The notes under the pieces: model-generated
Told to the model about the DNA's origin: nothing
Databases searched by the model: none
What the model saw: only the letters and a program-made list of their open reading frames with translations
In this document: piece after piece, positions 1 through 63,564 of the stretch
Layout of the letters: each line of letters begins with the position of its first letter
How positions within the stretch are numbered: the first letter of the stretch is position 1
NCBI GenBank assembly: GCA_017473225.1
Contig: JAFUMG010000004.1
Location: forward strand, 1 to 63,564
DNA from: Oscillospiraceae bacterium
GTDB lineage: Bacteria > Bacillota > Clostridia > Oscillospirales > Oscillospiraceae
Reading direction: 5' to 3'
Length of the DNA stretch: 63,564 nt
Translations under genes and position numbers: made by a program

Positions 1-216
1 CTCCTGGCATACGTTCTTTCCGCGGTATGTCACGAGACTCCGGGAAGAACCACAGAACAGACAGGCCGGTTCAAACTTCTGCAAGACGATCCGATCGTTT
101 TCCATAAAGATTTCCAACTCGTCGCGCTCGGCAATATCCAGTGTGCGCCGCAGCTCAATGGGCAGCACGATCCTGCCAAGTTCGTCCACCTTGCGAATGA
201 TTCCTGTAGACTTCAT
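1..216 (-). CDS. AbrB/SpoVT-family transition-state regulator, N-terminal part
   Basis: The minus-strand frame starts at ATG 216 behind a GAGGAG ribosome site and runs off the left edge, so only the first 72 residues are seen. It opens MKSTGIIRKVDELGRIVLPI and continues ELRRTLDI, the swapped-hairpin AbrB DNA-binding fold found in AbrB, Abh and SpoVT. A CLFCGS segment near residue 57 begins a cysteine-containing C-terminal part, as in many clostridial AbrB proteins. Such proteins are dimeric or tetrameric DNA-binding regulators of stationary-phase and sporulation genes. The neighbouring divergent spmAB genes fit that setting. The exact paralogue cannot be told from the fragment. Confidence 0.9.
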   Translation of the reverse strand, partial: MKSTGIIRKVDELGRIVLPIELRRTLDIAERDELEIFMENDRIVLQKFEPACLFCGSSRSLVTYRGKNVCQE

Positions 217-285
217 AGTGGGCAGCTCTCCTCATTTTCCGATTCATAAACCGCTGCTGAGTCTGTTTTGCGGTTTATTTAGTAT

Positions 286-314
286 ATTATACTGTTATTC
301 GCAATTAGTGTCAA
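286..314 (-). promoter_or_regulatory. Consensus promoter of the AbrB-type gene
   Basis: On the minus strand TTGACA (314-309) and TATAAT (291-286) are separated by exactly 17 bp, a perfect SigA-type promoter pointing into the AbrB-type gene. The leader is about 70 nt. Confidence 0.8.
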
Positions 315-405
315 ACATTTTTTGAAACTTTTGTAATATTTTGTTGAATTTTGCGTGTCTGATTTCCGGCTCGTCCGCATATGGTTCAGCAAGGGAGGAA
401 TGGAC

Positions 406-984
406 ATGGTAATGAGCTGGATCTGGAGTGGGATCGTTCTGCTTTCGCTGTTCTGCGCGGTCCTGACGGGAAACGGGAGCGCCCTGGCGGCGGCGGTGCC
501 CCAGGGGGCCCAGGCGGGCGTTACACTGGCCCTTTCCATGGCAGGCTCCATCTGCCTGTGGACAGGGATCGGCCGGCTGATGGAGCACGCGGGCATGACC
601 GCCGCGCTGGCGAGGCTCCTGTCTCCCCTGCTGCGCCGGGTCTTCCCCGGCACCAAAAGGGACCCGGTGCTGGCCCGGGAGCTTTCCGGGAATATCTGCG
701 CCAATTTTCTGGGGCTGGGGAACGCCGCAACCCCCATGGGCATCCGGGCCGTTCAGAGGATGTCCCGGTCTGATGGCATCGCCACCGACGAGATGTGCCG
801 GCTCATCGTGCTGAACACCGCGTCCATTCAGCTGATCCCCGCCAATGTGGCCGCGGTCCGGGCATCCCTGGGCTGCGCCGCGCCCTTTGATATCCTCCCG
901 GCGGTGTGGGTCACCAGCGTCTGCTCCGCCGGTCTGGGCGTCGCCGCGGCCTGGCTGCTGGGAAAGGCGCTGCGCCATGACTGA
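406..984 (+). CDS. spmA: Spore maturation protein A
   Basis: About 192 residues, matching the usual SpmA length. It is a multi-pass membrane protein of the nucleoside-recognition/Gate family, with hydrophobic segments at the N-terminus and around the conserved ELSGNICANFLGLGNAATPM stretch typical of SpmA. SpmA and SpmB are needed for full dehydration of the spore core in Bacillus; their molecular activity is unsettled. ATG 406 is chosen because it lies 7 nt from GGAGG (394-398); ATG 400 is too close. The stop overlaps the spmB start, so the two are translationally coupled. Confidence 0.92.
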   Translation: MVMSWIWSGIVLLSLFCAVLTGNGSALAAAVPQGAQAGVTLALSMAGSICLWTGIGRLMEHAGMTAALARLLSPLLRRVFPGTKRDPVLARELSGNICANFLGLGNAATPMGIRAVQRMSRSDGIATDEMCRLIVLNTASIQLIPANVAAVRASLGCAAPFDILPAVWVTSVCSAGLGVAAAWLLGKALRHD

Positions 985-1486
985 CTATATCGTCCCGCTG
1001 CTGATCCTGGCGGCGGTGCTGCTGACGCTGCACAGGAAGGAAAACACCTATGACATTCTCCTTCAGGGCGGCGCCGAGGGGCTGAAGCTGCTGGGGAGCA
1101 TCCTGCCTGCGCTGGTTCTGCTGCTCTGCGCGGTGCATATGCTCCGGGCCTCCGGGGCCATGGAGCTGCTCTCCTCCCTGTTGGCTCCCGCCTTCCGATT
1201 TCTGGGCATCCCGCCGGAGACGGCCATGCTGGTTCTGATCCGTCCCATCAGCGGCAGCGCGGCCTTGGCCGTAGGCGCGGATCTGATGGCGCAATTCGGC
1301 CCCGATTCCCTCGTGGGCCGAACCGCCGCCGTGATGCTGGGCTCCACAGAGACGACCTTCTACACCATCAGCGTCTATTTCGGCGCAGTGGGCATCAAGA
1401 AGACCCGCTACGCCATCCCCGCGGCGCTGTTCGCCGATCTGGTAGGCTTCTGCATGGCCAGTTGGACGGTGAGGTGGATGTTTTAG
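977..1486 (+). CDS. spmB: Spore maturation protein B
   Basis: About 169 residues, a multi-pass membrane protein of the same Gate family as SpmA. It carries the conserved RPISGSAAL segment and a GSTETTFYTISVYFG segment characteristic of SpmB. Its ATG (977) overlaps the end of spmA (stop at 982-984), the usual spmAB arrangement, and the two products are thought to act together in the forespore or mother-cell membrane during core dehydration. A repeat element begins 5 bp after its stop codon. Confidence 0.93.
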   Translation: MTDYIVPLLILAAVLLTLHRKENTYDILLQGGAEGLKLLGSILPALVLLLCAVHMLRASGAMELLSSLLAPAFRFLGIPPETAMLVLIRPISGSAALAVGADLMAQFGPDSLVGRTAAVMLGSTETTFYTISVYFGAVGIKKTRYAIPAALFADLVGFCMASWTVRWMF

Positions 1487-1490
1487 GTTC

Positions 1491-1717
1491 AAATTGTAGT
1501 TTACCGCACTGGCGCGGGAGCGCCTAACTTGCCTCTCCCTTTGGGAGAGGTGCCCCGAAGGGGCGGAGAGGGCCCTCTCATCTCCGCGCTAAGAGCCGCC
1601 CTTCGGGCGGTTGCGCTCCGAAACGCGCCTGTGGGCGCAGAGTCACGCCTTCAGCGTGCCAGCTCTCCCAGAGGGAGAGCCAAGTGGGTGTGTGAACAGT
1701 ACGATAAACTACAATTT
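1491..1717. repeat. Inverted-end intergenic element, copy 1 (interior type A)
   Basis: The element is bounded by AAATTGTAGTTTA (1491-1503) and its exact reverse complement (1705-1717). The interior is palindromic, with CTCTCCCTTTGGGAGAG and GCCCCGAAGGGGC hairpins. Interior type A is shared with the copies at 30443 and 56283. It lies between convergent spmB and the exonuclease gene and has no credible coding sequence. Confidence 0.85.
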
Positions 1718-1734
1718 AGGTATCATATGGGCGC

Positions 1735-1764
1735 AAAAAAGACGCACTGCTTTCGCGGTGCGTC
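1735..1764 (-). terminator. Intrinsic terminator of the exonuclease gene
   Basis: A GACGCAC/GTGCGTC stem (1741-1764) is followed on the minus strand by a run of six T (1740-1735). It lies directly after the TAA at 1771-1773. Confidence 0.8.
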
Positions 1765-1770
1765 CTTTTC

Positions 1771-2757
1771 TTACTCTTTCACATTTTCCACCGCGGCTTT
1801 GCGGCGGCGGCGACGGCGGGTGGTGCGCTGATCCTCGGGATCAGCCTTCTCCGCCCGGCGGGCGTAGGCCTCCGCCGCTTCGGAGGTGGCCTCGTAGGTC
1901 AGCCGGCTCACCCGGATCAGACCGTTCTGCTGCTCGCTGAGCCGCACCCGGATCAGGAATTTACCGTGCTCCGGGCAGGTGGCCATATCCATATAGCGGT
2001 GCCCCGGCTGGGCAAACCAGCGGGAACCCAGCATTCTCGCCTCGCAGACAGGGCAGCGGTTCTCCTCGCCGGACATGGCGCTGAGGGCCTCCCGCTTGTC
2101 GGCGAAGTCATAGTACACCTGCCGGCAGATGCAGCCCGGCAGCTCCGCGCCGTGGAAGCCATTTTCGTGGCTCTTCAGGGCCTGGTCATATTCCGCGGCG
2201 CCCCGCTTCAGATCCAGCTTCGCGCAGATCAGCGCCGTATGATAGGCGTCGCCCAGCGCGTCATGGGCAGGCCGGGTGGCCTCGATCTCAAACATCTCCA
2301 TAGCGGTCTTCAGGGCCTTCTGGGCCGTGGAGCCGTCGGTCTGGGCGTTGAAGATCATCTGGGCGTTATACCATTTCTCGGTCCAGCCGGTCTCCAGGCC
2401 GAAGAGCTGGAGATTTTCCCGGAGGATACCGATGTCGTCAAAGCCCCAGGTCAGGAAGACGATATCCTCGCCGCACCAGGCCCGGAACTGCTCCATGGCG
2501 CTGGGGAAGGGCACGCCCTCCTCCTTCAGCCGGGCCTCCTTGATGCCCGTCAGCTTGCTGACCCGGCGGTTCAGGTGCCGGTAGTACTTGGGCTTGACCA
2601 TAATCTGGAACTCGTCGGCCACCTGCTGGTCCTCGGTGACCCGCACCGCGCCGATCTGAATGATCTCGCCGCGGATCTGGACCGGCAGCACCTTCTTGGA
2701 AGAAGGGGATCCGGGCCAGGGCTGGTTCCATTCCATATCCAAAACAATATAATTCAT
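1771..2757 (-). CDS. DEDDh-type 3'-5' exonuclease with C-terminal cysteine region
   Basis: 328 residues. The N-terminal half is an RNase T/DnaQ-like exonuclease: D7 and E9 in VLDMEWN, D107 in WGFDDIG, and H165/D170 in HDALGD form the DEDDh metal-binding set, so the active site looks complete. This pattern matches the KapD/ERI-1 group acting on RNA or DNA 3' ends. The second half has paired cysteines (GCIC, CPVC, CPEHG) that could bind zinc, and a very basic tail with RRRRRR near the end. It is a single-gene unit with its own terminator. The substrate is unknown. Confidence 0.8.
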   Translation of the reverse strand: MNYIVLDMEWNQPWPGSPSSKKVLPVQIRGEIIQIGAVRVTEDQQVADEFQIMVKPKYYRHLNRRVSKLTGIKEARLKEEGVPFPSAMEQFRAWCGEDIVFLTWGFDDIGILRENLQLFGLETGWTEKWYNAQMIFNAQTDGSTAQKALKTAMEMFEIEATRPAHDALGDAYHTALICAKLDLKRGAAEYDQALKSHENGFHGAELPGCICRQVYYDFADKREALSAMSGEENRCPVCEARMLGSRWFAQPGHRYMDMATCPEHGKFLIRVRLSEQQNGLIRVSRLTYEATSEAAEAYARRAEKADPEDQRTTRRRRRRKAAVENVKE

Positions 2758-2884
2758 GTTCGCAACCTCTGTTACATAATCCTACATGATATCATAGCAT
2801 ACCGATCCGCCATCTGTAAACAGAAAGTTGCAAATCTTCCGGATTTTTTGTGCTCCGTTTTGAAATGTAATGTCTACCCATGCA

Positions 2885-2907
2885 GGGGAGGAGCAATGCT
2901 CCTCCCC
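2885..2907. terminator. GC-rich hairpin after the glycosyltransferase-rubrerythrin gene
   Basis: GGGGAGGAGC (2885-2894) and GCTCCTCCCC (2898-2907) form a perfect 10-bp stem just beyond the stop at 2919. The T run is missing, so this is either a weak terminator or an mRNA end stabiliser. Confidence 0.45.
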
Positions 2908-2918
2908 CCGCACAGGCG

Positions 2919-4712
2919 TTATTTCCTGCTCATCATTTTCTTCTGATCCAGGGCGCCCTCCTGCCAGCCTGGGCCCTTGCCGCAGACCGGACAGCTTTCC
3001 GCCGCCTGGGCAGAGGAATAGGTATAGCCGCAGTTCAGGCACTTCCAGGTGATAGGCTCGTCCTTCCGGGTCAGGGTATCCCCCGCCAGCTGGTCCGCCA
3101 GGGACAGGAAGGTATTGTGATGAACGCCCTCGATGGTGGCGATCCGCATCCACAGCCGGGCGGCTTCATCGAAGCCCTCCCGCCGTGCCATTTCCGCGAA
3201 GCCCGGATAGGCGCCGGTGTGCTCCTCCAGCTCGCCGTCAGCGGCGAAGACCAGGTTTTCCCGGGTATTTCCCAGCCGGAAGGGATATCCGGCATTCAGC
3301 TCGATATTGTCCGCGGTGCCGCCCAGCTTCTGGAGCCGTTCCAGGAATTCCTCGGCGTGGACCGCTTCGTTGGCGGCCGTTTCCTCGAAGATCCGCGCTA
3401 CCCATTCCAGCCCCTCCTTCCGGGCCTGGTCCGCGTAGACGGTATACCGGGTCCGGGCCTGGGCTTCTCCCGCGAAGGACCGGGCCAGATTGAGCCTTGT
3501 CTGAGAATTGATAAAATCCATATTGCATCCTCCCTCTTCCTGAGGATGCCCGGTTTCCCAGAGCTGTATGCGCTTCTTGGCTTCCGCCTTGAGGGCGCTG
3601 TAGCGGAACGCGGCCCGCATGACAAAGTGCGCGATATTCTCCGCGCTGTTTTCGCCGAAGCTTTCTGTCAGCCGCGCTTCCATATCGGCCCGCGCTTCGG
3701 CGTTCTCCGCCAGGTACACAGCCTGGGCCACCACCTCATCCGGGTCCTTGCTGCCCAGGGCGAAGCCCATCTGGAGAAAGCGGTCAAAATTCTTCGCTTC
3801 GCAGCCACCGACGGCGTTGATGAACACCATGGGCAGATGCTTGTTGGCCGCTTCCGTGGAGCTGAGTCCGCCAGGCTTGGTGACGATCAGATCCGCAGCG
3901 TCCATATATGCCGGAATATCCGGCGTAAAGCCCAGGACCCGCAGCCGCGGGTCCCGTAGCTCGGACATGTCTTCATACAGCTTTTCATTTTTGCCGCAGA
4001 CCGCGACCACCATGGCGTCCTCCGGCAGACGCGCTGCCAGTCCCTCAGCGATCTGACGGATGGGTCCGCAGCCCATGCTGCCGCACATCAGAAGGATCAC
4101 CGTCCCCGTCCCGTTCAGGTCCAGAGCCTGTCTGGTCTCCGCCCGGTCACCCCGGCGGTAGAATTCCTGCCGCACCGGGATGCCGGCGGCGATCAGCTTC
4201 TCTCTGAGGATGCCCATCTGGCAGAATTCATCCTTCAGCTCCTCCGCCGGGATGAAGTAGCCGTCCAGCTCGCTCTGCTCCAGCAGGGGCGGCGCGGAAT
4301 AATCCGTGCCCACGAAGAAGCAGGGCTCCCGCACGCCCCATTTCCGCCGCAGCTCCGTCATCATCAGGGCGGAGAACACATGGACGCAGATGATGGCGTC
4401 ATAATTGCCGTCCACCACGATCTCCCACAGCTTCCTGGCGCCCAGGGCCAGCAGTTCAAACAGCGGCGTGGATTCATCCGGATCTCCCGCGTTCCGCTCG
4501 ATGGCCCGGTAGCCCACATCCGAAAGTCTGGGGGCGTATTTATAAAGGCGTGTATGCCAATTACAGATAAATTTGGAAAATCTCGGAGACAGACAGGCCA
4601 GCACGTCCTCCATGACGCACTCCACGCCCCGCTCCTCCAGAACGTCCATCAGGGCCCTGGCCGTGGAATTATGTCCCTCGCCGGTATTGCAGGAAAGCAT
4701 CAATACCCGCAT
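2919..4712 (-). CDS. Processive-type diacylglycerol glycosyltransferase fused in frame to rubrerythrin
   Basis: One uninterrupted frame of 597 residues. Residues 1-397 resemble MGDG-synthase/UgtP-like GT28 enzymes: an N-terminal SCNTGEGHNS motif, and TKPGGLSSTEA in the C-terminal UDP-sugar site. Such enzymes add hexoses to membrane diacylglycerol. From residue 398 the sequence is a complete rubrerythrin: a four-helix di-iron domain (EAQARTRY, EETAANEAVHAEEF, ELEEHTGAY, IEGVHHNTF) and a rubredoxin domain with CLNCGY and CPVCGK, which reduces hydrogen peroxide in anaerobes. No stop separates them, yet an excellent GGGAGGA site (3528-3534) lies 7 nt before the rubrerythrin ATG (3521), so rubrerythrin is probably also made alone. 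Start ATG 4712 is preferred over GTG 4721 for spacing from AAGGAA. Confidence 0.85.
   Translation of the reverse strand: MRVLMLSCNTGEGHNSTARALMDVLEERGVECVMEDVLACLSPRFSKFICNWHTRLYKYAPRLSDVGYRAIERNAGDPDESTPLFELLALGARKLWEIVVDGNYDAIICVHVFSALMMTELRRKWGVREPCFFVGTDYSAPPLLEQSELDGYFIPAEELKDEFCQMGILREKLIAAGIPVRQEFYRRGDRAETRQALDLNGTGTVILLMCGSMGCGPIRQIAEGLAARLPEDAMVVAVCGKNEKLYEDMSELRDPRLRVLGFTPDIPAYMDAADLIVTKPGGLSSTEAANKHLPMVFINAVGGCEAKNFDRFLQMGFALGSKDPDEVVAQAVYLAENAEARADMEARLTESFGENSAENIAHFVMRAAFRYSALKAEAKKRIQLWETGHPQEEGGCNMDFINSQTRLNLARSFAGEAQARTRYTVYADQARKEGLEWVARIFEETAANEAVHAEEFLERLQKLGGTADNIELNAGYPFRLGNTRENLVFAADGELEEHTGAYPGFAEMARREGFDEAARLWMRIATIEGVHHNTFLSLADQLAGDTLTRKDEPITWKCLNCGYTYSSAQAAESCPVCGKGPGWQEGALDQKKMMSRK
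3521..3534 (-). promoter_or_regulatory. Internal ribosome binding site before the rubrerythrin domain
   Basis: On the minus strand GGGAGGA lies 7 nt before ATG 3521, the natural first codon of rubrerythrin (MDFINSQTRL). It is inside the longer open frame and supports separate synthesis of about 200-residue rubrerythrin. Confidence 0.7.
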
Positions 4713-4875
4713 CCGAAACACTTCCTTTCAATCAGAATATGGGAAGCAGATCGCAGAATACAGCGCCCTACGATGACATACTTGATCGCAGCGCTATACC
4801 GCGAGCTTCCATTGACATTCAGTTTATTATATTGTCCCCCATTCTTAAGAAAGTTACGAAAAAATGTCCAAAGTG

Positions 4876-4909
4876 TAAAAAATCCCCGAAGTGCCAAGGC
4901 ACTTCGGGG
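4876..4909 (-). terminator. Intrinsic terminator of nagB
   Basis: CCCCGAAGTGCC (4884-4895) pairs perfectly with GGCACTTCGGGG (4898-4909), followed on the minus strand by ATTTTTTA. The rest of 4713-4930 holds the upstream region of the glycosyltransferase gene, with a TATAAT-like box near 4830 but no clear -35. Confidence 0.88.
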
Positions 4910-4930
4910 ACGGATATCCAATTACAGGGA

Positions 4931-5659
4931 TTACTCCTCCAGCAGGGACAGGGCTTCCTCGTCGGCAACGATGGTGCAGTCGGGATGCAGCTGCAGGATG
5001 GATGCGGGGACCTTGGGATCGATGGGGCCGGTGAACATGGCCTTGACAGCCTGGGCCTTGTTCTTGCCGTTGACAACCATCAGGACCTTCTTGGCCTGCA
5101 TGATGCCCCAGATGCCCATGGTGTAGGCCTGGCGGGGAACATCGTCACGGCTGGCGAAGAAACGCTGGTTGGCATCGATGGTGGACTCTGCCAGCTTGAC
5201 GCAGTGGGTACCGGGGATGAAGACCTCGTCGGGCTCGTTGAAGCCGATGTGGCCGTTGGGGCCCATGCCCAGCAGCTGCAGGTCGGTGTGAAGCTCGCCG
5301 ATCAGCTTATCATAGTTGCCGCACTCTGCCTCGGGATCCTCGGTCAGGCCACTGGGGATATTGCAGTTAGCCTGGTCGATGTTCACATGGTCGAACAGGT
5401 TGTTGCGCATGAAGTAGGCGTAGCTCTGGTCATGGTCCTTGCTCAGGCCCACATATTCGTCCAGATTGACGGTCTTGACCTGGGAGAAGTCCAGCTCGCC
5501 GGCTTCGTACTTCTTGATCAGCTCCTTATAGGTGCCCACGGGGCTGCTGCCGGTGGCCAGGCCCAGAACACAGTCGGGCTTCAGGGTCACGACGGAAGCG
5601 ATGATGCCCGCAGCCTTGACGCTGACGTCAGCGTAGTCTTTCGCACGGATGAGTTTCAT
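4931..5659 (-). CDS. nagB: Glucosamine-6-phosphate deaminase
   Basis: 242 residues, normal length for NagB. It converts glucosamine-6-phosphate to fructose-6-phosphate and ammonia in the cytoplasm, linking amino-sugar use and wall recycling to glycolysis. Family motifs are clear: LATGSSPVGTYKEL (phosphate binding), VNLDEYVGL with the catalytic aspartate, and LGMGPNGHIGFNEP with the catalytic histidine. ATG 5659 is preceded by AAAGGGG. A TATACT box near 5720 on the minus strand suggests its own promoter. It is monocistronic, with no nagA or transporter beside it. Confidence 0.95.
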   Translation of the reverse strand: MKLIRAKDYADVSVKAAGIIASVVTLKPDCVLGLATGSSPVGTYKELIKKYEAGELDFSQVKTVNLDEYVGLSKDHDQSYAYFMRNNLFDHVNIDQANCNIPSGLTEDPEAECGNYDKLIGELHTDLQLLGMGPNGHIGFNEPDEVFIPGTHCVKLAESTIDANQRFFASRDDVPRQAYTMGIWGIMQAKKVLMVVNGKNKAQAVKAMFTGPIDPKVPASILQLHPDCTIVADEEALSLLEE

Positions 5660-5899
5660 AATGAGGAGTCCCCTTTCGTGTAATTGAGATAAAATTCCGG
5701 TTGTTCCGTTGGTCTTAGTATAGCATCTTTCCCAATCCATGTACAGTCCCAAAATAAAAAAACAATCGATTTTTGCAAACACACAATTTCATTCGGCAAG
5801 TCCATTGCCGTCTGGCCTTATTTTTAATTCTGTTTTTGGCACTGTATTTATTGCCAGACCATTGTATAATACCACCATAAAGAAAAGGAGGTCATCCCT

Positions 5900-6466
5900 A
5901 TGGAAAACAAAACCAAACTCACCACCCGCAAGATCGTTTTTGTTGGTCTGATGGCCGCGCTGACCTGCGTCGGCTCCTGGGCCCGCATTCCCGTACCCCT
6001 GGACATCGGCGGTACCTCTTACTTCCATCTGGGCAATATTTTCTGCGCTCTGTCCGGCATCCTGCTGGGACCCTGGCTGGGCGGCCTGGCAGCCGGTCTC
6101 GGCTCCGCTATTTTTGACATGTTCTACCCCGCCTTCATCTCCGAGTGCTGGCTCACCTTCCTGATGAAGGGTGCCTATGGTCTCATCGCCGGTCTGGTCA
6201 TCCGCGCGGGCAGCAAGAAGTGGGGCTATGTGAAAGCCATTCTGGGCTCCGCCGCCGGCGCTATGACCTACGCGGTGCTGTATCTGGCCAAGAGCTACAT
6301 CAAGGGCATCATCGTGTCCGGCTACACCGCCAGCGCCGCGTGGCTGGCCGTCATCGGCAAGCTGCCTGCCACCATCTTCAACGCGGTGGTCGCCATCATC
6401 TTCGCCCCCATCCTGGCCGTCGCCATCGACAAGGCCCTGAAGAAGAGCCACCTGACGCTGGAATGA
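5900..6466 (+). CDS. ECF transporter substrate-binding (S) component
   Basis: 188 residues with about six hydrophobic segments. The start KLTTRKIVFVGLMAAL and the IPVPLDIGGTSYFHLGNIF region followed by GPWLGGLAAGLGSAIFDM resemble the ECF_ribofla_trS/DUF1393 group of energy-coupling-factor S subunits. Such proteins bind a vitamin or related small molecule and share a common EcfA/EcfA'/EcfT module encoded elsewhere. The substrate cannot be read from the sequence, and no riboswitch was recognised in the 240-bp leader. AAGGAGG (5885-5891) is 8 nt before the ATG, with a TATAAT box at 5865-5870 but no good -35. Confidence 0.85.
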   Translation: MENKTKLTTRKIVFVGLMAALTCVGSWARIPVPLDIGGTSYFHLGNIFCALSGILLGPWLGGLAAGLGSAIFDMFYPAFISECWLTFLMKGAYGLIAGLVIRAGSKKWGYVKAILGSAAGAMTYAVLYLAKSYIKGIIVSGYTASAAWLAVIGKLPATIFNAVVAIIFAPILAVAIDKALKKSHLTLE

Positions 6467-6499
6467 TGCCGCGCCTGTTGAAGGATCGCTGATAATCGA

Positions 6500-6532
6500 A
6501 ACGCTCCGTCCATTATGGGACGGAGCGTTTTT
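6500..6532. terminator. Terminator between the ECF S gene and the MATE gene
   Basis: ACGCTCCGTCC and GGGACGGAGCGT form an 11-bp stem with a small loop, followed by TTTTTC on the plus strand. It serves the S-component gene and may also act for the convergent MATE gene. Confidence 0.85.
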
Positions 6533-6533
6533 C

Positions 6534-7928
6534 TCATTGTCTGACCGCCGCCTTTGCGTCGATCCTGTCAAAATTGTGGATCCAGTCCGCCTTCAGGAAA
6601 TAGATCAGGAACACGATGGAGCTGCAGCTCCAGGTGATGGGATAGGCCCAGGCAACGGTTTCCAGCTGGTTGACAAATCTCAGGGCAACGTTGATGTAGG
6701 TCACCCGCAGCAGGCACCAGCAGGTCAGCATCACCGCCATGGGGACGGAAGCCTTGCCCGCGCCCCGCATGACGCCGGCGATACAGTGCGAGAAGGCCAG
6801 CAGGCAGTAGAACAGGCTGGTGACCCGCATATACCGGACGCCGTAGTCGATGACCTCCGGGCTGTCATTAAAAATGGCAATGAGCTGGGGCGCCAGGGTA
6901 TAGCAGGTAACGCCGATCAGCTCCGCCATGAGCATGGAGCAGCAAAGGCCGAAGCCGATGCCCTTTTTCACCCGGTCATACTTGTGAGCCCCCAGATTCT
7001 GACCCACGAAGGTGGACAGGGCCTGCATGAAGCAGGTGATGGGCAGGAAGGCGAAGCCCTCGATCTTGGCATAGGAGCCGTGGCCGGCCATGGCGGCCTT
7101 GCCAAAGCTGTTGACATTGGTCTGAACAAAAACGTTGGCGATGGAGATCACGGAATTCTGGATGCCGGAGGGCAGACCGAAGCGGATGATATCCTTCAGG
7201 CTCTTCCAGTGGAAGCGGATCTCCCGAACCTTCAGCTGATAGGGCTCCCGGACACGGATCAGCCGGAGGAAGCACAGCAGGGCGCTGATGCCCTGGGAGA
7301 TGGTGGTGGCCATGGCTGCGGCGCCGACGCCCCTGATCTCATCCCCCCGGAACAGCACTCCCACGAACAGCAGGTCCAGCACGATATTGACGCAGGTGGA
7401 GATCATCAGATAGTACAGCGGATGGCGGCTGTCCCCCACGGCATGGAGGATGCCCACAAAGATATTGTACATGACGGTGAAGATGGCGCCGCAGAAATAG
7501 AAACGGAAATAGGAAATGGAGATGGGGAGCACCTCCTCCGGAGTGCCCATGAGCCGCAGGATGGCCGGCGTGGCGCAGACGCCCACGATGTTCAGCACCG
7601 CGCCGGCGGTCAGGCCGAAGGCCACATCGGTGTGGATGGCTTCCCGCATGGCAGTGTAATCCCGGGCGCCGAAATACCGGGCAATGATAACGCCCGCGCC
7701 CATGGCCAGACCGTTGAAAAAGCCCACCATCATGAAGATCAGACTGCCGGAGGAGCTGACGGCGGCAAGGGCGTTGTCGCTGATGAAATTGCCCACGGCC
7801 CAGGAGTCGAAGGCGTTGTAAAACTGCTGAAAAACATTGCCCAGGAAAACCGGAAAGGCAAACAGAAGCATCTGCTTCCAGATGCAGCCCTCCGTCAGGG
7901 CAGCGCGGTCCGTATGCAAACCAAACAC
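6534..7928 (-). CDS. MATE-family multidrug/solute exporter
   Basis: About 464 residues with twelve hydrophobic segments in two halves. The N-terminus (LFAFPVFLGNVFQQFYNAFDSWAVG) and the GAGVIIARYFGARD segment are typical of the DinF/NorM-like MATE exporters, which use Na+ or H+ gradients to expel cationic or organic compounds. The first possible start, GTG 7928, abuts AAAGGAA; TTG 7919, 9 nt away, has better spacing, so the true start is uncertain by three residues. A GTTGC-N4-GCAAC palindrome at 7944-7957 sits just before the gene. The substrate is unknown. Confidence 0.88.
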   Translation of the reverse strand: MFGLHTDRAALTEGCIWKQMLLFAFPVFLGNVFQQFYNAFDSWAVGNFISDNALAAVSSSGSLIFMMVGFFNGLAMGAGVIIARYFGARDYTAMREAIHTDVAFGLTAGAVLNIVGVCATPAILRLMGTPEEVLPISISYFRFYFCGAIFTVMYNIFVGILHAVGDSRHPLYYLMISTCVNIVLDLLFVGVLFRGDEIRGVGAAAMATTISQGISALLCFLRLIRVREPYQLKVREIRFHWKSLKDIIRFGLPSGIQNSVISIANVFVQTNVNSFGKAAMAGHGSYAKIEGFAFLPITCFMQALSTFVGQNLGAHKYDRVKKGIGFGLCCSMLMAELIGVTCYTLAPQLIAIFNDSPEVIDYGVRYMRVTSLFYCLLAFSHCIAGVMRGAGKASVPMAVMLTCWCLLRVTYINVALRFVNQLETVAWAYPITWSCSSIVFLIYFLKADWIHNFDRIDAKAAVRQ

Positions 7929-7943
7929 TTCCTTTGCTAAAAA

Positions 7944-7957
7944 GTTGCACCCGCAAC
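7944..7957 (-). promoter_or_regulatory. Possible operator of the MATE gene
   Basis: GTTGC-ACCC-GCAAC is a perfect 5-bp inverted repeat placed between a TATAAC box (7969-7964, minus strand) and the ribosome site, where a repressor would overlap the transcription start. No regulator gene is adjacent. Confidence 0.4.
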
Positions 7958-8025
7958 AATGATGTTATACTCCACCCCGGAATAAATGTCAAGAGTCCGT
8001 GCATCCTAACGCCGGAGGGATGGTC

Positions 8026-8466
8026 ATGAAAGAACGGGAATACGGAAAACTGGTGGCGGAAATGAGCCCCAAATCGCCCATCTGGCGGGACTGCCTGAAC
8101 GCCTTCTGGATCGGCGGCCTGATCTGCTGCCTGGGGCAGGTCTTTGTGAATTGGTACACATCGCTGGGCCTCGAAAAAACCGACGCGGGCACCGCCGCGT
8201 CCATGAGCCTGGTGGCCCTGTCCGCCCTGCTGACGGGGCTGAGCGTCTATGATGACATCGCCAAGGTAGCAGGCGCCGGCACTCTGGTGCCCATCACCGG
8301 CTTCGCCAACTCCATCTCCGCCCCGGCGGTGGAATTTAAGACGGAAGGTATGGTACTCGGGGTTGGTGCCAAAATGTTCCAAATCGCTGGGCCGGTGATC
8401 GTGTATGGGCTGAGCGCCAGTGCGGTGTATGGGTTGATTTATTGGATATATCAAATAATGAAATAA
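8026..8466 (+). CDS. spoVAC: Stage V sporulation protein AC
   Basis: 146 residues. It contains the conserved SpoVAC features: an N-terminal PKSPIWRDCLNAFWIGGLIC region, GLSVYDDIAKVAGAGTLVPITGFANS and FKTEGMVLGVGAKMFQIAGPVI. SpoVAC is an inner-membrane protein of the forespore and a channel subunit for dipicolinic acid uptake during sporulation and release on germination. ATG 8026 is taken as the start because GGAGG (8014-8018) is 7 nt away. It is unusual that spoVAD and spoVAE do not follow; the gene ends in a strong terminator, so it is solitary here. Confidence 0.93.
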   Translation: MKEREYGKLVAEMSPKSPIWRDCLNAFWIGGLICCLGQVFVNWYTSLGLEKTDAGTAASMSLVALSALLTGLSVYDDIAKVAGAGTLVPITGFANSISAPAVEFKTEGMVLGVGAKMFQIAGPVIVYGLSASAVYGLIYWIYQIMK

Positions 8467-8468
8467 GG

Positions 8469-8500
8469 AAAAGGCTTGACCGAATCGGTCAAGCCTTTTT
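8469..8500. terminator. Bidirectional terminator after spoVAC
   Basis: AAAAGGCTTGACCGA (8469-8483) pairs with TCGGTCAAGCCTTTT (8485-8499), flanked by A and T runs so that it can serve spoVAC and the convergent gene. Confidence 0.9.
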
Positions 8501-8507
8501 GCGCAGG

Positions 8508-9053
8508 TTAATAATATTCAACATTGGTACATTTTGCTGAAAGAAAATCTACAAAATCATTTTGATTTATTTGCGCGTTTATTTGTGCGAGCGGGAGTAT
8601 ATAAGCGGCAACACTACTTTTATATAGAAGAATATAGCGGTTTTTGACTACGCATATCCGCTCAAAAATGGAATAGCTTTGCTCTGTACGCTGTAATGCT
8701 GTGATCTCTACCATCTTATCCTCGTAGAATTCTAAAGTGGATACAGGATCAAATGGTAATTTACCTACTTTCTTTAAGCGTTTCATCTGAGATTTTACAT
8801 TCCAGATTAATATCTTTTTGAAAAAAACCATATATAGCAGGGTAAACAGCAGCAGTAGTGCTGCATATATGACGGAAAATGTTGTCAACCCCATTACCAG
8901 AAGGTAAATCGTTGCCAAAATTAGCATTGCGAGAACGAAGATAATGCGAGTTTTGTTAATCAGCTTTTTACCATAAACCGATTCAAATGAGTGAAACTTA
9001 TTAAAGTCTAAATAATCGGCTTCACTGAGATTGATATTGAGCAGGAACAACAT
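8508..9053 (-). CDS. YcxB-like small membrane protein
   Basis: 181 residues. Two adjacent hydrophobic segments (about residues 38-83 from IIFVLAMLILATIYLLV onward) are followed by a soluble tail, the layout of YcxB-like proteins of unknown function. The tail has FYEDKMVEI and a short hydrophobic stretch near YILPLAQI. The gene is clearly AT-richer than its neighbours, which suggests acquisition from another genome. ATG 9053 lies 8 nt from GGAGG. Function unknown. Confidence 0.6.
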   Translation of the reverse strand: MLFLLNINLSEADYLDFNKFHSFESVYGKKLINKTRIIFVLAMLILATIYLLVMGLTTFSVIYAALLLLFTLLYMVFFKKILIWNVKSQMKRLKKVGKLPFDPVSTLEFYEDKMVEITALQRTEQSYSIFERICVVKNRYILLYKSSVAAYILPLAQINAQINQNDFVDFLSAKCTNVEYY

Positions 9054-9242
9054 AAGGTACACCTCCTGCGAATAGTATATAGGATTACCGTTCTGATGTA
9101 AAGGTTTTTTAATTGGGTCCAGACTTGACAGCAGCAGACGGTTTCGTCCCAGGCATGGCGGTAAAGGCGTTTACGATCCTCATCGCAAACCCAAAATGTA
9201 CACGGCCAACGTCATGATCGGGAGGATCGTCCAGCTGATGTA

Positions 9243-9926
9243 TCATCCCATCAGCTCCCAGTCGGAGGGTTCCGCCCTGTCGACATCACGGATCCGGAAT
9301 GCCATGTTCCAGCGGAACAGCTCGTCCGCAAAGAGAATGGACACGGCCGTGATCACGGAAACGAAAAGGCCAAGGAACCAGGCCATCCACTCTCCCCTGC
9401 TGGTCAGCTCAGGTCCGGCCAGCAGCCGCAGGATCTCAGACGCGGAGGGCGCCATCTGGTCGACTATATTGCCATCGCCATCGACGACAGTGCCGTCGCT
9501 CATCACCGCGGAAACCGTGATGCCGCCGTCCTCGGCGAACAGCACCAGATCATCCCCGCTTCCAAAAACGCCGCCGCGGAAGAACACCTCATCGCCCTCC
9601 AGGATCTCGACACCGGTCATATAATCTTCATCATCCGGAACGGCTGTGGGGTCCTCCTTTGCCGTAAAGGGCCCATAGCTCCGATCGCCGCAGGTGAAGG
9701 TCACGACATGCTCCGCGGTCACGGCAATGCTGGCCTGTTCCCCTTGAACCACGCCGGAATATACGGTCCTGTCATCCTCATAGCTGGGGATCAGGATGCT
9801 GTCTTTGTACTCAAAGCCCACCCGTGACGAGGCGGTGCAATAGAGCACCGTAAAAAGGATCAGCATGGCAATCAGCAAAAGCAGGATGCATTTTTGATAG
9901 AGATCCAGATTTTTGATTCGTTCCAT
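9243..9926 (-). CDS. Unrecognised membrane protein, probably C-terminally truncated
   Basis: 227 residues: a short cytoplasmic start, a membrane segment at about residues 12-30 (CILLLLIAMLILFTVLY), an acidic extracellular domain rich in D, E and G, and a second membrane segment near residues 183-203 (WFLGLFVSVITAVSILFA). The frame stops at TGA 9243-9245, but the next 20 codons in the same frame encode a further hydrophobic segment (ISWTILPIMTLAVYILGLR) before another stop at 9180-9182. This suggests a nonsense change that removed a third membrane segment. No family was recognised. Confidence 0.6.
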   Translation of the reverse strand: MERIKNLDLYQKCILLLLIAMLILFTVLYCTASSRVGFEYKDSILIPSYEDDRTVYSGVVQGEQASIAVTAEHVVTFTCGDRSYGPFTAKEDPTAVPDDEDYMTGVEILEGDEVFFRGGVFGSGDDLVLFAEDGGITVSAVMSDGTVVDGDGNIVDQMAPSASEILRLLAGPELTSRGEWMAWFLGLFVSVITAVSILFADELFRWNMAFRIRDVDRAEPSDWELMG

Positions 9927-9964
9927 AATGCCACCTTCTTTTCAAAAAATCGGAATATCTTCCT

Positions 9965-10223
9965 TGTGGTTATCGGCTTTCATAAGCATAACAGTTAAAA
10001 TAATGGTGTCATCCTGAGCGAGCGAAGCGAGTCGAAGGCTAGCGTCCGCAGGCGCTGTGCAAGCGAGCAACCGGGCGCAGCCCGGCTCTTAGCGAGTCGT
10101 AATCTTGGCACGAATTTAACTGCAAATCAAAACAAAGTGCGTAGATCCCTCGACTTCGCTCGGGATGACATACTTGTTTCATTGTGCGTTTTTAGTACTT
10201 GTTTACGAAAACCGATAACCACA
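9965..10223. repeat. Second-family inverted-end element (copy 1, interior type C)
   Basis: Bounded by TGTGGTTATCGGCTTT (9965-9980) and AAAACCGATAACCACA (10208-10223), imperfect inverted repeats. The interior carries a GTCATCCTGAGCGAGCGAAG motif paired with a CTTCGCTCGGGATGAC motif. The same interior sits in the element at 41198 with different ends, and in a second copy of this family at 27295. The 383-bp gap between the membrane-protein gene and barstar holds only this element and a terminator. Confidence 0.75.
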
Positions 10224-10272
10224 TCTTCCTTTATTCTGATTATATCAATTTATCCGTCCAAACGCAACCGGG

Positions 10273-10306
10273 AAAGCCCGGCGCCGAAAAATCGGCGCCG
10301 GGCTTT
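10273..10306. terminator. Strong hairpin terminator after barstar
   Basis: AAAGCCCGGCGCCGA (10273-10287) and TCGGCGCCGGGCTTT (10292-10306) form a perfect 15-bp stem 4 bp beyond the barstar stop. The following T run is short. Confidence 0.75.
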
Positions 10307-10309
10307 CAT

Positions 10310-10567
10310 TTACCGGAATATGATGGTCAGGCGGGGATTCTCCCCTTCCGCGTCGGTCAGCACACGGCGGAAGCCGCGGCTGAAGGGTCCCAGCCCTTCG
10401 AAATTCAAAAGGGTCAGCCGGGTCTCATCGGCAATGGCAGTGAGCAGATCATGGAGGGCGTCCAGATTATGCCCATACCACGCCGGAAAGGCCAGCCCCT
10501 CCGCCAGGGCTTGGTGGAACATCCGGGGCGTTTCCAGCCCCGCGCAGTCAATGGTGATCTCGTTCAT
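10310..10567 (-). CDS. Barstar-family ribonuclease inhibitor
   Basis: 85 residues, the normal size for barstar. The FPAWYGHNLDALHDLLT segment is the family hallmark and includes the tyrosine, asparagine and acidic residues that plug the barnase active site. It would act in the cytoplasm to neutralise the ribonuclease encoded immediately upstream; the two reading frames overlap (ATGA, 10565-10569), giving tight translational coupling so that inhibitor is made with the enzyme. Confidence 0.9.
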   Translation of the reverse strand: MNEITIDCAGLETPRMFHQALAEGLAFPAWYGHNLDALHDLLTAIADETRLTLLNFEGLGPFSRGFRRVLTDAEGENPRLTIIFR

Positions 10568-11067
10568 CAGGGTTCTCCATAAAGCAGCTCGAAGGTTTCG
10601 TAGTGGTCTTCGGTATAATAAATCAGGCCGTCATTGGAGAAAACGATCCGTTTGGCGCCCCGGCTGTCGGCCCCCAAAGTGTCGATATCGCACTCGGTAT
10701 AGCTGCGGCCATCGGCTTCCGGGAGCAGGCCTTCGTAGTTGCCAAACCGGTCGCCGCCGATGCACTTGCCTTCGGCGTAATCCTCCAGACCGCCGCCTTC
10801 CCAGCCTAAGTCCCGGGCCTCATTCTTGGTGATGAAGTTGGCGGGCAGACAGCCGTAGGTGTGGATGTAAAGGGCCACATCTTCTTTTGATGTATAACTG
10901 CCGTCAATGTCGATGGGAGAAGCGTCGGCGGGAGCTTCGGCAGCCTGGCTGGTCTCCATGGGAAGCGCCTGGTCCAGGGCGGGATCGGCGTCATTGCCGT
11001 TGAAGCCGAAAAACAGGGCCAGAACTGCCAGAATGATCACGAGAATGGGGGATAATTTCTTTTTCAT
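10567..11067 (-). CDS. Secreted barnase-like ribonuclease
   Basis: 166 residues. An N-terminal hydrophobic segment (KLSPILVIILAVLALFFGF) acts as a signal or anchor, then a linker, then a barnase-like guanyl-specific RNase domain: YIHTYGCLPANFITKNEARDLGW, YTECDID with the likely catalytic glutamate, RIVFSNDGLIYYTEDHYETF with arginine and histidine. The domain spans about residues 60-166, as in barnase. With its adjacent inhibitor it forms an enzyme/immunity pair, either for nutrient RNA degradation or competition outside the cell. No delivery domain such as LXG is attached. Confidence 0.85.
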   Translation of the reverse strand: MKKKLSPILVIILAVLALFFGFNGNDADPALDQALPMETSQAAEAPADASPIDIDGSYTSKEDVALYIHTYGCLPANFITKNEARDLGWEGGGLEDYAEGKCIGGDRFGNYEGLLPEADGRSYTECDIDTLGADSRGAKRIVFSNDGLIYYTEDHYETFELLYGEP

Positions 11068-11205
11068 GTGGGCCTCCTGTGATGGTTGATGCCTTGATTA
11101 TAGCGTAAGCACATAAAAAGCACAAGGGGCAGTTTTGAATAGAAAATGCAGTGCACTGTAGTACTAACTTCTGGAAAAATAGTTTTATTTAGTCGAGGAT
11201 GAGCA

Positions 11206-12108
11206 TTACTGTTTTGTGATGGGGAGCCAGAGCTCAGTGTAGCGGGAGTGGTTGACTTCGTCATCCTTGTACTTGTAGAACCAGTGGATGATGTCGAACT
11301 CCGGAGCGCTGCGCAGCTGATAGCCGGAGGAGGGGAGCCATTCGCTGACAGCCTGCTTGCGAAGCGCTTCCAGCTCCATGGTGGGATATTCACAGCGTTT
11401 GGTTTCGCATACCAGATACTGCCCGCCGGGGATCGTAATGTGCTCATATTGCTTTGCAAATTCGGCTAGATCCTCTTCAAAATCACTTCTGATGCAGGGG
11501 TCCAGCTTAGATGCGATGTAGTAATCGTATCCATCGTCACTAAAATTGGTCAGAACTTCGTAAACGGTATCACAGTCATGCGCCAACCCCTGGAGAATAT
11601 ACTGCTTCAGCCGGGTGGTGACTGCAAAACTGTGGTCCTGCATCTGACGGTCCTCCGGCGTTCCGGTGAAACGTGTTTTGAAACCGGTGAGGACCATTTC
11701 GGGTATTTCTACAATTCGATAATCCATAATGTTACCACCTTCCAATGAGATTTTCAGGGACAGGCGGGAGAAGGATTTCAGCACTGCACCGTTACCGCGC
11801 GCTTGTGACGGTGTAATGCCATGGAACTGCCGGAAGGCTTTTGCGAAGCTGTCGGGGCTATCGTAGCCATATTTTGCGGCAATATCGATGATCTTCTCCT
11901 TTCCGGTGGCCAGTTCTGTCCCAGCCAGGGTCAGACGCCGTCCGCGTATATATTCACCAAGCGTATATCCGCAGAGGATACTGAATACCCGCTGAAAGTG
12001 AAAGCTGGATGAAAAGCTTTCTCTGGCAACTTGCTCATAATCAATGGGCTCCGTCAGATGATCTTCGATATAGTTGATCGCATTTTGAATTCCGGTGATC
12101 CAGTCCAT
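11206..12108 (-). CDS. AraC-family regulator with GyrI-like effector domain
   Basis: 300 residues. The N-terminal 105 residues hold two helix-turn-helix motifs of the AraC/XylS type (FHFQRVFSILCGYTLGEYIRGRR and IIDIAAKYGYDSPDSFAKAFRQ). Residues from about 128 (DYRIVEIPEMVLTGFKTRF) to the end form a GyrI/Rob-like effector-binding domain. Such proteins bind small, often toxic, hydrophobic ligands and activate exporters or enzymes. The gene stands alone; the esterase upstream in the same direction is a possible but unproven target. Confidence 0.88.
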   Translation of the reverse strand: MDWITGIQNAINYIEDHLTEPIDYEQVARESFSSSFHFQRVFSILCGYTLGEYIRGRRLTLAGTELATGKEKIIDIAAKYGYDSPDSFAKAFRQFHGITPSQARGNGAVLKSFSRLSLKISLEGGNIMDYRIVEIPEMVLTGFKTRFTGTPEDRQMQDHSFAVTTRLKQYILQGLAHDCDTVYEVLTNFSDDGYDYYIASKLDPCIRSDFEEDLAEFAKQYEHITIPGGQYLVCETKRCEYPTMELEALRKQAVSEWLPSSGYQLRSAPEFDIIHWFYKYKDDEVNHSRYTELWLPITKQ

Positions 12109-12212
12109 GCTGTTCCCTCCTGTCAGGTATCATTTTAGCAGAAGCAAAGCGAAAAATCCCGATTTCGCGTGCGGTTTGCTGTCGGGTATGTAGGCTGTTA
12201 TAGAGTGAGATA

Positions 12213-12236
12213 CCGCCTGTCCGGGTGGACAGGCGG
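12213..12236. terminator. Hairpin after the esterase gene
   Basis: CCGCCTGTCC and GGACAGGCGG form a perfect 10-bp stem around GGGT just past the esterase stop. There is no clear T run, so termination may be weak. Confidence 0.5.
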
Positions 12237-12243
12237 CTTAGGT

Positions 12244-13116
12244 TTACAGATGGGCACGGAAAAATTCTGCCTCGTCGTCATTGCACCGGACCGCGTCCGG
12301 GAGGGTGATGGTCACATGGAACACATGGCCCACATTTTTGTCGCCTTCGGTGCCATAACATTTCCAGGCGGCGTCAATGCCCCTGGAGGTCAGGTACTCG
12401 TACATAGGCTGGGCGTTGTCCTTCAGGAAATCCTCCTGAGAGGTGGCGATATAGGCAGGAGGATAGTCCGCCGTGATGGCGTCCAGCACCTTCAGCCGGG
12501 GATCGGAGAGATCGGGACGGAGCCCCAGATAATCCCGGGCAAGGCCGGAATCGAGCCCAGCCCCGGCATCGGACAGATCATAGAGCCCGCAGTTCAGGCC
12601 CAGCGCCCGGATGGTGATCTCCGGCACGGTCATGCCGAAGAGGGCCGCGTAATCGGGATTCGTGGCGATGGCGGCGTACTGGCTGGCCAGCTGGGCGCCG
12701 GCGGAATCACCCACCAGAATGACGCGGCTGGGGTCCAGATTATACCGTGCGGCATTTTTGCAGATCCACTCCATGACGGCGTTGGTATCCCACAGCGGCG
12801 TGGGGAATTTCCATTTTGGAGCCAGGCGGTAATTGAAATTCACAAAGGCGAAGCCCCGGGCCGCCATATCCATGCCATAGCGGCGGTAGATCTCCTTGGT
12901 GCCATAGACATAGCCGCCGCCGTGGATGCTGACGATGGTGGGCAGCGGAGCGGTGGTGTGGTCCGGGTGGTAGACATCCAGCAGGCTCCATTTCCCATGG
13001 GAGCCGTAGGAGATATTGCGGCACTGGCTGACGCCCTCGGGCAGCGCGATGGCCCGGTCCCGCTTGTAGTCATTGATGGAGGCATCCAGATTGAACAGAA
13101 TGCTTTGTAAGGACAT
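12244..13116 (-). CDS. Alpha/beta hydrolase (HSL/acetyl-esterase type)
   Basis: 290 residues. IVSIHGGGYVYG is the oxyanion HGGG motif of the hormone-sensitive-lipase group and LVGDSAGAQLA carries the nucleophile serine (GDSAG); DFLKD and VGHVFH near the end supply the likely acid and histidine. Members hydrolyse short acyl esters in the cytoplasm. No signal peptide is present. ATG 13116 follows GAGGAGGGATATCG. The natural substrate is not predictable from context. Confidence 0.88.
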   Translation of the reverse strand: MSLQSILFNLDASINDYKRDRAIALPEGVSQCRNISYGSHGKWSLLDVYHPDHTTAPLPTIVSIHGGGYVYGTKEIYRRYGMDMAARGFAFVNFNYRLAPKWKFPTPLWDTNAVMEWICKNAARYNLDPSRVILVGDSAGAQLASQYAAIATNPDYAALFGMTVPEITIRALGLNCGLYDLSDAGAGLDSGLARDYLGLRPDLSDPRLKVLDAITADYPPAYIATSQEDFLKDNAQPMYEYLTSRGIDAAWKCYGTEGDKNVGHVFHVTITLPDAVRCNDDEAEFFRAHL

Positions 13117-13240
13117 CGATATCCCTCCTCATTTTGAAACGACATCATTATACCACGCCCCCCGGAAGATATGTTAACATTTCATAAATAAACAGACGCT
13201 CATTTTGGCAGTCCCTTTGGGTTTGTATTCCGTCCCGCAA

Positions 13241-13269
13241 TTGATTTCCGATTCTTTTTCTGATATACT
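13241..13269 (+). promoter_or_regulatory. Promoter of the TraB-type lipoprotein gene
   Basis: TTGATT (13241-13246) and TATACT (13264-13269) are 17 bp apart, 36 bp before the start codon. Confidence 0.7.
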
Positions 13270-13305
13270 GTAACCTGAAATCAAACTGAAAGAAAGGTAC
13301 CCTTT

Positions 13306-15621
13306 ATGCGCAAATACCGTAAGCTTTTGTCGCTGCTGCTGTGCGCCGCGATGCTGCTGAGCCTGTTGGGCTGCGGCAAGGAAGCGGAGCCGACCCAGCC
13401 CCCTGTGACCGAGCCCCCCGCCACCGAAGCGCCCACCGAGCCCGCCGCTGCCGCGGCATATGACGCCGCCGCTGCGGCGCTCACCGGCCGGACCAGCCTG
13501 CAGCTGAGCATCACCACCAAGGAGAGCATCAAGGTCTCCGGCGAGACCTTCCAGACCAGCGGCAAGCAGACCGTCAACATCTCCAGCGACACCGTCAGCG
13601 CCGAGAACTCCATGACCATCGGTGAATACATCCTGAATTACACCGAATACCACGACGGCACCGTGGCCTATGGCGAGCTTTCCGATTATATCTGGAAATC
13701 TGAGCTGGACCAGGAAAGCTATCTGAGCCGCTACACCCCCGCCGCGGCCCTGACCTCCCAGCTCTACGGCTCCGTCACCGCCGCGGAGGAAGGTGGCAAT
13801 ACCGTCTACACCTTTGAGGAGCCCACCGCCGCCGAAGGCTGGGCCATGCCCGAAGAGGGCACCCTGCTGAGCGCCTCCGGCACCGCCACCGTCAGCGCCG
13901 AAGGCCAGCTGACCCGCTGCGACTATTCCATCAGCTACACCCTGGGCGCCGCCCAGGTGGACCGGAGCGTCACCGTCATCGTCTCTGACGCCGCCGGGCA
14001 AGCCGTCCCCATGGACACCGCCGGGGCCGTGACGCTGGAAGCCTTTGACGCTCCCATTCTGCTGGATACCGCTTACCTGAACCTCATCCAGGCCAATGCC
14101 GTCACCAGCACCATCACCCAGTCCACCTCCAGCTTTGCCGCTGAGTATGTTCTGGTCCAGCAGGATCAGTACGACACCTACGGCACCGGAACCACCTACC
14201 GGGCCAACATCCAGCAGGCCATCGCCGCCCAGGATTTCAGCGGCAACTCCGATTCCTACACCCAGACCGAAAATTATCAGGACGGCACCTACTCTGTTTC
14301 TCAGAACGGCGGCGCGCCGTCCACGGAAGCACTGAGCTATGCCGCCGTCCAGAGCTACTGCCAGGAGTCCATCTCCGGCGCCATCTGGTCCCCTGAGTGG
14401 ATCACCTCCGCCAGCATCGCGGATCTGGGCAGCGTCTATCTGCTGAAGATGACCGGCTCCGACGAACTGGGCGAGCTCTACTGCCTGGACGCCTGCAATC
14501 TGATCTTCGGCGATGAGAACGCCCTCAATGATGCCGCCGAAAGCTACAGCACCGCCACCGTGGAAAGCTATCTGGCGCTGGACAAGTACACCGGCCTGCC
14601 CACCGCCGCCGGCTACAGCTACGCGGGCAGCCATACCATCGACGGCCAGGAATACCTGCTGACCGACGCCTGGAGCCAGTCCATCATCCTGGGCAGCGCC
14701 ACCGCCTACGAGACCATCACCGGCGAAGCCCTGCCCGAGAGCGTCCACGAGACCGAAGCGACGCCCCTGTTCTATCATGTCACCGGCGCTGACGGCCAGG
14801 AGATGTGGCTTCTGGGCACCATCCATGTGGGCGACGCCCGCAACGCCAGCCTGCCCCAGGAGATCTATGACGCGCTGGATTCCTCCGCGGCTCTGGCCGT
14901 GGAGTTCGACACCGACGCCTTCACGGCTGATATGACCACCGACGCCGACCTGACCGCCCGGATCGCTGCCGCCTACTGCTACACCGACGGTTCCACCACC
15001 GCGGACCATCTGGACGCGGAGCTCTACCAGAACGCGGTGGACCTGCTGACCGCCAGCGGCAGCTACAACGCCTCCATGCTGGTGATGAAGCCCTCCGTCT
15101 ACACCCAGGCCATTCAGGACTTCTACATTCGCCAGGGCACCTCTCTGGTGGCCGAAAAGGGCGTGGACAGCCGCCTGCTGCGGTACGCCCGGGACAACAG
15201 CATCGAGATCCGGGATATCGAGTCCGGCATCTTCCAGCTGGAGCTGCTCATGGGCTTCTCCGACGAGCTGCAGGAATATCTGCTGAAGGACACGCTGAAC
15301 TATACCTCCCTGGAATACGGCGCCGAGACCACGGACCTGTACGAAAAGTGGTGCGCCGGCGACGAAGCGGTCCTCCGGGAAGCCCTCACCGAGGACCTGT
15401 CCGAGCTGACAGCGGAGGAGCTGCCCCTCTATGAGGAATACAACAAGGCCATGAATACCGACCGTAATGAAGGTATGCTGGAAGCCGCCACGGAATATCT
15501 GGAAAGCGGCGAAACCGTTTTCTATGCCGTGGGTCTTGCCCATCTGCTGGACAGCACCAACGGCCTGGTGGATGCCCTCCGCGCCGCCGGCTATACGGTG
15601 GAGCTGGTTTCCTACAATTAA
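13306..15621 (+). CDS. Secreted lipoprotein with C-terminal TraB/GumN-like domain
   Basis: 771 residues. The signal peptide ends in LLSLLGCGK, a lipobox with the lipidated cysteine, followed by a Pro/Thr/Glu-rich linker (residues about 25-50). Residues about 55-240 and 240-480 look like two lipoprotein beta-sandwich regions of unknown type. From about residue 490 there is a TraB/GumN (ChaN-like) domain: MWLLGTIHVGD, a central ERGVD-like segment (AEKGVDSRLLRYA) and the terminal VGLAHLLDSTNGLVDALRAA. This fold resembles tiki-type metalloproteases; activity in bacteria is poorly known. It is anchored outside the membrane and is transcribed alone. Confidence 0.85.
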   Translation: MRKYRKLLSLLLCAAMLLSLLGCGKEAEPTQPPVTEPPATEAPTEPAAAAAYDAAAAALTGRTSLQLSITTKESIKVSGETFQTSGKQTVNISSDTVSAENSMTIGEYILNYTEYHDGTVAYGELSDYIWKSELDQESYLSRYTPAAALTSQLYGSVTAAEEGGNTVYTFEEPTAAEGWAMPEEGTLLSASGTATVSAEGQLTRCDYSISYTLGAAQVDRSVTVIVSDAAGQAVPMDTAGAVTLEAFDAPILLDTAYLNLIQANAVTSTITQSTSSFAAEYVLVQQDQYDTYGTGTTYRANIQQAIAAQDFSGNSDSYTQTENYQDGTYSVSQNGGAPSTEALSYAAVQSYCQESISGAIWSPEWITSASIADLGSVYLLKMTGSDELGELYCLDACNLIFGDENALNDAAESYSTATVESYLALDKYTGLPTAAGYSYAGSHTIDGQEYLLTDAWSQSIILGSATAYETITGEALPESVHETEATPLFYHVTGADGQEMWLLGTIHVGDARNASLPQEIYDALDSSAALAVEFDTDAFTADMTTDADLTARIAAAYCYTDGSTTADHLDAELYQNAVDLLTASGSYNASMLVMKPSVYTQAIQDFYIRQGTSLVAEKGVDSRLLRYARDNSIEIRDIESGIFQLELLMGFSDELQEYLLKDTLNYTSLEYGAETTDLYEKWCAGDEAVLREALTEDLSELTAEELPLYEEYNKAMNTDRNEGMLEAATEYLESGETVFYAVGLAHLLDSTNGLVDALRAAGYTVELVSYN

Positions 15622-15631
15622 ATCCGATCAT

Positions 15632-15658
15632 AAAGAGCCGCCCACCGGGCGGCTCTTT
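15632..15658 (+). terminator. Terminator of the TraB-type gene
   Basis: AAAGAGCCGCCC and GGGCGGCTCTTT form a perfect 12-bp stem right after the stop codon. Confidence 0.85.
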
Positions 15659-15678
15659 GCAAGTTGTCTGAGACGTTC

Positions 15679-15939
15679 AAATTGTAGTTTAGCGTGCAGT
15701 TAAAAAGAAGCACGTCATTGCGAGCCAGTGCTCACACTGGCGTGGCAATCCCCACGTTTTTCCGTGAACTTACGGAGAAGAAAATGGTAGACTATGCCTG
15801 GAAACACCCAGGTTTTCGATGTCCGACCGCATTGCGCCGCCGTAGGGGATTGCCACACCAGTCCGCGGACTGGTTCGCAATGACAGCGTATTTTTTAGAC
15901 GCCGCAACCACTATTCAACGGAACGATAAACTACAATTT
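15679..15939. repeat. Inverted-end intergenic element, copy 2 (interior type B)
   Basis: AAATTGTAGTTTA (15679-15691) and its exact reverse complement (15927-15939) bracket an interior containing GTCATTGCGAGCCAGTG near the left and GGTTCGCAATGACAGCG near the right, an interior not shared with the other copies. It lies between two convergent genes and their terminators. Confidence 0.85.
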
Positions 15940-15968
15940 AAAGTCCCAAACCATTTTTGACAGAACGC

Positions 15969-15998
15969 AAAGAGCCGCCCGGTGGGCGGCTCTGCTTT
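15969..15998 (-). terminator. Terminator of the luxS-mtnN unit
   Basis: AGAGCCGCCC and GGGCGGCTCT form a 10-bp stem just past the mtnN stop. It closely resembles the terminator at 15632, with the loop reversed. Confidence 0.75.
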
Positions 15999-16006
15999 TA
16001 TATCCG

Positions 16007-16711
16007 TTATGCTTCCCGGACGCGCTTTGCCATGGCCATGGTGACTCTGGCGCAGCGGTCGGCGGCGATGGCTTCAAAGGTGGGATAGTCCATATCGGCG
16101 GAATTGTCCGCCTTGTCGGAAATGGCCCGGAGGATCACGAAGGGGACCCCGTTGCGGTAAGCCGCATGGGCAATGGCCGTGCCCTCCATCTCGGTGCACA
16201 GGGCGCCGGTCACCGTGATGATGTGATCCTTCTGGTCCTGGCGGCATACGAACTGGTCGCCGCTGGCTACCCGGCCGGTTTTGGTGTGGCCGGGATTCAC
16301 GGATTCCGCCGCGGCATAGGCATAAGCCATCAGCGTCTCGTCGGCGGGGAACGCCACCACATCCATGCCGGGCACCTGGCCCACCGGACGACCGAAGGCG
16401 CTGACGTCAAAATCATGGTACATGGCGTCCCGGCTCACCACCAGATCGCCGATGTCCAGCTCCGCGCACAGGGACCCGGCAATGCCGGTGTTCACCAGAG
16501 CGGTGACGCCGAAGCAGTCGCAGAGGATCTGCACGCACATGGCCGCGTTGACCTTGCCCACGCCGCACTGGACCACCACCGCGGGGGTGCCCTCCAGAAT
16601 GCCTTCGCAGAATTCCATACCCGCCTTCCGGGAAATGACGGGGTTTTCCATTTTTTCCTTCAGCGTCCGGACCTCCACGTCCATGGCGCCGATGATTCCA
16701 AGCTTAGTCAT
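16007..16711 (-). CDS. mtnN: 5'-methylthioadenosine/S-adenosylhomocysteine nucleosidase
   Basis: 234 residues. It cleaves adenine from S-adenosylhomocysteine and methylthioadenosine in the cytoplasm. Motifs: GIIGAMDVEV with a catalytic glutamate, GVGKVNAA, VNTGIAGSL, CTEMEGTAIAHAA and ISDKAD with the catalytic aspartate. It is 9 bp downstream of luxS, which takes the S-ribosylhomocysteine product, so the pair forms the two-step methyl-cycle detoxification route that also yields AI-2. Confidence 0.95.
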   Translation of the reverse strand: MTKLGIIGAMDVEVRTLKEKMENPVISRKAGMEFCEGILEGTPAVVVQCGVGKVNAAMCVQILCDCFGVTALVNTGIAGSLCAELDIGDLVVSRDAMYHDFDVSAFGRPVGQVPGMDVVAFPADETLMAYAYAAAESVNPGHTKTGRVASGDQFVCRQDQKDHIITVTGALCTEMEGTAIAHAAYRNGVPFVILRAISDKADNSADMDYPTFEAIAADRCARVTMAMAKRVREA

Positions 16712-16720
16712 AATTTCTCC

Positions 16721-17197
16721 TTACTCCGGGTAGACCAGATGGTCCCGGTCGATATTTTCCAGCAGCGCCGTGTAGCGCCGGGCCCAGTAGTTGGCCATGG
16801 GCAGGTTCATGTCCAGATAATTGCCGCAGTCCTTCGCGGACGCCCCGGGGACCTCACCCCGGAAATCCCGGACGAAGGCAAAGCAGTCCTTTACCAGCTC
16901 CAGCACATCGGCGCTTTCATAATCGCCCACCAGCAGCAGATAGAAGCCTGTCCGGCAGCCCATGGGACCGAAATACAGCACCCGGTCCTTCCAGGCGGGC
17001 TCGTTGCGCAGATAGGTAGCCGCCAGATGCTCAATGGTGTGGACCTCGGCGGTGTTCATCACCGGCTCCTCATTGGGATTAGTGACGCGCAGGTCGAAGG
17101 TAGTAATGGTCTCGGCGCCTGCCTGATCCTTCCGGGAGACATACAGCCCCGGCTCCAGCTTGATGTGGTCAATGGTAAAACTTGTTATCTTTTCCAT
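16721..17197 (-). CDS. luxS: S-ribosylhomocysteine lyase (AI-2 synthase)
   Basis: 158 residues, full length. It splits S-ribosylhomocysteine into homocysteine and the AI-2 precursor DPD. The metal site HTIEH is at residues 53-57 and the conserved catalytic cysteine lies in GPMGCRTG (C81); the later DCGNY segment supplies the third metal ligand. GGGAGG precedes ATG 17197. The original promoter probably lies at 17639-17667, upstream of the inserted small gene, making luxS and mtnN the distal part of a three-gene transcript. Confidence 0.96.
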   Translation of the reverse strand: MEKITSFTIDHIKLEPGLYVSRKDQAGAETITTFDLRVTNPNEEPVMNTAEVHTIEHLAATYLRNEPAWKDRVLYFGPMGCRTGFYLLLVGDYESADVLELVKDCFAFVRDFRGEVPGASAKDCGNYLDMNLPMANYWARRYTALLENIDRDHLVYPE

Positions 17198-17212
17198 ATG
17201 TATTCCTCCCGT

Positions 17213-17584
17213 TTATAGTGTGGAGTGTGGAGTGTGAAGAGTGGAGTTTACAGTTTTGGTCGTTGCGGACAGCATTTTTCGAAGCTCCTCACAATCACTC
17301 CATATACTCCTGTATTGGTCATCAGATAAATAGTCCGTTTCTGCCAACAGCTCCAGCCAGTATTGCGTTTCCACACATTCCTTCAGCGCGATATACACTT
17401 TGGACACAAAATCCTTTCTGCTGATGGCACATTCCGCTTCCGCCAGGTTTGCACCAATACTTGTTCCGCTCCGCAAAAGCTGCTTAGACATCACGAACTC
17501 ATGCTTTTCATCACACAGGTATTTATATAGATTTACAATCCGAACAGAAAATCGCTTACTTTTATTTCTAGCCGTATTCTCCAT
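17213..17584 (-). CDS. Four-helix-bundle (S23/IVS-type) protein
   Basis: About 123 residues from ATG 17584 (GGAGAG is 8 nt upstream). The pattern FSVRIVNLYKYL, FVMSKQLLRSGTSIGANLAEAE and SRKDFVSKVYIALKECVETQYWLELL is the family first found in intervening sequences of 23S rRNA and related to the Avd protein of diversity-generating retroelements. Members form small homopentamers that may bind nucleic acid; cellular role is unknown. The gene is bounded by GTGGAG-rich imperfect inverted repeats, and its last codons are made of that repeat (STLHTPHSTL). It lies in the gap between the luxS start and a promoter. Confidence 0.88.
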   Translation of the reverse strand: MENTARNKSKRFSVRIVNLYKYLCDEKHEFVMSKQLLRSGTSIGANLAEAECAISRKDFVSKVYIALKECVETQYWLELLAETDYLSDDQYRSIWSDCEELRKMLSATTKTVNSTLHTPHSTL

Positions 17585-17627
17585 ATCTTCACTCTCCACT
17601 CCCCACTCTCCACTCTTTACTCTTACT
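17217..17627. mobile_element. Putative mini-cassette carrying the four-helix-bundle gene
   Basis: At 17218-17247 the plus strand reads repeated GTGTGGAGT units ending GAAGAGTGGAG; at 17585-17627 it reads the inverse type of sequence (CTTCACTCTCCACTCCCCAC). The two form imperfect terminal inverted repeats of about 30 bp around one gene. No transposase is encoded, so mobility would have to be supplied elsewhere. Confidence 0.5.
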
Positions 17628-17638
17628 CAGCTTATTAT

Positions 17639-17667
17639 ATAATACCGCAAGCGGGGTCCAAATGCAA
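17639..17667 (-). promoter_or_regulatory. Promoter upstream of the four-helix-bundle gene, luxS and mtnN
   Basis: On the minus strand TTGCAT (17667-17662) and TATTAT (17644-17639) are 17 bp apart; TATAAT follows at 17639-17634. It lies just outside the cassette's repeat. Confidence 0.65.
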
Positions 17668-17680
17668 GAAAAATGCGTCC

Positions 17681-17717
17681 CAACCAGCGGTTGAGCGGCC
17701 CTCAACCGGCCGTTGAG
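17681..17717 (+). promoter_or_regulatory. Array of alternating CAAC/GTTG half-sites upstream of the XRE-LiaF gene
   Basis: CAACC (17681), GTTGAG (17690), CTCAAC (17701) and GTTGAG (17712) alternate in orientation with centres about 11 bp apart, giving overlapping palindromes such as GGTTGAG-N5-CTCAACC. This is the form of a multi-dimer operator. It lies 90 bp before the start codon and upstream of a TTGATA-like -35 (17746-17751). Confidence 0.55.
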
Positions 17718-17807
17718 TGAAAATTCCGGCGGAATTAACGAACAATTGATAGCTTTTTGGCCAGATCTATGGCATGATAGGGGCAGCGAAACAAAGGAGG
17801 TTTCCAT

Positions 17808-18833
17808 ATGGAAGAAACATTGGGCAAGCGCATCGTCGCGTGCCGGAAACGCCTGGGACTGACCCAGGATCAGCTGGCCGAGCAGCTGGGCGTCACCGCC
17901 CAGGCCGTCAGCAAGTGGGAAAATGACCAGTCCTGCCCCGACATCGCCATGCTGCCGAAGCTGGCAGAGATCTTCGGCACCACCACCGACGCCCTGCTGG
18001 GTCTGGCCCCGAAGGAGCCGGTATTCGAAGCGGAGGTTGTCCCCGGCGGCCCGGACATGGAGGAGAATGAAAACGACGGGATCCACCTGCAAAAGGGCAA
18101 CTGGGAGTTCCGCTGGGACAGCGGACGCCGGAGCGCCGTGGGTATGGCGGTGTGGGTGCTGCTGGTGGGCGGACTGCTGCTGGCCGCCAGCCTGCTCCAA
18201 TGGAGCGTCGGCTTCTGGGATATCCTCTGGCCCTCGGGACTTTTGGTTTTCGGCATCTTCGGCCTGTTCCCCCGGTTCTCCTTCTTCCGGCTGGGCTGCG
18301 GCCTGCTGGGCGGTTATTTCCTGCTGTACAATCTGAATATCTGGCCCTTCGGCCTGGGCAGCGAGCTGCTGCTCCCGGTATTTATCCTGCTCTTCGGCAT
18401 CAGCCTGCTGGTGGATGCCCTGCGCAAGCCGAAAAAGCCCAGCATTTCCGTCACCCACAAGGGCCGTGGCGGCAAAACCAGCAGCAGCTGCGATCTGAAG
18501 GAGGAAGCCTTCGACTGCAATCTCTCCTTCGGCGAGGAGACCTTTCCCGTCCAGCTGCCCCGGCTGTCCGGCGGCTTTGCCGCCGTCAGCTTCGGCGAGA
18601 TGACCGTCGACCTGACCGGCTGCGGGGAGATCGCCGAAAACTGCGTCATCGGCGGCGACTGTTCCTTCGGTGAGCTGCAGTTCCTGGTGCCCCGCTGGTG
18701 CCGGGTGGACATCGCCAGCAGCAAGGCCTTCGCCAATATCAGCATCAAGGGCAGCCCGGACCCCGAACCCCGTGCCGCCATCACCCTGGACGCCTCCGTC
18801 AGCTTCGGAGAAATCACCGTCCGCTACATCTGA
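17808..18833 (+). CDS. XRE helix-turn-helix protein with LiaF-like membrane and C-terminal domains
   Basis: 341 residues. Residues 1-65 are an XRE/Cro HTH (LGLTQDQLAEQLGVTAQAVSKWEND). After an acidic linker there are four hydrophobic segments (about 108-205) and then a cell-wall-active-antibiotics-response (LiaF C-terminal) beta domain, with repeated SFGE motifs at LSFGEETF, VSFGEMTV, CSFGELQF and VSFGEITV. LiaF is the membrane inhibitor of the LiaRS envelope-stress system. Here sensor and DNA-binding domain are in one chain, which suggests a membrane-bound one-component envelope-stress regulator. AAAGGAGG lies before the ATG. It is monocistronic. Confidence 0.85.
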   Translation: MEETLGKRIVACRKRLGLTQDQLAEQLGVTAQAVSKWENDQSCPDIAMLPKLAEIFGTTTDALLGLAPKEPVFEAEVVPGGPDMEENENDGIHLQKGNWEFRWDSGRRSAVGMAVWVLLVGGLLLAASLLQWSVGFWDILWPSGLLVFGIFGLFPRFSFFRLGCGLLGGYFLLYNLNIWPFGLGSELLLPVFILLFGISLLVDALRKPKKPSISVTHKGRGGKTSSSCDLKEEAFDCNLSFGEETFPVQLPRLSGGFAAVSFGEMTVDLTGCGEIAENCVIGGDCSFGELQFLVPRWCRVDIASSKAFANISIKGSPDPEPRAAITLDASVSFGEITVRYI

Positions 18834-18842
18834 TCCTTCCCG

Positions 18843-18875
18843 AAATCCGCCGAAGACAAAAGCTTCGGCGGATTT
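18843..18875 (+). terminator. Terminator of the XRE-LiaF gene
   Basis: AAATCCGCCGAAG and CTTCGGCGGATTT form a perfect 13-bp stem just past the stop. Confidence 0.85.
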
Positions 18876-18962
18876 GTCGTCCTTTTCTGCCGAATTAACT
18901 TGCATTTTGTGAAAAGGGACAGTATAATAGGGATGACTATACCATTGAAGGTAGGGATATTA

Positions 18963-20756
18963 ATGAACGTGAATGAATTCGATATCGATTTCGATTTTGA
19001 AAAAGAATACGGCTTCGATCCTCCCGAGGAAAAGAAGGAGGCTCCCGCCGAAGTACCCGCTGATGAAGACTTCGATCTGAGATCCATCCTGAACTCCGAT
19101 TACGGCGCGGAGCAGGATCCTTCCGAGGATTTTAATTTTGATGAATACCTGCGCGACATGCCCATCTCCGACCCGGTCCCGCCCGAGGAGACCCAGGAGC
19201 CGGAGCTGCGGTTTGAGGAGCCCGTGGTTCCCAGCGAGGAGCCCACGATCTCCTTCGACGAGCCTGTCCTGCCCGACGAGGATCCCGTCCCGGCCTTCAC
19301 GCCGGAGGAGGAGCTTCCCCGGAAGACCGGCGGTGAGCCCGCTCCCCAGCGCCGGGAGCGTCCCCAGCGCAGAAAGCCCAAGAGCAAGCTGCGCCAGTTC
19401 AAGGACGAGCAGCTGCCGATGATCATCGCCGGCGTGGCCGCGGTGCTGATCCTGATCTTCATCTTCGGCTCCATCGGCCGGGCCGTCTCCAGCCACAAGA
19501 GCAAGACCGAAAACAACGATAAGGTCTCCGACGCCCAGCAGAGCGCCGCCGAGGTCGAGGCCAAGGAAGCCCAGAAGATCCTGGACGAAGCCGCCGCTCT
19601 GGCCGCCGGCTATGACTACCAGGGCGCCATCGACAAGCTGAACACCTTCACCGGCGACACCAGCAAGTATACCGACTTCACCCTGCGCAGCTCCGAATAT
19701 GCCCAGGCGCTGACCCAGCTGGTGGCCCACAACGATCCCGATGAAGTGGCCAACCTGTCCTTCCATGTGCTGATCGCCGATCCCTCCCGGGCCTTTACCG
19801 ACCAGTCCCTGGGCGGCAAGTACAATATGAACTTCGTCACCGTCGATGAATTCCAGCTGATCCTGGAGCAGCTGTACGCCAACAATTACGTCCTGGTCAA
19901 CATGGACGACTTTGTGGACGAAGTCGTGGCCGCTGACGGTACCGTCACCTACGCCTCCAAGACCCTGTACCTGCCCGACGGCAAGAAGCCCATCATGATC
20001 ACCGAGACCATGGTCAACTATTACTACTACATGGTCGACGGCGACTCCGACGGCGTCGCGGACGCCAAGGGCGCCGGCTTCGCCAGCCGCCTGGTGGTGG
20101 ATGGCGACAGCAAGGTCAAGGCCGAGATGGTGGACAGCAGCGGCAATACCGTCGTGGGCGACTATGACCTGGTGCCCATTCTGGACAAGTTCATCGAAGA
20201 GAATCCCGGCTTCTCCTACCAGGGCGCCAAGGCCACCCTGGCAGTCAGCGGCGATGAGGGCATCTTCGGCTACCGCATCCAGAAGTCCGTGATCGATTCC
20301 AAGGGCCAGGATTACTACGACGAGCAGGTGGCCGGCGCCACCAAGGTGGTGGAAGCTCTGCGGGCCAGCGGCTATGAGATCGCCTGCTACACCTACAGCG
20401 ACACCAACTACAGCTCCGCCAACGCCACCGAGATCCAGGCCGATATCGACAGCTGGACCAAGGAGATCGTTCCCGTTCTGGGCACCGTGGACACCATCGT
20501 CTACGCCAAGGGCAGCGATATTGCCAGCGCCGGCGCTTACTCCGGCAGCAAGTACAATGTTCTGGCCCAGGCCGGCTTCCGTTACTTCATCGGCTCCGGC
20601 AACAAGGCGACCACCGATATCTACACGGATTACATCCGCCAGAACCGGATCATGGTCACCGGCACCCAGATGTACTACACCAACACCATGTACTCCGCTT
20701 ACTTCGACTCCAAGTCCGTGCTGAATTCCCTGCGCGGCAACATTCCCCAGTCCTAA
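18963..20756 (+). CDS. Membrane-anchored polysaccharide-deacetylase-like protein lacking catalytic motif
   Basis: 597 residues from ATG 18963. Residues 1-125 are acidic and proline-rich, 126-145 very basic, and 151-173 form one membrane segment, so the C-terminus is outside. Residues about 185-255 are helical. From about 262 the sequence follows NodB-like polysaccharide deacetylases of clostridia (LSFHVLIADP, FVTVDEFQLILEQLYANNYVLVNMDDFV, then a central barrel). At the position of the usual FDDVNYYxYM metal/catalytic motif it reads ITETMVNYYYYM, so the paired aspartates are lost. It may bind rather than modify wall glycans. Confidence 0.65.
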   Translation: MNVNEFDIDFDFEKEYGFDPPEEKKEAPAEVPADEDFDLRSILNSDYGAEQDPSEDFNFDEYLRDMPISDPVPPEETQEPELRFEEPVVPSEEPTISFDEPVLPDEDPVPAFTPEEELPRKTGGEPAPQRRERPQRRKPKSKLRQFKDEQLPMIIAGVAAVLILIFIFGSIGRAVSSHKSKTENNDKVSDAQQSAAEVEAKEAQKILDEAAALAAGYDYQGAIDKLNTFTGDTSKYTDFTLRSSEYAQALTQLVAHNDPDEVANLSFHVLIADPSRAFTDQSLGGKYNMNFVTVDEFQLILEQLYANNYVLVNMDDFVDEVVAADGTVTYASKTLYLPDGKKPIMITETMVNYYYYMVDGDSDGVADAKGAGFASRLVVDGDSKVKAEMVDSSGNTVVGDYDLVPILDKFIEENPGFSYQGAKATLAVSGDEGIFGYRIQKSVIDSKGQDYYDEQVAGATKVVEALRASGYEIACYTYSDTNYSSANATEIQADIDSWTKEIVPVLGTVDTIVYAKGSDIASAGAYSGSKYNVLAQAGFRYFIGSGNKATTDIYTDYIRQNRIMVTGTQMYYTNTMYSAYFDSKSVLNSLRGNIPQS

Positions 20757-20763
20757 CTGATCC

Positions 20764-20796
20764 TGTGCGCCGGGATTTTCCCGGCGCACATTTTTT
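20764..20796 (+). terminator. Terminator before the DUF1653 gene
   Basis: GTGCGCCGGG (20765-20774) and CCCGGCGCAC (20780-20789) are followed by six T. Confidence 0.9.
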
Positions 20797-20811
20797 ATGG
20801 AGGTATTCCCT

Positions 20812-21030
20812 ATGGAACTGAGACCCGGCAGATACCGCCACTTCAAGGGCAACGAATACGAGCTCATCGCCCTTGCCACCCACTCGGAAACCATGGAGCC
20901 CATGGTGGTCTACCGCGCCCTCTACGGCGAGGGCGGCCTGTGGGTCCGGCCCCTGGCCATGTGGACCGAGACCGTGGACCGGGATGGCTACCATGGCCCC
21001 CGCTTTCGCTATGTGGGCGAAGAAGTTTAA
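20812..21030 (+). CDS. DUF1653 small protein
   Basis: 72 residues from ATG 20812; GGAGG lies 8 nt before it. The sequence (LRPGRYRHFKGNEYELIALATHSET, then MVVYRALYGEGGLWVRPLAMW) is the DUF1653 domain, a compact cytoplasmic beta fold of unknown function common in bacteria. It lies just after a strong terminator, so it is either transcribed by read-through or from an unseen promoter within the terminator region. Confidence 0.85.
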   Translation: MELRPGRYRHFKGNEYELIALATHSETMEPMVVYRALYGEGGLWVRPLAMWTETVDRDGYHGPRFRYVGEEV

Positions 21031-21041
21031 AAATTCTTAAT

Positions 21042-21070
21042 TTGATTCCGGCCGGAGAATCTGCTAAGAT
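21042..21070 (+). promoter_or_regulatory. Promoter of the LTA-synthase-like gene
   Basis: TTGATT (21042-21047) and TAAGAT (21065-21070) are separated by 17 bp, 34 bp before the start codon. Confidence 0.6.
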
Positions 21071-21103
21071 AGCTGCAGACTTGTTATTTCGAGGCGATTT
21101 TCC

Positions 21104-22630
21104 ATGTCCCAGGCAACCAAACATCAAAAGACACGCTTTTTCACTCCGGCGGTGATCCTCTGCGCCGCGGCGCTGTTCATCGCCGGGCTCTGCTTTTTCT
21201 CCGCCCGGTGGTTCGTCTCCACCTACGGCAGGCTGGGGTTTGATTCGATCCTGTTCACCCTGACCTCCGATCTGGGCGGCGTTCAGGACGGCCTGGTCCT
21301 GCGCTATCTTCTGCAGGCCATCCTCCCCACCCTTGTTTTGACCGGGGCGCTGGTCCTGGTGCTTTTCTGGCTTCCCCATAAAAACGCCGGAAAATACAGC
21401 CGCCGTCCCAGTCACCGTGGGCTGCGGATCGCCATTGCGGTGGTCCTCGCCCTGTTCCTGACCGGCTTCGCGGCTTGGGATGTGGAACTGGACGACTATC
21501 TGCTGGACCAGCTCCAAAACAGTGACCTGTACGAAAAATACTATGTGGACCCCGCCGCCGCTTCCATCACCTTCCCGGAGGAAAAGCGGAATCTGGTGTA
21601 CATCATGCTGGAATCCATGGAGACCACCTATCTGTCCAAGGAATTGGGCGGCGCCATGGAGGAAAATCTGATCCCGGAGCTCTATGAACTGGCCAGAGAG
21701 AATATCAATTTCTCCCACAATACCGGCGTCGGCGGCTTCTACTGCACCTCCGGCGCCACCTGGACCATCGGCGCCATGGTGGCCCAGACCGCCGGCATTC
21801 CCCTAAAGACCCCCACGGAGGACGTCAATCAATATGGCGCGGAGGGCGAAGCCTTCCTCCCCGGCGTCACCACCCTGACAGATATCCTTCATGACGCGGG
21901 CTATACCCAGTCCCTGATGGTGGGATCCGATGTCAGCTTTGGCGGACGGGAGGCCTATTTCAGCCAGCACGGCATGGATGAGATCAGCGACATTTATACC
22001 GCCCGGATCGACGGGATCGTCCCGGAGGATTATTTCGTATGGTGGGGCATGGAGGATATGAATCTGTTTGAATACGCCAAGCAGAAGCTCCTGAATCTTT
22101 CTCGGAACGCGGAACCCTTTGCCTTCACGCTGCTGACGGTGGACACCCATCATGTGGGCGGCTATCAGTGCGAACTATGCCAGGAAAGCGCCAGCGGCGA
22201 GACCTATGACCAGTCCATCTCCTGCTCCAGCCGACAGGTGGCCAATTTTGTGGACTGGATCCAGCATCAGGATTTCTATGAAAACACCACGATCATCATC
22301 GTCGGCGATCATGAGACCATGGATAACGGCTACATCGAGCGGAACGTTTCCGACAGCTACCAGCGGATGGTCTACAACTGCTTCATCAACGCCGCCGCGG
22401 AGACAAATCTGACCCGCAACCGGAAATTCGCCGCGGTGGACCTGTTCCCCACCACCCTTGCGGCCATTGGCTGCCAGATCGAAGGAAACCGGCTGGGCCT
22501 TGGAACCAACCTGTTCTCCTCCTCCCCCACCCTCACCGAGAAAATGGGCATCAAAAAGTTCGACGACGAGCTTGCCAAGGGGTCGGATTATTACGAGGCC
22601 AATTTCTACGAACAGGAAGAAACGGAATAG
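21104..22630 (+). CDS. LTA-synthase/MdoB-like phosphoglycerol transferase
   Basis: 508 residues: three N-terminal membrane segments (about 12-33, 62-90, 108-125) and an extracellular sulfatase-fold domain. NLVYIMLESMETTYL supplies a metal-binding glutamate, GGFYCTSGATWT the threonine nucleophile region, and IIIVGDHETMDNGY the GDHE metal site. Such enzymes move glycerol phosphate from phosphatidylglycerol onto teichoic acids or membrane glucans. The window also holds a glycolipid glucosyltransferase (2919-4712) that could make the anchor. It has three rather than the usual five membrane segments, so it may use a different acceptor. Confidence 0.88.
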   Translation: MSQATKHQKTRFFTPAVILCAAALFIAGLCFFSARWFVSTYGRLGFDSILFTLTSDLGGVQDGLVLRYLLQAILPTLVLTGALVLVLFWLPHKNAGKYSRRPSHRGLRIAIAVVLALFLTGFAAWDVELDDYLLDQLQNSDLYEKYYVDPAAASITFPEEKRNLVYIMLESMETTYLSKELGGAMEENLIPELYELARENINFSHNTGVGGFYCTSGATWTIGAMVAQTAGIPLKTPTEDVNQYGAEGEAFLPGVTTLTDILHDAGYTQSLMVGSDVSFGGREAYFSQHGMDEISDIYTARIDGIVPEDYFVWWGMEDMNLFEYAKQKLLNLSRNAEPFAFTLLTVDTHHVGGYQCELCQESASGETYDQSISCSSRQVANFVDWIQHQDFYENTTIIIVGDHETMDNGYIERNVSDSYQRMVYNCFINAAAETNLTRNRKFAAVDLFPTTLAAIGCQIEGNRLGLGTNLFSSSPTLTEKMGIKKFDDELAKGSDYYEANFYEQEETE

Positions 22631-22636
22631 CTTTTC

Positions 22637-22668
22637 ACCGGGAGTGCGATGCACTCCCGGTTGTTTTT
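22637..22668 (+). terminator. Terminator of the LTA-synthase-like gene
   Basis: ACCGGGAGTGC and GCACTCCCGGT form an 11-bp stem followed by TGTTTTT. Confidence 0.88.
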
Positions 22669-22711
22669 GGTATGATGAATTGTATTATATTGCTCAGTTC
22701 GACAGTGCTTT

Positions 22712-22821
22712 GTAGGGACCGGCCTCCTGGACGGTCCGCAACGTACAGACTGCGAATTCGCCAAAACAAATGCAAAAACGTGGCACATTGCTGCAGGACC
22801 GTCGAGGACGCCGGTCCCTAC
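22712..22821. repeat. Intergenic inverted repeat (GTAGGGACCGG type)
   Basis: Two 26-bp arms beginning GTAGGGACCGG at 22712 and ending CCGGTCCCTAC at 22821 are inverse complements with two mismatches. They bracket an uncoding 58-bp centre. This interior type is not shared with the other elements in the window. Confidence 0.7.
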
Positions 22822-22868
22822 GATGACGCATACTATCAGAATTACAAGCAACATTTTCAAAAAAAGAC

Positions 22869-22897
22869 TTGACAAGTTAGCGTTAGCTAACTATAAT
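22869..22897 (+). promoter_or_regulatory. Consensus promoter of the 47-residue membrane protein
   Basis: TTGACA (22869-22874) and TATAAT (22892-22897) are exactly 17 bp apart, a perfect SigA promoter. The 17-bp spacer is almost completely filled by the first operator. Confidence 0.88.
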
Positions 22898-22924
22898 ATA
22901 GATACAAGGTTAGCGCAAGCTAAC
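22876..22924 (+). promoter_or_regulatory. Two matching operators, GTTAGC-N4-GCTAAC
   Basis: The palindrome GTTAGCGTTAGCTAAC (22876-22891) lies between the -35 and -10 boxes, and GTTAGCGCAAGCTAAC (22909-22924) lies just downstream of the transcription start. Their centres are 33 bp apart, about three helical turns, as expected for cooperative repression. The TTAGC/GCTAA form resembles metal-responsive DtxR-family boxes, but the regulator is not known. Confidence 0.75.
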
Positions 22925-22979
22925 TATCAATCAAATAACAAGCCCGCAGGCTTTTACTACAAGAAAAGGAGTTGTTACT

Positions 22980-23123
22980 ATGATCCTGAACGTTCTGGAA
23001 ATGGCAGGCATGCTACTGGGCGGTCTTCTGACTGCCGCTCTGTTCGCGCTGAATATCTATTCCCTGCTGCGCGGCCGTCGGATCTTCCGCGGTCCCCGCT
23101 CCTGCCGCCTGAAAATGCTGTAA
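22980..23123 (+). CDS. 47-residue membrane protein, unrecognised
   Basis: A short gene with AAAAGGAG 7 nt before ATG 22980. The product starts MILNVLEMAGMLLGGLLTAA, continues through a single hydrophobic helix (about residues 9-30) and ends in a basic tail (RGRRIFRGPRSCRLKML), so it should be a single-pass membrane protein with the positive end in the cytoplasm. A perfect promoter, two operators and a strong terminator leave little doubt that it is expressed and tightly controlled. The operator form suggests a link to metal or redox status; no homologue was recognised. Confidence 0.75.
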   Translation: MILNVLEMAGMLLGGLLTAALFALNIYSLLRGRRIFRGPRSCRLKML

Positions 23124-23140
23124 TCCCCTTACCTCCAATG

Positions 23141-23181
23141 AAGCCCCCCGGATCTTAAGCCATGAGTCCGGGGGGCTTCTT
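23141..23181 (+). terminator. Terminator of the 47-residue protein gene
   Basis: AAGCCCCCCGGA (23141-23152) and TCCGGGGGGCTT (23167-23178) form a perfect 12-bp stem. Confidence 0.88.
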
Positions 23182-23186
23182 ATACT

Positions 23187-23340
23187 GATTCTCAATTAAA
23201 AACTTTAATTCACAAGAATTGAAGTTTTTGATATGAGAATCATATGAGACGAGATTATGTGATTTTCTTTTTTCAAAATCACATAATCGGCAATGCCGTC
23301 AGGCAGTGCCTTCTTAATTAAATTCAATAATTTAATCAAG
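23187..23340. repeat. Tandem array of four hairpins
   Basis: This 154-bp, AT-rich stretch is built almost wholly from four adjacent inverted repeats: about 25 bp (23187-23211 with 23216-23241), a perfect 14 bp (GATTATGTGATTTT 23253-23266 with 23275-23288), 9 bp (23289-23297 with 23302-23310) and 12 bp (23313-23324 with 23329-23340). It lies between the small-protein terminator and the end of uvrB. Role unknown. Confidence 0.75.
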
Positions 23341-23357
23341 AAATAGTATTACGCGCG

Positions 23358-25334
23358 TTATTTCAGTCCATTGCCACGCAGCTCGATGATCTGGTCCCGC
23401 AGTACCGCGGCGTACTCGTATTCCATCATCTTCGCCGCTTCCTTCATCTGCTTCTCCAGACGGGCGATCTCCTTTTCCTTCTCGGCCTTCGTCATCTTCA
23501 CGCCGGAGCGGCTCTTCCGCTCGGCGGTAGGCGAAGAAATTTCAATCAGGTCCCGGACCGACTTGATGACCGTCTTGGGTACGATGCCGTGAGCTTCATT
23601 ATAGGCGTTCTGGATCTCCCGGCGGCGGGCCGTCTCATCGATGGCGGAGCGCATGGAGGGGGTGATATTGTCCGCGTACATAATGACCTTGCCGTCGGCG
23701 TTTCTCGCCGCGCGGCCGATGGTCTGGATCAGGCTGGTCTCGCTGCGCAGGAAGCCTTCCTTGTCCGCGTCCAGAATGGCCACCAGACTGACCTCCGGCA
23801 GGTCCAGGCCCTCACGCAGCAGGTTGATGCCCACCAGAACGTCGAATTTCGCCATCCGCAGGTCCCGGATGATCTCCATCCGTTCCATGGCGCCGATGTC
23901 GGAGTGCATGTAGCGGACCTTGATGCCTGCTTTTTGCAGATATACCGTCAGGTCCTCCGCCATTTTCTTGGTCAGGGTGGTCACCAGCACCCGCTCATTC
24001 CGGGCAGTTCTGGCATTGATCTCGCCGATCAGGTCGTCGATCTGACCCTCAATGGGCCGCACCTCCACCTCCGGGTCAAGCAGGCCCGTGGGGCGGATCA
24101 CCTGCTCCACCGTCTGACCGGAGCGGGTCCGCTCATACTCGGCAGGCGTTGCGGAGACGTAGATCACCTGATTGATCTTTTCATCGAATTCCTTGAAATT
24201 CAGGGGCCGGTTGTCATAGGCCGAGGGCAGGCGGAAGCCGTAATTCACCAGGGCGTCCTTGCGGCTCCGGTCACCGGCATACATGGCCCGGCACTGGGGC
24301 AGCGTCACATGGCTCTCGTCGATGAACATCAGGAAATCATCGGGGAAATAGTCCAGCAGCGTGGTGGGGGGCGTGCCGGGGGCGCGGCCCTGGATCACCC
24401 GGGAGTAGTTCTCGATGCCGTTGCAGAAGCCGATCTCTGTCAGCATTTCCAGATCGTAGGCCGTCCGCTGGGCGATGCGCTGGGCTTCGATGAGCTTGTC
24501 ATGGGCCCGGAACCAGGCCACCTGCTCGTCGCACTCCCGCTGGATGTCGATCATGGCCCGATGGAGCTTCTCCTTGGAGGCCACGTAATGGCTGGCGGGG
24601 TAGATGGCCACATGATCCAGATACCGCTCCGCCATGCCGGATACCGCGTTGATCTCGCTGATCCGGTCGATCTCGTCGCCGAAAAACTCGATGCGGATGG
24701 CGCGGCCGGACCAGTAGGCCGGGTACACCTCCAGCGTATCGCCCCGGACCCGGAATTTGTTTCGGGAAAAATCCAGGTCGTTGCGCTCGTAGCGGATCTC
24801 CGCCAGCTGACGGAGAATATCATCCAGGGGCCGCTCCTGCCCCACCCGGAGTGAAATCACCATGCTCTTATAGTCAATGGGGTCGCCCAGGCCGTACAGG
24901 CAGCTGACGGAAGACACCACGATCACATCCCGCCGCTCGAAGAGGGCGGACGTGGCGCTGTGCCGCAGCCGGTCGATCTCCTCATTGACGGAGGCGTCCT
25001 TCTCGATATAAGTATCGGTGTGGGCGATATAGGCCTCCGGCTGGTAGTAATCGTAGTAGGAGATAAAATACTCCACCGCGTTGTGGGGGAAAAATTCCCG
25101 GAATTCGCTGCACAGCTGAGCCGCCAGCGTCTTATTATGGGCTAAGACCAGTGTGGGCCGGTTCAGCTTTTCGATGACCGACGCCATAGTGAAGGTCTTG
25201 CCGGAGCCGGTGACGCCCAGCAGGGTCTGCTCCCGCAGGCCCCAGTTGACGCCGTTGACCAGCCCGGTGATGGCCTCCGGCTGATCGCCGGAGGGTCTGT
25301 ATTCCGATACCAGTTTAAATCCGTCCACAGTCAT
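23358..25334 (-). CDS. uvrB: Excinuclease ABC subunit B
   Basis: 658 residues, full length. UvrB is the DNA-damage verification helicase of nucleotide excision repair. Visible motifs: Walker A GVTGSGKT, the beta-hairpin [14 protein letters not shown]-like FIDESH, VSATP, and motif [11 protein letters not shown]; the C-terminal UVR coiled coil ([30 protein letters not shown]) contacts UvrC and UvrA. GGAGG overlaps ATG 25334, so the in-frame GTG 25328, 7 nt away, may be the real start. It follows radC by 9 bp in one operon. Confidence 0.97.
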
Positions 25335-25343
25335 ACCTCCCCG

Positions 25344-26039
25344 TCAGAAATTCACCCGGCATTCCTCCGGGAAATAGCGGCCCGACTGCCGCAGGGATAC
25401 ATAGTCGTCATCCGCCACAATGATGTGGTCCACCAGCACGATCTCCACCGCGTCCAGCGCCAGGGCCAGACGCTTGGTGGTCTGGATATCCTCGTCAGAG
25501 GGAATGGCCAGGCCGCTGGGATGGTTGTGGGCCAGCACCACGCTGACAGCGTTGCTGCCCAGCGCCAGCTCCACCATCCGCCGGATGGGCACCGCGGCGG
25601 AATTCACGCTGCCCTCTCCCACCTCCTGACAGCAGATCACCTTGCACTTGGCGTCCAGACACAGCATCATGACCGTCTCATTCCTCCGGTTCACGAAGCA
25701 GTTTTTCAGGTAATTGCCGCAGTCATTCAGGGTGGGCAGGATCTTATCGTCATTGCGGTGGGTCTGATAATACCGCTCCAGCTGGGCGATCAGCGTCAGA
25801 AACGTGGCCGCGTTCTCACCGATCCCCTCCACCCGCTTCAGCTCTCCCGCCGGGGCCTGCAGGACGCCCGCGAGACTTCCGAACCGCTCGAGGAGCGCGT
25901 GCCCCAGATCGTTGGTATTTCTCCGGGGTACGCAGTAAAACAGGAACAGCTCCAGCACCTCATGGGGCTGAAAATGATCCAGGCCCTCCTGCAGGAAGCG
26001 GTTCCGCAGACGCTCCCGGTGGCCTTCGTGATTCGACAT
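25344..26039 (-). CDS. radC: RadC-family JAB1/MPN-domain protein
   Basis: 231 residues from ATG 26039, which has GAGGTG 8 nt upstream. An N-terminal helix-hairpin-helix region (LKRVEGIGENAATFLTLI) precedes a JAMM metal-site domain with the conserved HNHPSG and the downstream acidic residue in PSDEDIQTT. RadC proteins were once tied to DNA repair; their biochemical role is uncertain. It is the first gene of a radC-uvrB operon, with a short leader shared with the divergent histidine kinase. Confidence 0.92.
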   Translation of the reverse strand: MSNHEGHRERLRNRFLQEGLDHFQPHEVLELFLFYCVPRRNTNDLGHALLERFGSLAGVLQAPAGELKRVEGIGENAATFLTLIAQLERYYQTHRNDDKILPTLNDCGNYLKNCFVNRRNETVMMLCLDAKCKVICCQEVGEGSVNSAAVPIRRMVELALGSNAVSVVLAHNHPSGLAIPSDEDIQTTKRLALALDAVEIVLVDHIIVADDDYVSLRQSGRYFPEECRVNF

Positions 26040-26176
26040 ATTTTTCACCTCTGACTTGTTTTCCCTTGCTATTTTTCTCTTTTTTCGCTAGAATATGGAT
26101 GAGTCGAACTTCGTCGAAATGATTAGGGGAAGTTTTTCCGTATTTTGCGCAAGCTACTGCCATGAGGAGGATCATC

Positions 26177-27253
26177 ATGGAATACAACACCGATGCAATG
26201 GGGATGCTGGACCTGATGGTCCGTCCCGCCTTTTGCGTCAAAAACGGCGCCGTCGTCAAGGTAAATCCCGCCGCGGCCGGATACCTGATCGAAACGGGCA
26301 CCGACATTTCCCGGCTGCTGCAGACCGGCGCCGAGGAATATGCCGACTTTACCGGCGGATGCCTTTATCTGACATTATCCCTCTCCGGCCAGAGCGTAGG
26401 CGTTTCTGTGACCCGGATGGCGGAATTTGACGTTTTCTGTCTGGAACAGGAGGCGGACAGCGCGGAGCTGCAGGCCATGGCCCTTGCCGCCCGGGAACTC
26501 CGGGAGCCCCTGGCCAGCGTCATGCTCACCGCGGACCGGCTGTTCCCCGTTTCCGGGCTGACGGACGATCCCCAAACCCGGGAGCAGGTGGCCCGGATCA
26601 ACCGGGGCCTATTCCAGATGCTTCGGGTCATCGGCAACATGTCCGACGCCGGCCGCTACTGCGCCGAGAGTTCCAGCCGTCAGGAGATCCGGGATATCTG
26701 CGCCGTCATCGGCGAAGCCTTCGAGAAGGCCGCCGCGCTGGTGACCTACACCGGCACCACCCTGACCTATGAAGGCTATCCCGAAGCCGTCTACTGTCTG
26801 ACCGACAGCGAGAAGCTGGAACGGGCGATCTTCAACATCATCTCCAACGCCCTGAAATTCACGCCCAGGGACGGGACCATCGCCGCGAAGCTGACCCGCC
26901 GGGGCAGCAAGCTGTACCTGACCGTTCAGGACAGCGGCTGCGGCATCACGGAAAATCTCCGGGGAAATGTGTTCACCCGGTATGCCCGCCAGCCCGGTCT
27001 AGAGGACAGCCGGTTCGGCATTGGACTTGGTATGGTGCTGATACGCACCGCTGCCGCCGCCCATGGCGGCACGGTGCTGGTGGATCAGCCCGAAGGCTCC
27101 GGCACCCGGATCACCATGAGTCTTGCCATCCGCCAGAACGCCACGGCGCAGACACGCAGTCCCATCCTGGCCCCGGACTACGCCGGCGAGCGGGACCACG
27201 GTCTGATCGAGCTGGCCGAAGTCCTGCCCTACCGGCTTTATGATATGCCCTGA
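26177..27253 (+). CDS. PAS-like histidine-kinase-type ATPase without the phospho-acceptor histidine
   Basis: 358 residues from ATG 26177 (GAGGAGG is 7 nt upstream). Residues 1-95 are PAS-like (VRPAFCVKNGAVVKVNPAAAGYL). Residues about 96-165 follow the HisKA dimerisation helices, but the H-box reads AARELREPLASV: the normal phospho-acceptor histidine is R106. The ATPase domain is intact: NIISNALKFTP (N box), DSGCGI (G1) and GIGLGM (G2). It has no membrane segment and no partner response regulator, so it may act as an allosteric pseudokinase or a partner for another kinase. Confidence 0.8.
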   Translation: MEYNTDAMGMLDLMVRPAFCVKNGAVVKVNPAAAGYLIETGTDISRLLQTGAEEYADFTGGCLYLTLSLSGQSVGVSVTRMAEFDVFCLEQEADSAELQAMALAARELREPLASVMLTADRLFPVSGLTDDPQTREQVARINRGLFQMLRVIGNMSDAGRYCAESSSRQEIRDICAVIGEAFEKAAALVTYTGTTLTYEGYPEAVYCLTDSEKLERAIFNIISNALKFTPRDGTIAAKLTRRGSKLYLTVQDSGCGITENLRGNVFTRYARQPGLEDSRFGIGLGMVLIRTAAAAHGGTVLVDQPEGSGTRITMSLAIRQNATAQTRSPILAPDYAGERDHGLIELAEVLPYRLYDMP

Positions 27254-27257
27254 GCCC

Positions 27258-27285
27258 AGCGCACCGCCATTGCGGTGCGCTTTTT
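27258..27285 (+). terminator. Terminator of the kinase-like gene
   Basis: AGCGCACCGC (27258-27267) and GCGGTGCGCT (27272-27281) with a following run of T. Confidence 0.88.
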
Positions 27286-27294
27286 CTGTTGGAG

Positions 27295-27500
27295 TTATCG
27301 GCTTTAATCAGCAGATACAACACAACGACCACAAACGCAGCTGTCATCCTGAGCGAGCGAAGCGAGTCGAAGGATCTTGGCACCTATTTTACTGCAAACG
27401 CTGTCATAATGCGTAGATTCCTCGACTCCGTTTCACTCCGCTCGGAATGACATATCGTTACGTTATCTGTTATAACACCCTCGCCGTCTCAAACCGATAA
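27295..27500. repeat. Second-family inverted-end element (copy 2, interior type C)
   Basis: TTATCGGCTTT (27295-27305) and AAACCGATAA (27491-27500) form the inverted ends. The interior carries GTCATCCTGAGCGAGCGAAG and the inverse CGCTCGGAATGAC, as in the copy at 9965. Confidence 0.75.
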
Positions 27501-27514
27501 TCACATCTTTTTGC

Positions 27515-30337
27515 TTACAAATACCGCTTCAAATACTGGCCCGTATAGCTGCCTTCCACGGCGGCTACCTCCTCCGGGGTGCCCGCGGCCACCACATAAC
27601 CGCCCTGGTCGCCGCCCTCGGGGCCCAGGTCAATGATGTGATCCGCCGTCTTGATGACGTCCAGATTGTGCTCGATGACCAGCGCCGTATTGCCCGCGTC
27701 CACCAATTTTTGCAGCACGTCAATGAGCTTGTGGACATCGGCGGCGTGGAGGCCGGTGGTGGGTTCGTCCAGAATATAGATGGTCTTGCCGGTGGAGGTC
27801 CTGGCCAGCTCCGTCGCCAGCTTGACCCGCTGGGCCTCGCCGCCGGAAAGGGTGGTGCTGGACTGGCCCAGCTTCACATAGCCCAGGCCCACCTCCACCA
27901 TGGTCTGGACCTTCCGGCGGATCTTGGGCAGATTCTCAAAGAAATCCACCGCCTCCTCCGCGGTCATATCCAGCACCTGGGAAATATTCTTACCCTTGTA
28001 CTGCACCTCCAGGGTCTCCCGGTTGTACCGGGCGCCCTTGCAGACCTCGCAGGGTACATAAACGTCCGCCAGGAAGTGCATCTCGATCTTCACCAGGCCG
28101 TCGCCGCAGCAGGCTTCACAGCGGCCCCCCTTCACATTGAAGGAGAAGCGGCCTGGTCCATAGCCCCGCATCTTGGCGTCCGCGGTGGAGGCGAAGAGAT
28201 CCCGGATATCATTGAACAGACCCGTATAGGTCGCGGGATTGCTGCGGGGCGTCCGGCCGATGGGGCTCTGGTCGATGTCGATGACCTTGTCCAGATATTC
28301 CATGCCCTCCACGCTGTCGCAGATGCCGGGCCGGGTCCGGGCATGGTTCAGCCTGCCCAGCAGGGTTTTGTTCAGCACCTCGTTGACCAGACTGGATTTG
28401 CCGGAGCCGGAAACGCCAGTGACGCAGGTCAGAGTGCCCAGAGGGATCTCCACATCCACATTTTTCAGATTGTTCTCCCGGGCGCCGGAGATTTTCAGGG
28501 CTTCGCCGCTGCCGGCTCTTCTGCGAGAGGGCACCGGGATCTTCTTCACACCGGACAGATACTGGCCCGTCACAGACCGGGGGCAGGCGATGATCTCCTC
28601 CAAAGGCCCCGCCGCCACGATCTCGCCGCCATGGCTGCCCGCGCCGGGGCCCACGTCCACAATAAAGTCGGCGGCACGCATGGTATCCTCGTCGTGCTCC
28701 ACCACGATCAGGGTATTGCCCAGATCCCGCAGGTGCTTCAGGGTGCCCAGCAGCTTGTCGTTATCCCGCTGATGCAGACCGATGGAGGGCTCGTCCAGAA
28801 TATACAGCACGCCCATCAGGGAGGAGCCGATCTGGGTGGCCAGCCGGATCCGCTGGCTCTCGCCGCCGGAGAGGGTCGCCGCTGCCCGGGACAGGGTCAG
28901 ATAGCTCAGACCCACATCCGTCAGGAATTTCAGCCGGGACTTGATCTCCCGGACGATCTGCTCCGCCACGGTGGCCATATTGCCCTCCAGGTGAAGCTCC
29001 TCCATGAATTTCAGCTCGTCGGCAATGCTCATGCGGCAGAAATCCATGATGCCGATGCCGCCGACAGTCACCGCCCGGGCGATGTCGGAAAGACGGTCGC
29101 CGTGGCACTGGGGGCAGGGGGCCGTGGCCATGCACTCCTCCAGCTCCTTCCGGGCCGCGTCGGACTGGGTCTCCTTATACCGCCGGGTGATGTTGTTCAT
29201 GATGCCCTCGAAGGGCTGTTCCAGGACACCCATGCCGTTGCCCCGGTTGTAGGTCATCTTCAGCTTCTCTCCCTTGGTGCCGTAGAGGATCACATCCTTA
29301 GCTTCCTCCGACAGTTCGGAAAAGGGCACACTCAGGGAAAAGTGGTATTTCTTGGCCAATGCCTCGAAGTACATCCGGAACACGCTGTCCGTCCGGGCGC
29401 TCTGCCAGCCGCTGGCCTGAATGGCGCCGTCCAGAATGGACTTGGACTTATCCGGGATCACCAGATCCGGGTCCGCCACCAGCCGGAAGCCCAGGCCCGT
29501 ACAGGAGGGGCAGGCGCCAGCGGGGTTATTGAAGGAGAACATCCGGGGCTCCAATTCCGTCAGGCTGATGCCGCAGTCATCGCAGGCATAGTTCTGGGAG
29601 AAGCTCAGTTCCTCCCCGGTCCCCGGCAGCTGGATGATCACCAGGCCCCCGGAATGGGCGCAGGCCGTCTCGATGGAGTCGGTCAGACGGCGGCGCAGGC
29701 CCTCCTTCAGCACCAGCCGGTCCACCACCAGCTCGATATTGTGTTTTTTATTCTTCTCGCACTTGATCTCCTCGGTCAGATCATAGAGGATGCCGTCCAC
29801 CCGGACACGGGCGAAGCCCTGCTTCCGGGCGTCCTCAAAGACCTTCACATGCTCGCCCTTTTTTGCCCGGATCACCGGGGACAGGACGATGAATTTGGTG
29901 CCGGCCCCCAGGGCCTCCACCCGGTCCACGATCTGATCGATGGTCTGCCGGGCGATCTCCTTGCCGCACTTGGGGCAGTGGGGAATGCCCACTCTCGCCC
30001 AGAGCAGACGCAGATAGTCATAGATCTCCGTCACCGTGCCCACCGTGGAGCGGGGGTTCTTGGAGGTAGTCTTCTGGTCAATGGAAATGGCCGGGGAAAG
30101 GCCGTCGATGGCGTCCACATCGGGCTTGTCCATCTGACCCAGGAACTGCCGGGCATAGGAGCTGAGGCTCTCCACATACCGCCGCTGGCCCTCGGCATAG
30201 ATGATATCAAAGGCCAGACTGGACTTACCGGAGCCGGACAGGCCGGTGAACACCACGAGGGCGTCCCTCGGAATGGTCAGGTCCACATTTTTCAGATTAT
30301 TCTCCCGCGCACCCTGGATGCGAATCTTATCATTCAT
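27515..30337 (-). CDS. uvrA: Excinuclease ABC subunit A
   Basis: 940 residues, full length. UvrA is the dimeric damage sensor that loads UvrB. Both ABC ATPase halves are present: Walker [16 protein letters not shown] and [14 protein letters not shown], two LSGGE signature motifs ([26 protein letters not shown]), and zinc-finger cysteines ([30 protein letters not shown]). It is transcribed alone from the promoter at 30374 and separated from uvrB by the kinase-like gene and a repeat. Confidence 0.97.
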
Positions 30338-30373
30338 AAGCTGCTCCTGTTTCTTGAGAATTTTGTGTCATAT

Positions 30374-30402
30374 ATTATACCACATACAATTTATATTCAC
30401 AA
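30374..30402 (-). promoter_or_regulatory. Promoter of uvrA
   Basis: On the minus strand TTGTGA (30402-30397) and TATAAT (30379-30374) are 17 bp apart, with a TG before the -10 box. No clear SOS box was seen. Confidence 0.75.
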
Positions 30403-30442
30403 GAGGAAATGCAAACAAAATTTCGTTATAGTACGGAATTTC

Positions 30443-30669
30443 AAATTGTAGTTTATCGTACTGTTCACAAACCCACTTGGCTCTCCCTATGGGAGAGCTG
30501 GCACGCCGAAGGCGTGACTCTGCACCCGCAGGCGCGTTTTGGAGCGCAACCGCCCGAAGGGCGGCTCTTAGCGCGGAGATGAGAGGGCCCTCTCCGCCCC
30601 TTCGGGGCACCTCTCCCAAAGGGAGAGGCAAGTTAGGCGCTCCCTCGCCAGTGCGCTAAACTACAATTT
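30443..30669. repeat. Inverted-end intergenic element, copy 3 (interior type A, inverted)
   Basis: AAATTGTAGTTTA (30443-30455) and its reverse complement (30657-30669) bracket the same interior as the copy at 1491, in the opposite orientation. It lies between the divergent uvrA and pth promoters. Confidence 0.85.
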
Positions 30670-30678
30670 GAAAACATA

Positions 30679-30708
30679 TTGCAATCCCGGCAATATTTGT
30701 GCTATAAT
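30679..30708 (+). promoter_or_regulatory. Promoter of pth
   Basis: TTGCAA (30679-30684) and TATAAT (30703-30708) are 18 bp apart, starting 10 bp after the repeat element's right end. Confidence 0.7.
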
Positions 30709-30760
30709 ATATGTGGTAAAATTTGCGCCAAAATATTGATGAATCGAATGGTATACTATC

Positions 30761-31339
30761 ATGAACGAAACATGGCTGATCGTCGGCCTGGGAAATCCCG
30801 GCCGTGAATATGAGAAAACCCGCCACAATACCGGCTTCCGGGCCATCGATCTGCTGGCCGATTCCCTGGGCTGCAAAATCGACAAGATGAAATTCCAGGG
30901 CCTTTACTGCCAGGTGAATTACAAGGGCAAAAAGCTGATGCTGCTCAAGCCCCAGACCTTTATGAACCTGTCGGGCCGCAGCGTTTTGCAGCTGTCCGCT
31001 TACTTCAACATCCCCCCTGCCCGGATCATCGTCATGTTCGACGACATCTCCCTGGCGCCCGGGCGGCTCCGGGTCCGGGCCGACGGCTCCGCCGGCGGGC
31101 ATAACGGCATTAAGTCCATCATCCAGGAGGTGGGCTCCCAGGATTTCCCCCGGGTGAAGATCGGCGTCGGCGCCAAGCCCAATCCCGAGTACGACCTGGC
31201 TGCCTGGGTGCTGAGCACCTTCTCCGCCCAGGAGGAAAAGGCGCTGCAAAATTCCCTGGTCTGGGCCGGCGAGGCCGCCCTGGCCATCATCGACCATGGC
31301 GTTCCCGAAGCGGCCAACCGCTACAACGGCAAGCAGTAA
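30761..31339 (+). CDS. pth: Peptidyl-tRNA hydrolase
   Basis: 192 residues, normal length. It frees tRNA from peptidyl-tRNA dropped by ribosomes. The start LIVGLGNPGREYEKTRHNTGF holds the catalytic histidine and asparagine; LLKPQTFMNLSG and FDDISLAPGRLRVRADGSAGGHNG are conserved active-site segments. The ribosome site is weak. Pth next to mfd is a common arrangement in Firmicutes; here a repeat element separates them. Confidence 0.96.
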   Translation: MNETWLIVGLGNPGREYEKTRHNTGFRAIDLLADSLGCKIDKMKFQGLYCQVNYKGKKLMLLKPQTFMNLSGRSVLQLSAYFNIPPARIIVMFDDISLAPGRLRVRADGSAGGHNGIKSIIQEVGSQDFPRVKIGVGAKPNPEYDLAAWVLSTFSAQEEKALQNSLVWAGEAALAIIDHGVPEAANRYNGKQ

Positions 31340-31356
31340 TTTGTCAAATACGCACG

Positions 31357-31383
31357 GAAAGGGGTGGAACATTCCCCTTTCCG
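31357..31383 (+). terminator. Hairpin after pth
   Basis: GGAAAGGGG and CCCCTTTCC form a 9-bp stem shortly after the pth stop; the T run is weak. Confidence 0.5.
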
Positions 31384-31399
31384 CGTTGCCATGTCCGTT

Positions 31400-31642
31400 A
31401 AATTGTAGTTTATCCGTCAGTTGTCTGCCGCACCCAAAGGCCCCCTTGTGTAAAGGGGGCTGGCTCGGCGATAGCCGAGACTGGGGGATTGTGCAGCAGA
31501 AGTCTGGAGTAACCACCAACATTTCGGCGAATTCATACTGCAGTGCAACAATCCCTCAGTCAAAAATCGGAAATTTTTGACAGCTCCCTTTACACAAGGG
31601 AGCCTTGGTCCGCTCCCGCGCCAGTGCACAAAACTACAATTT
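31400..31642. repeat. Inverted-end intergenic element, copy 4 (interior type D)
   Basis: AAATTGTAGTTTA (31400-31412) and AAAACTACAATTT (31630-31642, one mismatch) bracket an interior with CCCCCTTGTGTAAAGGGGGC on the left and CCCTTTACACAAGGG on the right, a type not shared with the other copies. It separates pth from mfd by about 330 bp. Confidence 0.82.
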
Positions 31643-31666
31643 CCCCTTTTCATCCGAGGTTTTAAT

Positions 31667-34600
31667 ATGGAAAAACTTCTCTCAATTCTGAAAACGATAC
31701 CCGAATACACTTCCCTGCTGGATTCCCTGTCCCGGGGGGAGAGCGCGGCGGTCACCGGCATCGGTCAGATCAACCGTTCCCACTTGATCGCCGGCCTGAC
31801 CCGGCATACCGCCACGCCCATTGTGGTCATCTGCCAGGATGACATCGCCGCCCGGCGGCTCCAGGAGGAGCTGAAGAGCTTCCTGGGCGATACCGCCCCC
31901 ATCCTGCCCAGCCGGGAGCTGACCTTCTACGACGCCGCCGTGGTCTCCCGGTCCTGGGAGCAGAAGCGGCTGCGCCAGCTGTACGACCTGGACCGGGGTA
32001 AGACGCCCCTGCAGATCTTCACCTGGGAAAGCCTTAGCCAGCGGACCATGCCCCGGTCCGTTCTGCGCTCTGCCGCCTTCACGCTGGAGACAGGCAGGGA
32101 ATATCAGCTGGAGGACCTGCTGGACCGTCTGGTCGCTTCCGGCTACAGCCGCTGCGGCATGGTGGAGGGCCCCGGCCAGTTCGCCCTCCGGGGCGGCATC
32201 CTGGATATCTACTCCCCCGCCGCCGACCGTCCCGTCCGGGTGGAATTCTTCGGCGACGAGCTGGACACCATGGGCTATTTTGACCCCGACACCCAGCGCC
32301 GCACGGAGAACATCGATTCCATGGTGGTCCTGCCCGTAGGCGAGACCCAGCCCCGGCTCCATCCCGGCGGCATGGAGGGGCTGCTCAAGGACATCGCCCA
32401 CCTGATCTCCCGCCAGAAGCGCCGGAAGAACATCAACGAAGACCTGGTCTCCACCCTGACCAAGGATCTTGAAAAATACGAAAACGGCCTGCAAAATGCC
32501 GCTTCTGACCGGTATATGGCCCTGATCTATCCCGAAATGGCTACCGCCATGGATTATATCCCGGAAAACGCCACGGTCATTCTCTGCGACCAGGGCAGTC
32601 TGAAGCGCGCTTCCCGCTCCCGCTCCGATGAAATGGGCCTGCAGCTGGACAGCCTGCTTCAGGCCGGTCTGGTAGCCGGTGAGCTCTGCGACTATGTCTG
32701 TCAGTGGGAGGATTTCTGCGCCGGCCTCAAGGGCCGCACTTGTGTCTATTTCGACGCCTTCGGCGGCACCTCCTATCCCGAGGACAGCCCGCCCAAAATT
32801 CTGCTCCCCATGACCGCCAAGCAGCTGCCCAGCTACGGCGGCAATCTGGACACCGCCGCCACAGACCTGGCCCATTACCAGAAGATGGAATTCGGCAGTC
32901 TGGTTCTCTGCGGTACCCGCAGGCGGGCGGAGCTGCTGCAGGAAATGCTCAGTGCCAAGGGGCTGTCCAGCTTTATCTGCATTTCCCTGAACACCATGCC
33001 CAAGGCAGGCCAGATCCTGCTGGCCGAGGGTTCCATCCCCTACGGCATGGAGTATCCCAATTCTAGACTGGCCATCCTCACCGAGGGCCAGCTCATCGCC
33101 AAGGCCCAGCCCAAGCGGAAGGCCTCCGCCAAAAAGACCGGCTCCACCAACCGCCAGAAGCTGAATTCCTTCACCGATCTGACCCCCGGCGATCTGGTGG
33201 TCCACGAAAACTACGGCATCGGCCGTTTCGTAGCCATGGAGCAGATCAAGGTGGACGGCGCCACCAAGGACTATATCAAGATCGCCTACCAGGGCTCCGA
33301 CACCCTTTTTGTCCCCGCCACCCAGCTGGACCTGGTGAGCAAATACATCGGCGGAGGCGGCGAGGACGCCAACGTCCGGCTGAACAAGATCGGCTCCGAC
33401 GCCTGGCAGAAGACCAAGGCCAAGGCCCGGAAGGCGGCCAAGGATATGGCCGGGGAGCTGATCCAGCTCTACGCCGCCCGGAAGCGGCAGTCCGGCTTCG
33501 CCTTTGCCGCCGACTCCCCCTGGCAGCGGGAATTTGAGGACAATTTCCCCTACCCCGAGACCGACGACCAGCTGCGCTGCATCGCCGACATCAAGCATGA
33601 CATGGAGTCCCCCACCCCCATGGACCGGCTTCTCTGCGGCGACGTGGGCTTCGGCAAGACCGAGGTCGCCCTCCGGGCCGTCATGAAGGCTGTGATGGAC
33701 GGCAAGCAGGTGGCCATTCTGGTGCCCACCACCGTCCTGGCCCAGCAGCACTATCAGACCGCCGTGGCCCGGTTCCGGGGCTTTCCGGTGAACATCGACG
33801 TGCTGAGCCGGTTCCGCACCGCCGCCCAGCAGCGGCAGACCCTGATGAATCTCCGGGCCGGCACCGTGGACCTGATCATCGGCACCCACAAGCTGATCCA
33901 GAAAAATGTGGAATACAAGGACCTGGGCCTGCTGATCATTGACGAGGAGCAGCGCTTCGGCGTCAGCCACAAGGAGCGGCTGAAGGAGATCTCCAAGGGT
34001 GTGGACGTGCTGACCCTCTCCGCTACCCCCATTCCCAGAACATTGAACATGGCCCTCTCGGGCATCCGGGACATGTCCACCATCGAGGAGCCCCCTGCCG
34101 ACCGTTACCCGGTCCAGACCTTCGTCATGGAGCACAACAATGCCATCATCGACGACGCCATCCGCCGGGAGATCGAGCGGGGCGGCCAGGTCTATTACCT
34201 CCACAACCGGGTGGAGACCATCGACCAGGTGGCCTCCGGCCTGGTGAAGCGGATCCCCGGTCTCTCCGTGGCCGTGGCCCACGGCCAGATGGGCGAGGAA
34301 GCCCTGGGAGACGTGATGCAGGCCATGGCCCAGGGAGATATCCAGGTGCTGGTCTGCACCACTATCATTGAGACCGGCCTGGACATCCCCAACGCCAATA
34401 CGCTGATCATCGAGAACGCGGACCGCTTCGGCCTGTCCCAGCTCCATCAGCTCCGGGGCCGGGTGGGCCGCTCCACCCGCCACGCCTACGCCTACTTCAC
34501 CTACCGCCCCGACAAGCAGCTGTCGGAGGTGGCCGAAAAGCGGCTGAGCGCCATTCGGGATTTCGCCGAATTCGGCTCCGGCTTCAAGATCGCCATGCGG

Positions 34601-35185
34601 GACCTGGAGATCCGGGGCGCGGGCAATCTGCTGGGCGCCGAGCAGTCGGGCCACATGATGAGCGTGGGTTACGACATGTACCTGAAGCTGCTGGACGAAG
34701 CGGTCCTGGAAGAAAAGGGCGAAGCGCCCAAGGAGCCGGACTGCACCGCCGACCTGAACGTCACCGCCAATGTGGACAAAAACTATGTGTCCCGGGGCGA
34801 GGAGCGGATGGACCTGTACCGCCGGATGGCGGCTATCCGAAGCCAGGAGGACGCGGACGATCTGCTGGACGAGATCGTGGACCGCTACGGCGAGCCCCCC
34901 AAGGGCGTGCTGAACTTGATCGACATCGCCCTGCTCCGGGCCAATGCCCGAAAGCTGGGTATCAAGGACATCAAACAGAAGGCCGGCGACGTGCTGTTCA
35001 CCCTGGTGAACCTGAATTTCGACGCCGTGGGCAATCTCTGCGCCGATCCGGACTACAAAAACCGGGTGCTGTTCCTGGCAAACGCCAAGGAGCCCACGCT
35101 CCGGCTGAAGCTGGCCCCCGGTGTGGACAGTCTGAAGCAGTCCAAGGTCTTCCTCCAGCGCTACGCGGACTTCAGCAAATCTTAA
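31667..35185 (+). CDS. mfd: Transcription-repair coupling factor
   Basis: 1172 residues from ATG 31667 (GAGG 8 nt upstream), full length. Mfd removes RNA polymerase stalled at DNA damage and recruits UvrA. The N-terminal UvrB-like region (GQFALRGGILDIYSP, VRVEFFGDELD) is followed by the RNA-polymerase interaction domain (LTPGDLVVHENYGIGRF), the RecG-like helicase with Walker A GDVGFGKTEVA, DEEQRFGV and the LRGRVGRS motif, and the regulatory C-terminal domain. Its presence near uvrA and uvrB gathers the recognition steps of excision repair into 12 kb. Confidence 0.97.
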   Translation: MEKLLSILKTIPEYTSLLDSLSRGESAAVTGIGQINRSHLIAGLTRHTATPIVVICQDDIAARRLQEELKSFLGDTAPILPSRELTFYDAAVVSRSWEQKRLRQLYDLDRGKTPLQIFTWESLSQRTMPRSVLRSAAFTLETGREYQLEDLLDRLVASGYSRCGMVEGPGQFALRGGILDIYSPAADRPVRVEFFGDELDTMGYFDPDTQRRTENIDSMVVLPVGETQPRLHPGGMEGLLKDIAHLISRQKRRKNINEDLVSTLTKDLEKYENGLQNAASDRYMALIYPEMATAMDYIPENATVILCDQGSLKRASRSRSDEMGLQLDSLLQAGLVAGELCDYVCQWEDFCAGLKGRTCVYFDAFGGTSYPEDSPPKILLPMTAKQLPSYGGNLDTAATDLAHYQKMEFGSLVLCGTRRRAELLQEMLSAKGLSSFICISLNTMPKAGQILLAEGSIPYGMEYPNSRLAILTEGQLIAKAQPKRKASAKKTGSTNRQKLNSFTDLTPGDLVVHENYGIGRFVAMEQIKVDGATKDYIKIAYQGSDTLFVPATQLDLVSKYIGGGGEDANVRLNKIGSDAWQKTKAKARKAAKDMAGELIQLYAARKRQSGFAFAADSPWQREFEDNFPYPETDDQLRCIADIKHDMESPTPMDRLLCGDVGFGKTEVALRAVMKAVMDGKQVAILVPTTVLAQQHYQTAVARFRGFPVNIDVLSRFRTAAQQRQTLMNLRAGTVDLIIGTHKLIQKNVEYKDLGLLIIDEEQRFGVSHKERLKEISKGVDVLTLSATPIPRTLNMALSGIRDMSTIEEPPADRYPVQTFVMEHNNAIIDDAIRREIERGGQVYYLHNRVETIDQVASGLVKRIPGLSVAVAHGQMGEEALGDVMQAMAQGDIQVLVCTTIIETGLDIPNANTLIIENADRFGLSQLHQLRGRVGRSTRHAYAYFTYRPDKQLSEVAEKRLSAIRDFAEFGSGFKIAMRDLEIRGAGNLLGAEQSGHMMSVGYDMYLKLLDEAVLEEKGEAPKEPDCTADLNVTANVDKNYVSRGEERMDLYRRMAAIRSQEDADDLLDEIVDRYGEPPKGVLNLIDIALLRANARKLGIKDIKQKAGDVLFTLVNLNFDAVGNLCADPDYKNRVLFLANAKEPTLRLKLAPGVDSLKQSKVFLQRYADFSKS

Positions 35186-35207
35186 GCTTCCGTTCACGAG
35201 AAATATA

Positions 35208-35235
35208 TTGAAATCTTTTGAATATGTGGTACAAT
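35208..35235 (+). promoter_or_regulatory. Promoter of the VanW-family gene
   Basis: TTGAAA (35208-35213) and TACAAT (35230-35235) are 16 bp apart, beginning 23 bp after the mfd stop. Confidence 0.65.
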
Positions 35236-35271
35236 GTACCGCAAATCACTTACGAGAAGGAGATGATCATT

Positions 35272-37077
35272 TTGGGCAAATTCTCCCACCCCCGGGAATT
35301 CTCCGAGCAGAGCTCTGCCAAAAATCCCGTATCTTCCGACCCCCGTCCCAAGGGTAAAAAAGGCCGCAAGATCGCGCTGATCTCCGTCTGTGCCGCCGCT
35401 GTGGTCCTGGTCATCGGCATCATTGCCGGCGTCTGGTACTTCATGGTGGGCGTGGATGACGGTCTGATCCTGAATAATGTCACCGCCGCCGGCGTGAATC
35501 TGGGCGGCATGACCCAGAAGGAGGCCAAGCTGGCCCTCCATCAGGCCACCGACCTGACCTACACCGGCGAAAACATGGTCATCCAACTGCCGGACACCAC
35601 CCTGGAGCTGTCCCCCGCCGATACCGGCGCCAAGCTGGATGTGGACGCAGTGGTGGAGGAAGCCTACAACTACGGCCGCACCGGCACCAAGGCCGAGCGT
35701 GAAAAGCTCCGGGCCGAAGCCATGACCACCGCCCATCCCATCGCCCTGCTGCCCTATCTGAACCTCAACCTGGATTACATCCGGGGCCAGCTGGACGAAT
35801 ACGGCGCCGGCTACAACAGCGACTTCACCCCCTCCTCCGCCACGATGGAGGGCGATATGCCGGAGCTGGACGCCTCCAAGGAGACCTTTGACGCCGAAGC
35901 CCCCTGTCAGACCCTGGTCATCGAGATGGGCACTCCCGGCCGATATGTGGATATCGACAACCTGTATAACCAGGTCCTGGACGCCTACAGCTTCAACACC
36001 TTCCAGGTGGTCGTTCTTGAAAATGAGGAAGAGCTGCCGGAAGCCATCGATCTGATGGATCTCTACGACACCTACCACTCCGACCCTGTGGACGCCGCCA
36101 TGGACCCCGAGACCTTCGACGTGACCCCGGAGATCTACGGCTACAGCTTTGATCTGGACGCCGCCCGGACCATGCTGGAGGAAGCGGAATACGGCGACAT
36201 CCTGGAGATCCAGATGGAGTACATCCTGCCGGAGGTCCTGGGCGAGGAGCTGTCCGGCCTGCTGTTCCGGGATGTGCTGGCTTCCTACGAAACCGAGCAC
36301 ACCAAGGACGAAAACCGCAATACCAACCTGCGTCTGGCCTGCGAGGCCATCAACGGAAAGGTGCTGCAGCCCGGCGAGACCTTCGACTACAACGAGACCC
36401 TGGGTAAGCGTACCGCGGAAAAGGGCTACAAGGCAGCCTCTGCCTACAGCGGCGGCCTGACGGTCCAGTCCATCGGCGGCGGCATCTGCCAGGTGTCCTC
36501 CACCCTGTACTACTGCACTCTGGTGGCCGACCTGGAGATCGTCTCCCGCACGCCCCACAGCTTCGTTTCCTCCTATATGCCCATGGGCATGGACGCCACC
36601 GTCAGCTGGGGCGGCCCGGAATTCCGCTTCAAGAACAGCACCAATTACCCCATCCGCATTGAAGCGGAGGTCTCCGACGGCAAGGTGAAGGTCAAGCTCA
36701 TCGGCACCGACGAGAAAGACTACTACATCAAGATGGAATACGAAGTCATCAGCTCCGTATCCCCCACCACCGAATATGTGGAGATCCCCGCGGACAACAA
36801 CCCCAACAACTACTACGAGGGTCAGGTCATCGCCACCGCCTACAAGGGCTACACCGTGAAGACCTACAAGTGCAGATATGACAAGGAGACCGACGAGCTG
36901 ATCTCCCGGGATTTTGACCGGACCTCTACTTACAAGCACCGCAACAAGCAGATCGCCACCATCGTCACTGCCACCACACCCACAACGGCTCCCACCACCC
37001 CGGAGCCCACCCCGACGGAAGCTCCCGTCACCCCCACCGATCCCCCCGTCTCCGACGGCGGCGTATCCGAAGGATAA
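35272..37077 (+). CDS. VanW-domain, peptidoglycan-binding-like membrane protein
   Basis: About 601 residues. A basic cytoplasmic tail, one membrane segment (IALISVCAAAVVLVIGIIAGVWYF), then two YoaR/PG_binding_4-like regions (about residues 70-180 and 190-300) and a VanW domain (RNTNLRLACEAINGKVLQPGETFDYN to TVSWGGPEFRFKNSTNYPI), with a Thr/Pro-rich C-terminal tail. VanW proteins occur in vancomycin-resistance clusters and widely in clostridial envelopes; their function is unknown. TTG 35272 is 9 nt from AAGGAG; ATG 35263 is nearly contiguous with it, so TTG is preferred. Confidence 0.85.
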   Translation: MGKFSHPREFSEQSSAKNPVSSDPRPKGKKGRKIALISVCAAAVVLVIGIIAGVWYFMVGVDDGLILNNVTAAGVNLGGMTQKEAKLALHQATDLTYTGENMVIQLPDTTLELSPADTGAKLDVDAVVEEAYNYGRTGTKAEREKLRAEAMTTAHPIALLPYLNLNLDYIRGQLDEYGAGYNSDFTPSSATMEGDMPELDASKETFDAEAPCQTLVIEMGTPGRYVDIDNLYNQVLDAYSFNTFQVVVLENEEELPEAIDLMDLYDTYHSDPVDAAMDPETFDVTPEIYGYSFDLDAARTMLEEAEYGDILEIQMEYILPEVLGEELSGLLFRDVLASYETEHTKDENRNTNLRLACEAINGKVLQPGETFDYNETLGKRTAEKGYKAASAYSGGLTVQSIGGGICQVSSTLYYCTLVADLEIVSRTPHSFVSSYMPMGMDATVSWGGPEFRFKNSTNYPIRIEAEVSDGKVKVKLIGTDEKDYYIKMEYEVISSVSPTTEYVEIPADNNPNNYYEGQVIATAYKGYTVKTYKCRYDKETDELISRDFDRTSTYKHRNKQIATIVTATTPTTAPTTPEPTPTEAPVTPTDPPVSDGGVSEG

Positions 37078-37082
37078 AAAGC

Positions 37083-37120
37083 ACCAGGACGCATTCTGAA
37101 CGAATGCGTCCTGGTTTTCT
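37083..37120 (+). terminator. Terminator of the VanW-family gene
   Basis: ACCAGGACGCATTC (37083-37096) pairs with GAATGCGTCCTGGT (37102-37115) followed by TTTT. Ten bases of the stem are identical to the terminator at 37365. Confidence 0.9.
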
Positions 37121-37139
37121 ATATTCATGACTTACACTG

Positions 37140-37345
37140 CGGCAAATCTGCCTTGCTTCCCTCTTTGAGGGCGTGTCGGAGGGAGTACCGTTTGTACGAA
37201 GGGACACTCCCCCAGTCACGGCTGACGCCGTGCCAGCCCCCTCATGGAGGGGGCCAAGGCCTCTATCTGTTTTAACTACTGATTTGCGTCCAGGTGGAAG
37301 GCATGGCGGCTGCGCCGCCAAACGAAACGCGAAACTACGTTCAAA
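37140..37345. repeat. Decayed inverted-end element
   Basis: This stretch carries CCCCCTCATGGAGGGGG-like hairpin sequence and ends GGAAGGCATGGCGGCTGCGC, then a GAAACTACG version of the family end. The right part matches the copy at 47241. The left end could not be recognised. It fills the 319-bp gap between convergent genes. Confidence 0.5.
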
Positions 37346-37359
37346 ATATCACTACACGC

Positions 37360-37390
37360 AAAAAGGACGCATTCAAACCGAATGCGTCCT
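37360..37390 (-). terminator. Terminator of the ddl unit
   Basis: GGACGCATTC (37365-37374) and GAATGCGTCC (37380-37389) with five T on the minus strand (37364-37360). Confidence 0.88.
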
Positions 37391-37396
37391 CTTCAT

Positions 37397-37819
37397 TTAC
37401 TTCGCGCGGATATCCAGATGGTAATCCACAACGCCGGCGGCGCTGTTTTCGATGTCGATGCCGTAGATCAGATCGATCATGCCGCCCTCGGGCATGAGGT
37501 CGAAAAACACCCGCTGGGCGCAGACCGTGATCATCAGGGCGCCGAACTCCATCTGATACAGGGATTCGTGGAAAACGCCCTCCTGAAACACCATCTGGGA
37601 ATAAAGTCTGCCGGTGCGGGTCAGGGTCACCTTGCCGGGCTCCACCCGGAAGGTGGTGGTGACGCCCGCCAGACCCGTCAGCTCCGTCTCCTCGTAGCTG
37701 ATGTCCCAGCCGCCGTCACGGAACTCCATGGTACCGTCGGTCACCAGCTCGATCACATCCGGCTCCTGGCCGTCATAGGATTGTCTGCCGCAGATCGACA
37801 GCACAACAGGGATCTTCAT
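37397..37819 (-). CDS. DUF1934 beta-barrel protein
   Basis: 140 residues. The pattern IPVVLSICGRQSYDGQEPDVIELVTDG, then ISYEETELTGLAGVTTTFRVE and LYSQMVFQEGVFHESLYQ is the DUF1934 (YwiB-like) family, a small calycin-type beta barrel of unknown role, often found beside cell-wall or arginyl-tRNA synthetase genes in Firmicutes. The start overlaps the ddl stop by 4 bp, so the two genes form an operon. Confidence 0.88.
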   Translation of the reverse strand: MKIPVVLSICGRQSYDGQEPDVIELVTDGTMEFRDGGWDISYEETELTGLAGVTTTFRVEPGKVTLTRTGRLYSQMVFQEGVFHESLYQMEFGALMITVCAQRVFFDLMPEGGMIDLIYGIDIENSAAGVVDYHLDIRAK

Positions 37820-38886
37820 TTGCAGGCCTCCTGGGCAAGCTCCAGCAGCTCGTCGATCAGCTGGCTGTAGGGGATGCCGCTGGCGGCGAAGAGCTTGGGA
37901 TACATGGAAATGGAGGTGAAGCCGGGCAGGGTATTGATCTCATTGAACACGATGCGGTTATCCTCGTAGGTCACGAAGAAATCCACCCGGCTCATGCCCT
38001 GGCAGCCGATGGCGCTGTAGACCTTCACAGCCAGCTCCCGGACCTGCTCTTCCACTTCCTCGGAGATGCGGGCGGGAATGTAGGCCGTGGAGGTATCGGT
38101 GACATACTTGGCGTCGTAATCATAGAATTCCGCACCGGAGTCGATCTCGCCGCAGACGGAAGCCACGGGATTGTCGTTGCCCATGACGGCCACTTCGATC
38201 TCCCGGCCGTGGATGAACTCCTCCACCAGGATCTTGTCGTCGAACTCCGCGGCGGCATGGAGGGCCTTCTCCAGAGCGGTCCGATCCGCGGCCTTGGAGA
38301 CGCCCACGGAGGAGCCGGTGCCGGCGGGCTTGACAAACATGGGATAGGTGAACTTCTCTTCCAGGGCGGCGATCACATGGTCCATGTGGCTTCCCAGCTC
38401 GCCGCGGCGGACCAGATGCCAGACCGCCTGGGGCACGCCGGCGTGATCCACCACCAGCTTGGTCAGAGTCTTGTCCATGGAGACCGCGGAAGCGGAAATG
38501 TGGGGACCCACATAGGGAATGCCCGCCAGCTGCAGCAGGCCCTGCATGGCTCCGTCCTCACCGTTCTCGCCGTGGAGCACCAGGAAAACCACGTCGATCC
38601 GCTCCCGGACCACGCAGTCGCCCTCAAAGCGCAGCAGGCCCTGGCCCCGGACGGGAGAGATGGTGCCCCGGCAGTTCTTGGGATTGTGCAGCCAGGCACC
38701 GCTGGGCAGCTCGGAGTAGTCGTCGCCGCCGTAGATGATCCAGTCGCCATCCTTGGCAATGCCCACAGGGAACACGTTATACTTTTCATGGTCAATGTTG
38801 TTCAGAACGGACTCGGCAGAGCGCAGGGAAACCTCATGCTCCGGGCTCATGCCGCCGAACAGAACGCAAACGCTGAGTTTTTTCAA
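37816..38886 (-). CDS. ddl: D-alanine-D-alanine ligase
   Basis: 356 residues. It joins two D-alanines with ATP for the peptidoglycan stem peptide. Motifs: VCVLFGGMSPEHEVSLRSA (N-terminal), HGENGEDGAMQGLLQLAGIPYVG, KPAGTGSSVGVSKA, and FNEINTLPGFTSISMYPKL at the metal site. The omega-loop segment DYDAKY carries the tyrosine and lysine typical of D-Ala:D-Ala rather than D-lactate ligases. The start is TTG 38886, 8 nt after GAGG. A MITE-like repeat begins 28 bp upstream. Confidence 0.95.
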   Translation of the reverse strand: MKKLSVCVLFGGMSPEHEVSLRSAESVLNNIDHEKYNVFPVGIAKDGDWIIYGGDDYSELPSGAWLHNPKNCRGTISPVRGQGLLRFEGDCVVRERIDVVFLVLHGENGEDGAMQGLLQLAGIPYVGPHISASAVSMDKTLTKLVVDHAGVPQAVWHLVRRGELGSHMDHVIAALEEKFTYPMFVKPAGTGSSVGVSKAADRTALEKALHAAAEFDDKILVEEFIHGREIEVAVMGNDNPVASVCGEIDSGAEFYDYDAKYVTDTSTAYIPARISEEVEEQVRELAVKVYSAIGCQGMSRVDFFVTYEDNRIVFNEINTLPGFTSISMYPKLFAASGIPYSQLIDELLELAQEACK

Positions 38887-38913
38887 AACAATCGCCTCAT
38901 TTTCTTGAGTTAT

Positions 38914-39076
38914 GGCAACCTCTAAAAACTCTTTTTTGATGATTTGGGCGAGAGATTTGACACCAAATTAAGTTGCGGAAATTCCGGAATACTTTGTGTA
39001 TTGCGGGATTTTCGCAATGCAAAGCTGGTGGCAAAGATCCGTCCAAATCGCAAAAGGGGAGTTTTTAGAGGTGCCC
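38914..39076. repeat. MITE-like element upstream of ddl
   Basis: GGCAACCTCTAAAAACTC at the left and GAGTTTTTAGAGGTGCCC at the right are inverted ends, and similarity continues inward to about 40 bp per arm (TTTGATGATTTGGGCGAGAG versus the inverse). TTAT flanks both sides as a possible target duplication. It shares no ends or interior with the other repeat families. Confidence 0.65.
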
Positions 39077-39094
39077 TTATTTATATAAATTTAC

Positions 39095-39112
39095 AATTTC
39101 CATCTGGAAATT
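39095..39112 (+). promoter_or_regulatory. Palindrome in the promoter of the 39166 gene
   Basis: AATTTCCA-TC-TGGAAATT is a perfect 8-bp inverted repeat overlapping the expected -35 position of a TATAAT box at 39127-39132, so it may be an operator. Confidence 0.45.
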
Positions 39113-39165
39113 TGGAGATTCGGTGCTATAATAGGTGCAATATTTGATCACAGGGAGGAATCACG

Positions 39166-39573
39166 ATGCGGCTTGACCTGACGAACAGGGAGTTCCGCCT
39201 GCTGCTGGATATGGTATACATCGGAAACTGGGTCCTGAACTCCACCAGAGGGGACGACCGCTTCCGGGAATATGACGACATCGAAAGCAAGCTGTTCGGC
39301 CTGTGCCGCGAAAACGGCATGAAGGTGCTGGTGGAGAAATGGAACGGAGAAGACGTTCCCTCCAAAGCCTATGTGGACGGCGGTATCCAGGAGGCCATCG
39401 CCTATTACGAGGACAACATCTTCTACGAAATTCTGGCGGAAGAGCTGTCCCGGCGGGATATGGAATATCCGGTCATCAACGAGGAAAACTACGATGAGAT
39501 CGTCACCCGGATGGACCGCTACATGAGCGAATTCCAGGCCTCCGGTCTGGACCATCTGGTGCTGGAAGAATGA
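39166..39573 (+). CDS. Unrecognised 135-residue acidic protein
   Basis: Starts at ATG 39166 behind GGGAGG and ends before a bidirectional terminator. The product is helical and acidic (MRLDLTNREFRLLLDMVYIG, then FGLCRENGMKVL, AYYEDNIFYEILAEELSRRDM and a C-terminal MDRYMSEFQASGL). It has no signal peptide, membrane segment or recognisable motif. It has a proper promoter and codon use like its neighbours, so it is probably a genuine cytoplasmic protein of unknown function. Confidence 0.7.
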   Translation: MRLDLTNREFRLLLDMVYIGNWVLNSTRGDDRFREYDDIESKLFGLCRENGMKVLVEKWNGEDVPSKAYVDGGIQEAIAYYEDNIFYEILAEELSRRDMEYPVINEENYDEIVTRMDRYMSEFQASGLDHLVLEE

Positions 39574-39580
39574 CCTTTCA

Positions 39581-39612
39581 AAAATGTGCCGCTCACGCGG
39601 CACATTTTCTTT
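39581..39612. terminator. Bidirectional terminator between the 39166 gene and murC
   Basis: AAAATGTGCCGC (39581-39592) and GCGGCACATTTT (39597-39608) form a perfect stem with A and T flanks. Confidence 0.9.
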
Positions 39613-39615
39613 TTG

Positions 39616-40971
39616 TCACAGCAGCGCCTCGCCGGCCCGGTAGATATCGCCGGCGCCGATGGTCAGGATGATATCACCCTCCCGGGCATTCTCCCGGATC
39701 CACTGGGTCACCTCCGGCAGAGTCTCGCAGAAGACAGCGCCGGGGATCCGCTCCGCCAGGTCCGCGGAGGAAATACCGACGGTATTGCTCTCCCGGGCGG
39801 CATAGATTTCCGCCAGGACCACCTGGTCCGCCTTCTTCAGCTCCCGGACAAAGTCCTCAAACAGAGCCTTGGTGCGGCTGTAGGTGTGGGGCTGGAAGGC
39901 GGCAACGACCCGCTTGTAGCCCATGGTGCGGACAGCGTCCAGCGTCGCGGCCAGCTCACCGGGATGGTGGGCATAGTCATCGTAAATATCAGCGCCCTGG
40001 AACTTGCCCTTGAACTCCATCCGGCGGCCCGCGCCATGGAAGGAAGCCAGGCCTCTGGCGGTAATGTCGCCGGGGATGCCCATCATCCAGGCGGTACCCG
40101 CGGCGGCCAGGGCGTTGATGGCGTTGTGCTTGCCCACGACACCCAGATTCAGGTGGCAGTAGTATTCGCCGTCGCAGATCACATCATAGCTGCGGTAATC
40201 GTCGGCAATGTTCTTCACATGGATCCGGTTACCCTCGTTCAGGCCGAAGGTCACGCACTTCAGGCCCTTCATAGCGTCCATGGTGTTGGCGTCGTCGCCA
40301 TTGGCCAGGATGCCGCTCTTGGAGGACTCGGCGAACTTATGGAAGGATTTCTCGATATCCCCCAGGTCCTTGAAGTAGTCCAGGTGGTCCTCCTCAATGT
40401 TCAGCACCACCGCCAGGGTGGGGAAGAAATTCAGGAAGGAATCACAGTATTCGCAGCTTTCCATGACGATGGTGTCGCCATTGCCCACCCGGTGTCCGGC
40501 GTGGAGCAGGGGCAGATAGCCGCCGATCATGACGGTAGGGTCCTTATGGGCCTCCATCATGATGTGGGTCACCATGGAAGTGGTGGTGGTTTTGCCGTGG
40601 GTGCCGGAAATGCAGATGGCATTTTCATAGGACTTCATGATCTGGCCCCAGGCCTGAGCCCGCTCAAAGACGGGAATGCCGGCCGCCCGGGCCGCGGCGA
40701 TCTCCGGATTGTCGTTATGGGCCGCGGCGGTGCGGATGATGCAGTCCGCGCCCTGGATATTCTCCGCCCGATGGCCGATGGCCACGTCGATGCCCTTGGA
40801 AATCAGCTCATCCGTGGAAACGGAGGCATTCATATCGGAGCCGGTGACCAGTACGCCCATGCCCTTCAGCACCAGGCCCAGCGGGCGCATGGAAACGCCG
40901 CCGATGCCCACCAGGTGAACATGCTTTCCGGGCGTCAGGTAAGCTTCAATTTTCTTATTGTTTTTAACCAT
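39616..40971 (-). CDS. murC: UDP-N-acetylmuramate-L-alanine ligase
   Basis: 451 residues, full length. It adds the first L-alanine to UDP-MurNAc in the cytoplasm. Motifs: HLVGIGGVSMRPLG (UDP-sugar binding), SGTHGKTTTTSM (P-loop), MESCEYCDSFLNFFP, NIEEDHLDYF, DDYAHHPGELAATLDAV and AFQPHTYSRTK. It is transcribed alone from a good promoter at 41016. Confidence 0.96.
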   Translation of the reverse strand: MVKNNKKIEAYLTPGKHVHLVGIGGVSMRPLGLVLKGMGVLVTGSDMNASVSTDELISKGIDVAIGHRAENIQGADCIIRTAAAHNDNPEIAAARAAGIPVFERAQAWGQIMKSYENAICISGTHGKTTTTSMVTHIMMEAHKDPTVMIGGYLPLLHAGHRVGNGDTIVMESCEYCDSFLNFFPTLAVVLNIEEDHLDYFKDLGDIEKSFHKFAESSKSGILANGDDANTMDAMKGLKCVTFGLNEGNRIHVKNIADDYRSYDVICDGEYYCHLNLGVVGKHNAINALAAAGTAWMMGIPGDITARGLASFHGAGRRMEFKGKFQGADIYDDYAHHPGELAATLDAVRTMGYKRVVAAFQPHTYSRTKALFEDFVRELKKADQVVLAEIYAARESNTVGISSADLAERIPGAVFCETLPEVTQWIRENAREGDIILTIGAGDIYRAGEALL

Positions 40972-41015
40972 TATTCAGATCTCCCGACAGTGGTTGTAGA
41001 TTCAATAACCGTAAT

Positions 41016-41044
41016 ATTATATAGCATCCTTAAGAATTTTACAA
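41016..41044 (-). promoter_or_regulatory. Promoter of murC
   Basis: On the minus strand TTGTAA (41044-41039) and TATAAT (41021-41016) are 17 bp apart. The remaining 41045-41197 stretch has no clear feature. Confidence 0.75.
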
Positions 41045-41197
41045 CCATAATTATTTGCATATCTCAACTTTTGTGTAGTTTTTTCGCAACTTTCCACCCA
41101 AAAGAAACACCTGTGCGCCAATGCAGGTACATCCTCCGCCCGTCCAAAAAGAGGCCTCCCGCAAAAGGACCCCCTCTCCGGCATGTGGTGGATGTTC

Positions 41198-41386
41198 AAA
41201 TTGTAGTTTATCGTTCCGTTACGCACCGCAGCTGTCATCCCGAGCGGAATGAAATGGAGTCGAGGGATCTACGCATTTCGTTAAGATTTGCAGTAAAATC
41301 GGTGCCAAGATCCCTCGACTCGCTGACGCTCGCTCGGGATGACAACGTTGTTGGTAATTTGCAGACTTTACGATAAACTCCAATTT
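41198..41386. repeat. Inverted-end intergenic element, copy 5 (interior type C)
   Basis: AAATTGTAGTTTA (41198-41210) and TAAACTCCAATTT (41374-41386, one mismatch) bracket the GTCATCCCGAGCGG / CGCTCGGGATGAC interior that the second repeat family also carries at 9965 and 27295. Confidence 0.83.
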
Positions 41387-41415
41387 AAAATCCCAACCGC
41401 TTTTGACAGTTTGAA

Positions 41416-41442
41416 GAGGACTCCCCTTTTGAGGGAGTCCTC
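41416..41442 (-). terminator. Hairpin after the NhaC-family gene
   Basis: GAGGACTCCC and GGGAGTCCTC form a perfect 10-bp stem just past the stop at 41451; the T run is weak. Confidence 0.65.
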
Positions 41443-41450
41443 TTGCAGCG

Positions 41451-43166
41451 TTACGCTTTTTTCTTCCGAACCGTCCGGATGACCAGCAGGACCACGAACA
41501 GCGCTACCAGACAGACCGGCAGTACGATCAGGGCGCTCTGGACATATCCGGCCAGCACATAGCCAAAGAAGGATACCGCCGCCGCTGTCAGGGAATAGGG
41601 CAGCTGGGTACTGACATGGCTGATATGCTCGCACTGGGCGCCGGTGGACGCCATGATGGTGGTATCGGAAATGGGAGAGCAGTGGTCGCCGCAGACCGCG
41701 CCGGCCAGGCAGGCGGAGACCGCGATCACCATCAGCTCGCCGCTGGGGAACACGGAGCAGACGATGGGCAGCAGCACACCGAAGGTGCCCCAGGAGGTGC
41801 CGGTGGCGAAGGCCAGGAACACCGCGATGACAAACACGATGGCGGGCAGCAGATTGGCCATGCCGGCGGCGCTGATCCGAACGAATTCCGCCACAAAGAC
41901 CTTGGCGCCCAGATTATTGGTGACGCCGGAGAGGGTCCAGGCGAAGGTCAGGATCAGAATGGCGGAGGCCATCAGCTTGAAGCCGTCAGCGACGGAATTG
42001 GTGAATTCCTTCAGGGTGACGATCTTCCGGGGCACATACAGGATGGCGGTGAACACCAGCGCCAAGGCGGAGCCCAGCACCAGACCCACGGAGGCGTCGG
42101 AATTGCCGAAGGCGTCGATGAAGTTCATATAAGAGCCGGAGGAAGCGTCAAAGAAGCCGCCGGTATAGACCATCGTCAGCACGCAGGAGACGATCAGCAC
42201 CACGATGGGCAGGATCAGGTCAATGACCTTGCCGTTGGGATTGCCGGCTTCATGCTCCGCGTCGGCATAGGGCCGGGCCTCGGTGGTGTACAGGTCGCCA
42301 TTCTTGGCGTTCTCCTCATGGATACGCATCTTGCCATAGTCAAAGCCCATAAAGGCCAGCATCAGCATCATGGCGATGGTCAGCAGGGCGTAGAAATTAT
42401 AAGGGATGGAGCTGATAAAGAGCTTCAGGCCCTGTCCCTCGGGGGCAACGCTGGAAACGGCGGCAGCCCAGGAGGAAATGGGGGCGATGATGCAGACGGG
42501 CGCGGCGGTGGCGTCGATGATATAGGCCAGCTTGGCCCGGGAGATGCCGTGCTTATCGGTGACTGGCCGCATGACGGAGCCGACGGTCAGGCAGTTGAAG
42601 TAGTCGTCAATGAAGATCAGACAGCCCAGCACCACGGTGGACAGCAGGGCGCCGGCCCGGGACTTGATGTGCACGGAAGCCCAGCGGCCATAGGCGGCGC
42701 TGCCGCCGGCCTTGTTGATCAGGCTGACCATCATGCCCAGGCACACCAGGAACACCAGAATGCCCACATTCCAGGAATCGCTGAGCTTGCTGATCATCAC
42801 GTCAAAGGTATTCGTCACCATGCCCCATACATTAAAATTGGAATACAGCAGCGCGCCGGACAGGATACCGATAAACAGGGAGGAATAGACCTCCTTGGTG
42901 ATCAGCGCCAGACCGATGGCGATGATGGGGGGAAGCAGCGACCAGAAGGTGGCATAAGTGCCGATGGACTCCCGGATCGTGTCGATGGCGGTGTTGATGT
43001 TCTCCTCGAAATTCTCGTCGGAACCCACATAGTCGGAATAGCCGTCCAGGTATTCCAGTGCCTGGTCGGGGTCGGTATAGTCCGCCGCGGTGGCTGTCAT
43101 GGCAAAGCAGCCGATCAGAGCCGCGACCATCAGCACCAGCAGGAGACGTCTTGTGATGTTTCTCAT
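41451..43166 (-). CDS. NhaC-family transporter, probably lysine transport
   Basis: 571 residues from ATG 43166. It has an N-terminal signal-like segment (RRLLLVLMVAALIGCFAMTATAADY), an acidic extracellular extension to about residue 60, then some ten to twelve membrane segments of the NhaC (Na+/H+ antiporter) family, including IFIDDYFNCLTVGSVMRP, AAPVCIIAPISSWAA and CGDHCSPISDTTIMAS. A lysine riboswitch lies in its leader. NhaC-type genes behind L-boxes have been proposed as lysine transporters, so lysine rather than sodium is the likely substrate. It is transcribed alone. Confidence 0.85.
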   Translation of the reverse strand: MRNITRRLLLVLMVAALIGCFAMTATAADYTDPDQALEYLDGYSDYVGSDENFEENINTAIDTIRESIGTYATFWSLLPPIIAIGLALITKEVYSSLFIGILSGALLYSNFNVWGMVTNTFDVMISKLSDSWNVGILVFLVCLGMMVSLINKAGGSAAYGRWASVHIKSRAGALLSTVVLGCLIFIDDYFNCLTVGSVMRPVTDKHGISRAKLAYIIDATAAPVCIIAPISSWAAAVSSVAPEGQGLKLFISSIPYNFYALLTIAMMLMLAFMGFDYGKMRIHEENAKNGDLYTTEARPYADAEHEAGNPNGKVIDLILPIVVLIVSCVLTMVYTGGFFDASSGSYMNFIDAFGNSDASVGLVLGSALALVFTAILYVPRKIVTLKEFTNSVADGFKLMASAILILTFAWTLSGVTNNLGAKVFVAEFVRISAAGMANLLPAIVFVIAVFLAFATGTSWGTFGVLLPIVCSVFPSGELMVIAVSACLAGAVCGDHCSPISDTTIMASTGAQCEHISHVSTQLPYSLTAAAVSFFGYVLAGYVQSALIVLPVCLVALFVVLLVIRTVRKKKA

Positions 43167-43191
43167 ATTTCTCGTCCTTTCTGTTAAAAAC

Positions 43192-43229
43192 AAAAAACCG
43201 CGAACCTTGGAACAATCCAACATTCACGG
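43192..43229 (-). terminator. Riboswitch-controlled terminator
   Basis: On the minus strand CCGTGAATG...TTCGCGG (43228-43199) forms an imperfect stem with an inner TTGGA/TCCAA stem, followed by TTTTTTG (43198-43192). It lies between the aptamer and the start codon at 43166. Confidence 0.75.
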
Positions 43230-43257
43230 CAAAAGGCAGCTGAGCCCTAAAGACGAC

Positions 43258-43420
43258 GAATGATAGCGCTCCACTTTCGTGACAGTCCGGCGGATATTCT
43301 CCGACGGCCCAGCGTCTCCGCCCGGGAAGCGGAAGACACTTCGGCGGTTTGCCCCTTCCCGAAGGCCGGAATCCCGTTCCGTGCAGCCCCCGGTACTCAT
43401 GCGCACCGCGCCTCTATCGA
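43258..43420 (-). promoter_or_regulatory. Lysine riboswitch (L-box)
   Basis: Read on the minus strand, the leader has the conserved L-box core in order: AGAGGCGCG, ATGAGTA, GGGAAGGGG, CCGCCGAAG, GCTGGG, GGACTGTCAC and GTGGAGCGCTATC. These are the invariant junction segments of the five-helix lysine aptamer. A terminator follows, so excess lysine should stop transcription of the NhaC-family gene. Confidence 0.9.
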
Positions 43421-43507
43421 TTCACAGTTTTTAATTGGTACAGCGAGTATAACACCGGAATCCTGCCTTGTCAACAGAGAATCCGTGCTTTTTCAACTTT
43501 CTTCCCC

Positions 43508-43536
43508 TTGTTTTCTGCCATAGGGCGTGTTATGAT
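43508..43536 (+). promoter_or_regulatory. Promoter of the first SLH protein
   Basis: TTGTTT (43508-43513) and TATGAT (43531-43536) are 17 bp apart, with the start codon at 43568. Confidence 0.6.
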
Positions 43537-43567
43537 GGTTTTATCAATCCAATTGGGAGGCAATACC

Positions 43568-46500
43568 ATGAAAAAACGCATTTCAGCACTTCTCCTCTCC
43601 CTGTGTATGCTGATTTCACTGCTGCCCGTCCACGCTCTGGCGGCGGATGTGACCATGACCAGCTTCGGCATCACAGATGCCTACACAGACTACTCCTTCC
43701 CCGTCCAGTCGGTAGCAACCGACGAAACGGCGGATTTTGTGGATGTGACCGCTCCCCCGGAGGGCGGCGCCACCGTCATGATCTATTTCTCCGCCAATTG
43801 CGGCAACAGCGGCAGCCTCGTTTCGCAGCTGTGCAAATACGACTGGATCGCCGATGAGCATATTAAAATCGTGGCCCTGGAGACCAAGGGCTATGACCAG
43901 GCATCCACCCAGAGCTTTATCGACACCTACGCAGGTGGTGGGAACGACTACATCGACTTCTATTACGACGACACCAACAGACATATGTGGGCCATGGAAC
44001 GGCAGACCTACTGCGAGTATTCCCTGACCTATCCCTTTGTGGTCATTATCACCGAATCCGGCGGCGTCCGAACCATCCAGTACGCGGATAAGATGATGAC
44101 CTCCCCCGCCCGACTTTACAATTCCCTGGCAGCGCTGATCCCGGAATTCGCCGACAGCACCAGCGGCGACCTGCCGGGCCTGGTAAGCGTCACCGTGGCA
44201 GGCACCCAGATGTATTCCGAGGCCGCCGATGTCTTCACCCTGGTCAACCAGAACCGGGTGGCCAACGGCGCGGCTGAGCTGACCTACAACGCCACCCTGA
44301 CGGAGCTTGCCATGCAGCGGGCCGCGGAGATCGCCGTCTATTACAGCCATACCCGTCCCAACGGCACCTCCTGCCAGACCGTGGCCACCGACATCTATTC
44401 CGGCGGTATCGGCGAGAACATCGCCGTCGGCCAGCCCGACGCCGCCTATGTCATGGACTCCTGGATGAATTCCGACGGTCACAGAGCCAACATTTTGAAC
44501 ACCATCTATACCCAGATCGGTATCGGCTGCTATGTCAGCGATGACATGACCTACTGGGTCCAGCTCTTCGGCATCGACACCACGGACACCTCCGTCACCA
44601 CCAAGACCACCGATACCGCCGCCCAGGTAACGGTCCAGACCCTGAAGGAACACCTGTGTCTCACCCCCTCCGGGATCGTGGAAGCAGAGCTGGACATTGA
44701 CAAGACCTATACCACCGCCCTGATCAACGGAAACCGGGGCACCCAGGATACCAGCTATTTCACTGCCGTGCTGATCCCCAGCGCCATCACCACAGACACC
44801 AACCTGCTGGATGTCACCATCGACGATGCCGGCGTCATCACCATCGACCCCCTGGCTCTTGGTGAGACGACCATGACTCTGCAGGCTTATGAAGGCCAGA
44901 CCGACTGCGGCGGCTACCGCTTCAGCATCGTGGAGGATATTTACTACGATATCATCCTGAACCAATGCGAGGGCGGCACCGTCACCGCCAGCCATTCTTC
45001 CGCCCTGGCAGGCACCACCGTCAAGATCTACTATACCCCCGATTCCGGCTATGAGCTCGGCAGCCATTCCCTCGCCAGAACTGACGGCGGCTACTTTTAC
45101 TACGGCAAGGCCCTGAATTATTTCCAGTTCACGATGCCCGAAAGCGATGTGGAATTCACCCCGGTCTTCACCCCTGTAGGCACCTACTCCATTTCCCTGA
45201 GCTATAACAGCGAGGGCGGCTCCGCTTCCCTAAGCGCCACCACTGCCGCCCCCGGCGAGACCATCACCTTGACCACCTCCCCCGCTGACGGCTATTATCT
45301 GGCAAGCCGCAGCTTCAATGGCGTCAGCAACATTCAGGACCTGGGTAACGGTACTTATTCCTTCACCATGCCGAAGGGCGATGTCTCCATCACCCTGACC
45401 TTCGTTCAGGAACCCACCTCCGAGGGCCCTCTCTATGACATCAGCCTGAGCTATAACGCCGAGGGCGGCTCCGCTTCCCTCAGCGCCGCCTCCGCCCATG
45501 CCGGCGATACCGTCATTCTGACCCTCTCCCCCAATACCTGCTATTATCTCAGCAAACGCGATATCACCAGCGGCGCTTCCTTCTCCGGCTTCACAGACCT
45601 GGGCAATAACCAGTACAGCTTTGTCATGCCCGCGGGCAGCCTGTCCATTGGCCTGACCTTCACCGCCAACCACAAGAGTGCCACCACCGGAGCCTTCGCC
45701 GCTACCTGCACCGAGCCCGGCTACACCGGCGATACCGTCTGCAGCCAATGCGGCGCTGTCCTGACAGCAGGCGAGGAGATCCCCGCGCTAGGCCACAGCT
45801 ACAACTCCGTCACCACCGCGCCCACCTGCACCGCCCAGGGCTACACCACCCATACCTGCACCACCTGTGGACACATCGAGACTGACAGCTATGTGGACGC
45901 GCTGGGCCACTCCCCCGTCACCGACGCGGGTTCCGCCCCTGACTGCGTCACCACCGGCCTGACGGAAGGCAGCCACTGCGGCGTCTGCCAGGAGGTGCTG
46001 ACCGCCCAAACGGTCATTCCCGCCCTGGGCCACAGCTATTCCGCTGGCGTCTGCGTCCGCTGCGGCAAGGAGGAATCGGCTGTCGCCGTCTACAACATTT
46101 CCCTGCTGTACAACACCGAAGGCGGCTCCGTATCCCTGAGCGCCGCCAGCGCCAAGCCCGGCGACACCGTTCAGCTGACGGCTGTGCCCAATACCTGCTA
46201 TACCGTCAGCAGTCTGGAATGCATCCCCTCCGGGGATTTCCAGGGCTTCACGGACCTGGGCGGCGGGCAGTACAGCTTCGTCATGCCGGATAACGCGGTT
46301 TCCGTCTCCGTGGCCTTCTCCATCGCTCATACCGGCGTTACCGTCACCGGCCGTCAGGATGCCTCCTGCACCGCTCCCGGCTATTCCGGCGATACCGTCT
46401 GCACCGCCTGCGGCACCCTCATCGCCCAGGGCTCTGCGGTCCCGGCATCCGGCCATGATTACAGCGCCACAGTCACGGATCCCACATGCATTGCCCGGGG

Positions 46501-47171
46501 CTATACCACCCACACCTGCGCCGCCTGCGGCGACACCCGCAAGGATACCTACACAGACGCTCTGGGCCACACTTGCGAAAACGGCACCTGCACCCGCTGC
46601 GGCGCCCAGGACCCCAGCAGCATCCAGCCCACTGTAAATCCCTTCGTGGACGTGAAGAAGGGCGAGTTCTACTACGACGCCGTCCTGTGGGCCGCTGAAA
46701 ACGGCATCACCGCGGGCTACGGCAATGAAAACACCTTCTGCCCCGACGTGGACTGCACCCGTGCCCAGGTGGTGACTTTCCTGTGGCGTGCCGCTGGCTG
46801 TCCCGCCCCCCCAGTCCAGTGCCAATCCCTTCACCGACATCCAGAAGGGCTGGTACTATGAGGCAGTCCTGTGGGCTAAAGAGCAGGGCATCACCGCGGG
46901 CTATGGTTCTACGACTACCTTCTGCCCCGATCAGGAGTGTAGCCGTGCCGAGATCGTGACCTTCCTGCACCGCTACGCGGGTACCCCCGCTCCCGCTTCC
47001 ACCAACAATCCCTTCGTGGATGTTCCCGCGGGTGAATGGTATACCAATGCCGTCCTGTGGGCCGTGGAAGAAGGCATCACCAATGGCTACGGCAGCGAGA
47101 CCACCTTCGCTCCCAATAATGTCTGCACCCGCGGTCAGATCGTTACCTTCCTGTACCGCGCTGAAAACTGA
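43568..47171 (+). CDS. Secreted CAP-domain SLH surface protein, frameshifted at a C7 tract
   Basis: Signal peptide (KRISALLLSLCMLISLLPVHALAA), then a thioredoxin-like domain (MIYFSANCGNSGSL, with YPFVVII like the cis-proline loop), a CAP/SCP domain (DVFTLVNQNRVANGA, SHTRPNG, GGIGENIAVG, WMNSDGHRANILN), several InlB-like beta repeats (YSISLSYNSEGGSASLSATT type), two cysteine-rich zinc-ribbon-like repeats and three SLH modules. The first frame closes at 46861 after the first SLH; the rest (second and third SLH) continues in the next frame to 47171. The shift falls in CCCCCCC at 46806-46812. Removing one C restores the expected PAPQSSANPFTD. SLH modules bind wall polysaccharide, so the shift would weaken anchoring. 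Confidence 0.82.
46806..46812 (+). repeat. C7 homopolymer at the frameshift in the SLH gene
   Basis: Seven consecutive C at the junction between the first and second SLH modules. The reading frame before and after differ by one base, so this run contains one C too many for a continuous protein. Confidence 0.85.
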
Positions 47172-47184
47172 TCCACATATCGCA

Positions 47185-47218
47185 GCCGGGCCGCGGAACT
47201 CTCCGCGGCCCGGTTTTT
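47185..47218 (+). terminator. Terminator of the first SLH gene
   Basis: CCGGGCCGCGGA and TCCGCGGCCCGG form a perfect 12-bp stem followed by TTTTTA. Confidence 0.92.
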
Positions 47219-47240
47219 ATAATTTGGTTGCATAAGATGC

Positions 47241-47485
47241 AAATTGTAGTTTGGTAAACTGGCGCGGGAGCGCCCATGGCTTCCCCCGGGAGGAAGCTGT
47301 CACCGCCTCAAGGCGGTGACTGATGAGGAATGCGGGCGGAAAACTTAGGTCTTCGCATTTGTATCAGGCTTTTTCCAGACTTCGGTGCACGCCATTCCTC
47401 ATCCGACCTCGCTTCGCTCGGCCACCTTCCCCCCGGGGGAAGGCATGGCGGCTACGCCACCGAACGGAGCGACAAACTACAATTC
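47241..47485. repeat. Inverted-end intergenic element, copy 6 (interior type E)
   Basis: AAATTGTAGTTTG (47241-47253) and CAAACTACAATTC (47473-47485) are the ends, each with one change from the family consensus. The interior has GTCACCGCCTCAAGGCGGTGAC and TTCCCCCGGGAGGAAG hairpins. Confidence 0.82.
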
Positions 47486-47505
47486 AAAATCTCCCAACAC
47501 ATGAC

Positions 47506-47541
47506 AACAGGGCCGCGGATGATCCGCAGCCCTGTTGCTTT
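47506..47541 (-). terminator. Terminator after the glycosyltransferase
   Basis: AACAGGGCCGCGGAT (47506-47520) and ATCCGCAGCCCTGTT (47522-47536) pair with one mismatch, directly beyond the stop at 47543. Confidence 0.75.
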
Positions 47542-47542
47542 C

Positions 47543-48553
47543 TTAATTAAAACGCACGATCTTATTGGCAATGTGATAAACAACGCCGGAGAAACTCTGG
47601 CCGAACCGGCCCGGCAGGCAGATGAACCACAGCGGCGTGCGGCTGCGGAAATGGCGGCCCCATTTGGGGTCGAACTCCTTGCAGTTGTCCCACATCTTTT
47701 CCAGTGCCGCGTCGGTCTCCGCGGTCCTGTTCAGCCGGGTGAAGAGGATGGAGATGCCGAACATCATGAACAGCTCGTGCTTCATGTATTTCTTCAGCCG
47801 GGGTTCGGTGACCTCGTCCAGATGGCAGGAGGAGAAGCACTTCTCCGTCACCAGGATCTGGTGACTGTACCGCTTGGACATGACGTTCTGCTGCACCGAC
47901 TGGTCGGGCCGTCCGATCCAGTAGCGGTACAGGTCCGCGTTCATGTAGTACATCTTCTCAATATGAGGCAGGGTCTTGTAGACCATCAGGTTGTCCTCAT
48001 AGAAAACGTGCTTCGGCAGGGCCTCGCCCCATTTGCGCATGGCTTCGGTGCGGAAGGTGCAGGAGTGGATTGTCAGCATCTGGTGGAGCAGGAAGGGCTT
48101 CGTATCCGCCCAGCGGAAGATCTTCCCCTCCGGCAGCACGTTGGCATAATTGATGGACCGGTCGCCCTCGCCGTCGGAATGAACGTAGTAGTAATTGGTC
48201 ACCGCCAGATCCACGCCGCCCTGGGCTTCGCATTCCTCCAGCTTTTCCAGGAACGCCGGGAAATCGGTGCTGACGGTATCGTCGCTGTCCACCACCTTAA
48301 AATATGTACCCGTGGCATGGGCCAGGCCCTGATTGATGCCCTCGCCGTGGCCGCCGTTCTCCTGATGGACCACCCGGACGATGGAGGGGTACTTCGCGGC
48401 ATATTCATCGGCGATTTTGCCGGTATTGTCCTTGGAGCCGTCGTCGATGATGATGATCTCCACCTTCTCGCCGCCGGTCAGCAGGCTGTTGATGCAGTTT
48501 TCCATGTAGTCCTGAGAATTGTAGCAGGGCACTGTCACTGTCAGTATTTTCAT
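47543..48553 (-). CDS. Family 2 glycosyltransferase
   Basis: 336 residues. The GT-A fold shows in VPCYNSQDYMENCINSLL, IIIIDDGSKDNTG and the metal-binding DSDD in FKVVDSDDTVS. Family 2 enzymes add sugars from nucleotide donors to polysaccharides or lipids. It begins 1 bp after the end of the UDP-galactopyranose mutase gene in the same direction, so it may use UDP-galactofuranose and act as a galactofuranosyltransferase. The linked SLH genes need wall polysaccharide, which gives a plausible context. Confidence 0.85.
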   Translation of the reverse strand: MKILTVTVPCYNSQDYMENCINSLLTGGEKVEIIIIDDGSKDNTGKIADEYAAKYPSIVRVVHQENGGHGEGINQGLAHATGTYFKVVDSDDTVSTDFPAFLEKLEECEAQGGVDLAVTNYYYVHSDGEGDRSINYANVLPEGKIFRWADTKPFLLHQMLTIHSCTFRTEAMRKWGEALPKHVFYEDNLMVYKTLPHIEKMYYMNADLYRYWIGRPDQSVQQNVMSKRYSHQILVTEKCFSSCHLDEVTEPRLKKYMKHELFMMFGISILFTRLNRTAETDAALEKMWDNCKEFDPKWGRHFRSRTPLWFICLPGRFGQSFSGVVYHIANKIVRFN

Positions 48554-48554
48554 T

Positions 48555-49667
48555 TTATCTTTCCTCCGTGCCGAATTCCCGCTCCGCCAGCTTCAGCGCC
48601 GACAGCAGCACCGCGTCCATATCATAGTAGCGGTACTCGCCCAGCAGGCCGCCGAAGATGACGCCCTTCTCCCGCTCCGCCAGAGCCTTGTACTGCTGAT
48701 ACAAGGCTCCGTTTTTCTCATCGTTGACGGGATAATAGGGCTCCACCCCGGGCCGCCACTCGGAGCTGTATTCCCGGGAGATGACCGTTTTCGGCTGGGT
48801 GCCGAATTCGAAGAATTTGTGCTCGATGATCCGGGTATAGGGCGTTTCCCGGTCGGTGTAGTTCACCACCGCGTTGCCCTGGAAATTGGGCATATCCAGC
48901 ACCTCCGTCTCGAAGCGGACGGAGCGGTAGCTCAGATGGCCCAGGCAATAGTCAAAATAGCCGTCGATGGAGCCGGTGTAGACCACCGTATCCGCCAGCG
49001 CACGCAGCTGCTCCCGGTTTTCCAGGTAGTCCGTATTCAGCCGTACCTCGATGCCCTCCAGCATTCTCTCCACCATCCCGGTGTAGCCGCCCACGGGGAT
49101 GCCCTGATATTTGGCGTTGAAATAGTTGTTGTCAAAGGTCAGGCGCACCGGCAGGCGCTTGATGATAAAAGAGGGCAGCTCGGTGCAGGGACGGCCCCAC
49201 TGCTTTTCGGTGTAGCCCTTCACCAGCTTTTCATAGATATCCGTGCCCACCAGGGAGATCGCCTGCTCCTCCAGATTCCTGGGCTCGGTGATCCCGGCAG
49301 CGGCACGCTGCTCCTCGATCTTCGCCTGGGCCTGCTGAGGGGTGATGACGCCCCACATCTTATTGAAGGTGTACATATTGAAGGGCAGCGAATACAGCTC
49401 CCCGTGGTAATTGGCCACCGGGGAATTGGTATAGCGGTTGAACTCCGCGAACCGGTTCACATAGTCCCAGACGGTTTTATCATTGGTGTGGAATATATGG
49501 GCGCCATACCGGTGGACCTGGATATCCTCGACGGACTCCGTATAGACGTTGCCGCCGATATGGTCTCTTTTATCGATCACCAGCACCTTTTTGCCCGCGG
49601 CCGCAGCCTCCCGGGCAAAGGCCGCGCCGAACAGGCCGGCACCGACGATCAAATAATCGTAATGCAT
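48555..49667 (-). CDS. glf: UDP-galactopyranose mutase
   Basis: 370 residues. It interconverts UDP-galactopyranose and UDP-galactofuranose with reduced FAD. Motifs: YLIVGAGLFGAAFAREAA (dinucleotide site), VIDKRDHIGGNVYTE, HRYGAHIFHTNDKTVWDYV, and substrate residues in KGYTEKQWGRPC and EYSSEW. It is upstream of a family 2 glycosyltransferase in a two-gene unit, consistent with galactofuranose being built into a surface glycan. Confidence 0.95.
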   Translation of the reverse strand: MHYDYLIVGAGLFGAAFAREAAAAGKKVLVIDKRDHIGGNVYTESVEDIQVHRYGAHIFHTNDKTVWDYVNRFAEFNRYTNSPVANYHGELYSLPFNMYTFNKMWGVITPQQAQAKIEEQRAAAGITEPRNLEEQAISLVGTDIYEKLVKGYTEKQWGRPCTELPSFIIKRLPVRLTFDNNYFNAKYQGIPVGGYTGMVERMLEGIEVRLNTDYLENREQLRALADTVVYTGSIDGYFDYCLGHLSYRSVRFETEVLDMPNFQGNAVVNYTDRETPYTRIIEHKFFEFGTQPKTVISREYSSEWRPGVEPYYPVNDEKNGALYQQYKALAEREKGVIFGGLLGEYRYYDMDAVLLSALKLAEREFGTEER

Positions 49668-49788
49668 GAAAAAGATCCTTCTTTCTTGTTAATAGTGCTT
49701 ACTCCGGGAAGTATAACACATTCTCCTTGGGTTTGTCACTAACTCTAAGTAAAATTTAATAAAAATAAAACAAAATCCGCCATTTTGT

Positions 49789-51153
49789 CTATTTCCTGAC
49801 TGTCCGGATGACGCGGCTGTAGATGATGTAGGAGATCACTACGTTGATGGCGTCCGCCGTCATCTGGGTCCAGACGATGCCGCTCATGCCGAAGAGCCGG
49901 TTCAGGAGGAACAGCATCGGGATATTCAGGCACAGCTGCCGGATCACCGCCAGCCACAGGGAGCATTTGCCCCGGTCGATGGCCTGCATGAAATGGACCA
50001 TGTGGAAGCTCAGGAACATGAAGGGCGTGGCAAAGCACCTGGCCTGGAGAAATTCCGTGCCGAACCCCACCGTAGCCCCATCGGAAATGAAGGCCCGGAT
50101 GATCCAGGGCGCGAAGATCCGGTACAGCGCCACACAGAGCACCGAAACCACGATCCCCGCCAGCCGTGCCCCGGAAAAGAAGGCCTTCATCCGCTTATGA
50201 TTCCCGGTGGCGTAATTGTAGGCGATCAGGGGCATCATGCCGAGACAGATGCCGACGCCGATGTTCAGGGGCAGCCGCTCCACCTTCAGCACGATGCCGA
50301 TGGCCGCCAGCTCGATGTCGCCATGGGTGGAGGACAGGCGGTTGATGACCATGTTGGTCAGATCATACAGCAGGAGGCTCATGGCCGCGGGGACGCCCAC
50401 GGAGAAGATGGAGCCCATGGAGTCCCGGCGGATCCTTTCGATCCTCCGGGGCAGCGCCAGGATGGAGTCCTTTTTCACCCGCCGGTAGGTCAGAAGGAAA
50501 TAACCGAAGGCCACGAAATTGGACAGCATGGTGGCAATGGCCGCGCCCATGACCTCATATCCGGCCGGCAGCAGGACGAACATGAACAGCGGATCCAGCA
50601 GCACATTGAGCACGCCGCCGAGCCCCAGGCCGAAGCCCGCCTCTTTGGAGAAGCCCACATTGCGGAGTATGGCGCTCATGGTGTTGGACAGCACCGTGGG
50701 CAGGCCGCCGATGACCACCACGAACAGCAGATACTGCCGGGCATAGCCGATGGTATTGTCGCTGGCGCCCAGCAGCCGCAGCAGCGGGTCCATGAACACC
50801 AGGCAGATCAGTGAAAAGGCCAGGGCGCCGCCCGCTGCCATCACCAGGCTCAGTGACGCCACCTTCCGGGCCTCCTCCTCTTCCCTCGCTCCCAGCAGCC
50901 GGACCACCAGGCTTCCGCCGCCGACGCCGAAGAGGTTTGCCAGGGCGGTGGTCATCAGGAACACCGTCAGCACCAGCGACGACGCCGCCACCATGTAGGG
51001 GTTGTCCGTCTGACCGATGAACCAGGTATCGGCAATATTATAGACCAGCGTGATCAGCTGGCTGATGACCGTGGGAATGGCCATCTTCGCCAACGCCGCC
51101 GGCACCGGCATCCGCTCGAAAAGTTCATTTTTATCTGTCATTTTTCCAGCCAT
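49789..51153 (-). CDS. MATE-family exporter
   Basis: 454 residues from ATG 51153 (AAGGGAG lies 8 nt before). Twelve hydrophobic segments in two halves, with PTVISQLITLVYNIADTWFIGQ and GGGSLVVRLLGAREEEEARKVASLS. It resembles the clostridial MATE group related to MepA. It lies between glf and the second SLH gene in the opposite direction to the latter. The substrate is unknown; it is not closely similar to the MATE gene at 6534. Confidence 0.88.
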   Translation of the reverse strand: MAGKMTDKNELFERMPVPAALAKMAIPTVISQLITLVYNIADTWFIGQTDNPYMVAASSLVLTVFLMTTALANLFGVGGGSLVVRLLGAREEEEARKVASLSLVMAAGGALAFSLICLVFMDPLLRLLGASDNTIGYARQYLLFVVVIGGLPTVLSNTMSAILRNVGFSKEAGFGLGLGGVLNVLLDPLFMFVLLPAGYEVMGAAIATMLSNFVAFGYFLLTYRRVKKDSILALPRRIERIRRDSMGSIFSVGVPAAMSLLLYDLTNMVINRLSSTHGDIELAAIGIVLKVERLPLNIGVGICLGMMPLIAYNYATGNHKRMKAFFSGARLAGIVVSVLCVALYRIFAPWIIRAFISDGATVGFGTEFLQARCFATPFMFLSFHMVHFMQAIDRGKCSLWLAVIRQLCLNIPMLFLLNRLFGMSGIVWTQMTADAINVVISYIIYSRVIRTVRK

Positions 51154-51252
51154 GGGAAGCGCTCCCTTTTTGTGATAATAGTTTATTATACCACTGAAAT
51201 ACCCAGGGCGCAACGGTATTCCGGCTTTTTTGCGGCAGAGATACGTTTTTCC

Positions 51253-51281
51253 TTGCCATGTCACTTGCGGCTTGTTATAAT
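51253..51281 (+). promoter_or_regulatory. Promoter of the second SLH gene
   Basis: TTGCCA (51253-51258) and TATAAT (51276-51281) are 17 bp apart; the start codon is at 51316. Confidence 0.75.
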
Positions 51282-51315
51282 ACTCCTGACAGATTCTTGA
51301 AATGGAGGATTCCAT

Positions 51316-54129
51316 ATGACAACACGTCTGATTCGAATATTCCTGTGTCTGTGCCTGCTGCTGAGCCTGCCCGTCTCCACGGTGCTGGCGGCAGAAGCTG
51401 ACGCGAACACCCCCGCCACAACCGACGCGATCGACGAGATCATCGCCGCTTCCCCGGTGCTGACCACCAACATGGGCGCTCACGATTACATCAATTCAGA
51501 GCGCTGGACGGACCCTTCCCGCTCCGCGCTGATGTACGACGAAGCTTCCCAGACCTACACCCGCGTGGAGTACACCGGAAGCTATGTGGCCGTGGAGACC
51601 TATGACGCCAGCTTCCAGTACGTCAGCCGGCTGACCATCGCCATGGAGCTTCCCATTTACGGCGGCTTCCACGAGGGCGAAAGCTACAATTTCCTGATCT
51701 TCGGCCAGGAGAATCCCGAGGAGGATGACTCCGTGGAGGTCATCCGGGTGGTCAAATATGACAAGAGCTGGAACCGTCTGGGCCAGGCCAGTCTCTGCGG
51801 CGCCAATACCACCATCCCCTTTGACGCCGGCGGCATGAGCACCGCGGAATACAACGGCTACCTCTACATCCGCACCAGCCATGAGATGTACGCCGACGAA
51901 AACGGCACCAACCACCAGGCCAATCTGACCATGAACGTCCGCATCTCCGACATGGTGGTAACGGATTCCTACTACGATGCCATGAACCGCAACTATGGCT
52001 ATGTCAGCCATTCCTTCAACCAGTACATCCGGGTGGATGAAAGCACCGGCGAGTTGGTAGCCGTGGACCACGGTGACGCCTCCCCCCGCTCCATCGTGCT
52101 GACCCGGTACTACGCCCCCGCCGGCCAGGATTCCTTCATGACCGCGAAAAAGGTCCCCCTGGAAAGCGGCGCCTATACCTACGCGTATGCCGACAGCGTG
52201 GATGTGCTGTCGATCCTGGGCGAGTCCGGCGATAACGATACCGGCGTATCCCTGGGCGGCTTTGAGATCTCCGATACCGCCTATCTGACGGTGGGTACCA
52301 CCGTATCGCAGTATGCCACCAGCTATGACCCCTCCATCCAGCGTTCCGTTTTCCTGGCAGTCACCGATAAGGAGACCCTCACTACCGAGGTAACCTATGT
52401 GACAGGCTACGGCAACGCTCTATACCCCACTAATCCCCAGCTGGTAAAAATCAGTGACAACAAATTCATGCTCCAATGGTCTTACTCTTCCCACAATAGC
52501 AACAAATATGATTGTGTCTTTATTGATGGCAATGGCCAGTATTTGGCAGAGTGGAACTCCATCTCGTCTGCCAACTGCGAGACCCTCCTCTCCGACTGCC
52601 AGCCCATCGTCGCCGACGGCAAGGTGGTCTGGTATATGACCGCCAGCTCCAAGCCAGTATTCTGTACCGTCGATGTTGAGGATCCCTATACCTTCTCTGA
52701 GACCCATCTGTTTGATTACGGTGTCGGCGTCTATCCCACCGAATCCAGGGAAGGCACCCTGTATGCGGAATGCTACATCTGTGAGGGCGTCTGGACATCC
52801 ACCATGCCCGTCCTGGGCTCTGACGCGTATACCCTCTTCTCCTCCACTGCGCCAACCTGCGAATCCGACGGCGTCGATGCCTACCTGTGGACGACCCCCC
52901 ATGGCGATCTGGTCACCTTCTACATCAAAACGGACGCCTATGGCCACGATTACAGCGACTGGACCCTGCCGGAGGATGCTGCCTGCGGCGACTATGTGGA
53001 TTACTACCGTACCTGCAGCCGCTGCAACAATGTAGAAACCAATAGAGCGTTTCGTAACCACAATCTGGAACTGGTCATTATTGAGCCCACCTGCACAGAA
53101 CGGGGTTACACCAATCAGGTCTGCAGCCGATGCGGCTACACACGGATGCTGGAAAGCTCCTACGCCAGTCCCACCGGACATGATTGGACCAACTGGACCC
53201 AGCTGGAGGCCCCCTCCTGCATCGACAAGGGCCTGATGGGCCGCAGCTGCACAGTCTGCGGTATCAGTGAGACCTCCGAGATTGGTTATAACGATCATGA
53301 CTACGTGGTGACGGAATCCGTGGACGTCGGCTGCACCCACGACGGCTATGAGATCTATACCTGCACCGTCTGCGGTGATTCCCACAAGACCACCACTCTG
53401 ACCGCCATGGGCCACTGGTGGGATACGGAGCGTTTCGAGGATGGCATTCTCTGGACCTGCACCGGCTGCGGCTACAGCGAAATGAAGTATTTCAACGGCG
53501 ACACTGTGGTCATTGACCCTGGTGACGAGGCAGTCCCCTCGGAGCCCGACGAACCCGATGTACCCGATGAGCCTGACGGAATTTCCTTCACCGATGTGGC
53601 AGAGGGCGCCTACTACTATGACGCCGTTCTGTGGGCTGTGGAGGAAGGCATCACCGAGGGCTACGGCAGTGCCACCACCTTCTGCCCCGACCTTCCCTGC
53701 ACCCGGGCCCAGGTGGTCACCTTCCTGTGGCGGGCCGCGGGCAAGCCTGCCCCGGAATCCAGCGTAAATCCCTTCACCGACGTGCCCGGCGGCAGCTGGT
53801 ATACCGAAGCCGTCCTCTGGGCCGTGGAGGAGGACATCACCAAGGGCTACGGCAGCGAGACCACCTTCTGCCCCGACCGGGAATGCACCCGGGCGGAGAT
53901 CGTCACCTTCCTGCACCGCTACGCGAACACCCCTGCACCCAGCTCCGGCGATAATCCCTTCGTGGACGTTTCCTCCGGCAGCTGGTACCGTGATGCCGTG
54001 CTGTGGGCCGTGGAGGCGGAGATCACCAACGGCTACGGCAGCGCCACCACCTTCTGCCCGGATGTGATCTGCTCCAGAGGACAGATCGTCACCTTCCTGT
54101 ACCGGGCCCGTGAAATGTTCGAAATCTGA
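51316..54129 (+). CDS. Secreted SLH protein with beta-propeller-like and cysteine-rich regions
   Basis: 937 residues. Signal peptide (RIFLCLCLLLSLPVSTVLAAEA), a 480-residue beta-rich region with repeated ligand-like strands (for example WNRLGQASLCGANTTIPFD and the later LVKISDNKFMLQWSYSSHN), which could be a beta propeller, then cysteine-rich repeats (PTCTERGYTNQVCSRCGYTR, APSCIDKGLMGRSCTVCGIS) and three SLH modules near the C-terminus (TDVAEGAYYYDAVLWAVEEG onward). A short stretch at 52420-52530 is visibly AT-richer than the rest of the gene, suggesting a patch of exchanged DNA. It should be bound non-covalently to the wall. Confidence 0.8.
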   Translation: MTTRLIRIFLCLCLLLSLPVSTVLAAEADANTPATTDAIDEIIAASPVLTTNMGAHDYINSERWTDPSRSALMYDEASQTYTRVEYTGSYVAVETYDASFQYVSRLTIAMELPIYGGFHEGESYNFLIFGQENPEEDDSVEVIRVVKYDKSWNRLGQASLCGANTTIPFDAGGMSTAEYNGYLYIRTSHEMYADENGTNHQANLTMNVRISDMVVTDSYYDAMNRNYGYVSHSFNQYIRVDESTGELVAVDHGDASPRSIVLTRYYAPAGQDSFMTAKKVPLESGAYTYAYADSVDVLSILGESGDNDTGVSLGGFEISDTAYLTVGTTVSQYATSYDPSIQRSVFLAVTDKETLTTEVTYVTGYGNALYPTNPQLVKISDNKFMLQWSYSSHNSNKYDCVFIDGNGQYLAEWNSISSANCETLLSDCQPIVADGKVVWYMTASSKPVFCTVDVEDPYTFSETHLFDYGVGVYPTESREGTLYAECYICEGVWTSTMPVLGSDAYTLFSSTAPTCESDGVDAYLWTTPHGDLVTFYIKTDAYGHDYSDWTLPEDAACGDYVDYYRTCSRCNNVETNRAFRNHNLELVIIEPTCTERGYTNQVCSRCGYTRMLESSYASPTGHDWTNWTQLEAPSCIDKGLMGRSCTVCGISETSEIGYNDHDYVVTESVDVGCTHDGYEIYTCTVCGDSHKTTTLTAMGHWWDTERFEDGILWTCTGCGYSEMKYFNGDTVVIDPGDEAVPSEPDEPDVPDEPDGISFTDVAEGAYYYDAVLWAVEEGITEGYGSATTFCPDLPCTRAQVVTFLWRAAGKPAPESSVNPFTDVPGGSWYTEAVLWAVEEDITKGYGSETTFCPDRECTRAEIVTFLHRYANTPAPSSGDNPFVDVSSGSWYRDAVLWAVEAEITNGYGSATTFCPDVICSRGQIVTFLYRAREMFEI

Positions 54130-54135
54130 CAGAAT

Positions 54136-54156
54136 AGCCGGGGAAACCCGGCTTTT
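54136..54156 (+). terminator. Terminator of the second SLH gene
   Basis: AGCCGGG-GAAA-CCCGGCT followed by TTT. Confidence 0.85.
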
Positions 54157-54160
54157 CGTC

Positions 54161-54189
54161 TTGACGGCGGCAGAATACCGCCCTATAAT
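54161..54189 (+). promoter_or_regulatory. Promoter of the third SLH gene
   Basis: TTGACG (54161-54166) and TATAAT (54184-54189) are exactly 17 bp apart, starting a few bases after the previous terminator. Confidence 0.8.
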
Positions 54190-54226
54190 GAAAGCATGAG
54201 CCAAATAGACACAAGGAGGAAATCCC

Positions 54227-56209
54227 ATGAACAAGAAACTGATCCGGGCACTGTGCCTGATCCTCTGCGCCGTGATGGTCCTGGGCCTGCTGCCCGCCAT
54301 CGCCTTCGCCGCGGAAGCCGAAAGCACCGTCACCGTCGTCACCCAGGCCGAAGACGGCACCTATTACCGCAGGGAAACCACTTCCCAGTCCGCCGCGGGC
54401 TCCCTGCCCCGCACCGCCAGCGAGCTGATCCCCCTGGGCACCCCCACAGATCCCCAGTGGGGCATCTACAATTCCGATGAAATGCCCGGCGCCATCAGCT
54501 GGGCCACCGCGGAGCCTGACCAGGGCAATGCCTGGATCCAGGTCTACCGGGAGGGCGATACGGACCCCTACGCCAGCTATGGCTGGTCTTTCGGTTCCAC
54601 CTATCTCCCCGAGCGCCGCTATATTGACAGCTTCTGCCTGCAAAATCCCGAAAGCGGCACCTATTATTTCACTGTCCAGTCCGAAGGTGACAACACTGCC
54701 TACTGCGACAGCGAAATCCTGACCTCCGGCACCTGGACCTATACCAAGCCCAGCGCCCGGCTGGACACCTGCTCCGGCCTGACCTGGAACTGGCCCCAGT
54801 GCAGCTGGACCGCAGTTACCGGCGACCACGTGGACGGCTACGAGGTGGAATGGTATTTTGTCGCCACCGCCGATGATGAACCCCGCAGCTGCGGCGGCAG
54901 TTGGTCCCGGGGCGGCGCCGACCGCACCACCAATTCTCCCTGGGATGAGCTGATCCAGGAAAATGGCATCGGCTACTACTATTTCCGGGTCCGTGCCCTC
55001 TCCGATGACATCACCGCCGCCTGCAACGGCGAATGGTCCGAGCTCAGCGAGCCCTTCAACCTGACCGAGCTTTCCCTGAGCGTGGAAGAGCAGCTGGAAG
55101 AGATCACCACCGGTGATCCCGACGAGATCCGTTCCGCTGTCCAGGCCATGGACACCCAGGAACTGAAGTCCGCCATGCTGGCCGACCAGGATAACACCGG
55201 CGCCACCGCTCAGATTGCCGCATTGGAAGAGACCGCCGGCGGCTCCGCCGCCATCGAGGTCGCGGACAACGCCAGCGCCTTTGACGCCTCCCAGGTCTCC
55301 ATCGTCGGCGCCAACCTGAATACCCCCACCTCTGACGCGAACCCCATCACCTTGGTCATCGACAAGCCCGAGAAGACTGACGTGATCCCCGCCGCTTACG
55401 ACAACGCCGTGGCCGTCCGCTTCTCCATGACCCTGGACAATGTAGCGGACCCCGAAAATCTGGAGGTCCCCGTCAAGATCACCCTGCCCGTTCCCGCGTC
55501 CATCAATCCCAGCTTCCTGGTGATCCTGCACTACCACGCCGCCACCGGCGAAGTGGAGGAGATCCGGCCCTGGGTCTATCAGGAGAACGGCCAGTATTAC
55601 GCCGCCTTCGTGCTGACCAGCTTCAGCGATTTTGTCATGACCCAGCTGGCAGAGACCTCCGGCAATCCCTTCGTAGACGTTCCCCAGGACAGCTATTACT
55701 ATGACGCCGCCCTGTGGGCCGCTGACCTGGGCATCACCGCCGGCTACGGCAGCGCCGAAACCTTCTGCCCCGATCTGGCCTGCACCCGTGCCCAGGTAGT
55801 CACCTTCCTGTGGCGTGCCGCCGGCGAGCCCGTGCCCCGGTCCAGCGCCAATCCCTTTGTGGATGTTGTGAATTCCCAGAACACCAGCTGGTACTATACC
55901 GCCGTGCTGTGGGCCGCGGAGGAAGGCATCACCGCGGGCTATGGCAGCGATACCACCTTCTGCCCCGATCAGGAGTGCAGCCGTGCCGAGATCGTGACCT
56001 TCCTGCACCGCTACGCGGGTACCCCCGCTCCCGCATCCATCAACGATCCCTTCGTGGATGTTCCCGCGGGTGAATGGTATACCAATGCCGTCCTGTGGGC
56101 CGTGGAAGAGGGCATCACCAACGGCCTTGGCTCCACTACCACCTTCTGCCCCAACAGCGTCTGCAACCGCGCCCAGATCGTCACTTTCCTCTACCGCGCG
56201 GAGCAGTAA
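54227..56209 (+). CDS. Secreted SLH protein with Fn3-like domains
   Basis: 660 residues. Signal peptide (KLIRALCLILCAVMVLGLLPAIAFAAEA), two Fn3-like beta domains (about residues 60-170 and 170-285, each built as PGAISWATAEPDQGNAWIQV then SGTYYFTVQS), a helical acidic linker, a ZU5-like beta region ending FSDFVMTQLA and three SLH modules. The last two SLH modules are nearly identical at the DNA level to those of the first SLH gene. AAGGAGG precedes the start. It has its own promoter and terminator. Confidence 0.82.
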   Translation: MNKKLIRALCLILCAVMVLGLLPAIAFAAEAESTVTVVTQAEDGTYYRRETTSQSAAGSLPRTASELIPLGTPTDPQWGIYNSDEMPGAISWATAEPDQGNAWIQVYREGDTDPYASYGWSFGSTYLPERRYIDSFCLQNPESGTYYFTVQSEGDNTAYCDSEILTSGTWTYTKPSARLDTCSGLTWNWPQCSWTAVTGDHVDGYEVEWYFVATADDEPRSCGGSWSRGGADRTTNSPWDELIQENGIGYYYFRVRALSDDITAACNGEWSELSEPFNLTELSLSVEEQLEEITTGDPDEIRSAVQAMDTQELKSAMLADQDNTGATAQIAALEETAGGSAAIEVADNASAFDASQVSIVGANLNTPTSDANPITLVIDKPEKTDVIPAAYDNAVAVRFSMTLDNVADPENLEVPVKITLPVPASINPSFLVILHYHAATGEVEEIRPWVYQENGQYYAAFVLTSFSDFVMTQLAETSGNPFVDVPQDSYYYDAALWAADLGITAGYGSAETFCPDLACTRAQVVTFLWRAAGEPVPRSSANPFVDVVNSQNTSWYYTAVLWAAEEGITAGYGSDTTFCPDQECSRAEIVTFLHRYAGTPAPASINDPFVDVPAGEWYTNAVLWAVEEGITNGLGSTTTFCPNSVCNRAQIVTFLYRAEQ

Positions 56210-56225
56210 TTCCAGCTTTTCCCAA

Positions 56226-56255
56226 AAACGCCTCCATCCTGCGATGGAGGCGTTT
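56226..56255 (+). terminator. Terminator of the third SLH gene
   Basis: AAACGCCTCCATC and GATGGAGGCGTTT form a perfect 13-bp stem. Confidence 0.9.
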
Positions 56256-56282
56256 CGCTGTTCCAAAGAGGTTCGTGTCTTC

Positions 56283-56448
56283 AAATTGTAGCTTATCGCA
56301 CTGGCGCGGAAGCGCCCAACTTGCCTCTCCCTTTGGGAGAGGTGCCCCGAAGGGGCGGAGAGGGCCCTCTCAGTCACGCCTTCGGCGTGCCAGCTCTCCC
56401 TGAGGGAGAGCCAAGTGGGTTTGTGAACATCGCTATAAACTACAATTC
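56283..56448. repeat. Inverted-end intergenic element, copy 7 (interior type A)
   Basis: AAATTGTAGCTTA (56283-56295) and TAAACTACAATTC (56436-56448), one mismatch each. It is a shorter version of interior type A; compared with the copy at 1491 a central block of about 60 bp is missing. The -35 of the next gene begins directly at its right end. Confidence 0.83.
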
Positions 56449-56449
56449 A

Positions 56450-56478
56450 TTGACAATCCCCCATTATCGTACTAAACT
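56450..56478 (+). promoter_or_regulatory. Promoter of the nitrilase-family gene
   Basis: TTGACA (56450-56455) and TAAACT (56473-56478) are 17 bp apart. Confidence 0.75.
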
Positions 56479-56504
56479 GAAACCATAAAAAGGAGGTAAC
56501 TGCC

Positions 56505-57314
56505 ATGAAGAAAATGACCATCGCGCAGCTTCAGACCCATGTCTATGCGGACAAAGAAAAGAATCTGGACCTGCTGGCGCCGATGTTTGAGCGGGCGGCA
56601 GCCGGGGGCGCTGACCTGATCTGCCTTCCGGAAATGTTCAACTGCCCCTATGAAACGCCCAATTTCCCGGTCTACGCGGAAATGGAAGGCGGCCCGGCGT
56701 GGACCAGGCTTTCCGGGCTCGCGCGGCAGTTCCATGTCTATTTATCCGCAGGCACCATCCCGGAAGTGGATGCCGAAGGGAAGGTATATAATACGGCCTT
56801 CGTCTTTGACCGGGACGGCAACCAGATCGCCAAGCACCGCAAGGTCCACCTTTTCGACATCGATGTCAAGGGCGGCCAGTATTTCAGGGAATCCGACACC
56901 CTGACCCCCGGCAATTCCGTTACGGTTTTCGACACGGAATTCGGCCGGATGGGCCTGTGCATCTGCTTTGACTGCCGTTTTGTGGAGATCGCCCGGAAAA
57001 TGGCCCTGGCCGGCGCCCAGGTGATCCTGGTACCGGCGGCTTTCAATATGACCACCGGGCCGGCCCACTGGGAGGTCATGCACCGAAGCCGTGCCATCGA
57101 TAATCAGGTGTTCATGATCGGGACCTCTCCGGCACGGGACCTGTCCGCCTCCTACCACGCCTGGGGCCATTCCATGGTGGTGCATCCCTGGGGCACGGTC
57201 CTCAGCCAGATGGACGAGAAGGCGGGCATGAAGCTCACCACCATCGATCTGGATGAAGTTGCCTCCATCCGGGAGCAGCTGCCGATCATGAAGACCCGCC
57301 GGGACGATATGTAA
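56505..57314 (+). CDS. Carbon-nitrogen hydrolase (omega-amidase/Nit2-like)
   Basis: 269 residues. The nitrilase-superfamily triad is in place: E43 in CLPEMFN, K113 in KHRKVHLFD and C157 in ICFDCRF. The closest recognisable subgroup is the omega-amidase/Nit2 type, which hydrolyses alpha-ketoglutaramate and related amides in the cytoplasm. It has its own promoter and no metabolic neighbours, so the substrate is inferred from family only. Confidence 0.88.
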   Translation: MKKMTIAQLQTHVYADKEKNLDLLAPMFERAAAGGADLICLPEMFNCPYETPNFPVYAEMEGGPAWTRLSGLARQFHVYLSAGTIPEVDAEGKVYNTAFVFDRDGNQIAKHRKVHLFDIDVKGGQYFRESDTLTPGNSVTVFDTEFGRMGLCICFDCRFVEIARKMALAGAQVILVPAAFNMTTGPAHWEVMHRSRAIDNQVFMIGTSPARDLSASYHAWGHSMVVHPWGTVLSQMDEKAGMKLTTIDLDEVASIREQLPIMKTRRDDM

Positions 57315-57407
57315 AGGAACTTCACAATACTTCAAATTCCTTTTTCCCTCCCGCCTTCAAATAAAACCCGCTGTTCTGTCGCATTTCCGGCATTTTCCAT
57401 AGAATCC

Positions 57408-57436
57408 TTGCAATCAGTTTACATTTTTGATATACT
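57408..57436 (+). promoter_or_regulatory. Promoter of the large SLH gene
   Basis: TTGCAA (57408-57413) and TATACT (57431-57436) are 17 bp apart. Confidence 0.7.
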
Positions 57437-57492
57437 TTCTTTACAAAAAGCCCGTGCTTGGCGGGCCAAACAACAGGAAACGAGGTATCCCT

Positions 57493-60400
57493 ATGAAACG
57501 AATCATCAGTCTGCTGCTGGTTCTGTCACTGCTGCTGTCCTACGGCGGCGCAGCCTTTACCGTCTTCGCGGCGGAAGACGGCAGCACCACACCGCCCGCC
57601 CTTCAGCTGGACACACCTGTGGAAGTCCAGCTGGACAGCCAGGAAAGCCAGGTCTTCTCCTTCACCCCCACCGAAAGTGACAGCTACTGCTTCACCGCTT
57701 CCGGTTTCTATTCCGAGGAGTTGATGATGGGCGAATCCCCCACCTTTGAATTTTCCGAAGTCGGCGGAGATGATGTAAACTACACTGCTTACGCCGACAG
57801 CAACAACGCCCATGTCATGGTCACTCTGGAAGCAGGCGTTACATACCTCGTTACGATCTATAATGAGCAGGCATACGCCATGTCCTTCACCGTTTCCGTC
57901 AGTCATACTCCCGACCCGGAATCCCTCACCCTCAGCGGCAGCCGCAATATTTACTGGGACGGCACTACCGACACCTATCTGGATTACTTCTGCAGCTGGA
58001 CCCCCTACTATGTGGAGCTCCATACCACCTGGACCTCCAGCAACGAGGATGTACTGGCCATTGTCGATTCCGGTGATGGTTACTGCAGCACCAAGGTGAC
58101 CGGCATCGGCGAAACGGCCCTCACCGCCACCGCCTCCAACGGCGTGTCCGCCTCCATCACGGTCACCGTAGCGGCTCCCACGGTCCTTCCGGAAAATGAG
58201 ACCATCCAGCTGAGCTTCAGCCCCGAGCATTGTGAAGCCCGCTGCACCTTTACTCCCTCCTCCTCCGGCAGCTATACCTTCCGCTCCACCTGCTATCACG
58301 TCGACGAGGAAGAGTATTACGCCCCCTCCATCTCCATTTACCAGGACGGCAACAGCATCAGCACCTTCTACACCACGACCAGCGATTACCAGTATGTCCT
58401 CGCCACCCTGGAAGCCGGCGTGGAATACACCCTGGAGCTCTGCGACAACTCCTGCATGGATGTCACCTATTCCATCACCGCGGAAAAGTCCCCCGCGCCC
58501 GAAGGCATCACCCTTACCAGAACCAATTTCGTCTGCTATGAAGATACCAGCATCGGGACTCTCTACCACAACACCTTCCGCTTCAGCCCCGGCGGCGCCG
58601 CTGACATCGTCACAGTCGTCAGCGACAATGAAAGCGTCGTAAAGGTCACCGAAGTCTATGCCACCGGCTACTACTTTGAGATCACCGGCTGCGGTACCGC
58701 CTCCGTCACCGCCACCACCTCCAATGGCTACAGCGCCGTCATGACCGTCAGCGTCAGGAACGCCACCACCATTCAGACCGGCTACACCGAGGAGCTGAGC
58801 ATGACTGCCTCCGGTGACAGCAGACGTTATTATTTCACCCCCGAGCATTCCGGCTACTATACCTTGAAAGCCACTACTTGCCAGCTGAACGGGTGGGAGT
58901 ACTATGCGCCTGCCGTCTATGTCGGCGGAACAGAGATGGAAATCTCCACCGACTGCGTCGCCAATTCGGACGCATATTACAACTACATATATCTCGAGGC
59001 CGGTACCACCTATTCCCTGAATATATATAACGAAAGCGGCCACGACATCACCTCCACCATCACCCTGTCCGAATCCGATGTCCCCACCGGCATCAGCATC
59101 GAATTGGACGGCACCGACAAGAGCATGACCATCTATAGCCGCCCCGGGGAATCCAACTGGTTCGGCATCTATTACCACTTCACACCCGCAACTGCCATGG
59201 CCGCCGTCACCGCCACCAGCAGTGACGAAAACATCGTAAAAATTTCCAGCACGGATTACGGTTACGCTTCCTGCTGGGCTTTGGGTACCGGCACTGCCAC
59301 CGTCACCCTGAAGGTCAATGATGAGGTCTTCGACACCTGCACCATCAACGTCCTGCCCGTCCCCGAGCTTACCGGACTGCACATGAATTCCGCCAGCAGC
59401 CTTGTTGGCTCTCAGGGGGATATCTGGGTCTGGGCTGAGCCTGAAAATGCCGATTTGAACTGCGAATTCTCCATCGCGGATACCTCCGTGGCCCGGATCC
59501 TCTGGACTGAGAATTGCTGCTGCACGATCGAATACCTGGCCCCCGGCACCACGACCCTGACCGCCACGGATACCGCCACCGGCATCTCCACCACCTGCAC
59601 CATCACCGCCCTCCAGCCCAAGACCATCACTGAAGGCTACAGCGAGGTCCTCACCCTGGAACGGGGCGGCTCCGCCTACTATCTCTTCACCCCCGAGACC
59701 ACCGGCAATTACCAGCTCATTTCCAGCAACTACAGCAACGAAAACATGGGCTTCTCCATTCTTTCCGTGGCCGAAGATTGCTGGGTCAGTGACCACAACT
59801 GCTACATCGAAGACACCTACAATGTCTACGCCGAACTGGAAGCCGGGAAGACCTATCGCATCCAGGTCTATGACTATGGCAATTACGACAGCAACACCTC
59901 CACCATTTCCCTCCGGAAGGCCACAGCGCTGTCTTCCATCTCCTTCTATGAAAGTGAGATCACCATGTACTACGATGCGGACGACCCCGTGCTCCGCCAT
60001 CTGGGCCTGGAGCTGAGTCCCACCTACGGCTACAGCGATATCACCTTCACCACCTCTGATGCTTCTGTCGCCGCCATCGAATACTGGGGCTATGATTACT
60101 GCGTCATCCGCCCCGAGGGCATCGGCCAGGCCACCATCATCGCCACCACCTCCGAGGGCAAAACCGCCGTCTGCACCGTCACCATTCAGGAGCGGCCCAC
60201 CGCCACCTCCCTGACCTGCTACTGCGACCACAGCACCGCCACGGTGGGTATGCAGTTCAATTTCTACGTTTACTCCCAGCCTGACGGCTCCGCTCCCCGG
60301 TGTGACTTCACGGTCAGCGATCCCACATTGGCTGAGATCACCGATTCCTATTCCGATTACTGCCGCCTGAACGCCCTGCGGCCCGGCACCTTCACCATCA

Positions 60401-62289
60401 CCGCCACCGACACCGTTTCCGGTCTCAGCATCTCCCGGGATGTCACCGTCGTGGAGCCCGATGCCATCACCCCCGGCAGCACCAGGGAGCTGACGCTGGA
60501 TTCCAATGAATGCGTCTACTTCACTTACACTCCCACCGAGACCGGCCGGTACTGCGTCAGCACGCCTGCCTTTGAGGGGACCACCGGCTGGGAAGCCTGG
60601 TACTATTCTGTCGACATTTTTGCTGAGAACAGCTACATCAGCATCACCAGCACCACCCAGAACGACCGGAACTATCTCTTCGCGGAGCTGGAAGCGGGCA
60701 CGGAATATTTCTTCTGCGTCACCAACTACTGGGATGAGGAATATTCCGGCAGCATCAGCTTTGACAAGGCCTCCCCTGTCACCGCCATCACCGCCAAGGA
60801 GGATTCCGTCACCAGATATTACCACGGCCCCAACAGTTATAACAGTTGTTCCATGGAGATCTGGTTCACCCCCGCCACCTCCTACACCACCGACATCACC
60901 TGGACCAGCAGCGATCCGAATGTAGCCGATGTGGATTATTTCGGCGGCAGCTCCTGCTCCTGTTCCATCAACGGCATCGGCACCACTGAGATCACAGGCA
61001 CCACCCCCGATGGCCTGTCCGTCAGCTTCACCGTCCAGGTCCTCTCCCCTGAAGCCATCGATCTGAACGAGGTACAGGAGATCACGCTGGACAGCAACCA
61101 GGATATCGCATATACCTTCACTCCCACGGTCAGCGGCCGGTATGTCTTCACCGCCAGCGGGCGCACCGAAAACCTCCCCGGCTTCTGGCTGACCTACAAC
61201 GAGGAATCCCTCAATGAGATCTACGCTTACAATCAGGACTCCAGACAGGTCTTTGCGGATCTGACCGCCGGCAATACCTATTACATCATTGCGGAGAACT
61301 ATTACTCCACCGCCAAGAGCTGCGGGATCTCTGTGACCCGCGCTGCCACGGAGATCACGGGCTTTGAGCTGGTCCAGGGCGAGATCAAGACGATGGGACT
61401 TAACGACCGTTACCTGCCCATTTACGCCGTCTTCGAGCCCTACAACGCCTGTGAGGAGATCATCGAGTGGGAATGCAGCGATCCCGAGATCCTGATCCCC
61501 ATGGCCGGCAGCTACACCAATATTGATTACTACATCGCCGGGAGCGGCACCGTCACCATCACCGCCACCACCCGCTCCGGCATGCAGGCCTCCATCACGG
61601 TGACCGTCCGGGACGATGACTCCGCCCCCTGCACCCATATCTGGGGCAGCTGGACCGAGGCCACCGCTCCCACCATCCTCCGGGATGGCGAGGAGACCCG
61701 CGCCTGCACCCTCTGCGGCGACACAGAAACCAGAGTTCTGGAGAAGCTGGGCAATCCCTTCCTCGACGTAGAGGAGAGCCAGTTCTACTATGACCCAGTG
61801 CTCTGGGCCGCGGACCAGGACATCACCAAGGGCCACGGCAACGACACCACCTTCTGCCCGGACCTAGAATGCACCCGCGGTCAGATCGTCACCTTCCTGT
61901 GGCGTGCCGCCGGCGAGCCGGAGCCCGAAACCACCGTCAATCCCTTTGAAGATGTGGCAGCTGACAGCTATTATTGCAAGGCCGTCCTCTGGGCTGTGGA
62001 GAACGGCATCACCAACGGCTACGGTGCGGACAACATCTTCAATCCCGATGGGACCTGCACCCGCGGACAGGTTGCCACCTTCCTGCACCGCTACAGCCAT
62101 GAACCCGAACCCTCCACCGCCCGCAATCCCTTCCAGGATATCAGCGAGGACGCGTACTATTACACCGCCGTCCTGTGGGCTGTGGAAGAGGGTATCACCA
62201 ACGGCTACGGCCGGGATGACATCTTCAACCCCGACGGGATCTGCACCCGCGGACAGATCGTCACCTTCCTGTACCGTGCCATGAACTGA
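57493..62289 (+). CDS. Giant secreted SLH protein of alternating PPC-like and Ig-like repeats
   Basis: 1598 residues from ATG 57493. After the signal peptide (IISLLLVLSLLLSYGGAAFTVFAAED) the chain alternates about six PPC-like beta domains (pattern EELSMTASGDSRRYYFTPEHSG then EAGTTYSLNIYN) with about eight Ig-like Big_2-type domains (pattern TWTSSNEDVLAIVD then GIGETALTATASNG). A short WxxCTHIWGSW cysteine-bearing linker leads to three SLH modules at the C-terminus. PPC and Big domains are common binding modules of clostridial surface and secreted enzymes; no catalytic domain is visible, so an adhesive or structural role is likely. It is the largest gene in the window. Confidence 0.85.
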   Translation: MKRIISLLLVLSLLLSYGGAAFTVFAAEDGSTTPPALQLDTPVEVQLDSQESQVFSFTPTESDSYCFTASGFYSEELMMGESPTFEFSEVGGDDVNYTAYADSNNAHVMVTLEAGVTYLVTIYNEQAYAMSFTVSVSHTPDPESLTLSGSRNIYWDGTTDTYLDYFCSWTPYYVELHTTWTSSNEDVLAIVDSGDGYCSTKVTGIGETALTATASNGVSASITVTVAAPTVLPENETIQLSFSPEHCEARCTFTPSSSGSYTFRSTCYHVDEEEYYAPSISIYQDGNSISTFYTTTSDYQYVLATLEAGVEYTLELCDNSCMDVTYSITAEKSPAPEGITLTRTNFVCYEDTSIGTLYHNTFRFSPGGAADIVTVVSDNESVVKVTEVYATGYYFEITGCGTASVTATTSNGYSAVMTVSVRNATTIQTGYTEELSMTASGDSRRYYFTPEHSGYYTLKATTCQLNGWEYYAPAVYVGGTEMEISTDCVANSDAYYNYIYLEAGTTYSLNIYNESGHDITSTITLSESDVPTGISIELDGTDKSMTIYSRPGESNWFGIYYHFTPATAMAAVTATSSDENIVKISSTDYGYASCWALGTGTATVTLKVNDEVFDTCTINVLPVPELTGLHMNSASSLVGSQGDIWVWAEPENADLNCEFSIADTSVARILWTENCCCTIEYLAPGTTTLTATDTATGISTTCTITALQPKTITEGYSEVLTLERGGSAYYLFTPETTGNYQLISSNYSNENMGFSILSVAEDCWVSDHNCYIEDTYNVYAELEAGKTYRIQVYDYGNYDSNTSTISLRKATALSSISFYESEITMYYDADDPVLRHLGLELSPTYGYSDITFTTSDASVAAIEYWGYDYCVIRPEGIGQATIIATTSEGKTAVCTVTIQERPTATSLTCYCDHSTATVGMQFNFYVYSQPDGSAPRCDFTVSDPTLAEITDSYSDYCRLNALRPGTFTITATDTVSGLSISRDVTVVEPDAITPGSTRELTLDSNECVYFTYTPTETGRYCVSTPAFEGTTGWEAWYYSVDIFAENSYISITSTTQNDRNYLFAELEAGTEYFFCVTNYWDEEYSGSISFDKASPVTAITAKEDSVTRYYHGPNSYNSCSMEIWFTPATSYTTDITWTSSDPNVADVDYFGGSSCSCSINGIGTTEITGTTPDGLSVSFTVQVLSPEAIDLNEVQEITLDSNQDIAYTFTPTVSGRYVFTASGRTENLPGFWLTYNEESLNEIYAYNQDSRQVFADLTAGNTYYIIAENYYSTAKSCGISVTRAATEITGFELVQGEIKTMGLNDRYLPIYAVFEPYNACEEIIEWECSDPEILIPMAGSYTNIDYYIAGSGTVTITATTRSGMQASITVTVRDDDSAPCTHIWGSWTEATAPTILRDGEETRACTLCGDTETRVLEKLGNPFLDVEESQFYYDPVLWAADQDITKGHGNDTTFCPDLECTRGQIVTFLWRAAGEPEPETTVNPFEDVAADSYYCKAVLWAVENGITNGYGADNIFNPDGTCTRGQVATFLHRYSHEPEPSTARNPFQDISEDAYYYTAVLWAVEEGITNGYGRDDIFNPDGICTRGQIVTFLYRAMN

Positions 62290-62302
62290 TCCAGGCATCA
62301 TA

Positions 62303-62338
62303 GATCAAGCCCACCGGCTTTGGCCGGTGGGCTTGATG
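62303..62338 (+). terminator. Terminator of the large SLH gene
   Basis: ATCAAGCCCACCGG (62304-62317) and CCGGTGGGCTTGAT (62324-62337) form a perfect 14-bp stem. Confidence 0.85.
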
Positions 62339-62357
62339 ATTTTGCTCCTGTCGGATA

Positions 62358-62621
62358 TCACAGCAGCGATTCCATGACCAGCTCGCTTCCCAAGCAATAA
62401 CCGTCGCGGAAGGCCAGCTCCAGCATCCGAAGCAGATACTCTTCGGAGCAATCGATATACTTCTGAAAAATATCCTTTTGCGCGGCGGTCAATCCCCCAC
62501 ACAAGGCTTCACGATTCCGTTCCATCAAGACGATCAAATCTTTTGCTTCCGCATCGTGTGAACCGCAATACTCGCAGGGCGCAATATTGCCGTTCCAAAG
62601 ATCTGTGATCGTTTTCATCAT
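62358..62621 (-). CDS. Small DUF6809-like protein
   Basis: About 87 residues from ATG 62621 (GGGTGG lies 4 nt upstream). The pattern MKTITDLWNGNIAPCEYCG, a helical centre and a C-terminal FRDGYCLGSELVMESLL resembles the DUF6809 group of small helical clostridial proteins often found on mobile DNA. It is divergent from an XRE regulator, with a shared operator region. Function unknown. Confidence 0.65.
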   Translation of the reverse strand: MMKTITDLWNGNIAPCEYCGSHDAEAKDLIVLMERNREALCGGLTAAQKDIFQKYIDCSEEYLLRMLELAFRDGYCLGSELVMESLL

Positions 62622-62657
62622 GTATCCACCCTTTCTCTTTTTGAGATTATCGATATG

Positions 62658-62707
62658 ATATGACATATTGTCATATTTGTCAAGTTAAAATATGACATAA
62701 TGTCATT
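62658..62707. promoter_or_regulatory. Two operators between divergent small genes
   Basis: ATATGACA-TAT-TGTCATAT (62658-62676) is a perfect palindrome, and ATATGACA-TAA-TGTCATT (62690-62707) is a near copy. Centres are 32 bp apart. The second overlaps the leader of the XRE gene, the expected place for autoregulation. Confidence 0.75.
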
Positions 62708-62717
62708 GGGTGATTTC

Positions 62718-62930
62718 ATGGAAAACAATTTACGAAAGCTTCGCAAAGAGCACAGGTTAACTCAAGTTGAATTGCAAATGCGCACAGGCATTGAGCAGTC
62801 GCTCTTATCCAAATTTGAAAACGGAGAACGCATTCCTCCGACTGAATCGTTGATCATTTTAGCTGAATTCTATCATGTCAGTATTGATTACATTTTATGC
62901 CGCACTGACAATCCGCAGATCAACAAATAA
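62718..62930 (+). CDS. XRE-family repressor, small
   Basis: 70 residues from ATG 62718. A single helix-turn-helix (LRKLRKEHRLTQVELQMRTGIEQSLLSKFENGERIPP) fills most of the protein, with no ligand domain, and the end (VSIDYILCRTD) is typical of phage- and element-type repressors. It is AT-richer than the chromosome around it and probably represses itself and the divergent small gene through the paired operators. Confidence 0.88.
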   Translation: MENNLRKLRKEHRLTQVELQMRTGIEQSLLSKFENGERIPPTESLIILAEFYHVSIDYILCRTDNPQINK

Positions 62931-63015
62931 GATCCCATTATTCGAACGTGGAAACTGTAATATGCACGGGGCTCCAAAAGAGGGGTTGGCATGAACAAAA
63001 GGGAAACAATAAGGG

Positions 63016-63055
63016 AAAAAACCTGCCTGCAATGGAGAAATCCAATGCAGGCAGG
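63016..63055 (-). terminator. Strong minus-strand terminator
   Basis: CCTGCCTGCA...GGA (63022-63036) pairs with 63041-63055 with one mismatch, followed on the minus strand by TTTTTTCCC. It lies just downstream (minus strand) of the tRNA-Trp 3' end at 63117, so it may be an original tRNA terminator. Confidence 0.8.
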
Positions 63056-63075
63056 CTGAAAAGTTCCTATAAAAG

Positions 63076-63118
63076 CAGAAAACAGTCAGTAATCATAACA
63101 ATTACTGACTGTTTTCTG
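63076..63118 (-). terminator. 18-bp hairpin after the tRNA-Trp 3' end
   Basis: CAGAAAACAGTCAGTAAT (63076-63093) is the exact inverse of 63101-63118, with a 7-nt loop; CTTTTAT follows on the minus strand. It directly follows the tRNA 3' end and looks like its natural terminator. Confidence 0.75.
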
Positions 63119-63139
63119 GCAGGGGCACAAGGACTTGAA
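63117..63139 (-). other. tRNA-Trp 3'-end fragment, probable integration core (att site)
   Basis: On the minus strand these 23 nt read TTCAAGTCCTTG then TGCCCCTGCCA, exactly the T-loop, T-stem 3' strand, acceptor 3' strand, discriminator and CCA (positions 54-76) of a bacterial tRNA-Trp, whose acceptor stem is AGGGGC... The 5' side of the T-stem is missing (GGCAA does not pair), so this is not a tRNA gene. Such partial copies are left at the far end of elements that insert in a tRNA 3' end. Confidence 0.7.
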
Positions 63140-63161
63140 TTGCCATAAAAGTCCGTTTTCC

Positions 63162-63279
63162 TTAACCATTGTTAACCACGTGGTGCCAAAACAACAAGTT
63201 TTCCAAACTTCTATTCCCCTAATTTAACCACCTATAACCACCCTTTATTACCCCCGTAAGGGGAAACATAAGGGGAAAC
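63162..63279. repeat. Short direct repeats next to the att-like site
   Basis: TTAACCA occurs at 63162, 63172 and 63224, TATAACCA at 63233, and AAGGGGAAAC twice at 63258-63267 and 63270-63279. Such spaced direct repeats beside an att core resemble integrase arm-binding sites. The stretch has no convincing coding sequence. Confidence 0.5.
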
Positions 63280-63343
63280 CTTAATCCGTATAGCAGGTAC
63301 ACATAAAAAACAACACATATACAGAACCAAACAGGAGGCCAAT

Positions 63344-63439
63344 ATGAATCATTTTTATGATGTACTGAAGAAGTATATTGCAGACCATCAGCCCAACTTT
63401 GGAGATGGCGAATCTGTACTTACTGAGTATTCCGCGTGA
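63344..63439 (+). pseudogene. Start of a small gene interrupted by an insertion element
   Basis: CAGGAGG lies 5 nt before ATG 63344. The 31 codons (MNHFYDVLKKYIADHQPNFG then DGESVLTEYSA) run straight into a repeat-bearing end sequence at about 63424-63440 and stop there. The acidic helical start resembles small clostridial mobile-element proteins, but the rest is lost. Confidence 0.5.
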
Positions 63440-63564
63440 AATTGCGCACCTCGACCGCCCGAATTGAGCATCCATTCCGACGGGATTGAGCACTCTCGCC
63501 GCTGTCGTTGAGCACGGCGGTAAAATGTAGATATGCATCGCATTTTGCGGTGTAAATATCTGCA
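63437..63564. mobile_element. Probable IS21-like terminus, continues past the window
   Basis: Four copies of a (A/G)TTG(C/A)GCA(C/T) motif lie at 63441, 63463, 63485 and 63507, exactly 22 bp apart, the multiple transposase-binding repeats typical of IS21-family ends. No transposase is visible before the window ends. Confidence 0.5.

What the first reader, a model, noticed from the sequence alone, without database searches (positions are those of the whole stretch)
1491..56448. One inverted-end shell carrying several unrelated interiors
Seven intergenic elements (1491, 15679, 30443, 31400, 41198, 47241, 56283) share 13-bp inverted ends, AAATTGTAGTTTA, and extended ends near TATCGT. Their interiors fall into at least five unrelated palindromic types (A at 1491, 30443 and 56283; B at 15679; C at 41198; D at 31400; E at 47241). 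An eighth, decayed copy seems to lie at 37140. Elements normally share both ends and interior, so this suggests that interiors are swapped or inserted into a mobile shell, or that the ends act as a recombination target. All copies avoid genes and several sit directly against promoters (30657, 56448) or terminators.
Basis: partly seen in the sequence, partly recalled or inferred. Interest (0 to 1): 0.75.

Follow-up and report, generated by a model that had tools for sequence, protein, structure and literature searches.

The report
Swappable cores in mobile repeat shells
A gut bacterium and its relatives carry many copies of a tiny mobile DNA shell whose paired ends stay the same while the middle is replaced by unrelated hairpin repeats, apparently even at the same chromosomal spot in sister species.

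Summary
In detail: seven inverted end-pairs lie at the stated places, against none in 50 simulated sequences. The genome holds 137 exact copies of the end. Ninety-one complete elements fall into about eleven interior groups. The ends belong to a genus-wide family, AAATTGnnnTTTRnCG, whose triplet nnn is typical of the lineage and shared by unrelated interiors. Interiors are REP-like palindrome pairs that also occur without the shell. In a sister-species pair, G005 and G032, I compared 23 sites that carry an element in G005. At ten, both flanks align and the shell sits at the same base (within 2 bp): seven carry a different class of core, two a different subtype, one an inverted core. One further site (L333) keeps a similar interior. 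In G005 shell triplet and core class are unlinked. I conclude that interiors are replaced in place inside resident shells. The enzyme is unknown: no target duplication and no gene-bearing copy was found in what I read, and RAYT genes do not track copy number. A second shell family behaves likewise. Exchange is shown in relatives, not in the window's own species.

The parts
1491..1717 (.). shell-1 element, core type A (227 bp)
   Evidence: both 13-bp ends exact; interior 0.96 identical to 30443
15679..15939 (.). shell-1 element, core type B: inverted pair of CGTC-type REPs (GTCATTGCGAGC) (261 bp)
   Evidence: both ends exact; one of 19 members of this core group; core matches 90 of 136 genus genomes
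30443..30669 (.). shell-1 element, core type A (227 bp), upstream of pth (30761-31339)
   Evidence: both ends exact; pth by Pfam and NCBIfam
31400..31642 (.). shell-1 element, core type D (243 bp), between pth and a transcription-repair coupling factor gene
   Evidence: ends with 0 and 1 mismatch; one of 9 members; TRCF domains
41198..41386 (.). shell-1 element, core type C (TGTCATCCCGAGC) (189 bp)
   Evidence: ends with 0 and 1 mismatch; one of 12 members
47241..47485 (.). shell-1 element, core type E (245 bp)
   Evidence: ends with 1 and 2 mismatches; in a group of 14
56283..56448 (.). shell-1 element, short form of core type A (166 bp)
   Evidence: ends with 1 and 1 mismatch; 0.64 to the long A interiors
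22677..22875 (.). decayed shell-1 copy with GTAG-type core (right limit approximate)
   Evidence: core match 22711-22831; decayed left end read by eye
37179..37345 (.). probable decayed copy of the D/k7 type (right limit approximate, no left end recognised)
   Evidence: core match 37179-37265; right end by eye
9968..10220 (.). shell-2 element (ends GGTTATCGGCTTT) with a C-type core
27293..27502 (.). shell-2 element with a C-type core, ends with 1 and 3 mismatches

Best explanation
The conserved part is a pair of inverted recognition ends, about 16-23 bp each, of a non-autonomous mobile element: AAATTG-nnn-TTTR-nCG, with nnn typical of the lineage. The interior is an exchangeable cargo, mostly an inverted pair of REP-type palindromes (GTAG-type, CGTC-type and others) that also spread on their own. 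A factor acting in trans on the ends (inferred, not found) amplified the element separately in several lineages and so keeps the ends uniform across unrelated cores. After insertion the site stays put but its interior is turned over: through the short ends another copy's core replaces the resident one, or the core is inverted. The likeliest enzymology is either a site-specific recombinase acting on the paired ends (cassette exchange and inversion), or breakage at the element followed by repair from another copy. Shown: unrelated cores in one shell; cores without shells; lineage-typical ends shared by unrelated cores; same-base shells with different cores in sister species. Inferred: mobility by a trans-acting protein, in-place replacement as the cause of the different cores, and the enzymology.
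For: 137 exact ends in G000, reversed control 0; 91 elements in about 11 interior groups. Generic end in 95 of 136 genus genomes, reversed-pattern controls 0-2 per genome. Triplets: 7 of 8 TAG in the window, which was not selected for it; 16 of 16 TTG in the G421 loci; 7 of 9 CAG in the G399 loci (loci other than the window were fetched by end matches, so partly selected). Core B in 90 of 136 genomes, bare in some loci and in shells with other triplets in others. G005/G032: 10 sites with both flanks aligned and shell at the same base within 2 bp; 7 different core class, 2 different subtype, 1 inverted. At the five best, 150-bp flanks are 0.86-0.97, interiors 0.46-0.74, best paralogue in the own genome 0.81-1.00. 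Core class is independent of triplet in G005 (1396 of 2000 shuffles as linked or more) and G032 (1136 of 2000); left and right triplets are independent in G005 (1407 of 2000).
Against: No target duplication, no clean empty site, no enzyme found. The exchange is seen in G005/G032, not in G000. L333 keeps a similar interior (0.81 with flanks 0.70/0.72, shell offset about 18 bp). In G032 left and right triplets are linked (1 of 2000 shuffles), and the bases next to the triplet are linked to it (position 13: 6 of 2000 in G005, 0 in G032; position 14: 0 in G032), so the shell end moves as a block. Interior position 28 agrees between the two ends more than shuffled partners (z 5.0), unlike positions 1-22. 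All genomes are draft assemblies.
Confidence: 0.6

Rival explanations
1. The shell is a pre-existing short palindrome that serves as a landing site. REP dimers insert into its loop independently in each lineage, so different cores at one site are separate fillings of an ancestral empty shell and not replacements.
For: Coreless or nearly coreless shells exist: 35 and 49 bp in G059, 2 of 21 elements listed. Small hairpin insertions sit in loops of several cores (read). REP dimers inside palindromes are reported in two other bacteria (PMC3733652, passage).
Against: In 320 kb of G005 the shortest clean end-pair is 99 bp with a core; none is empty. The end triplet differs between lineages while the core stays recognisable, which a passive landing site does not explain.
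Confidence: 0.2
2. Ordinary homologous recombination or gene conversion among dispersed repeats, without a dedicated enzyme.
For: Interiors resemble paralogues of the same genome. The same-class changes (B, S2, L327) share long REP arms that could recombine.
Against: At class-swap sites only about 12-18 bp per side are shared (read), which by general knowledge (recalled) is below the usual need of RecA-dependent exchange.
Confidence: 0.1
3. An ordinary MITE-like family whose members merely share ends; different cores at the same site are independent insertions into hot spots or assembly chimeras.
For: Flanks prefer G-rich sequence and a KKY-like triplet next to the end. All genomes are drafts and many contigs break in elements.
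Against: Same-base insertion at ten orthologous sites would need strong site specificity, but the flank motif is weak. Core-specific sequence begins within about 25 bp of unique flank at the class-swap sites, so chimeras there are unlikely (inference).
Confidence: 0.1

Closest known systems
REP dimers (BIME/REPIN), GTAG and CGTC superfamilies, with RAYT transposases (PMC3733652)
   Same: The interiors: inverted pairs of short palindromes with GTAG or CGTC heads, high copy, mostly downstream of genes; in G059 a Y1 gene lies between two GTAGGGCGGGGTC repeats, the repeat that also sits in shells.
   Different: The shell is outside this family: its GTAG in G000 reads GTTG, GCAG or GGTG in relatives, its arms do not covary, and Y1 genes do not track its copy number.
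REP dimers inserted in palindromes of Anabaena variabilis and Halothiobacillus neapolitanus (PMC3733652, passage)
   Same: REP dimers inside a conserved outer palindrome; for these two the paper says target palindromes without REPs were not found.
   Different: As far as the passage shows, one dimer type per palindrome; here one shell holds many unrelated cores, shells nest, and cores differ at orthologous sites.
MITEs
   Same: Short, non-coding, inverted ends, many intergenic copies.
   Different: No target duplication, no parent transposon found, no family-defining interior.
TIR families of TIRYT elements (PMC3733652, section 16)
   Same: Dispersed terminal-repeat families unrelated to REPs.
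   Different: No Y1 gene flanked by these ends was seen; 6 of the 12 genomes with at least 60 ends have no Y1 match.

Membership tests
MITE | short non-coding element with terminal inverted repeats in many copies | tested here: met
   91 pairs of 79-347 bp, no copy with a gene inside among those read
MITE | target-site duplication | tested here: not met
   best of 120 offset/length tests z 2.5 in 91 elements; best z 2.1 in the 36 with exact ends; 2.2 in 21 of G059
MITE | parent transposon with the same ends | tested here: inconclusive
   four wide end-pairs among 268 loci: three join ends of separate elements, one is a lone end beside a gene; none in 320 kb of G005; genomes only partly read
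REP (for the shell) | fixed GTAG or CGTC head and a hairpin stem | tested here: not met
   the bases vary between lineages; left/right agreement at positions 1-22 is as for shuffled partners
REP (for the shell) | associated RAYT/Y1 gene | tested here: not met
   6 of 12 genomes with at least 60 ends have no PF01797 match; no shell end in the loci of the two G059 Y1 genes
REP dimer (for GTAG cores) | GTAG head, palindrome, inverted pair, RAYT flanked by the same repeat | tested here: met
   one G059 Y1 gene lies between GTAGGGCGGGGTC repeats; the other has a GTAGGGGACGGG pair on one side only
REP dimer (for CGTC cores) | CGTC/TGTC head, inverted pair, no dedicated transposase | tested here: inconclusive
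   head and inverted pair read; absence of a transposase not tested
recombinase-exchanged cassette | fixed site with exchangeable interior | tested here: met
   10 of 10 well-aligned G005/G032 sites
recombinase-exchanged cassette | a recombinase acting on the ends | not tested
   no candidate gene; only Y1 was searched as a family

The most novel reading that the evidence does not exclude
A dispersed cassette-exchange system of the chromosome: hundreds of fixed docking shells share lineage-specific ends, in which the triplet may be the crossover or specificity region, and an unknown recombinase swaps and inverts REP-type cores between them, so that a genus keeps reshuffling its intergenic hairpins. 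More than one shell family does this, and they nest in one another.
Probability: 0.3. Interest if true: 0.85.

Novelty: new variant of a known kind. Interest (0 to 1): 0.62.

Why it matters
Small repeats are usually treated as families defined by their whole sequence. Here ends and middle evolve separately, and the middle of a resident copy seems to turn over while its place stays fixed. That would explain mosaic intergenic hairpins, give a route by which REP families spread without a transposase of their own (an open point for CGTC REPs in PMC3733652), and point to an unidentified enzyme. Each swap would also change a hairpin next to gene ends; that consequence is inferred.

Tried and rejected
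Target duplications: grid tests gave nothing. Flanks pairing as a hairpin: no individual-level complementarity. Hairpin selection on the ends: not supported at positions 1-22. RAYT/Y1 as general mobiliser of the shell: rejected. A Y1 match in G043 lies at the position orthologous to window 30.4-31.7 kb, which made me test the window ORF 30761-31339; it is peptidyl-tRNA hydrolase. L100 4820-6214 looked like a gene-bearing copy but is a lone end beside what I take, without a search, for an alanine racemase. Clean empty sites: none; intergenic DNA between G000 and relatives is too diverged, and the one G032 element with no shell in G005 leaves about 60 bp of unalignable flank. The family-wide search (1 of 300 genomes, G000 itself) used one triplet and says little about the shell outside the genus. 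In one search, 34 of 58 stretches come from one roe-deer MAG (RGIG4187), 13 from other Clostridia-like records, and 11 from unrelated groups that are probably chance (my estimate was about 7 chance hits).

Literature: six searches of the held library; the 13-mer is in no held paper. Of PMC3733652 I read the abstract and outline, passages, section 16 and part 1 of 2 of section 17. Of all other papers I saw only search listings. That I know of no report of core exchange rests on these searches.
Full report
WHAT IS THERE. The window is contig C72 of a draft genome, G000 (1.78 Mb, 97 contigs, 78.6% complete). Fifty simulated sequences of the same first-order composition gave no pair. The genome has 137 exact copies of AAATTGTAGTTTA and none of the reversed control. 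In the 403 kb fetched around copies there are 91 complete pairs closer than 600 bp; many unpaired ends lie near contig ends, as expected when a repeat breaks an assembly. The aligned ends are conserved from about -3 to +23.

INTERIORS. K-mer clustering gives eight groups at a loose threshold and eleven at a stricter one, with 19, 16, 14, 12, 11, 9, 4, 3, 1, 1 and 1 members. In the window, types A, B, C, D and E match each other at the level of shuffled sequence, except D/E at 0.62; the short A copy matches the long ones at 0.64. The interiors are mostly inverted pairs of short palindromes. B is CGTC-type (GTCATTGCGAGC); two small groups are GTAG-type. The names GTAG and CGTC follow PMC3733652. 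Secondary insertions of about 54-62 bp with a common hairpin lie in hairpin loops of three core types (read by eye).

CORES WITHOUT THE SHELL. Core B matches 90 of 136 genomes of the genus. In the loci read it is bare in some species and inside shells with other triplets in others. In G000, bare B and AATGC-type cores occur too. Two Y1 (RAYT) genes of G059 were read: one lies between two GTAGGGCGGGGTC repeats, the repeat also found inside shells of G059 and G421; the other has a GTAG pair on one side only.

A GENUS-WIDE SHELL WITH LINEAGE-TYPICAL ENDS. With the exact TAG end, 11 of 61 genomes match, three of them heavily. With AAATTGnnnTTTRnCG, 95 of 136 match; by my count 32 have at least 10 ends, against controls of 0-2. 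Triplets: 7 of 8 TAG in the window, which was not chosen by end matches; in loci that were, 114 of 122 TAG (G000), 13 of 15 TAG (G059), 16 of 16 TTG (G421), 7 of 9 CAG (G399), TTG 25 and GTG 18 of 48 (G005), GTG 20 and TTG 6 of 27 (G032). G372 and G378 are mostly CCA and G368 mostly GAA/GAG in the places that one search lists. Unrelated cores share the triplet within a species. Agreement between the two ends of an element is no higher than for shuffled partners over positions 1-22, though it is at interior position 28 (z 5.0); the ends therefore look like sequence-recognition sites and not paired stems.

IN-PLACE REPLACEMENT. G005 (395 ends) and G032 (337) are sister species. Starting from G005 elements I compared 23 sites: seven from two 20-kb regions (one further element there, L271 17833, fell outside the alignment), and 16 from flank pieces searched in G032. 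For the latter, 54 of 74 elements passed a filter, 44 were used, two pieces hit only repeats and 26 had no listed match; the tool scored 40 of 272 candidates. Ten of the 23 have both flanks aligned and the shell at the same base within 2 bp: A, B, D, S2, L327, L328, L330, L331, L335, L337. Seven carry different core classes (G005 / G032): A CGTC / GTAG, D GTAG / CGTC, L328 CGTC / GTAG, L330 GTAG / CGTC, L331 GTAG / CGTC, L335 GTAG / E-type, L337 GTAG / CGTC. Two carry different subtypes of B (B, S2) and one an inverted B core (L327). Flank identities over 150 bp for the best five are A 0.96/0.93, B 0.95/0.97, L327 0.94/0.89, L328 0.89/0.93, L330 0.86/0.92; their interiors are 0.50, 0.66, 0.74 (inverted), 0.46 and 0.49, while the best paralogue in the same genome is 0.81-1.00. 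For D, S2 and L331 the flanks are 0.72/0.81, 0.84/0.79 and 0.76/0.78; for L335 and L337 blastn gives 88.7/88.9% and 81.2/85.3%. Shared sequence at class-swap sites stops about 12-18 bp inside the element (read).

The other 13 sites: three are cut by contig ends (L305, L324, L332); two have no shell in G032 (L326, L334); S4 does not align; L336 has a shell 114 bp away; C, S3, L304, L306 and L329 have shells with different interiors but a missing flank, a composite structure or weak alignment; and L333 has a similar interior (0.81) with flanks at 0.70/0.72 and an offset of about 18 bp, which speaks against a universal turnover. One G032 element (L273 11136-11368) has no shell in G005, but its flanks do not join cleanly.

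FREE ASSORTMENT. In G005 (52 elements) the triplet is independent of the core class in the adjoining 60 bp (1396 of 2000 shuffles at least as linked) and left and right triplets are independent (1407 of 2000). In G032 (22 elements) the triplet is independent of core class (1136 of 2000), but left and right triplets are linked (1 of 2000). Position 13 is linked to the triplet in both (6 and 0 of 2000), position 14 in G032 (0 of 2000).

ASSEMBLY. All genomes are drafts. At the class-swap sites core-specific sequence begins within about 25 bp of unique flank on both sides, and contigs of G000 that start in an element mostly have the shell end about 100-230 bp from the contig start, as with long k-mers. 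I think the class swaps at A, L328 and L330 are not chimeras; this is inference, and long reads would settle it.

SECOND SHELL. Elements with GGTTATCGGCTTT ends carry C-type and D-type cores in G000. One of them lies inside a shell-1 element (C47:8342-8578), and in G005 a shell-2 pair contains a shell-1 element (L298 4082-4314). Modularity and nesting are thus not peculiar to one family.

HOW IT MOST LIKELY WORKS. A trans-acting protein recognises the ends; this is inferred from their uniformity across unrelated cores and their change between lineages. It spread the element in some lineages. At resident sites the same protein, or repair of breaks at the element, lets another copy's interior replace the old one through the short ends. 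The cores are REP-type repeats supplied by their own spread. Y1 enzymes are not the general helper: 6 of the 12 genomes with at least 60 ends (G000, G368, G411, G421, G422, G032) have no PF01797 match. No target duplication was found, unusual for a classical cut-and-paste element. Elements sit mostly downstream of genes: of 70 classified, 29 lie between convergent and 7 between divergent genes, against 47 and 39 of 203 intergenic regions in the same stretches, a distribution like that of REPs.

NOVELTY. Nested REP dimers are known (PMC3733652) and MITEs with common ends are known (general knowledge). I found no report of interior exchange at orthologous sites in six searches of an open-access library. 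I rate it a new variant of a known kind; it would be categorically new only if a dedicated exchange enzyme were shown.

Noticed in passing
window 9968-10220 and 27293-27502; G000:C47:8342-8578; G005 L298 4082-4314: A second shell family with GGTTATCGGCTTT ends carries C-type and D-type cores and nests inside or around shell 1.
   Followed up: partly
window 43256-43424, minus strand: Lysine riboswitch (RF00168, 93.6 bits), next to a Na+/H+ antiporter-family gene at 41451-43223, minus strand (PF03553).
   Followed up: no
L189 (G043:C33), L190 and L191 (G059): Small Y1 (RAYT-like) genes with GTAG-type repeats beside them in an Oscillospiraceae genus.
   Followed up: partly
G000:C20:20428, C16:1202, C61:30955 and others: Hairpin insertions of about 54-62 bp with a common TTGCCGGTGGCAA-like centre sit in hairpin loops of several unrelated cores: a third layer of nesting (read by eye).
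   Followed up: partly
L114 7478-7512 and L163 1721-1769 (G059): Shells of 35 and 49 bp with almost no core.
   Followed up: partly
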